IMG/VR virus record: IMGVR_UViG_3300037264_002329
Coordinates: 1-25,247 of that record
Direction: 5' to 3' (one strand)
Source: a virus
DNA: 25,247 bases
A program made the translations under genes and the position numbers. Positions 1 to 25,247 of the stretch are shown piece after piece; within the stretch, counting starts at the first letter, position 1, and each line of letters starts with the position of its first letter. The notes below the pieces were generated by a model. It made no database searches and was not told the DNA's origin. It worked only from the letters and a program-made list of their open reading frames with translations.

Positions 1-2
1 AA

Positions 3-98
3 AAGAAAATAGAAATAAGAAAAATGGTTTCTAAAGAGTTAGCAAAAGAATTAGCAAATATAGTAATTAAAAAACTTAAATTATTAGGAGTTCTATGA
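3..98 (+). CDS. 3' end of an open frame entering from upstream, with possible TGA readthrough
   Basis: This frame is open from base 3 and contains ATG at 24. It reads MVSKELAKELANIVIKKL and ends at TGA 96-98. There is no Shine-Dalgarno before ATG 24, so it may be the tail of a gene starting outside the window. Past the TGA the same frame stays protein-like up to TGA 173-175 (for example GLEIEVIGNIYENPELIKEG), with one more TGA at 108-110. ATG 95-97 overlaps the stop as ATGA behind AGGAG, but it opens only a nine-codon peptide. The sequence could be a decayed gene, a short leader, or a gene with TGA read as an amino acid. Function is unknown and the edge position limits certainty. Confidence 0.3.
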   Translation, partial: KKIEIRKMVSKELAKELANIVIKKLKLLGVL

Positions 99-172
99 CC
101 GATACTATGAGGTTTAGAAATTGAAGTCATCGGTAATATCTATGAAAATCCAGAGTTAATAAAGGAGGGGGT

Positions 173-460
173 ATGAAAACAGAAAAACAATTTGACCGAA
201 TAGACCTGCTTGAGTTTAGAAGTAAAGATACTGTTTATGTAACGCTTAGTATGCTATGTACTCATGCACGAATGAAGGGAATAATATATTTTCAGTTTAT
301 AGAGGGAGGACAGCAGTATAAATTACAGGCAATTGCAGATTATGAAGCACTATCAATAATAAAAGGTTCTTTTGAGAATGAATTATTGCATTTTCTTATG
401 GAAGCACATAATAAGCTTGAATCCCGCATTACTGTATTGGAAAAGAAGATAAAAAAATAA
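173..460 (+). CDS. Hypothetical small early protein
   Basis: This 95-aa protein has no recognised family. The start is well supported by AAAGGAGGGGG a few bases before the ATG. The N-terminal two thirds look like a small mixed alpha/beta fold with alternating hydrophobic segments (TVYVTLSMLC, GIIYFQFIEG). The last third is a charged helix of coiled-coil character ending in several lysines. Its coding sequence is AT-rich and lacks the CCGG-rich codon pairs typical of the structural genes downstream. The next gene starts one base after its stop, so the two are probably co-transcribed. An early accessory role is inferred only from location. Confidence 0.65.
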   Translation: MKTEKQFDRIDLLEFRSKDTVYVTLSMLCTHARMKGIIYFQFIEGGQQYKLQAIADYEALSIIKGSFENELLHFLMEAHNKLESRITVLEKKIKK

Positions 461-461
461 T

Positions 462-581
462 ATGACTATCCAACAGGAAGAACAACCTTCAAACTGGTGG
501 TGGAGTTTAATAGCATCTCTTATCGCAACCGTACTAGGGTGTCTGATACTGATAATTGCGAAGTACATTGAATGGCTATAG
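462..581 (+). CDS. Single-pass membrane microprotein
   Basis: This is a 39-aa frame starting two bases after the previous stop. A hydrophilic head (MTIQQEEQPS) is followed by three tryptophans and then about 18 hydrophobic residues (SLIASLIATVLGCLILII). It ends in a short charged/aromatic tail, AKYIEWL. This is the profile of a one-helix membrane protein with an aromatic interface belt. No good Shine-Dalgarno precedes it, so translation may be coupled to the upstream gene. Phage peptides like this can be holin-like, superinfection-exclusion or inner-membrane effectors; nothing here decides among them. The clean hydrophobic segment makes a chance frame less likely despite the short length. Confidence 0.5.
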   Translation: MTIQQEEQPSNWWWSLIASLIATVLGCLILIIAKYIEWL

Positions 582-599
582 TGGTATAATGGAGGATAT

Positions 600-782
600 A
601 TGGATCACAAGTCAGTCTCCCGGAAGGGAGGAAAAGCTACATTTGAAAAATACGGCCCGGATCACTATGCGGAGATGGGCCGGCGCGGAGGTCAGGCAAA
701 TTTAAAGAAATACGGCAAGGAGTATTTTAAAAACCTTTCCCGGACGGCAAAAGAGGCAAGAGAAAAAAGAGCGTCAGAGTAA
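600..782 (+). CDS. KGG-repeat small basic protein (stress-induced acidophilic repeat type)
   Basis: This 60-aa, Gly/Lys-rich, hydrophilic protein contains two copies of the KGG-type motif, RKGGKATFEKYG and RRGGQANLKKYG, at about residues 8-19 and 28-39. The spacer DHYAEMG also fits the family pattern. Proteins with this repeat (as in GsiB-like stress proteins) are small, probably disordered and of uncertain biochemical role. Similar short KGG proteins occur in phages and might bind nucleic acid through their many Lys and Arg residues, which is inference. GGAGG is present before the ATG. TGGTATAAT, an extended -10, ends only nine bases upstream of the start, so a transcript beginning there would omit the ribosome binding site. 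Confidence 0.7.
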   Translation: MDHKSVSRKGGKATFEKYGPDHYAEMGRRGGQANLKKYGKEYFKNLSRTAKEAREKRASE

Positions 783-833
783 TGGTATTATCCGCTTGAC
801 AATACTACCGCTTGTTTGATAGACTGTCTGTAT

Positions 834-989
834 ATGACCAAACAAGAAAAACGACACATCCTCATATCTTCTATTAAACGGCAACTTCATTCCTTCATTC
901 CAAAGATCCTCAGAAAAAAATTAAAGAGTCCGGAAGTGCTGGAAGCTCAGTCATGCCCTCGGCGTTATTTTATGCCATGCGATGTATGA
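834..989 (+). CDS. Possible 51-aa small basic ORF in an otherwise gene-poor gap
   Basis: The 320 bases between the KGG gene and the DUF2829 gene hold no clear gene. The best candidate begins MTKQEKRHILISSIKRQL and ends with Cys-containing SCPRRYFMPCDV before TGA 987-989. It is basic, lacks a Shine-Dalgarno and has no recognised relatives. TTGACA at 796-801 would be a good -35 box, but the -10 is poor (GATAGA after 16 bases). It could be a real small protein, a leader peptide or a chance frame. The rest of the gap (990-1034) shows nothing. Confidence 0.28.
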   Translation: MTKQEKRHILISSIKRQLHSFIPKILRKKLKSPEVLEAQSCPRRYFMPCDV

Positions 990-1034
990 CGTTCTTGCCG
1001 GTTGCTGGATTCCATTGTGGTAAGTTTTGAGGTA

Positions 1035-1084
1035 CGGCAGACTAACTTCTCCCCCGTCCCAAACGGCGGGGGAGAAAACTGCCG
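1035..1084 (+). promoter_or_regulatory. Two-tier GC-rich hairpin in the leader of the DUF2829 gene
   Basis: TTCTCCCCCG (1047-1056) is perfectly complementary to CGGGGGAGAA (1067-1076) around a 10-base loop. Outside it, CGGCAG (1035-1040) pairs with CTGCCG (1079-1084). No U-run follows, so it does not look like an intrinsic terminator. The AAGGAGGTGA site begins four bases further on. It may stabilise the mRNA 5' end, be a processing site, or affect ribosome access. Confidence 0.6.
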
Positions 1085-1102
1085 GAGAAGGAGGTGAGTT
1101 AT

Positions 1103-1402
1103 ATGTCAGAAGATATTATACCGAGATCAACAAGTCCGGTAGTCGTGGACGCGGTCGTTGAGAAGCCATTGATGAGCTTCGGAGATGCGATGATGCAGGT
1201 TGTTATCGGAAAGCGCGTGAAGCGGAAAGAATGGGGAGAACTGAATGAGTACGGATTTATAAAAGACGGATTCTTGACGATTCACAAGGGAGCGGACGAT
1301 ACGATCCATGTCTGGAAAGTATCTGATGGTGATATGTTGGGTGATGATTGGTACGTTGCTGGAGAGGAATCTATAGCAACGGAGAGTGTGAGTAAAAAAT
1401 AA
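1103..1402 (+). CDS. DUF2829 protein, Tad2-like (candidate Thoeris anti-defence)
   Basis: Residues 23-86 of this 99-aa protein match the DUF2829 pattern. SFGDAMMQVVIGKRVKRKEW corresponds to the family's FGEAL...GKxVxRxxW opening, and DGDMLGDDWYV corresponds to its closing D-M-L-x-x-D-W motif. DUF2829 includes Tad2, a phage protein that sequesters the cyclic ADP-ribose signal made by Thoeris ThsB and so blocks that abortive defence. Anti-Thoeris activity is inferred from family membership, since not all DUF2829 members are tested. ATG 1103 is chosen because it sits five bases after AAGGAGGTGA; GTG 1094 lies inside that site. A polar tail of about 13 residues follows the domain. Position in an early cluster of small genes suits an anti-defence protein. 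Confidence 0.72.
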   Translation: MSEDIIPRSTSPVVVDAVVEKPLMSFGDAMMQVVIGKRVKRKEWGELNEYGFIKDGFLTIHKGADDTIHVWKVSDGDMLGDDWYVAGEESIATESVSKK

Positions 1403-1427
1403 TGTTTTATTTAAAAGGAGGTGAAAT

Positions 1428-1739
1428 ATGAAAACAATAAAGGTTGATGGAGTAAAGTATTATTCGGAAAAACCACAAGAAGGAGTAACTAAAATTGTTA
1501 TTCTGCAACGTGGTTGGATTATGGTTGGAAAACTTGAGAGGAAGGATAGTGAATGTAAATTGTATGACGCGTCTGTTATTAGGAATTGGGGTACGACCAA
1601 AGGATTAGGAGAAATAGCTGAAAATGGGCCGACAAAAGACACAAAATTAGATAAGTGTTATGGAACGGTAGAATTTGATTACCTTACAGTAGTTGCTACG
1701 ATTGCATGTAAGGAGGATATATGGCAAAAAGAACTATAA
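1428..1739 (+). CDS. DUF6948-like small phage protein
   Basis: This 103-aa protein follows AAAAGGAGGTGA with ideal spacing. It begins MKTIKVDGVKYYSEK, then has a hydrophobic strand and RGWIMVGKL, then a region rich in Asp, Lys and Asn (RNWGTTKGLGEIAENG), and ends with a beta-rich segment (FDYLTVVATIAC). The opening IxxDGVKY and the following V-x-x-x-RGWI resemble the DUF6948 family of small phage proteins, whose function is unknown. The assignment rests on remembered motifs only. The last 19 bases overlap the next gene, whose ribosome binding site lies inside this coding region, so the two are probably translationally linked. Confidence 0.55.
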   Translation: MKTIKVDGVKYYSEKPQEGVTKIVILQRGWIMVGKLERKDSECKLYDASVIRNWGTTKGLGEIAENGPTKDTKLDKCYGTVEFDYLTVVATIACKEDIWQKEL

Positions 1740-1948
1740 ATTTTGAGGAAGGAAAAGCATCTGTAGGCAACGGCTACGGCGACGGCGACGGCAACGGCTA
1801 CGGCGACGGCGACGGCAACGGCGACGGCTACGGCAACGGCTACGGCGACGGCAACGGCTACGGCGACGGCTACGGCAACGGCGACGGCTACGGCAACGGC
1901 TACGGCGACGGCTACGGCAACGGCGACGGCTACGGCTACGGCTGGTAA
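1721..1948 (+). CDS. Glycine-tyrosine-aspartate-asparagine repeat peptide
   Basis: This 75-aa protein has a short head, MAKRTINFEEGKASV, followed by 29 Gly-X dipeptides where X is only Tyr, Asp or Asn, and ends Gly-Trp. AAGGAGG supports the start, which lies inside the end of the preceding gene. The sequence has no hydrophobic core and should be disordered; alternating Gly with Tyr/Asp/Asn is typical of low-complexity peptides that can phase-separate or coat surfaces. Similar GYGDG peptides occur in some phages with unknown function. The repeat is far more GC-rich than its flanks. Insertion or loss of a 6-base unit never breaks the frame, so length can vary freely. Confidence 0.72.
   Translation: MAKRTINFEEGKASVGNGYGDGDGNGYGDGDGNGDGYGNGYGDGNGYGDGYGNGDGYGNGYGDGYGNGDGYGYGW
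1766..1939 (+). repeat. Hexanucleotide tandem repeat GGCNAC (29 units)
   Basis: There are 29 consecutive copies of GGCNAC, where N is A, T or G and never C. They encode Gly followed by Asn, Tyr or Asp. Glycine is invariably GGC, unlike neighbouring genes, which favour GGA. This uniformity suggests growth by slippage or unequal recombination with only the first base of the second codon free to vary. Confidence 0.9.
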
Positions 1949-1982
1949 TGTATAAAAGTTATTTTTAAAGGAGGTGAATTAT

Positions 1983-2783
1983 ATGTCAGGAGAAGATAAA
2001 TTGAGGGATACAGCAAATAAATTAAAGCAACAGACAGAAAGGGTTGAAGCAAGGGAGAAAACCGATATGGATGAACTAAAGAATAAGCTGGCAACGATAC
2101 AGGCGGATCCGGAACTGATGAAGATGTATCAGGACAACGCAAAGGTTGGCGCTGATAATCTGTCCGGAGAATTGCCGCTTCTCAAGATCTATTCCGCAGG
2201 GAAGAGCAAGGCGGAGTTGGCAGACGGCAGGAAACCGACTGATGGATGGTTTTTCTATAAACCACTCCAGATGCAGTTTGAGACTGTGACGTGCCACATA
2301 TTGACGATCAGCCGGGGATTCCGGGCGGAAGGGATGCTGAATCAAAAGACCGGGAAGAAAGATGAGCCAAAATTCAATCAGGTGATGGGAGGAGTCATTA
2401 TAGACGGCGCGGATCTCCGGCCGTTTGTGATGTATTTTACTGGTTTAAAACTTTCTAATCTATGGGCCTTCGGGAAGGAAGCCGGGAAGTTTACCAAGAT
2501 GAAGCCAGTACCGATTCCTATGTTTGCATTGACGGTGAAGATGGGAACGGAGCAGAGGGCAAATAGCTTTGGTGGTGATTCATGGATCGCGACTTTTGAG
2601 ATTCAGAAAACGGAGGACGGATTTCCGATCGTAGTGACGGATCCGGTGTTGTTTGAGTATCTCCGGGATAACGTAGAGAAGGTAGAGGATACGATTGCTT
2701 CTGTGATTGAAGCAAAGGAATCAGAAGAGCAGGTTCCGGAAAAGATAGAATCTATATCGGTGAGTGATCCGGATATATTTTAG
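1983..2783 (+). CDS. Possible phage single-stranded-DNA-binding-like protein (tentative)
   Basis: This is a 266-aa protein. ATG 1983 lies at proper distance from AAGGAGGTGA; GTG 1974 is part of that site. Residues 1-45 are a charged coiled-coil-like helix. Residues 62-220 form a beta-rich core (LPLLKIYSAGKS, GWFFYKPLQMQFETVTCHIL, RPFVMYFTGLKLSNLW, WIATFEI). The last 30 residues are acidic and end SDPDIF. A globular beta domain followed by an acidic tail with a hydrophobic tip is the organisation of phage and bacterial SSBs (E. coli SSB ends DDDIPF), which use the tail to recruit replication partners. Placement among early genes fits. No diagnostic OB-fold motif can be confirmed by eye, so SSB is only the best guess. 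Confidence 0.6.
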   Translation: MSGEDKLRDTANKLKQQTERVEAREKTDMDELKNKLATIQADPELMKMYQDNAKVGADNLSGELPLLKIYSAGKSKAELADGRKPTDGWFFYKPLQMQFETVTCHILTISRGFRAEGMLNQKTGKKDEPKFNQVMGGVIIDGADLRPFVMYFTGLKLSNLWAFGKEAGKFTKMKPVPIPMFALTVKMGTEQRANSFGGDSWIATFEIQKTEDGFPIVVTDPVLFEYLRDNVEKVEDTIASVIEAKESEEQVPEKIESISVSDPDIF

Positions 2784-2793
2784 TCTTTTAATC

Positions 2794-2822
2794 CCTCTTC
2801 CGACCGGCAGGATCGGGAGAGG
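2794..2822 (+). promoter_or_regulatory. Intergenic GC-rich hairpin
   Basis: CCTCTTCCGA (2794-2803) pairs with TCGGGAGAGG (2813-2822) with one T-G wobble and a nine-base loop. It fills the 53-base gap between two genes and is followed by AATGAGGAGA rather than a U-run. It resembles the hairpins at 1035-1084 and 9802-9836 in placement. Confidence 0.5.
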
Positions 2823-2836
2823 AATGAGGAGACTAT

Positions 2837-2974
2837 ATGAAAAGATGTCCGATTTGTGAGTATCCGACAACCGGCGGGATCTGTAAAAATTGTCAGAGGA
2901 AAATTGTGTCCCCGGCAGAAGCTATGAGATTTATGAATTATAAGAAAAAGGAAAAGAAGAAATTGCCGAATTAG
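2837..2974 (+). CDS. Small zinc-ribbon protein
   Basis: This 45-aa protein begins MKRCPICEYPTTGGICKNCQ. The four cysteines at residues 4, 7, 16 and 19 have the spacing C-x2-C-x8-C-x2-C, a minimal zinc knuckle or ribbon. The C-terminal half is helical and very lysine-rich (MNYKKKEKKKLPN), suggesting nucleic-acid contact. GAGGAG sits eight bases before the ATG. Such small phage zinc ribbons can act in transcription, translation or replication; the target here is unknown. It closes the early cluster. The following 137 bases contain no gene but hold the promoter-like site before the next gene. Confidence 0.65.
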   Translation: MKRCPICEYPTTGGICKNCQRKIVSPAEAMRFMNYKKKEKKKLPN

Positions 2975-3093
2975 ATGGCTGGATAACCATTTTTAAGAGT
3001 CAGCCTCAGAAATAAGCCTCTGTACTGCCCTACGATCCCCGGAAATAAAAGAGACGATACTTTCATCCTGTAAAAAATAGGTATTTGGTTTCG

Positions 3094-3102
3094 TGATATA
3101 AT
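3094..3102 (+). promoter_or_regulatory. Extended -10 promoter element TGATATAAT
   Basis: A perfect TATAAT (3097-3102) preceded by TGn forms an extended -10 motif, which needs little -35 sequence; none is evident. It lies nine bases before the ATG at 3112, so initiation at the normal distance would leave almost no 5' leader. It probably starts the head-packaging operon. Confidence 0.5.
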
Positions 3103-3111
3103 AGAGGGAAT

Positions 3112-3372
3112 ATGCCGGTCATAAATACTGTGTACCGTGATCTTTTTGTCATCAATAAACTTCAGACAGACATAATGGTATACGTTCAGGATTGGGTACA
3201 CACACAGAAAACACCGGTTCCTCAAAAGGAAATTATTGCATACATGAAAGACAACGGGATTAAAGAGCCGGCAACCGTCTATGCACTCAACGCGCTTATA
3301 AATAAAGGGTATCTCCGGAGAGCGTATGTTATTTCAAATAAAACGTATTACGTACAGTTGAGGAGAATATGA
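3112..3372 (+). CDS. Winged-helix DNA-binding protein ahead of the terminase genes
   Basis: This is an 86-aa protein. After an N-terminal helical segment, residues 30-86 have the outline of a winged helix: VPQKEIIAYMKDNGIKEPA, then TVYALNALINKGYLRRA as the recognition region, then the hairpin wing YVISNKTYYVQL. The pattern resembles MarR/LexA-like HTH domains that read double-stranded DNA. Its place immediately before the small terminase, with a 4-base ATGA overlap, suggests a regulator of late genes or a packaging accessory. AGAGGG precedes the ATG, but a good extended -10 also sits nine bases upstream, so the message may be leaderless. No enzymatic motif is present. Confidence 0.6.
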   Translation: MPVINTVYRDLFVINKLQTDIMVYVQDWVHTQKTPVPQKEIIAYMKDNGIKEPATVYALNALINKGYLRRAYVISNKTYYVQLRRI

Positions 3373-3857
3373 AAAAGAAAACAAAGAAAACAAAAAAAGT
3401 AAAACCGGTTGAGAATGTAGATAAATTGAATCTGAGGCGGGAAATGTTCTGTCAGTTGTATGTCATAGCAGATAAAGATTTTTTTGGAAATGGTGTCCAA
3501 TGCTATTTAGAAGCATACCCTATTGATAGAAGTAAACCGAATTGGTATAAAACTGCTTGTGTTGATGCAAGTAGACTGCTAAGTAATGCTAAGGTTTGTG
3601 ACCGGATCAACGAATTATTAGAATCCGGAGGACTGAACGATCAATTTGCAGACAAGCAATTATTATTTTTAATTACACAACATTCAGATTTTAATGCGAA
3701 GATGAGCGCTTTACGTGAATATAACAAACTGAAACAAAGGATCATTGAGAAGCAGGATGTGACCTCCGGAGGGAAGCGATTGGATTATAAAGAAATTACT
3801 TACGATGATGTTATAAAACGACTACGAAAAAATGACAGAAGCACTAATCCCGTTTAA
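3369..3857 (+). CDS. terS: Terminase small subunit
   Basis: This 162-aa protein lies directly upstream of and overlapping the large terminase. The first 20 residues are lysine-rich. A helical DNA-recognition region follows: REMFCQLYVIADKDFFGN, then QCYLEAYPID, then CVDASRLLSNAKVCDRINEL. This is the arrangement of small terminase families, in which a helix-turn-helix is followed by an A-x-RLL-x-N-x-K-V segment. A later helical stretch (NAKMSALREYNKLKQRI) would serve oligomerisation. Small terminases bind phage DNA at the packaging site and load the large subunit. Translation is coupled to the upstream gene by ATGA. Assignment is by pattern and position; sequence conservation of this family is low. 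Confidence 0.8.
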   Translation: MKKKTKKTKKVKPVENVDKLNLRREMFCQLYVIADKDFFGNGVQCYLEAYPIDRSKPNWYKTACVDASRLLSNAKVCDRINELLESGGLNDQFADKQLLFLITQHSDFNAKMSALREYNKLKQRIIEKQDVTSGGKRLDYKEITYDDVIKRLRKNDRSTNPV

Positions 3858-5193
3858 TTTTATCGCAAGAGAATATCAGATCCCCTTCTTATGGGAAGTC
3901 CGTCAGGCCATTCTCGGATTGAGTCCGAAGCGGTATTTTTATCAAATTTGGCACAGAAGAAGCGGAAAAGATAAAACAAATATCGCTGATGTTGTCCCTC
4001 GGCAATTAAAGAAAGAATCCTGTCTTGTAAAGTATGTCTATCCTACGCTTGTCATGGGCCGGGAGAATCTATGGGATGGTATAGGGAGTGACGGATTCAG
4101 GTACATAGATCATATCCCGGAGTTCATGCGTTCAGGAAGTAGGAATGAAACAACAATGAAGATCCCTATTGTCGGCGGATCGTTGTTTCAAATAGGAGGG
4201 AGCGATCATCCTGATTCACTAAGAGGAGGCAATCCAAAATTGATGATCTTCTCAGAGTGGGCCGAGCAGGATCCGTATGCGTGGGATGTTGTAGAGCCAA
4301 TCCTCCGGGAGAATGATGGGATCTGTATATTCAACACAACACCAAAGGGAGACAATCACGCCCGGGCGCTGTATGAGTATGCAAAGAATAATCCAAAATG
4401 GTATGTGGAAACGCTTACCGCTCTTGATACAAACGTATGGAATCCGAAACAATTAGAGGAGATTCAACAGGACATTATAAAGCGCTTCACAGCCAACGGG
4501 AGATCTGAATCAGAAGCATTGTCATACTACGAACAGGAGTATATGTGTTCGTTCAAAGCGCCGGTCATAGGATCCTATTACGGGGAAGCGCTCCGGAAAG
4601 CAGAGACAGAACACCGGATCACCAGCGTCCCGGTCAATGATACAGTACAGGTACATACTGCATGGGATTTAGGGATAGACGATTCTATGACGATCTGGTT
4701 TTATCAGATAGTCGGACAGGAGATTCACTTTATAGACTATTACGAGAACACCGGGGAAGGACTGGCTCACTATGCTATGAAACTACAGGAAAAGAAATAT
4801 CTGTATGGCAGGCAGTATGCGCCGCATGATATAGCAGTCCGGGAGTTGGGAACCGGCAAGTCACGGCTTGAGACTGCAAAAGGTTTGGGAATTAAATTTG
4901 AAGTAGGAGAGATGTTGTCTATTGAGGACGGAATAAACGCTGGGCGGTCAATCTTCAGCCGGTGTTGGTTTGATAGTGTCAAATGTGATAGGGGAATCAA
5001 TGCGCTCAAGAACTATAAGAAGGATTGGGATGAAAAAAATAAGGTATTCCGGAATAATCCAAAGCACGATTGGGCTTCTCATGGAGCAGATGCGTTCCGG
5101 ACGTTTGCAGTAACATTCAAACAGGCTGTCATGCAGATTGAGGCAAAGAATATCGGGGGAGTCATGCCATACTTTCCCGGAATCCCTGCATAA
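3832..5193 (+). CDS. terL: Terminase large subunit (packaging ATPase/nuclease)
   Basis: This 453-aa protein is the motor that translocates DNA into the prohead and cuts it. The N-terminal ATPase carries a Walker A variant, HRRSGKDKTN (residues 41-50), a Walker B strand LMIFSEWAE (137-145) with the catalytic acidic pair, and the coupling motif FNTTPKG (167-173). The C-terminal RNase H-like nuclease shows WDLGIDDS (278-285, first metal-binding Asp), a central PHDIAVRELG (331-340) and HDWASHGADAFR (412-423), which supplies the last Asp. Length and motif order fit complete TerL proteins. The start overlaps the small terminase by 26 bases and has no clear ribosome binding site, so it is probably coupled. 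Confidence 0.95.
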   Translation: MTEALIPFNFIAREYQIPFLWEVRQAILGLSPKRYFYQIWHRRSGKDKTNIADVVPRQLKKESCLVKYVYPTLVMGRENLWDGIGSDGFRYIDHIPEFMRSGSRNETTMKIPIVGGSLFQIGGSDHPDSLRGGNPKLMIFSEWAEQDPYAWDVVEPILRENDGICIFNTTPKGDNHARALYEYAKNNPKWYVETLTALDTNVWNPKQLEEIQQDIIKRFTANGRSESEALSYYEQEYMCSFKAPVIGSYYGEALRKAETEHRITSVPVNDTVQVHTAWDLGIDDSMTIWFYQIVGQEIHFIDYYENTGEGLAHYAMKLQEKKYLYGRQYAPHDIAVRELGTGKSRLETAKGLGIKFEVGEMLSIEDGINAGRSIFSRCWFDSVKCDRGINALKNYKKDWDEKNKVFRNNPKHDWASHGADAFRTFAVTFKQAVMQIEAKNIGGVMPYFPGIPA

Positions 5194-5196
5194 CAC

Positions 5197-5224
5197 TTGC
5201 CTTGCCATAGAAAGATTGTATATT
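5197..5224 (+). promoter_or_regulatory. Promoter-like site immediately before the portal gene
   Basis: TTGCCT (5197-5202), a 16-base spacer and TATATT (5219-5224) occupy the 39-base gap after the large terminase. The portal ATG lies only eight bases after the -10 and no Shine-Dalgarno intervenes, so the transcript could be leaderless. The downstream CTTAAA resembles the sequence after the -10 boxes at 7730 and 8582. Confidence 0.45.
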
Positions 5225-5232
5225 CTTAAAAC

Positions 5233-6951
5233 ATGGAACTCATAAAGCGGGAAAATCCGGAATTGGAAATGCTCAGGCTTAATAAAGAAGGCGGGTACAA
5301 CTACCGGCAGAGGAGACATGAGGATTGGGATGAGAATTACGAACTGTACCGGGACAAGGTAACGATCAACCGGCTTATTCAGCGTCAGTCCGTGAACATT
5401 CCCCTGATGAAGCAAACGCTCCGGACGCTTCTGAAAGACGTAGATGATATGCCGCTTCTTCACTTTGAGAATCTGGACAATAACAAGGATGCGGAGATCT
5501 TCAAGAATGAATACTGGAAGTGGACGCAGGATCATAACCGGATGGAGATTCAGGACATAGTAGACAAAAAGCAGGTGTTCATGTTCGGCAGATCGTTTGA
5601 CCAATGGCAGGTCGTGGACGGTGCTATCAAGATGACGGTTGAGGATCCGATGGACTTCCTTGTATCCCGGTATACCGATCCCTCAGACATTCACACTACG
5701 CGGTTCTTCGTGCATACACATATCTTCAAACCGTTTTCAGCCATTGAAAGCAATCCGGACTACGACAAGTCGGCTATTGCCCGTCTCAAGACATTCTACG
5801 GGACGGAGATGGGACTTCTGAAGCTGGCGGCAAATAAAGATATGCTTATGGATAAGAATCAGAAGATGGAGGATCTTGGAGTGTTGGATATTAACGATCC
5901 GGTGTTAGGGGAAGCGTATGTAGAGTTGTCCCTTCACTTTACCTATCAGGACAAAGAAGAGCAGTTGTATCTATGGGTAGAGTGTGACGATCAGGAAATA
6001 CTGATGAAGAAACCGCTTGAGGAAGTTATAGGTACGACCGCAGATCATTTCTTCCGGACTCACATTCCCTATGTTTCATGGGCTGATGATATAGAGAGAC
6101 AGGATTTTTGGAGTGATGGAGTTGCGGATATTGTGAGGACTCCGAACAAAGTCCTCAATTCATGGTTTAGCCAGTTGGTAGAGAACAGGACGCTCCGGAA
6201 CTTCGGGATGAATTACTTTGATGCAACGATTGAAGGATTTACTCCTCCGACAAATCAGCCTCCTGTCCCCGGCGGATGGTATCCTCTGCCCGGAAAACCA
6301 TCCGAAGTATATCAGAGGATAGACATTCCGGATCTCTCGGAGTCGTTGGATGAAATGGCGTTTGTTATTCAGATGATAGAGAAAGCAACGGGAGCAACGG
6401 CAACACAGCAGGGCGTACAGACAGAACGTCAGGTAACGCTTGGAGAAGTGCAGTTGGCGCTTGGAGAAGCAAAGGAACGGATCAAAGGGATGTCTAAGTT
6501 TTATACGCAGGCATGGAAGGATCGGGGAATCATGTTTGATAAACTGTGTGAGGCCGCCGCAAGCAAACTGGATGCAGTCAAGATCTATAAGAAAGGTCGC
6601 AATACTGATGAGGTGTTTTCCCGGGAGATTAGTGCGAAAGACTGGCAGACAAAGGCAGGATACAACGTCAAGGTGTGGAGTCAGGATGAAAAGAACGAGA
6701 AGGATACGAAAGAGATTGAGAAGATCAATGTCGTTTCTACACTCATTCCCGGCAACGCACGGCTTGAGGAAATTAAACAGAGGAAACTTCTTGAGTTTGC
6801 CGGTTTAACGCCGGACGAGATAAGTGATATAATTGAGGAAGAGAAAACGAAACGGCTTAGTTTGGCTATGAATCCCATGATGGGGACACCTCCCGGAGGG
6901 CCGGGGGTACAGCCGACTCAGCCGGTACAGCGTCCGCAACCAACAGTATGA
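5233..6951 (+). CDS. Portal protein
   Basis: This 572-aa protein is in the expected place after the terminase. Portal proteins form the dodecameric ring at the head vertex through which DNA passes and to which the terminase docks. The wing/clip region and a stem-like segment can be followed: the N-terminal part has VNIPLMKQTLRTLLKDVDD, the middle has FWSDGVADIVRTPNKVLNSW, and the C-terminal half has EKATGATATQQGVQTERQV followed by a long helix (LGEVQLALGEAKERIKGM), a hallmark of portals of this type. The last 30 residues are proline- and glutamine-rich. No ribosome binding site precedes the ATG. The stop overlaps the next start by ATGA. Confidence 0.88.
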   Translation: MELIKRENPELEMLRLNKEGGYNYRQRRHEDWDENYELYRDKVTINRLIQRQSVNIPLMKQTLRTLLKDVDDMPLLHFENLDNNKDAEIFKNEYWKWTQDHNRMEIQDIVDKKQVFMFGRSFDQWQVVDGAIKMTVEDPMDFLVSRYTDPSDIHTTRFFVHTHIFKPFSAIESNPDYDKSAIARLKTFYGTEMGLLKLAANKDMLMDKNQKMEDLGVLDINDPVLGEAYVELSLHFTYQDKEEQLYLWVECDDQEILMKKPLEEVIGTTADHFFRTHIPYVSWADDIERQDFWSDGVADIVRTPNKVLNSWFSQLVENRTLRNFGMNYFDATIEGFTPPTNQPPVPGGWYPLPGKPSEVYQRIDIPDLSESLDEMAFVIQMIEKATGATATQQGVQTERQVTLGEVQLALGEAKERIKGMSKFYTQAWKDRGIMFDKLCEAAASKLDAVKIYKKGRNTDEVFSREISAKDWQTKAGYNVKVWSQDEKNEKDTKEIEKINVVSTLIPGNARLEEIKQRKLLEFAGLTPDEISDIIEEEKTKRLSLAMNPMMGTPPGGPGVQPTQPVQRPQPTV

Positions 6952-7277
6952 ACGTAATGGATGAGTTACTTCAACGGTTTAACCTCAAGTATGAGGATCT
7001 TACATCAGCAGAACGCGATCAGCTTCATCTCTGGATGGAGGATCTGAGCAAGAATGAGCTTACTATCCCGAAAATAAGAACGTATGTTGCGGCTATGCGG
7101 GATGCAGTAGAGATAGAATTGACAAAGGCCGGACATGAAAGCAAACAGGATCTTCTGCTCAAGGCCCGTCTCCGGAACTATATGCTTCTTGAAGCGTTCC
7201 TCACGTCACCTGAGAAAGCAAAACAGGCAATAGAACGATCACTATCCGGTATTCATGTTGGGAAGAAGGTGAAGTGA
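6948..7277 (+). CDS. Small helical protein after portal
   Basis: This 109-aa, highly helical protein is coupled to the portal gene by a 4-base ATGA overlap. It has alternating charged and hydrophobic heptads (DELLQRFNLKYEDL, RDQLHLWMEDLSKNEL, KARLRNYMLLEAFLTSPEKA) and no membrane segment or catalytic motif. Small helical genes at this place in head operons are often portal-associated or assembly factors, but the family is not recognised. The function is therefore open. The ribosome binding site of the next gene lies across its 3' end. Confidence 0.7.
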   Translation: MNVMDELLQRFNLKYEDLTSAERDQLHLWMEDLSKNELTIPKIRTYVAAMRDAVEIELTKAGHESKQDLLLKARLRNYMLLEAFLTSPEKAKQAIERSLSGIHVGKKVK

Positions 7278-7278
7278 T

Positions 7279-7431
7279 ATGACAAAGGCAAAGAAACTCA
7301 CATCCGGGAAAGCAAAAAAGATTCTGTCCGATGGTACTGTCAGAGGTCATAAACTATCAGCAAAACAAAAAAAATTCTTTGGTGCGATTGCCGGCGGACA
7401 GAAACCAAAAGCAAAGAAAAAGAAAAAGTAG
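7279..7431 (+). CDS. Small lysine-rich head-cluster protein
   Basis: This 50-aa protein starts one base after the previous stop, behind AAGGTGA. It begins MTKAKKLTSGKAKKILSDG and ends with SAKQKKFFGAIAGGQ followed by a poly-Lys tail. The K-Q-K-x-F-F-G-A-I-A-G-G motif is familiar from tiny proteins encoded in head gene clusters of many phages; their role is unknown. High positive charge suggests DNA or scaffold binding. It is short, but the motif and the well-spaced ribosome binding site make it a likely real gene. Confidence 0.68.
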   Translation: MTKAKKLTSGKAKKILSDGTVRGHKLSAKQKKFFGAIAGGQKPKAKKKKK

Positions 7432-7444
7432 TATAATAGACAGT

Positions 7445-7726
7445 ATGAATAAAGACTGGACTGAGGTACTTCAGGATATTCTTAACAAGGATGTTTCTTC
7501 ATTGACTGAGTCTGATATTCTTTTCCTCAAGGCACGTTCTTCATATCTTACTCCGGAACAGTTGCAAACATACGCTTCATTTTTTACACAGGAACCGCAA
7601 CAGAAAAAAGAGGATAAACTTGCCCGATACCGGGAAGTAGTGAAACTGGCAAAGGAACGCGGGATGGTAGTCCCGAAAGGATCAAAACTGGAAGATATAG
7701 AGGGATTATTGAATCCAACAGTATAA
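7445..7726 (+). CDS. Small acidic/helical protein before the scaffold
   Basis: This is a 93-aa protein beginning MNKDWTEVLQDILNKDV. The frame is open further upstream, but those codons overlap the preceding lysine-rich gene, and ATG 7445 is the first start after it. The protein is helical and charged (LTESDILFLKARSSYLTPEQ, KLARYREVVKLAKERGM) and ends LEDIEGLLNPTV. The C-terminal part looks like a SAP-type or helix-extended-loop-helix segment (GMVVPKGSKLEDIEGLL), which would bind DNA; this is tentative. TATAAT (7432-7437) ends only seven bases before the ATG and there is no Shine-Dalgarno, making a leaderless transcript possible. Confidence 0.65.
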   Translation: MNKDWTEVLQDILNKDVSSLTESDILFLKARSSYLTPEQLQTYASFFTQEPQQKKEDKLARYREVVKLAKERGMVVPKGSKLEDIEGLLNPTV

Positions 7727-7729
7727 ATC

Positions 7730-7756
7730 TATAATCCTTACCCGAAAGGACGGTAC
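7730..7756 (+). promoter_or_regulatory. -10 box and leader element before the scaffold gene
   Basis: TATAAT (7730-7735) is followed by CCTTACCC and GGACGGTAC (7748-7756). The same two blocks recur in the leader of the capsid gene (8604-8611 and 8619-8627). In both, TACC can pair with GGTA to give a small hairpin. TTGAAT at 7709 is a possible but closely spaced -35. Confidence 0.4.
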
Positions 7757-7758
7757 TT

Positions 7759-8550
7759 ATGGATAAAGGTGCAGATAAACCAACACAGGAAGAATTAGAG
7801 GCAAAAGCGCAGAAAGCCGCAGATGAAGCGGAAGCATTGAAACCAAAGCCGGACGAAGAACCGGAAACTCCCTCGGAACCGGCAGTAGAACCTACTCCTG
7901 CTCCATCCGTTCCGGATGAAGAACCAAAACCTCCGAAAGAAGAACCGGACTATAAAAAGAAATCCATAGAACAGGCGCGTGAGAACATCATCCTCAACGC
8001 AAAGAATGAGAAGAGTGAGAAGCTGAATAAGGCAGTAGATGAAGCCGCACAGATTACAGAGATCCCGGAAGAAGAAATAAAGAAGGACTATCCGGAGTGG
8101 GACGACATGACGGAAACGGAGAAGCGGCTGGCAAAGGAAAACTACAGGAACAATAAGCGCTTTGAGGTTATACATAAGGCGGCGCTTGAGGGGAAAAACA
8201 TAGAAGAGTGGAATAAGAAGGTGGAGACATTCATTACCGATCCGGGAACATTGGCAGACAATCCGGATCTTGAGGGAAAAGAAGAAGCGTTTAAATCCTT
8301 TGCCGGTAAACCAACCCGGAGAGGCGTAGACTTTGAGACATTGGTATCCGCGTTTCTCCATGATGAATCAAAAGTTGTGAAAAAGAACAAAGGAGCTATG
8401 TTGGAACAGGGATCCGGTGGGCCGAACGACAAGGCAAAACCGAAGTCGGATAAGATTACATTGGAACAGGCCCGGCATCTCCGGCAGACGAATTACGCGA
8501 AATATACAGAGTTATTGAGAGCCGGAAAGATTGAATCATCGGATCTGTAA
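7759..8550 (+). CDS. Head scaffolding protein
   Basis: This 263-aa, very acidic and hydrophilic protein is immediately before the major capsid gene, the normal place for the scaffold that guides prohead assembly and is then lost. Residues 1-65 are disordered and rich in Glu, Pro and Lys (PKPDEEPETPSEPAVEPTPA). The middle, residues 70-190, is strongly helical. The C-terminus has KITLEQARHLRQTNYAKYTE, a helical Arg/Lys-rich end typical of the capsid-binding tail of scaffolds. Cysteine is absent, also typical. There is no protease motif, so a fused protease is unlikely. Its ribosome site AAAGGA is about ten bases before the ATG. Confidence 0.8.
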   Translation: MDKGADKPTQEELEAKAQKAADEAEALKPKPDEEPETPSEPAVEPTPAPSVPDEEPKPPKEEPDYKKKSIEQARENIILNAKNEKSEKLNKAVDEAAQITEIPEEEIKKDYPEWDDMTETEKRLAKENYRNNKRFEVIHKAALEGKNIEEWNKKVETFITDPGTLADNPDLEGKEEAFKSFAGKPTRRGVDFETLVSAFLHDESKVVKKNKGAMLEQGSGGPNDKAKPKSDKITLEQARHLRQTNYAKYTELLRAGKIESSDL

Positions 8551-8559
8551 ACACTCCTA

Positions 8560-8587
8560 TTGACAAAAAATAGAAAATACGTATATC
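8560..8587 (+). promoter_or_regulatory. Strong promoter for the major capsid gene
   Basis: A consensus TTGACA (8560-8565), a 16-base A-rich spacer and TATATC (8582-8587) lie in the 119-base gap before the capsid gene. This is the clearest -35/-10 pair in the window. A start near 8594 would give a leader of roughly 75 bases, ample for the structure at 8604-8663. Confidence 0.6.
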
Positions 8588-8603
8588 CTTAATGTAATAG
8601 CTT

Positions 8604-8663
8604 CCTTACCCCTTTCAGGGACGGTACAGCGAGTATAAATTCATTTTTGAGGTATGAAAGGGG
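8604..8663 (+). promoter_or_regulatory. Structured leader that can hide the capsid gene ribosome binding site
   Basis: CCCCTTTCA (8609-8617) is perfectly complementary to TGAAAGGGG (8655-8663), which contains the Shine-Dalgarno AAAGGGG six bases before the ATG. The left arm can instead fold locally, with CCCT (8610-8613) pairing AGGG (8617-8620) and TACC pairing GGTA. The two folds exclude each other, a layout that could tune or time capsid translation. The CCTTACCC and GGACGGTAC blocks are shared with the scaffold leader. Confidence 0.5.
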
Positions 8664-8669
8664 TGAGAT

Positions 8670-9779
8670 ATGTCCTCAGCTTACGCCACAAAAGTCGCTG
8701 AAGGGTTTTCACAGCGTCTTTTAAAGGAAATGTACGATATGAATCTAACGGATTCAATCGTGAACCGTGATTACGAAGGAGAGATTAACGGTGTTGGGTC
8801 AAAACTCAACATTCTTAATTTTTCAAGAATTGCAGAGCAAACTTACGAAAACACTACATTGACCGCAGATTCTCTTTATGAGGTAAATTCAACACTTACA
8901 ATAGATCAGTATAAGTCGTTCTATTGGAAAGAAAAAACGCTTGCACGATGGCTTTCTTACATCAAGAATCCTCATGCAACGGTCGTTCAACAGAAAGCAG
9001 ATGAGCGTTCAAAAAACATAGATACGTATGTTCTCGGCCTCTACGGAGACGTAGGAGCAGGGAATAGAGTCGGAACCGATCAAACAACCGGGACGGTGAC
9101 AATTACAGCCGGAGGTGTTGTTACAGGAGACGGAACGGCCTTTACCGAAGCTATGGAGGGAAGAGGATTTAAAGCGACAGGTCACACAAAATGGTATAGG
9201 TTAAAAGATTATACGTCAGCAACATCATTCACCATTGAAGATGATTCAGATGATGAAACCTCCGCTTATTCAGGTGGAGCGATTAGCTCGGCGGCAACCT
9301 TTACCATAGAAGCGGCAACAGTCTTGACGATAACGACAGCAAATCTCTTACAGTATGTATCAAAACTGAAGGAGAAACTGGATACGGCAGAGAGGTTTTC
9401 AAACAACGCCGTTCCGGATAGTAATCGTTGGCTTGTTGTTCCTCCGGAGTTTGAAACAACGCTCGTCAGAGCGTCCGGAGTAGCGCTTCATGTACCGGAA
9501 GCGTATCAGGAATTGGTAAAGAAAGGCTTTATCACCGAATTGCAGGGATTCAAAGTGTTCAAAAGCAATAGACTAACTGGTGATAATACAGATGGCTTCA
9601 GAATTTTAGCAGGACATCCGAATTGGATGACCTTTGCAGAGAAGCTACTGGAAGCAGATATTGAAGAAGATTTGATCGGAGACTTCGGATCGGCATATAA
9701 AGATCTGTTTGTCTACGGTGCAAAAGTAACTGATGCAAGAAGGCACTTCGCCGCAGAAGGCTTCTGGAAGTTCAGTTAA
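8670..9779 (+). CDS. Major capsid protein (HK97 fold) with an inserted domain
   Basis: This 369-aa protein follows scaffold and promoter as expected for the main head subunit. The N-arm and E-loop region are suggested by MYDMNLTDSIVNRDYEGEIN and TIDQYKSFYWKEKTLARWL, the spine helix by VVQQKADERSKNIDTYVLGL (about residues 105-124), and the P-/A-domain by NRWLVVPPEFETTLVRASG and KGFITELQGFKVFKSNRL. Residues about 133-216 are a Thr/Gly/Ser-rich beta insertion (TGDGTAFTEAMEGRGFK, WYRLKDYTSATSFTIEDD) of the kind that projects from the capsid surface as an Ig-like or beta-sandwich domain. Fold assignment is from pattern and position. The ribosome site is strong but may be sequestered. Confidence 0.88.
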   Translation: MSSAYATKVAEGFSQRLLKEMYDMNLTDSIVNRDYEGEINGVGSKLNILNFSRIAEQTYENTTLTADSLYEVNSTLTIDQYKSFYWKEKTLARWLSYIKNPHATVVQQKADERSKNIDTYVLGLYGDVGAGNRVGTDQTTGTVTITAGGVVTGDGTAFTEAMEGRGFKATGHTKWYRLKDYTSATSFTIEDDSDDETSAYSGGAISSAATFTIEAATVLTITTANLLQYVSKLKEKLDTAERFSNNAVPDSNRWLVVPPEFETTLVRASGVALHVPEAYQELVKKGFITELQGFKVFKSNRLTGDNTDGFRILAGHPNWMTFAEKLLEADIEEDLIGDFGSAYKDLFVYGAKVTDARRHFAAEGFWKFS

Positions 9780-9801
9780 AAATTTGAAAAAGGAAATATA
9801 A

Positions 9802-9836
9802 CCCTCATCCCCGTTCATCTTGGGCGGGGATGAGGG
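9802..9836 (+). promoter_or_regulatory. Perfect 12-bp hairpin between capsid and decoration genes
   Basis: CCCTCATCCCCG (9802-9813) pairs perfectly with CGGGGATGAGGG (9825-9836) around an 11-base loop. On the + strand it is followed by AATAAGAAAG, not a U-run, so a classical terminator is unlikely. It may be a processing or stability hairpin that sets capsid mRNA abundance apart from downstream genes. Confidence 0.6.
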
Positions 9837-9851
9837 AATAAGAAAGACCGT

Positions 9852-11138
9852 ATGGCCGCATTTAAAGTAAAACGTGACTTACCACAATTAACACAGGATA
9901 GAATAACCCATCTTGAGGCTATTGATTCCGGGAAACTTACCACAATGGAGTCGGCATATTTGACCGCTCTTGATCCGTATCGGTATAACAGAATTAACCG
10001 GTACTATATCTCCAACACGGACTTTCCGTATGACACTACCGATCTTATTGTTGAAGCTGAAGGACATGATCTTCCTACCGGGGACTCCGGATTTAAACAC
10101 GGAGCGCGTTTCTACGATACCGACAAAGACGGGATGAATGTCTATATCAATGTCGGATCCAGCACGTCTGCATCATGGACGCTTATAGGGCAGATTATGT
10201 CAGCCTCTCCGAGCATTTCAGCTTCAGTTACGCCATCCGTTTCAGTTAGCGCAACTCCGTCTATTAGTGCGTCAGTTACACCAAGCGTCAGCGCGTCAGC
10301 AACAGTTAGCGCAACTCCGTCAGTTTCAGTCAGCGCCACAAAGTCAGCAAGCCCGTCAGTTTCAGTCAGCGCTACACCGTCTATTTCGGAAAGCGCTACA
10401 AAGTCGGCAAGCCCGTCTGTCTCGGTCAGCGCCAGCCCATCCTCTACACGAAGCGGATCAGCATCAACTACGCCATCAGTCTCAGCCAGCGTCAGCCCGT
10501 CGGTTTCAGAAAGTGCTACTCCGTCCATTAGCCCATCCGTCTCAGTCAGCGCAACTCCTTCAGTCTCAGAAAGTGCTACTCCGTCCATTAGCCCATCCGT
10601 CTCAGTCAGCGCTACACCGTCTGTCTCAGTCAGCGCAACTCCTTCAGTCAGTCCGTCAGTAACGCAAAGTGCTACACCGTCAGTTTCATCCAGCGCTACG
10701 CCGTCTGTCTCAGTCAGCGCCACACCATCAGTTAGCCCGAGCGTCTCAGTCTCGGTCAGTCCCTCTGTCTCAGTCAGCGCCACACCATCAGTTAGCCCGA
10801 GCGTCTCAGTCTCGGTCAGTCCCTCTGTCTCAGTCAGCGTTAGCAAGTCGGCCTCGCCCAGCGCGTCTGTATCGCCTTCACATAGTAAATCACCATCTCC
10901 GAGCGTTTCTATCTCGGCCAGCCCCTCGGTCTCAGTCAGCGCTACAAAGTCGGCCAGCCCCTCGGTCTCAGTCTCAGTCAGCCCATCAGTCTCAGCCAGC
11001 GCTACGAAGTCTGCATCTCCGAGCGCAACGAAGTCTGCCAGCCCATCTGTATCAAAGTCAGCATCTCCCAGCGCGTCTGTATCACCCAGCGTATCAGTCA
11101 GCGCTTCGGATTCGCCAAGCCCGTCATTCCCTTTTTAA
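9852..11138 (+). CDS. Probable capsid decoration/head-fibre protein with mucin-like Ser/Thr/Pro repeats
   Basis: This is a 428-aa protein. Residues 1-116 are a normal folded region ending in ARFYDTDKDGMNVYIN and SSTSASWTLIGQ, a beta motif common in phage virion surface and decoration proteins encoded next to the capsid gene. Residues about 117-428 are almost entirely Ser, Val, Pro, Thr and Ala in variants of SVSVSATPS, with occasional Lys, Glu, Arg or Asp. This part is mucin-like: extended, hydrophilic and dense in hydroxyl side chains. It is probably a flexible capsid fibre, and the neighbouring glycosyltransferases suggest it is an O-glycosylation substrate (inference). Only a weak ribosome site, AAGAAAG, precedes the ATG. 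Confidence 0.72.
   Translation: MAAFKVKRDLPQLTQDRITHLEAIDSGKLTTMESAYLTALDPYRYNRINRYYISNTDFPYDTTDLIVEAEGHDLPTGDSGFKHGARFYDTDKDGMNVYINVGSSTSASWTLIGQIMSASPSISASVTPSVSVSATPSISASVTPSVSASATVSATPSVSVSATKSASPSVSVSATPSISESATKSASPSVSVSASPSSTRSGSASTTPSVSASVSPSVSESATPSISPSVSVSATPSVSESATPSISPSVSVSATPSVSVSATPSVSPSVTQSATPSVSSSATPSVSVSATPSVSPSVSVSVSPSVSVSATPSVSPSVSVSVSPSVSVSVSKSASPSASVSPSHSKSPSPSVSISASPSVSVSATKSASPSVSVSVSPSVSASATKSASPSATKSASPSVSKSASPSASVSPSVSVSASDSPSPSFPF
10200..11135 (+). repeat. Ser-rich coding repeat with 60-bp tandem units
   Basis: Degenerate repeats encode S-V-S-V-S-A-T-P-S variants. Two stretches show near-perfect 60-bp (20-residue) periodicity, at about 10501-10620 and 10705-10824. 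Serine is written with AGC and all four TCN codons in a mixed order, so short-range slippage is limited but the longer units are preserved. Related repeats occur at 23522-23998 and from 24927 onward. Confidence 0.85.
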
Positions 11139-11149
11139 TGGAGTAATAT

Positions 11150-11509
11150 ATGCAAGATTCATTTAAAGATCAAAACGGAAACATAACACAAGTACAATTA
11201 GATGCAAACGGGAATATACCGGTCGGTCAGAGTTATAGGAATGTGATGACCGCTACCGCAACGCAAGTAAAATCCGGATCCGGTGTTCTTCACTCCCTTA
11301 CCTTCTCACAGAATGATGCGGCTCCGACAGCAGGGACAATAGATGTGTATGATTCTCTGGATGCTACAGGAAGAAAGATTTTCTCATGGACATTGACGAC
11401 AGCCGTCTTTAATCCATCAACTGTTATTTTAGATGTAGAGTTTGGGGTAGGACTGTATGTAAACTTCACGACTACCGCAGATGTGAACGTCCTCGTTGCC
11501 TTCCGATAG
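11150..11509 (+). CDS. Small beta-sandwich virion protein (probable decoration or fibre-base protein)
   Basis: This 119-aa protein follows the Ser-rich gene by 11 bases, with GGAG seven bases before the ATG. After a short polar head (MQDSFKDQNGNITQVQLDAN) the rest alternates hydrophobic and polar residues in strands: YRNVMTATATQVKSGSGVLH, TAGTIDVYDSL, KIFSWTLTT, VILDVEFGVGLYVNFTTTA, VNVLVAF. This is typical of small all-beta proteins found on phage particles, often trimeric. No enzymatic motif, signal peptide or membrane helix is seen. Association with the capsid or fibre is inferred from context. It is the last structural gene before the sugar cassette. Confidence 0.65.
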   Translation: MQDSFKDQNGNITQVQLDANGNIPVGQSYRNVMTATATQVKSGSGVLHSLTFSQNDAAPTAGTIDVYDSLDATGRKIFSWTLTTAVFNPSTVILDVEFGVGLYVNFTTTADVNVLVAFR

Positions 11510-11541
11510 AAGAATCTCCGCAAGTATGATAAAATTGTATC

Positions 11542-12357
11542 ATGGTCAGCGTTGTTATCCCTTCACGAAATGAACCGTACCTCAAAAAGACTATTCAGGA
11601 TCTTCTCCTCAAGGCTTCCGGACAGATAGAGATAATTGCGGTTTTGGATGGGTACTGGCCGGCACTTCCCGAGTTTGTCAATGATCCGAAGGTCACATAC
11701 ATCCATTTCAGTAATGTCCGGGGGATGAGAAACGCCATCAACTCCGGAGTCTCCATAGCCAAAGGTGAGTTTATCCTCAAGTGTGATGCTCATGTCATGT
11801 TTGAAAAAGGATTTGACACCGTATTGTCCGGAGACTGTCAGGATAATTATGTTGTTGTCCCCCGGCGCTGGGCGTTGGATCCGGAGAAGTGGGAAATAGA
11901 AAAAAGCAATCCGAAGTATCCTATAGATTATATGTTCCTTGATAATGAGTATCACGGATCACCGTGGCATGAAAAGAACAAAGATGAGGATCTCAAAATT
12001 CATGTCATTGATGATCTTATGTCCTCACAGGGATCCTGCTGGTTTATGAGGAAGGACTATTTCCATGAGTTAGAGCTTATGGATGCGTCACTCTTCGGGA
12101 CGTTTGCTTCAGAGTTTCAGGAAGTGGGACTCAAGTGTTGGCTCTCCGGGGGCCGGGTAGTTGTAGACAAAAAAACATGGTACGCCCATTGGCATAAAAC
12201 TGAATCAAGAGGATACAATCTGGATAAGGCAGATGGACAGAAGGCGGCAGATCATGTTGTAACGTGGATGAGTAAGAAGTATACATGGCCGAAACAGATT
12301 CACGATATTAACTGGTTAGTAGAAAAGTTTGCTCCCGTACCTACATGGCCTACGTAA
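11542..12357 (+). CDS. GT-A glycosyltransferase with DAH motif (GT2/GT27-like)
   Basis: This 271-aa protein opens with the GT-A nucleotide-sugar fold, SVVIPSRNEPYLKKTIQDLL, then LDGYWP, GMRNAINSGVSIAKGEFIL and CDAHVMFEKGFD. D82-A83-H84 replaces the usual DXD. A D-x-H motif after a G-x-R-x-A...G element is characteristic of polypeptide GalNAc-transferases (GT27), which start O-glycans on Ser/Thr. A later block, CWLSGGRVVVDKKTWYAH, would be the acceptor side. Substrate cannot be told from sequence; Ser/Thr of the mucin-like proteins is a reasonable hypothesis. It is the first gene of the cassette, has no Shine-Dalgarno, and overlaps the next gene by 13 bases. It is a paralogue of the gene at 18296. 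Confidence 0.82.
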   Translation: MVSVVIPSRNEPYLKKTIQDLLLKASGQIEIIAVLDGYWPALPEFVNDPKVTYIHFSNVRGMRNAINSGVSIAKGEFILKCDAHVMFEKGFDTVLSGDCQDNYVVVPRRWALDPEKWEIEKSNPKYPIDYMFLDNEYHGSPWHEKNKDEDLKIHVIDDLMSSQGSCWFMRKDYFHELELMDASLFGTFASEFQEVGLKCWLSGGRVVVDKKTWYAHWHKTESRGYNLDKADGQKAADHVVTWMSKKYTWPKQIHDINWLVEKFAPVPTWPT

Positions 12358-12902
12358 CGGTAAAAATAGAAAATAGGACTGAATTGGCCCGGTTGTTTAA
12401 TACATTAGGTTTTAAAACCGGCGTTGAGATCGGAGTGGCGTGCGGGAAGTATTCTCAACGGCTCTGTACGGAGATTCCCGGTCTCAAGATCTATTGTGTG
12501 GATCCGTGGAAGCAGTATCCGGAAAATAAAAGATCCGGATCTCAGGAGAGGCTTGACGGACATTATGGGGAAGCGGTGGAGAGACTGAAACCGTATAACA
12601 CCGTCATTATACGCGAGATGAGCATGGATGCGGTAAAGCATTTTGACGATAATTCATTGGATTTTGTGTTTATTGACGGGAATCATAATTACTCGTATGT
12701 GTTGGATGATATAACTGAATGGAGTAAAAAGATCAGAAGCGGAGGAATTGTCTCCGGACATGATTATTACAAATTCAGACGGTCAGGTGTTATAGAAGCG
12801 GTTACTGAATACCTTAAAGACAAACCGGACATCACGTTGAACACTACCACAACTCACCGTCCACCGGGTGAAGCTCGTTGTTTCTGGTGGGTAAAACCAT
12901 GA
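12345..12902 (+). CDS. Class I SAM-dependent methyltransferase
   Basis: This is a 185-aa protein. Motif I, GVEIGVACGKYS (residues 26-37), binds S-adenosylmethionine. FIDGNHNYSYVLDDI (109-123) and GGIVSGHDYY (133-142) are the later motifs of the Methyltransf_24-type family, often found in sugar- and surface-polymer clusters. The D-G-x-H element is characteristic of this group, which includes metal-assisted O-methyltransferases. In this setting O-methylation of a sugar hydroxyl is the likeliest reaction, though the acceptor is unproven. Translation is probably coupled: it begins 13 bases inside the preceding gene and ends with ATGA into the next. Confidence 0.85.
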   Translation: MAYVTVKIENRTELARLFNTLGFKTGVEIGVACGKYSQRLCTEIPGLKIYCVDPWKQYPENKRSGSQERLDGHYGEAVERLKPYNTVIIREMSMDAVKHFDDNSLDFVFIDGNHNYSYVLDDITEWSKKIRSGGIVSGHDYYKFRRSGVIEAVTEYLKDKPDITLNTTTTHRPPGEARCFWWVKP

Positions 12903-13552
12903 GAGATCTTACAGTTATTTACTATACAAGCAACCGGGAAGATATTACGTTTGAATCTCAGATACAGGCTGATCTGTATCAAAAGATCGGTGGTATTTCT
13001 CTTATATCCGTTTCTCAAAAACCGGTACGTTTTGGCAAGAATATCTGTGTTGGGGACGTAGGAGTGTCAGATTATAACATTTACCGGCAGATACAGATCG
13101 GATGTTTAGAAGCAAAGACAACGTATGTCTGTACGGCTGAATCAGATTGTCTTTACCCTCCGACCGGGTACTTTGATTTTAGGCCTCCGGAGGACTGGAC
13201 AGCCGGACACTACACAAACCTCTATATCCTTTGGAAAGGATCACATATCTTCAATCAAAAAGCGTTTTCCCTCTGTGGACTCTTCTCTAATCGTGAGTTT
13301 CTTCTTTCCCGCTTCTCCCGGTCTCTCGGAGTAAAACAATGGAGACCGAACTATAAACCGCAACATCCTCTCTTTCATAAGTGGAAGGAGTGGACACCGT
13401 TTCAGAGTGACATTCCGATCATAAACATCAAGACAGGAGACGGGATGCGGATCAAGTCCGGAGTTAATACGGAAGGTCGCCCTGTAAAAGAACTGCCGTA
13501 TTGGGGATCGGCTGAGGAATTGGAGAAGAAGATATGGAAGATTTATCAATAA
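12899..13552 (+). CDS. E-x-D family glycosyltransferase-like protein, paralogue 1
   Basis: This is a 217-aa protein. ATG 12899 forms a 4-base ATGA overlap with the methyltransferase stop and is preferred over an in-frame ATG 21 bases earlier. The layout is LTVIYYTSN (first strand), LISVSQKP, GKNICVGDVG, YRQIQIGC, then TAESDCLYPP with E81-S82-D83 at the place a GT-A enzyme would bind the sugar nucleotide through metal. The C-terminal part contains IINIKTGDGMRIKSG and ends PYWGSAEELEKKIW. Three other genes (13534, 14265, 19278) share these blocks. A glycosyltransferase role is inferred from the acidic motif and context; the family is not one I can name. Confidence 0.68.
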   Translation: MRDLTVIYYTSNREDITFESQIQADLYQKIGGISLISVSQKPVRFGKNICVGDVGVSDYNIYRQIQIGCLEAKTTYVCTAESDCLYPPTGYFDFRPPEDWTAGHYTNLYILWKGSHIFNQKAFSLCGLFSNREFLLSRFSRSLGVKQWRPNYKPQHPLFHKWKEWTPFQSDIPIINIKTGDGMRIKSGVNTEGRPVKELPYWGSAEELEKKIWKIYQ

Positions 13553-14277
13553 TTTACTATACCTGCAACTATCTGGATGAGAAGAATCCGTACTTTTTAG
13601 GGAATACCCGGAAACAGTTGGAGAAGGCAATCGGGGATGCACCGCTTATAGTAGTATCTCACAAACCCGTACAATGGCCGAGGATGACTGAGAATATCGT
13701 TATGGGAGATATAGGCCGTTCTCATTTAAACATCTATAGACAAATTTTAGCGGGCGCAAAAGCGGCTAAAACAAAGTGGGTAGCGCTGGCAGAAGATGAT
13801 GTTCTCTACTCCGAGCAACACTTTAATTTCCAGTATTTCTGCAAACCGGAGTTTATGGAGAAGGACTACTTTCTTTACGATCAGAACAGAATCTCTATTT
13901 TTACATGGAGCAAGCCTCCTATATTCTCCATGCGATTTAAACGGGTAGTCGTTAATTCCCTTATAGCCAAACGGGATATGCTGGTGGAGGCGATGGAGGA
14001 ACGCTTCCGGAGACTTGAAGAGATTAAAGATAAGTGGCCGGAACGGATGATCCTCAAGTTTTGGGGAGATCCGTCACGGTACGAGGGAAATCTTGGTGTT
14101 ACAATCCGTCTTGCTTATGAATATCATGCGTGGGTTCCGTCTATCGTATTTTCGCATGAGTACGCATACGGGTATGAGTTTAATCAGGGAAAAAGGAAGA
14201 AGGATGGGGATCTCCGGATTGTAGAACTTGCGGATTGGGGACGGGCAGAGGATATTTTAAAACTATGGAAGCCATAA
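13534..14277 (+). CDS. E-x-D family glycosyltransferase-like protein, paralogue 2
   Basis: This 247-aa protein begins MEDLSIIYYTCNYLDEKNPY inside the last 19 bases of the preceding paralogue. It shares IYYTCN, VVSHKP, ENIVMGDIG, IYRQILAG and LAEDDVLYSEQ (E87-D88-D89) with its relatives, followed by a longer C-terminal half with helix AMEERFRRLEEIKDKW and ending ELADWGRAEDILKLW. The ...WG...  ending is shared with the genes on each side. The divergence, despite tandem arrangement, suggests an old duplication with different acceptor or donor choice. The role as a glycosyltransferase is inferred, as for paralogue 1. Confidence 0.66.
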   Translation: MEDLSIIYYTCNYLDEKNPYFLGNTRKQLEKAIGDAPLIVVSHKPVQWPRMTENIVMGDIGRSHLNIYRQILAGAKAAKTKWVALAEDDVLYSEQHFNFQYFCKPEFMEKDYFLYDQNRISIFTWSKPPIFSMRFKRVVVNSLIAKRDMLVEAMEERFRRLEEIKDKWPERMILKFWGDPSRYEGNLGVTIRLAYEYHAWVPSIVFSHEYAYGYEFNQGKRKKDGDLRIVELADWGRAEDILKLWKP

Positions 14278-14885
14278 CAACAGTTATTTACTACGCCAGC
14301 AATCAGGAAGAGGAACCGTTTGCTCAAAAGATCCGGGACAGATTGTGGAAAAGTAAAGGCGGATTGCCTCTGGTCTCGGTTACTCAGAAACCGTTGGACT
14401 TTGGGGATAACATTTGTGTCGGAGACATAGGGCCATCAGAAGAAAATGTTTGGAGACAACTCCTCATAGGTTGTCATAGAGCAAAGACTCCCTATATTCT
14501 TTCAGCCGAGGCAGATACGCTGTACCCTCCGGAGTATTTTACGTATAAACCGGAGAGTGTAAAGGATCGGTACTGGTTTGAGGGGGTATGGATTCTTTTT
14601 CACAATAAGGATGAGTATTATTCAAAAGGACGTTCTGATTGCGCGCACATGGCCGGACGGGAGTACCTTATAGACCTCCTTGAGAGAGGATTGAGAGAGA
14701 AGCGGAAGTCAGTCTATAAAGGGACAAAACATCCTTTACGGGTTGATCTTCAGAATCCGGTTGTAAGTATAAAGACCGGGAAAGGGATGCGTTCTTCAAC
14801 GCAGACATGGCCGATCGGGGAACTGTCCCTGCCGTTATGGGGATCAGCATATAATCTCAGAAGGGAGTTTTTCCATGAACTATAG
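14265..14885 (+). CDS. E-x-D family glycosyltransferase-like protein, paralogue 3
   Basis: This is a 206-aa protein. ATG 14265 is chosen because MEAITTVIYYASNQ then aligns with the first strand of the relatives; an earlier in-frame ATG would add ten residues lying deep in the upstream gene. The shared blocks are VSVTQKP, GDNICVGDIG, VWRQLLIGC and SAEADTLYPPEYF (E82-A83-D84). It is closest to paralogue 1, including VVSIKTGKGMR and LPLWGSA near the end. It overlaps the upstream gene by 13 bases and the next by 11. Three such genes in a row suggest stepwise transfer of successive sugars or a duplicated enzyme set. Confidence 0.66.
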   Translation: MEAITTVIYYASNQEEEPFAQKIRDRLWKSKGGLPLVSVTQKPLDFGDNICVGDIGPSEENVWRQLLIGCHRAKTPYILSAEADTLYPPEYFTYKPESVKDRYWFEGVWILFHNKDEYYSKGRSDCAHMAGREYLIDLLERGLREKRKSVYKGTKHPLRVDLQNPVVSIKTGKGMRSSTQTWPIGELSLPLWGSAYNLRREFFHEL

Positions 14886-15711
14886 CGTCTTTCACGGCAG
14901 AGGCGGATGCGGGATCGTCCGGGGGATTCAGGTTGCTGAGTTTTTAGGAGCAAAAGACAATCCGACATCCGGATATGAAAATGATACCTGCATTTACGTC
15001 AAGGTCATACCTCCGAAAGATCATCCGAAACATTCTTATTTTGATGTCGTGGATGCGGCGTACAGCATTGAGTGGCTCAAGGAGAATCCGGACATTGGCG
15101 TTATTGCCATTTCAGACGTTGCAAAGGACTATCTTGAGAAGGAATTGGGAAGGAAGGATATTATCCGGATCCCTCATCATCATTGTAACTATGAACGGAT
15201 CATCCGTCCGGATCGTCCGGTACAGGTCGTAGGGATCATAGGAAGTCAGAACTCGTTTCAGTACCCTATTGAGGAGATTAGGAAGGCGTTGGAAGGTATG
15301 GGACTAAAACTCCTGTACAATCAGAGTTACTGGAAGCATTTTAATGATGTGCCGACAAGGGAAGGAATAGACGGCCGGCATAAAGTCATAAACTTCTACA
15401 ACCGGATTGACATTCAGATCGTGTGGAGGGTAAAGCCGTGGTCTCCCCGGTATGACTGGTTCAGGAATCCTCTGAAGTTGGAGAACGCCGGATCATTCAG
15501 GATACCGACTGTCGCGTATCCGGAGCCGAGTTACGTCCGGGAGTGGGGCGGTAGTTTCATCGCTGTTGATACGATTCAAAAACTGCTGGCAGAGGTTGAG
15601 CTTCTGAAGAACAATCCGGAGTATTACCATGATATGTCAATGAAAGCGTTAATACGCGCTGATGATTATCACATGGACGAAGTAAAACAATTATATTTAC
15701 AATTACCATGA
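14875..15711 (+). CDS. GT-B-like glycosyltransferase (putative)
   Basis: This 278-aa protein begins MNYSVFHGRGGCGIVRGIQV. The N-terminal half shows Rossmann-type alternation with IGVIAISDVAKDYLEKEL, then RIPHHHCNYER. The second half has VVGIIGSQNSFQYPIEEI and ends with KLENAGSFRIPTVAYPEPSY (about residues 201-220) and LLAEVELLKNNPEYYHDMS. A second-domain motif of the form K-x-x-N-A-G-S-x-x-x-P-T-V-A followed by a long C-terminal helix is usual in GT-B enzymes of the GT4 type. The usual E-x7-E pair is not evident, so activity or donor is uncertain. GGGAG with a short spacer precedes the start, inside the previous gene. Confidence 0.6.
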   Translation: MNYSVFHGRGGCGIVRGIQVAEFLGAKDNPTSGYENDTCIYVKVIPPKDHPKHSYFDVVDAAYSIEWLKENPDIGVIAISDVAKDYLEKELGRKDIIRIPHHHCNYERIIRPDRPVQVVGIIGSQNSFQYPIEEIRKALEGMGLKLLYNQSYWKHFNDVPTREGIDGRHKVINFYNRIDIQIVWRVKPWSPRYDWFRNPLKLENAGSFRIPTVAYPEPSYVREWGGSFIAVDTIQKLLAEVELLKNNPEYYHDMSMKALIRADDYHMDEVKQLYLQLP

Positions 15712-16505
15712 CACAAACATCCATCATCGTTGTCGTAAAGGACTGTCTTGAGTATACGAAGAAATGTTTGGATTCTCTTGCGTTCTATACGAAAGATTTT
15801 GAGTTGATTATCGTGGATAACGGAAGCAACGAAGAAACGAAAGAATATCTCCGGAATCTTGATTTGTTTGAAGGGTATAGGATCGTGTGGAATAAAGAAA
15901 ATATGGGATGTCCTTACGCATGGGATCAGGGGATCAAACTGGCAACGTGCGACTTTATAGCAATCGTCAGCAACGATTGTGTCGTTACTCCGAACTGGCT
16001 TACCTATCTGATGAAATGCTTTGCCGACAATCCCCGGTGCGGAGTTGCGTCTCCGACAACTTCTTTTTGCGGAGGGAGACGGTGTGATAAGAAGATTAAA
16101 GAGGCCCGGTATACCATGACACAACAGGACATGAATGATTATGCAAAGACGCTGAAGTTTGGGTACATTGATTGTGAGACCTTCGGATTTGCGTTTCTTA
16201 CTCATAAGAAGGTCATTGAGAAGATCGGAGTGTTTGACTATAAACGCTATGGGTTAGGAACGTGGGAGGAACGGGATTTTAACTGGCGGGCAAAGCAATC
16301 CGGATTCCGGACGTATTGGGTAAAACACGCATACGTTCATCACTACGGACACGCGATATTTGAAAAAGGCAATATCAGCGCAAACGCTGATGAATTACGG
16401 ACAAAAAACCGGTTGGTATTTCTCCATAGGGTTGCAGACAGAAGCCCTCTGTTTATAGACAATGATGTGATTGTAAAAACAGATAGAACGGAAAGGATTG
16501 CATGA
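15708..16505 (+). CDS. GT2 family glycosyltransferase
   Basis: This 265-aa protein is a standard GT-A/GT2 enzyme, translationally coupled by ATGA. It opens TSIIVVVKDCLEYTKKCLDS, then LIIVDNGSNEETKEYL (residues 33-48), NKENMGCPYAWDQGIKLA, and IVSNDCVVTPNW, where S-N-D (88-90) sits at the DXD position. The general base region is YGLGTWEERDFNWRAKQSG. These features match rhamnosyl- or hexosyl-transferases that add sugars to surface glycans. The C-terminal extension with HHYGHAIFEKG is typical of GT2 proteins in O-antigen-type clusters. Donor and acceptor cannot be determined. It would extend, rather than start, a glycan if it acts with the DAH-motif enzymes (inference). Confidence 0.88.
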   Translation: MTQTSIIVVVKDCLEYTKKCLDSLAFYTKDFELIIVDNGSNEETKEYLRNLDLFEGYRIVWNKENMGCPYAWDQGIKLATCDFIAIVSNDCVVTPNWLTYLMKCFADNPRCGVASPTTSFCGGRRCDKKIKEARYTMTQQDMNDYAKTLKFGYIDCETFGFAFLTHKKVIEKIGVFDYKRYGLGTWEERDFNWRAKQSGFRTYWVKHAYVHHYGHAIFEKGNISANADELRTKNRLVFLHRVADRSPLFIDNDVIVKTDRTERIA

Positions 16506-17119
16506 ATCAAAAGCAACTGTGGGAAAAACTGGCGCAGGAGAACTCCCGGTACTATATCAACTCCGACTTCGGCCGGAAGATTACGGAGGATGAGTTTCGG
16601 GAGAGCGGGAAACAGGATTTTATTAAATACATCTTTGACGATCCGTTGTTTAAGGCTGGTACTATTGTGGAAATAGGGTGTGGAACAGGAAGAATGACGG
16701 AGTTTATGGGATGGGAGTTTGACAAAGTGTACGCTCTGGATATTTCAAAGGAAATGATCCGTCAGGCAAGGGAACGGGTACAATCCGAGAAGATTGAGTT
16801 TTTAGAAACAGACGGAGAGACGATTCCTCTTACTCCGTATTCCGCAGACTACGTATTCTCCTATCTTGTCTTTCAGCACATGAAAACCCGGGAGATGGTA
16901 GAAAAGAATTTTATGGAGGCATACAGAGTTCTTAAACCTAACGGGATATTTAAAGTCCGTCTCCGGACGGATGAGATAAAGGATTTGGAAAGCTGGTGGG
17001 CCGGTGTTTCTTATGATGAACAATCCATCCGGGATCTCTGTGGGCGCATCGGATTTACTGTGATAAAATTAAAGTTTGTAAAGGAGTACGGCGTATGGGT
17101 GTGGATGAAAAAAGAATAA
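16502..17119 (+). CDS. SAM-dependent methyltransferase (Methyltransf_11 type)
   Basis: This 205-aa protein has motif I VEIGCGTGRMTEF (residues 56-68), the acidic ribose-binding residue in VYALDISKEM (76-85), motif II in YVFSYLVFQHM, and RVLKPNGIFKVRL as the post-III strand. All SAM-binding elements appear intact. The N-terminal 50 residues (LWEKLAQENSRYYINSD) form a helical cap of the kind seen in sugar or small-molecule methyltransferases. It starts by ATGA overlap and ends 25 bases inside the next gene. It is probably one of four methyltransferases that decorate the same glycan; substrate is unknown. Confidence 0.87.
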   Translation: MNQKQLWEKLAQENSRYYINSDFGRKITEDEFRESGKQDFIKYIFDDPLFKAGTIVEIGCGTGRMTEFMGWEFDKVYALDISKEMIRQARERVQSEKIEFLETDGETIPLTPYSADYVFSYLVFQHMKTREMVEKNFMEAYRVLKPNGIFKVRLRTDEIKDLESWWAGVSYDEQSIRDLCGRIGFTVIKLKFVKEYGVWVWMKKE

Positions 17120-17760
17120 TACATAAACGATGGCGGAAAGGATGGTATGCAACGCTTCTCTTCTATAAACAAAAGTTATGGGTAAAGGCCCGGCAATTTA
17201 ATTTTGTGTCTCCCCTTCTCCCGTATTTTGCTCCCATGATTGGGGATAAGAAGGAGGTATGGATTGCTGATCTCGGAGCCGGGATGTATTCAACAACCGG
17301 ATCCACATGGCCGAAGACAACCGTTCATCTTTACCCGTCAGATGTTTTAGCAGATAAGTTTAACGAGATACTAAAAGCACATCATGTCGTTCCGGTCATT
17401 CCCGTAGAAAAGCAGGATATGGAGAATCTTACATACCCGGATAGATTCTTTGACATAGTCCATTGTGTGAACGCATTGGATCATAGTGCGGATCCGTTAA
17501 AAGCGCTTCTTGAAATGTATAGGGTAACAAAACCCGGCGGATGGATCTATCTCCGGCATCATTCCGATAATGCAGAGAGACGGCGGTATAACGGACTGCA
17601 CGTATGGAATATCACTCCGAAAGACGGGGATTGTCTCTTTTGGAATAAGGAAGAGAGTTTTACCCTCAACCAGTATATTCCCGGCTGGATTACGGAAGTA
17701 AAGAAGGAAACGGAAGATCTGCCGGAGATGGTAGTGTCTACTATCCACAAACGACTATGA
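17095..17760 (+). CDS. SAM-dependent methyltransferase-like protein
   Basis: This is a 221-aa protein. AAAGGAG before ATG 17095 lies inside the end of the previous gene. The N-terminal 50 residues are basic and aromatic (KRWRKGWYATLLFYKQKLW). The SAM domain has IADLGAGMYST (57-67), HLYPSDVLADKF, FDIVHCVNALDHSADP and YRVTKPGGWIYLRHHSDN. The H-C-x-N-A-L-D-H element matches Methyltransf_11-like enzymes that act in polysaccharide or lipid pathways. It is distinct from the adjacent methyltransferases rather than a recent duplicate. The acceptor is unknown. Confidence 0.82.
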   Translation: MGVDEKRIIHKRWRKGWYATLLFYKQKLWVKARQFNFVSPLLPYFAPMIGDKKEVWIADLGAGMYSTTGSTWPKTTVHLYPSDVLADKFNEILKAHHVVPVIPVEKQDMENLTYPDRFFDIVHCVNALDHSADPLKALLEMYRVTKPGGWIYLRHHSDNAERRRYNGLHVWNITPKDGDCLFWNKEESFTLNQYIPGWITEVKKETEDLPEMVVSTIHKRL

Positions 17761-18299
17761 AAACAATTCTTACAGAAATTAACGGGTACGGGACATTTTA
17801 TCGGGGACAGGAAACATTGAAGAAGGGGTATCCGTGGCTTACGTTTGGCGCTATCCTTATTTTAGAACGCTTACTCCGGCATCCCTTTGATGTGCTGGAA
17901 TTGGGAAGCGGGGGATCCACGATATTCTTTTCTCAGAGAGCGCGATCGGTTGTTTCTCTTGAGACTGATTCTCTGTGGTATAAGCGGGTAAAGAAACGGT
18001 TGAAAAACAGATCAAACACAACGATACTGTATAAACCGTTTCCGGAAGCGATGGAATACATTCGGTCTTTCCCGGATAATTCCTTCAACATGGTGCTGTC
18101 TGATCTTGGTAAAACATACGCGGAACGGTTGGAATCAACAATCGTATCCGTCCCGAAATTGAAGAAAGGTGGTTGGCTGATTATAGACAATTACCTTTGT
18201 TATCCCCTCTCTATGTTTGACTATACCGGTTTTGATGTCTATACCTTTGACAACTTTCAGTATTCCGGAAAGGGAACGAAGATTTGTAAAAAACTATGA
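17757..18299 (+). CDS. Short SAM-dependent methyltransferase-like protein
   Basis: This 180-aa protein is coupled by ATGA to the gene before and after. Motif I is FDVLELGSGGSTIFFSQRAR (residues 44-63), followed by VVSLETDSLWYKRVKKRL with an acidic residue at the ribose position, then FNMVLSDLGKTYAERL and KGGWLIIDNY. The G-S-G-G-S-T form of motif I with SLE-T/H-D downstream is typical of a group of small methyltransferases near glycosyltransferases. The IIDNY end of the core corresponds to the strand after motif III. It lacks a substrate-binding extension, so the acceptor site may be built with a partner. Confidence 0.78.
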   Translation: MKTILTEINGYGTFYRGQETLKKGYPWLTFGAILILERLLRHPFDVLELGSGGSTIFFSQRARSVVSLETDSLWYKRVKKRLKNRSNTTILYKPFPEAMEYIRSFPDNSFNMVLSDLGKTYAERLESTIVSVPKLKKGGWLIIDNYLCYPLSMFDYTGFDVYTFDNFQYSGKGTKICKKL

Positions 18300-19246
18300 A
18301 AGACGTATCCGTTTGTATTGCCGCGCGTAATGAAGAGTTCTTAGCACGGACAGTAGAGGGAGTGCTAAAAAACAAACGGGCCGATACAGAGGTCATTGTG
18401 GTTTGTGACGGGAACTGGCCGAAGCCTCCGATTGTAGATGATCCGGATGTTATCCTCATTTATCACTCAAAGTCCATCGGTCAGCGTCAGGCAGTCAATG
18501 AGGCAGTAAAACTCTCAACGGCAAAGTACGTAATGAAACTGGACGCGCATTGTATCCTTGATGAAGGGTTTGACGTAAAACTCATAGCTGATTGTGAATA
18601 TACATGGACAGTAGTACCAAGAATGTATAACTTACACGGATTTGACTGGGTATGTAAAGCAGACGGAGAACGGTTATATCAGCGTCCTTCTGATAAGGCG
18701 ATATGCCCGAAATGCGGAAAGAAAATGGAGAGAGAAATCATCTGGAAACCCCGATGGCATAAACGGTCAGACTTCATGCGGTTTGATAGCGACCTCCACT
18801 TCCAGTATTGGGGAGGATTAGGGGATCGTCCAGAGTCAAAAGGGGACTTGGCAGAAACTATGTCCTTCGTTGGTGCGTGTTTCTTCATGTATAGGAAGCG
18901 GTATTGGGAATTGGACGGGTCAGAGGAGTCTTGGGGTTCGTGGGGACAACAAGGAACAGAATGGGCGTGTAAAACTTGGTTATCCGGTGGGAAAGTCATG
19001 GTGAATAAAAAGACATGGTTTGCTCATCTCTTTCGGACACAGGGAGGGGATTTTGGATTTCCCTATCCACAATCAGGAAAACAGGTAGAACATGCACGGA
19101 AGATGTCAAAAGAGTTCTTTTTAGAAGGGAAGTGGTCAAAAGCGATCCATCCTCTTTCATGGCTTATTCAGAAGTTTGCTCCCGTACCAGGGTGGGAGAA
19201 CCATCCGTTTAACAAAATTGAACCTAATTTACCACTTGCAACGTAA
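18296..19246 (+). CDS. GT-A glycosyltransferase with DAH motif and zinc-ribbon-like insertion
   Basis: This 316-aa paralogue of the first cassette gene reads VSVCIAARNEEFLARTVEGV, CDGNWPKPP, GQRQAVNEAVKLSTAKYVM and KLDAHCILDEGFD (D83-A84-H85). LDAHC is also a signature of animal polypeptide GalNAc-transferases. The insertion at about residues 117-160 has C120 and the pair C137-P-K-C140-G, resembling a zinc ribbon whose first knuckle has lost a cysteine. The acceptor-side block is GTEWACKTWLSGGKVMVNKK, and the end FAPVPGW matches the relative's FAPVPTW. Together these two genes bracket the first operon of the cassette. Start by ATGA overlap. Peptide Ser/Thr as acceptor is inference. Confidence 0.82.
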   Translation: MKDVSVCIAARNEEFLARTVEGVLKNKRADTEVIVVCDGNWPKPPIVDDPDVILIYHSKSIGQRQAVNEAVKLSTAKYVMKLDAHCILDEGFDVKLIADCEYTWTVVPRMYNLHGFDWVCKADGERLYQRPSDKAICPKCGKKMEREIIWKPRWHKRSDFMRFDSDLHFQYWGGLGDRPESKGDLAETMSFVGACFFMYRKRYWELDGSEESWGSWGQQGTEWACKTWLSGGKVMVNKKTWFAHLFRTQGGDFGFPYPQSGKQVEHARKMSKEFFLEGKWSKAIHPLSWLIQKFAPVPGWENHPFNKIEPNLPLAT

Positions 19247-19265
19247 GAAAAAAATGTAGTATTAT
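19236..19265 (+). promoter_or_regulatory. Promoter-like site for the second sugar operon
   Basis: TTGCAA (19236-19241), an 18-base A-rich spacer and TATTAT (19260-19265) overlap the end of the previous gene and fill the 31-base gap, the only clear break in the sugar cassette. ATG 19278 follows with no Shine-Dalgarno. The -35 box lies inside the final codons of the upstream gene. Confidence 0.45.
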
Positions 19266-19277
19266 AAAATAAGTAGT

Positions 19278-19979
19278 ATGACAAAAGGTATCATCTATTA
19301 CACTGATAGTATCCTAGACGATAAAATAGCTGTTCCTTGCAGAAAACAGATATTAAAGGCAAATCTCCCCATAGTTTCCACTTCTCTTAAACCATTAGAC
19401 TTTGGAAAAAATATCGTATTGAATTTAGAACGAGGATGGGAGGCATATTTTAGACAAATTTTAACTGCATTGGAAAATTCGGAAAGCGACATTATATTTT
19501 TTTGTGAGCATGATTGGCTTTACCATACATCCCATTTTGATTTTACCCCTCCATTGAAAGATGTCTATTATTACAACGACAACTGGTGGAGGGTATGTTA
19601 TTCTGATGGATTGGCAGTTAATTACGAAACGCATTTAGTTCCAGCGATCTGTGCGTATAAAGAGATTTTATTGGAACACTATAGAAAAACAGTTGAGGTA
19701 TTAGAGAAAAATAATTTTAATAGTGAATTAGTTTACTCCATAGGGTTTGAGCCTGGAACGCATACAAGGAAAGAAAAGGTCGTAAGTTATAAGTCAGAAG
19801 GATGGATGTCGGAGTTTCCAATTATAGACATACGGCATATGACAAACGCAACAAGAAGCAAGTGGAAACAGTCAGATTTCCGAAGCCAGAGGAATTGTAA
19901 AAACTGGAAGGAAACGGATTATATAGAAGGGTGGGGATTGGTAAAAAACAATTTTGATGCGATTTTGGAAAATGTATGA
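19278..19979 (+). CDS. E-x-D family glycosyltransferase-like protein, paralogue 4
   Basis: This 233-aa protein begins MTKGIIYYTDSILDDKIAVP and keeps the family blocks STSLKPLDFGKNIV, YFRQILTAL and FFCEHDWLYHTSHFDFTPP (E77-H78-D79). The C-terminal half has FEPGTHTRKEKVVSYKSEGW and PIIDIRHMTNATRSKWKQSD, which differs from paralogues 1-3. Codon use is more AT-rich and CCGG is absent, unlike the first three, so this copy probably came with the following sugar genes as a separate block. It has no ribosome site, and its stop overlaps the aminotransferase start by ATGA. Role inferred as sugar transfer. Confidence 0.66.
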   Translation: MTKGIIYYTDSILDDKIAVPCRKQILKANLPIVSTSLKPLDFGKNIVLNLERGWEAYFRQILTALENSESDIIFFCEHDWLYHTSHFDFTPPLKDVYYYNDNWWRVCYSDGLAVNYETHLVPAICAYKEILLEHYRKTVEVLEKNNFNSELVYSIGFEPGTHTRKEKVVSYKSEGWMSEFPIIDIRHMTNATRSKWKQSDFRSQRNCKNWKETDYIEGWGLVKNNFDAILENV

Positions 19980-21094
19980 AAGACAATATACCAGTATTAT
20001 GTCCTACATTTGATGAACGAACAAAAAAAGAATTATTGGATGTCTTAGATAGTGGATGGGTTGGGTTTGGAAGCAAGACGAAAGAATTTGAACGGCAATT
20101 TGCCAATTATATTGGTGCTAAGTATTGTGTTGCTACAAACTCAGGAACGTCAGCTCTTGATCTTTGCCTCAAGGCGTATGGAATAAAAGGAGGAGAACTT
20201 ATTACAACCCCCATGACGTTCGTTTCTGACGCTATAGTGGGAGAATGGAATGGGATGGATGTGACATTTGCTGATATTGATGAAAAGACACTGTGTCTTG
20301 ATCCTGAAACTATTGTTATCACAAAGGATACAAAAGCAATCATTACGGTTGACTCTCATGGTCGGTTAGCAGATATTGACGGGATAAGAATAAAAATAGA
20401 GGAATATAATGCGGAACATGATGAAAAAGTAAACCCGCTTGTCATTGAAGATGCGGCACACGCCATGTATACACAAGGAGCAGGAAAAAAGGCCGACATA
20501 ACGATATGGAGTTTTCAGGCAGTAAAATCCATGCCTATTTTTGACGGGGGTGCAGTTACGACAAACAGTGATGATATATACAAACGTATCCGTGATCTTA
20601 CATGGCTCGGTATTGAAAAATCAACATATGAACGGGTAGAGGATAAACGGTATTCATGGGATTATGACATTAAACAGGCAGACGGCATTAAGGCATATAT
20701 GACTGATGTCCAAGCTATTATAGGATTAGGGCAATTACGGAGACTTCCAGAATTATTAGGAAAACGGAGGGCAATTCAGGCTTATTATAATGATGCTTTC
20801 CGGCATAAAAAACAGATAAAGCGTCCGAAGTGGTCTCAAACGTGCCAATACTATACCATTCAATGTGAACGGAGGGATGAATTATCTAATTATCTTGCTG
20901 GAAAAGGAATAACGACATCTGTCCATTTCAAGCCTCTTAATATGATGACATACTGGAAAAAAGCGGAAAAACGCCCATTACCAGTCAACAATAGAATATG
21001 GACAAGTTTATTGACTTTACCATGCCATGATGCCCTTACATGGGAAGAATGCGAGTATATTATAAAATGCGTCAAAGAATTTTATGAACAATAA
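19976..21094 (+). CDS. DegT/DnrJ/EryC1/StrS family sugar aminotransferase
   Basis: This 372-aa PLP enzyme adds an amino group to a keto-sugar nucleotide. The family pattern is clear: PVLCPTFDERTKKELLDVLD, GWVGFGSKTKEFERQFANYI, ATNSGTSALDLCLKAYGI, then TTPMTF, VDSHGR, IEDAAHAMYTQ (PLP-ring Asp159) and WSFQAVKSMPIFDGGAV with K184 as the Schiff-base lysine. HFKPLNMMTYWK and PCHDALTWEECEYII close the domain. Length is typical, so it looks intact. Its product would be an amino-sugar nucleotide such as a 3- or 4-amino-deoxyhexose donor. It starts by ATGA and overlaps the reductase by 11 bases, indicating one pathway. Confidence 0.92.
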   Translation: MKDNIPVLCPTFDERTKKELLDVLDSGWVGFGSKTKEFERQFANYIGAKYCVATNSGTSALDLCLKAYGIKGGELITTPMTFVSDAIVGEWNGMDVTFADIDEKTLCLDPETIVITKDTKAIITVDSHGRLADIDGIRIKIEEYNAEHDEKVNPLVIEDAAHAMYTQGAGKKADITIWSFQAVKSMPIFDGGAVTTNSDDIYKRIRDLTWLGIEKSTYERVEDKRYSWDYDIKQADGIKAYMTDVQAIIGLGQLRRLPELLGKRRAIQAYYNDAFRHKKQIKRPKWSQTCQYYTIQCERRDELSNYLAGKGITTSVHFKPLNMMTYWKKAEKRPLPVNNRIWTSLLTLPCHDALTWEECEYIIKCVKEFYEQ

Positions 21095-21701
21095 AATACT
21101 TCTTACTGGTGGGTCTGGATTATTAGGAAAAGAACTCCAAAAGTATATTAATTGTTATGCTCCTTCTCATAAGGAATTGGATATAAAAAAACCAATTCAA
21201 GAAGATATCAATGTTCATGTCGTCATTCACTGTGCGGCGTATACGGATGTTGCAAAAGCAGAAAAAGAAAAAGAAGAATGTTTTAAGACTAATGTTATAG
21301 GAACAAAAAATCTCGTAAACGCATTTCCTAACGCCTATTTTGTCTACATTTCGTCTGAGTATGTAAAAAATTCCGTCAATTTTTATTCTCATACAAAAAA
21401 AATGGGGGAAGATATTGTACTGAAAAAACCTTATGGAGATATCCTTATTATCCGTACGCTTTTCAAACCCCGTCCGTTTCCCTATGAGTACGCTTTTTTT
21501 GACCAATGGACGACTGGAGATTATGTTGATGTCATTGCTCCCATAATCGTTACCCATATTCTAAACCACGAACGAGGAATTATAGATGTCGGAACTGGAC
21601 GAAAGACAATGTTTCAACTCGCCCATCAGACGAAACCAAACATAAAAGGAATATCTGTTGATGATGTAAAAGACGTACTATTACCAAAGGATTATCAATG
21701 A
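21084..21701 (+). CDS. RmlD-like NAD(P)-dependent sugar-nucleotide reductase (short)
   Basis: This is a 205-aa Rossmann protein of the extended SDR type. GGSGLLG (residues 9-15) is the cofactor-binding G-x-x-G-x-x-G; HCAAYTDVAKAE and VYISSEYVKN follow as in dTDP-4-dehydrorhamnose reductases; YSHTK (101-105) gives the catalytic Y-x3-K. RmlD proteins are usually near 290 residues, so much of the C-terminal substrate domain is shortened, with only GIIDVGTGRKTMFQLAH recognisable. The enzyme would reduce or epimerise a keto-sugar nucleotide beside the aminotransferase. It is coupled to both neighbours by overlaps of 11 and 4 bases. Confidence 0.83.
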   Translation: MNNKILLTGGSGLLGKELQKYINCYAPSHKELDIKKPIQEDINVHVVIHCAAYTDVAKAEKEKEECFKTNVIGTKNLVNAFPNAYFVYISSEYVKNSVNFYSHTKKMGEDIVLKKPYGDILIIRTLFKPRPFPYEYAFFDQWTTGDYVDVIAPIIVTHILNHERGIIDVGTGRKTMFQLAHQTKPNIKGISVDDVKDVLLPKDYQ

Positions 21702-22468
21702 AAATTACGTTGATAGGAAAAGGCTGGGTTTCTCAAGCTATGCAAAAACTCTTTCCTGATGCCTATGTTTATTCTAACGGAAAAAGCGGGGAAGTAGGAA
21801 CGAAAGAGGAAGCGAATAAAGGGGATGTAGCGTTTATCTGTGTCCCTTCTCCTTGTCTATCTGAAAAAGAATTAGATTGTTCAGCAGTAGAGGAAGCGGT
21901 AGCATGGTGTGAATGCCCTCTTTTAGTTATCCGTTCTACAGTAAACCCAGGGACAACCGATTATCTTGCGAAAAAATACCACAAACATATTGTAATGCAA
22001 CCTGAATATTTGGGTGAAACACCTTCTCATCCCATGTTAGACCCTAAAACCCGTCCATTCCTTATTTTAGGAGGGAAAAAAGAGGATACACGAAAACTCA
22101 TTGAGGTTTATCAAGAAGTTTATAATGCCAATATAAGCATTCGTCAGGTTAGCGCTCTTGAAGCGGAAGTGATAAAACTGTCAGAGAACAGGGCGATAGT
22201 ATTCAAGGTAGCAGAGTGCCAAGAATTATATGACGTGTGTGAACGAGCCGGAATTGACTACTATACGATCCGTGATGCAGTCTATGGTGATGATCCGAGG
22301 TTTAATCTTTGGTGGACGTTTGTCTATCCTGAAAAACGTGGGTTCAATTCAAAGTGTATTCCAAAAGACGTCTATGCGTGGTGTGCGTGGGCTGAATCAC
22401 TTGGGTATCATCCTCAAATTACCCGGTCCATACTTATAAAAAATAAGTATTGGATAGAAAATAAATAA
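21698..22468 (+). CDS. Truncated UDP-glucose/GDP-mannose dehydrogenase-like protein
   Basis: This 256-aa protein holds the NAD-binding and central domains of the UDP-sugar 6-dehydrogenase family but not the C-terminal UDP-binding domain (full proteins have about 400-450 residues). The start IGKGWVSQAM replaces the third glycine of GxGxxG with Ser. IRSTVNPGTTDYL matches the STVxPGTT motif, MQPEYLGE matches PEFLxE, K170 sits in the conserved FK...E helix, and GFNSKCIPKD (C220) carries the nucleophilic cysteine of the usual GGSCxPKD. Catalytic residues are thus kept. It may work without the third domain, on an unusual substrate, or as a different oxidoreductase. It ends the cassette. Confidence 0.8.
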   Translation: MKITLIGKGWVSQAMQKLFPDAYVYSNGKSGEVGTKEEANKGDVAFICVPSPCLSEKELDCSAVEEAVAWCECPLLVIRSTVNPGTTDYLAKKYHKHIVMQPEYLGETPSHPMLDPKTRPFLILGGKKEDTRKLIEVYQEVYNANISIRQVSALEAEVIKLSENRAIVFKVAECQELYDVCERAGIDYYTIRDAVYGDDPRFNLWWTFVYPEKRGFNSKCIPKDVYAWCAWAESLGYHPQITRSILIKNKYWIENK

Positions 22469-22477
22469 CTTCTTTAA

Positions 22478-22507
22478 TTGCCTTCCGATAGTTTTTCTTC
22501 GTATTCT
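22478..22507 (+). promoter_or_regulatory. Promoter-like site before the fibre genes
   Basis: TTGCCT (22478-22483), 18 bases, and TATTCT (22502-22507) lie in the 47-base gap between the dehydrogenase and the next gene. The ATG comes eight bases after the -10 without a Shine-Dalgarno. The 14-mer TTGCCTTCCGATAG at its left end also occurs at 11496-11509, at the other end of the cassette. Confidence 0.42.
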
Positions 22508-22515
22508 GTAGGTAT

Positions 22516-22698
22516 ATGTCTAAAGATTCTGTTGTTAAAACTATTATTGACCGAAAAGATTTCTCCTACGCCCATAAAGGCGTATCCCTCAAATTTGCCT
22601 TGCCCGTAGATGATTCTTCAAGCCTTCGTCCTTTCAAATCTTGTTTGGAAGAAGCAATCAAGGATATAGAGGAAATTTTAGGAGGAATGAAAAACTAA
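22516..22698 (+). CDS. Small hypothetical protein before the fibre gene
   Basis: This 60-aa protein reads MSKDSVVKTIIDRKDFSYAH and then GVSLKFALPVDDSSSLRPF, a beta-hairpin-like stretch, followed by an amphipathic helix, SCLEEAIKDIEEILGGMKN. No family is recognised, although small proteins of this beta-then-helix outline occur beside phage virion genes. Its start lies close behind a promoter-like -10 with no ribosome site. The AGGAGG near its 3' end would serve the following gene only with a long spacer of about 13 bases. One base separates its stop from that gene, suggesting coupling. Confidence 0.6.
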   Translation: MSKDSVVKTIIDRKDFSYAHKGVSLKFALPVDDSSSLRPFKSCLEEAIKDIEEILGGMKN

Positions 22699-22699
22699 T

Positions 22700-24409
22700 A
22701 TGGCTACAGTTGCAGTTCTCGTTGGTGCTGGAGGAGGAGGAGGAGGGTTTAACTCTGGAGGTGGAGGTGGTGCAGGAGGATTACCCTATGACGCTGCGTT
22801 TGCTGTTTCTCCTGGAAATATTACCGTCACTGTCGGTGATGGTGGAGCTGGTGCTGTTGATTTAACCCATAAAGGAAGTAATGGTCAAGATTCTGTATTT
22901 TCTACAATAACTGCAACAGGTGGTGGAGGAGGAGGAAGCAATACTGATTCCAGTGCTGGGGCTGTTGGAGGATCGGGCGGAGGAGGAGAAGGAAACTACG
23001 CTGCTGGAGCAGGAGGAGGAAGAACAGATAGTCCAGTTCAGGGAAACATAGGAGGGAATGGAATAGATACGGGAGATGGATATGGAGGAGGAGGAGGCGG
23101 TGGTGCTGGAGCAGCAGGAGGAAATGCTTCAGGAAATAATGGTGGTGCTGGGGGAGTTGGTCTTGCATATGATATCGTTTCAGAAGGGAATGATGTTTAT
23201 TACGCAGGTGGTGGTGGAGGAGGTTCATATATCACTCCAGGTTCAGGAGGAAATGGTGGTGGTGGAGCGGGTGGAGCTTATCCTACATATACTCCTGTTG
23301 CTGGTACATCAAATACAGGTGGAGGTGGAGGAGGAAGCACTGGTGGAGCAGGGCCAGCGTATGTAGGATATAAAGGTGGTTCAGGAATCGTTATTATTCG
23401 GTATCTTACTTCAGATTTTGGTACTTGTACTGGTGGAACAAAGACAACAGATGGAGATTATACTGTTCATAAATTTGTTTTAGCTGATAGTGGAACGGAT
23501 TTTGTTTGTGTAGGAGCAGGATCAGCAAGCGCATCACCCTCTGTCTCGGTCAGCGCCACAAAGTCGGCCAGTCCCTCTGTCTCAGTCTCTGCCACACCCA
23601 GCGCATCTCCCTCAGTCAGCGCTTCTGCCACACCCAGCGCCTCTGCCTCGGTCAGCGTGTCGGCCACACCCAGCGCCTCCGTCTCGGCCACTCCGTCAGC
23701 TAGTCCCTCTGTCTCAGTCAGCGCCACACCCAGCGCCTCTGCCTCGGTCAGCGTGTCGGCCACACCCAGCGCCTCCGTCTCGGCCACTCCGTCAGCTAGT
23801 CCCTCTGTCTCAATCAGCGCCACACCCAGCGCTTCCCCTTCGGTCAGCGTTTCGGCCACACCGAGCGTCTCCGTCTCAGCCACGCCAAGCATTTCTGAAT
23901 CAGCCACACCCTCTGCTAGTCCGAGTATCAGTCCTTCGGTCTCAGTCAGCGCCACACCGTCAGTTTCGGTTTCCCTTTCCCCCTCTCCGTCTCCAAGTTT
24001 GGGATATACCGGATATACAAGAGGAGATGAGGTAGCGCTTCCGGGAAATGATACGGATCTGGAAACAAACTATTCTGCACAGGATGTGATAGATGTAGCA
24101 ACAAAGGATAATGTCCGTGTAGATCAGACAGCAACAAAACAATACATGATTCATCAATACAAGAATTTTGTTGGAGATAACACAAATTGTCAGTTGGAAT
24201 GGGAAGGACAGACAACGCTTGCTCCCACTACTTTAACGGTGTATTTACAGATCTATAACCGCACTACGTCTGCATGGGTAACGGTAGATAGCGATAATAC
24301 TTCTCCTGCGGATACGGATTTTGGATTACTTGCGGATGTAGTGGATTTAACGGATTACAAAGATGCTCGGAATGTAATTTCATGCAGGGTGTATCAGGAG
24401 GCATTATAG
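22700..24409 (+). CDS. Adhesin/tail-fibre-like protein: glycine-rich domain, Ser-rich linker, C-terminal beta domain
   Basis: This is a 569-aa protein with three parts. Residues 1-235 are a glycine-rich adhesin domain with Gly runs separated by strands (VAVLVGAGGGGGG, NITVTVGDGGAGA, SGIVIIRYL); such domains in phage fibre adhesins form polyglycine sheets that display receptor-binding loops. Residues 236-274 form a short connector with cysteines 243 and 270. Residues 275-433 are mucin-like repeats related to those of the gene at 9852. Residues 434-569 are a beta-rich domain with LEWEGQTTLAPTTLTVYLQI and ending DYKDARNVISCRVYQEAL. It is probably a virion surface or host-contact protein; the linker may be glycosylated. 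Confidence 0.78.
   Translation: MATVAVLVGAGGGGGGFNSGGGGGAGGLPYDAAFAVSPGNITVTVGDGGAGAVDLTHKGSNGQDSVFSTITATGGGGGGSNTDSSAGAVGGSGGGGEGNYAAGAGGGRTDSPVQGNIGGNGIDTGDGYGGGGGGGAGAAGGNASGNNGGAGGVGLAYDIVSEGNDVYYAGGGGGGSYITPGSGGNGGGGAGGAYPTYTPVAGTSNTGGGGGGSTGGAGPAYVGYKGGSGIVIIRYLTSDFGTCTGGTKTTDGDYTVHKFVLADSGTDFVCVGAGSASASPSVSVSATKSASPSVSVSATPSASPSVSASATPSASASVSVSATPSASVSATPSASPSVSVSATPSASASVSVSATPSASVSATPSASPSVSISATPSASPSVSVSATPSVSVSATPSISESATPSASPSISPSVSVSATPSVSVSLSPSPSPSLGYTGYTRGDEVALPGNDTDLETNYSAQDVIDVATKDNVRVDQTATKQYMIHQYKNFVGDNTNCQLEWEGQTTLAPTTLTVYLQIYNRTTSAWVTVDSDNTSPADTDFGLLADVVDLTDYKDARNVISCRVYQEAL
23522..23998 (+). repeat. Ser-rich coding repeat with 96-bp units
   Basis: Coding repeats of S-x-S-A-T-P type. 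Units at 23641-23736 and 23737-23832 are 96 bp long and differ at one position that I could see. They are homologous to the 96-bp units near 25025, and related to the repeats at 10200-11135, giving three separated homologous tracts in the same orientation. Confidence 0.85.
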
Positions 24410-24410
24410 T

Positions 24411-25247
24411 ATGGCACAAATTGTAGATAGCTATAGTGAAAACAATGCTGATGTTACTGCTTATTTGCTCAATCAAACTCCTTATTATATTAAATGTGGT
24501 CAATCATTTACTGGAGATGGTGGAACATTAAATAGTTGTAAATGGTTAATGGCAAAAGGTGGAAGTGCAACAGGAAATGTCTATGCAAAAATTTATGCTC
24601 ATTCAGGAACTTTTGGAACAAATAGTATTCCTACAGGTTCTGCTTTAGCAATTTCTGATGCCGTTCTTGCTTCTTCCGTTTCTTCTGGTGGTGGATTGGT
24701 AACTTTTACTTTTTCTGGTGCAAATAAAATTACATTAACGAACACAACAAAATATGTTGTAACGGTTGAATATGACAATGGAACTGAAGTTAATTATCTC
24801 GGAGTTGGAGGAGATAGTACCAATTCAACTCATGGGGGTAACTTATCTATTTGGTCTTATGAAGGGAGTAACTGGCAGTATGCTTCTCCTGATGATTTTA
24901 GTTTTTATGTCTATAAAGATGACGTGGGAAGCGCAAGTGCATCTCCTTCAGCTACTCTCTCAGCCAGCCCCTCGGTCTCAGTCAGCGCCACACCTAGCGT
25001 TTCAGTCTCTCTTAGCCCGTCCGCCAGTCCTTCGGTCTCAGTCAGCGCCACACCCAGCGCCTCTGCCTCAGTCAGTGTCTCTGCCACACCCAGCGTGTCC
25101 GTCTCGGCTACGCCGTCCATCAGTCCTTCGGTCTCAGTCAGCGCCACACCCAGCGCCTCTGCCTCAGTCAGTGTCTCTGCCACACCCAGCGTGTCCGTCT
25201 CGGCTACGCCGTCCATCAGTCCTTCGGTCTCAGTCAGCGCCACACCC
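24411..25247 (+). CDS. Fibre/adhesin-like protein with Ser-rich repeats (cut by window end)
   Basis: The frame is open from ATG 24411 to the last base, 279 codons with no stop. CAGGAGG precedes the ATG by about nine bases, one base after the previous stop. Residues 1-171 form a beta-sandwich-like domain (YYIKCGQSFTGDGGTLNSCK, NVYAKIYAHSGTFGTN, GLVTFTFSGANKITLTNTTK, YVVTVEYDNGT, DFSFYVYKDDVG), resembling carbohydrate-binding modules found in phage fibres and surface proteins. From residue 173 the sequence is mucin-like (SVSVSATPS). Domain order is folded head then repeats, as in the gene at 9852. What follows the repeats is outside the window. Role in host contact is inferred. Confidence 0.75.
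   Translation, partial: MAQIVDSYSENNADVTAYLLNQTPYYIKCGQSFTGDGGTLNSCKWLMAKGGSATGNVYAKIYAHSGTFGTNSIPTGSALAISDAVLASSVSSGGGLVTFTFSGANKITLTNTTKYVVTVEYDNGTEVNYLGVGGDSTNSTHGGNLSIWSYEGSNWQYASPDDFSFYVYKDDVGSASASPSATLSASPSVSVSATPSVSVSLSPSASPSVSVSATPSASASVSVSATPSVSVSATPSISPSVSVSATPSASASVSVSATPSVSVSATPSISPSVSVSATP
24927..25247 (+). repeat. Ser-rich coding repeat with exact 96-bp tandem copies
   Basis: Bases 25025-25120 and 25121-25216 are identical 96-bp copies, and a third begins at 25217 and runs to the window end. Each encodes 32 residues of S-V-S-A-T-P type. The exact identity indicates recent duplication. Confidence 0.9.

Follow-up and report, generated by a model that had tools for sequence, protein, structure and literature searches.

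The 25.2-kb IMG/VR fragment analyzed here as a whole (IMGVR_UViG_3300037264_002329; the window) very probably encodes a cytoplasmic, mucin-like O-glycosylation system by which a phage modifies its own virion proteins. The observations behind this reading are long Ser/Thr-rich tracts (S/T tracts), their linkage to glycosyltransferase genes, the fold and the motif of these enzymes, the joint absence of tracts and enzymes in some relatives, and the absence of membrane proteins from the cassette. We infer the acceptor, the donor sugar, the order of steps, the location of the tract proteins in the virion, a Patescibacteria host, and the purpose. It is the position of an S/T-rich protein beside an enzyme resembling the GT27 family, whose members start mucin sugar chains in animals, that suggests a mucin-like sugar coat on the particles.

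Gene content of the window

The genes are arranged in the order terminase, SU10-like portal, scaffold-like gene, major capsid protein (MCP), the S/T-tract protein STR1, a small protein, 15 sugar genes, and two further S/T-tract proteins (Table 1). A preliminary description had counted fourteen sugar genes; all enzymes it listed are present, but its own list sums to 15 (two DAH-type GT-A enzymes, one GT2, one GT-B-like protein, four ExD proteins, four methyltransferases, an aminotransferase, a reductase, and a dehydrogenase-like protein). The gene overlaps, the coordinates, and the position after the MCP (phrog_267) had been described correctly, and the sugar genes are overlapping or closely spaced throughout 11542–22468.

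Table 1. Features of the window with their positions and the evidence for each assignment.
Feature	Position	Strand	Evidence
Terminase small subunit	3369..3857	+	phrog_51 E 1.9e-11
Terminase large subunit	3832..5193	+	phrog_2 E 1.8e-22
Portal, SU10-like	5233..6951	+	Pfam SU10_portal E 3.6e-6, below its cut-off
Major capsid protein (MCP)	8670..9779	+	phrog_267 E 1.3e-19
STR1	9852..11138	+	~115-aa N-terminal anchor, ~310-aa S/P/V/A/T tract, C-terminal tag SPSPSFPF
Small protein, possible decoration protein	11150..11509	+	homologues in a few relatives; Pfam: none
DAH1, GT27-like GT-A glycosyltransferase (D82-x-H84, H216)	11542..12357	+	Pfam GT2 E 8.7e-16
Methyltransf_24 methyltransferase	12345..12902	+	Pfam E 5e-19
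ExD1, GT-A-like protein family	12878..13552	+	family alignment
ExD2, GT-A fold	13534..14277	+	model pLDDT 93.6; best GT-A match Z 12.5
ExD3, GT-A-like protein family	14235..14885	+	family alignment
Putative GT-B-like glycosyltransferase (GTB)	14875..15711	+	conserved family; Pfam and PDB searches: zero matches
GT2 glycosyltransferase, usual type	15708..16505	+	Pfam E 2.7e-23
Methyltransf_11 methyltransferase	16502..17119	+	Pfam E 1e-22
Methyltransf_11 methyltransferase	17095..17760	+	Pfam E 3.3e-13
Methyltransf_24-like methyltransferase	17757..18299	+	Pfam E 3.5e-7
DAH2, second GT27-like glycosyltransferase	18296..19246	+	Pfam GT2 E 3.6e-11; own clade in tree
ExD4	19278..19979	+	translations of relatives
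DegT/DnrJ/EryC1/StrS sugar aminotransferase	19976..21094	+	Pfam E 6e-81
RmlD-like short NDP-sugar reductase	21084..21701	+	Pfam E 6e-19
Short UDPG/GDP-Man dehydrogenase-like, without C-terminal domain	21698..22468	+	Pfam central domain E 2.7e-13, NAD domain E 1.4e-9
Gly-rich domain, S/T tract, C-terminal domain; presumed virion acceptor	22700..24409	+	Pfam Gly_rich_2 E 5.4e-23
N-terminal domain, then S/T tract; ORF cut by window end; presumed virion acceptor	24411..25247	+	tract

DAH2 and ExD4 are encoded separately in the window (18296–19979) but as a single polypeptide in three relatives (L020, L102, and L163), and a DAH domain is fused to a GT-B-like protein in another (L120; read by eye from translations). 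These fusions tie ExD4 and the GT-B-like gene to the same pathway as DAH. Structure matches assign the ExD family to the GT-A fold, with no closer assignment, and a scan of viral relatives anchored on the GT2 gene at 15708 found none. The methyltransferases together with the DegT gene make a methylated amino-sugar glycan a plausible product. No cassette protein reaches the hydropathy threshold for a transmembrane segment, which disfavors a lipid-linked or Gtr-type surface modification.

The anchor of STR1 is common to STR1 proteins (alignment of 23; mean column identity 50%) and matched nothing in Pfam and PDB searches. An aromatic-proline C-terminal tag (SPSPSFPF, SFPDV, and similar) follows the degenerate tract in 54 of 62 distinct STR1 sequences, with aromatic residues making up 16% of the last eight residues vs. 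0.4% of the tract. Tract serines are encoded by all six codons, TCN and AGY, which indicates that it is the amino-acid sequence of the tract that is maintained and that DNA slippage alone does not account for it. STR1, for which no signal peptide is evident by eye, is presumed to be a head-associated acceptor, and for the products of 22700 and 24411 it is the gene position that points to a role in the virion. The 24411 product has a homologue (46%) with an 889-residue tract, encoded 3′ of a DAH cassette on a WWE3 contig (L163).

At least 156 MCP relatives were found in IMG/VR. Among cultured phages (INPHARED), the MCP had one partial match (31%) and DAH1 a single weak match, to a fecal phage, and the searches with STR1 and ExD2 gave none. 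Near the start of the window, positions 1721–1948 encode a small protein consisting nearly completely of NGYGDGYGNGDG-type repeats, and positions 600–782 a hydrophilic KGG-type protein of 60 aa whose match to LEA_5 is weak (E 3.1e-5) and does not reach the cut-off.

Fold and motif of the DAH enzymes

Pfam assigns DAH1 and DAH2 to GT2 only. When a profile of 50 DAH sequences was compared with the PDB, the best match was 1xhb (E 6.8e-15, positions 3–257 of 287), and animal polypeptide GalNAc-transferases (ppGalNAcTs, GT27) ranked above every bacterial GT2. With the C-terminal half alone, ppGalNAcTs were the only glycosyltransferases matched (E 6e-5 to 0.2); hemagglutinin HA2 entries that also appeared in that search (E about 0.01 and weaker) were rejected as chance matches to the profile tail. 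The AlphaFold2 model of DAH1 (pLDDT 93.8) gave the same picture, as the best 50 Foldseek matches listed were all GT27, and in VIA-align the GT27 structures occupied ranks 1–29 (Z 24.5–28.4; rmsd 2.5–3.1 over 253–269 residues), followed by a bacterial glycosyltransferase as best non-GT27 entry (Z 19.7).

The residues D82, H84, and H216 are invariant in all 50 DAH sequences, and D82-x-H84 and H216 of DAH1 align with the DAH and VGH of 1xhb (ppGalNAcT-1), which contain the Mn ligands of ppGalNAcTs. E191 is found in at least 90% of the sequences and is profile-aligned to the Glu of the GT27 WGGEN motif, whose W-G-G residues are not conserved in DAH. According to a survey of GT-A enzymes, only GT27 and GT60 show a DxD-to-DxH change; both families are Ser/Thr polypeptide O-glycosyltransferases, and the C-terminal His of ppGalNAcTs binds metal (PMC7185993). 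In light of this survey, the GT27-like profile and fold and the DxH with its C-terminal His make DAH a candidate, by fold and motif, that most likely works like a polypeptide O-glycosyltransferase. The preliminary description had not recognized DxH as a signature of such enzymes. Identity to ppGalNAcTs is about 17–20%, and DAH1 (271 aa in all) has no ricin-B lectin domain and no N-terminal transmembrane segment by hydropathy. Because DAH lacks a lectin domain and a membrane anchor and its activity is a prediction, we do not file it as a member of GT27, and its donor and acceptor could differ from those of that family.

Linkage of DAH genes and S/T tracts, and the proposed pathway

The three ORFs with long S/T/P/A/V tracts (9852, 22700, and 24411) that had been noted before were found, and such tracts exceed chance: by the criterion that windows with an S+T content of at least 40% cover at least 80 aa, a tract ORF is present in 87 of the 94 viral contigs sharing the MCP vs. 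1 of 73 control loci from D6E-like phages (1.07 Mb), and this lone control ORF is an R-rich artefact. DAH was found in none of the 73 controls. In all 79 contigs that extend at least 1 kb past the MCP, an S/T protein is the next gene (78 pass the threshold, with a median gap of 77 bp; in L126 the tract is shorter, at 40 aa), and DAH lies within 2.5 kb of the S/T ORF in 64 of the 66 contigs that extend at least 0.9 kb beyond that ORF (median gap 58 bp). The linkage is nearly complete. Among DAH loci without an MCP relative, 31 of 41 have an S/T ORF, and most of the remaining ten end close to the DAH genes. DAH relatives are encoded at 472 loci, and they occur in hundreds of uncultured phages. 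The layout is common to a large group of phages, which the preliminary description had not mentioned. The pair is also present in L288, a siphovirus that is unrelated and encodes a tape measure. This siphovirus has three DAH genes, and its positions 5357–8914 (minus strand) encode a Laminin_G_3 lectin-like domain joined to an S/T tract.

The MCP relatives that lack DAH also lack the tract (5/5: the G397 prophage, G700, and L290–L292), a near natural knock-out with a small n, as these are five contigs or prophages counted singly rather than on a tree. In G700, the STR1 anchor is kept after the MCP and runs on into ordinary sequence that has no tract. An S/T insert of ~70 aa in a tail-region protein of a DAH-containing phage is missing from the 41–59% identical homologue in G397; a scan with the G397 protein gave zero matches. 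In a 64-kb contig with DAH at its edge (G702), no same-strand tract was seen in the parts read. The proposal of the preliminary description that S/T-rich virion proteins are O-glycosylated by the phage cassette is therefore strongly supported by the predicted GT27-like fold, the motif, the linkage, the joint absence, and the occurrence of the pair in unrelated phages.

In the pathway that we propose, the substrates would be extended S/T/P tracts held in virion proteins by folded anchors, namely STR1, encoded right behind the capsid gene, and the two other tract proteins, whose genes precede those for tail or neck. The first sugar would be placed on Ser/Thr by DAH1 and DAH2, and the ExD, GT-B-like, and GT2 enzymes would lengthen the glycan, with the DegT, RmlD-like, and UGDH-like enzymes producing a modified NDP-sugar and the methyltransferases O-methylating the glycan. 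The product may be a brush of glycans, stiff and hydrated, that ends in a short aromatic-proline tip and probably would serve adsorption to, or mimicry of, the host surface. The preliminary description had also considered immune or mucus binding, but no animal link was found, and the evidence points to environmental Patescibacteria phages.

The tract proteins might be glycosylated and nevertheless be lysogeny or cell-surface proteins (morons) instead of virion components, as similar S/T proteins are encoded 3′ of DAH cassettes on Patescibacteria contigs (L163 and L187). The direct succession of MCP and STR1, the latter with no signal peptide apparent on inspection by eye, makes this unlikely, as does the fact that the tracts stop just before neck-like, tail-region, and lysis genes and that an S/T insert sits inside a tail-region protein. 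We regard it as very unlikely that the cassette alters host surface glycans, as in serotype conversion or superinfection exclusion, with the S/T proteins being separate virion spacers. Phage glycosyltransferases often modify the host surface, and DAH1 weakly matches the GtrB-like phrog_841 (E 0.0029), but, unlike in GtrABC O-antigen conversion, there is neither a GtrA flippase nor a membrane glycosyltransferase (hydropathy of all cassette proteins), fold and motif of DAH are GT27-like and not GtrB-like, and the cassette has a late structural position and is tightly paired with S/T tracts, unrelated phages included.

Phage DNA glucosylation is known, and the methyltransferase MT24a matches phrog_2675, which is annotated as DNA methyltransferase (E 2e-21), so that the tracts could be unglycosylated linkers and the glycosyltransferases and methyltransferases could act on DNA bases or small molecules. 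However, the Methyltransf_24 class is common in small-molecule and sugar O-methylation, no base-synthesis gene was seen in the cassette, and DAH has the fold and the DxH motif of polypeptide glycosyltransferases, which renders such a function extremely improbable. Glycosylation of the phage's own virion proteins is thus the reading that we prefer.

Host, cellular cassettes, and relation to known systems

Where relatives extend further, the S/T genes give way to a gene with weak tail similarity (phrog_10775) and to genes for two large proteins and an endolysin, and no tape measure was seen in the parts of these MCP relatives that were read; phages with this MCP are probably short-tailed. Their hosts are probably ultra-small Patescibacteria. 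Among 84,980 species genomes, DAH was found at 36 loci, 28 of them in MAGs named Patescibacteria, and in a random sample it was detected in 5 of 379 Patescibacteria vs. one weak match in 293 Planctomycetota (seed genomes excluded in both cases). A related prophage lies inside a 149-kb Patescibacteria contig. Binning errors are a possible cause of Patescibacteria assignments of MAGs. In a quick tree, phage and genome DAH genes are interleaved, with at least 23 switches on well-supported branches.

The cassette is thus also located in Patescibacteria genomes, which the preliminary description had not recognized. TatC is encoded within 10 kb of the cassette at 9 of the 36 genome loci (L164, L165, L168, L172, L173, L174, L177, L187, and, weakly, L157; five confirmed by Pfam, the rest by a custom profile), and in five loci small proteins with a twin-arginine signal of the RR-x-FLK type are encoded 3′ of TatC. 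By our own estimate, which assumes that a genome of ~1 Mb has one TatC, chance would account for about 2%, and the excess suggests that Patescibacteria cells glycosylate proteins in the cytoplasm and export them through Tat. At about two thirds of the 36 loci, DAH occurs without an S/T tract by the criterion used, and cells may therefore have acceptors of other make-up. On L113, a viral contig that carries DAH genes, the 122-aa protein encoded at position 8376 has a Tat-like N-terminus (SRRKFLK). We tentatively raise the possibility, to which we give somewhat less than even chances, that mucin-type O-glycosylation, usually regarded as eukaryotic, also exists in a prokaryotic form which is exchanged between Patescibacteria and their phages, with cells glycosylating surface proteins in the cytoplasm by GT27-like enzymes before Tat export, and with phages using the same cassette for a mucin-like coat that mimics the host surface.

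Virion glycosylation as such is known, as the mycobacteriophages Che8, Corndog, and Myrna encode glycosyltransferases that modify their own capsid and tail proteins (Freeman et al., 2023, as presented in PMC12363180). Here, too, the glycosyltransferases are encoded by the phage, and their genes are linked to those for virion structure, with the MCP on one side and tail-region genes on the other. Relative to that account, the present system probably stands apart by its unusual enzyme, which is GT27-like and has the DxH motif, by a cassette of 15 genes, and by S/T/P tracts that would be dedicated substrates. With the GT60 polypeptide GlcNAc-transferases, DAH shares the DxH motif and, as proposed, the Ser/Thr acceptor (PMC7185993), but DAH1 and DAH2 have no match to the GT60 Pfam model at E up to 0.1, a search in which hmmscan filters may hide remote matches. 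Animal and Toxoplasma ppGalNAcTs (CAZy GT27) resemble DAH in the whole-chain fold, the DxH with C-terminal His, and, as proposed, the S/T/P-rich type of acceptor, whereas DAH has neither their membrane anchor nor their ricin-B lectin domain and would act in the bacterial cytoplasm. In Gram-positive bacteria, GtfA/GtfB O-glycosylate the serine-rich tracts of serine-rich repeat adhesins in the cytoplasm, and export is by SecA2/SecY2. The proposed system is similar in that S-rich tracts would be O-glycosylated in the cytoplasm by enzymes whose genes lie beside that of the substrate, but the initiating glycosyltransferase is a different one, the product would be part of a virion and not a cell-wall adhesin, and it is Tat genes rather than an accessory Sec system that lie near the Patescibacteria cassettes.

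In the literature searched, we found no GT27-like enzyme described from phages or Patescibacteria, and if our interpretation is true, this would be, within that literature, the first case in which GT27-like polypeptide O-glycosylation is linked to phage particles. The compact and soluble DAH1, together with its adjacent repeat substrate, makes mucin-type glycosylation testable in E. coli. The system also offers a starting point for work on the cell surface of Patescibacteria and on the phages of these bacteria, about which little is known, and the DAH enzymes bear on the origin of GT27.
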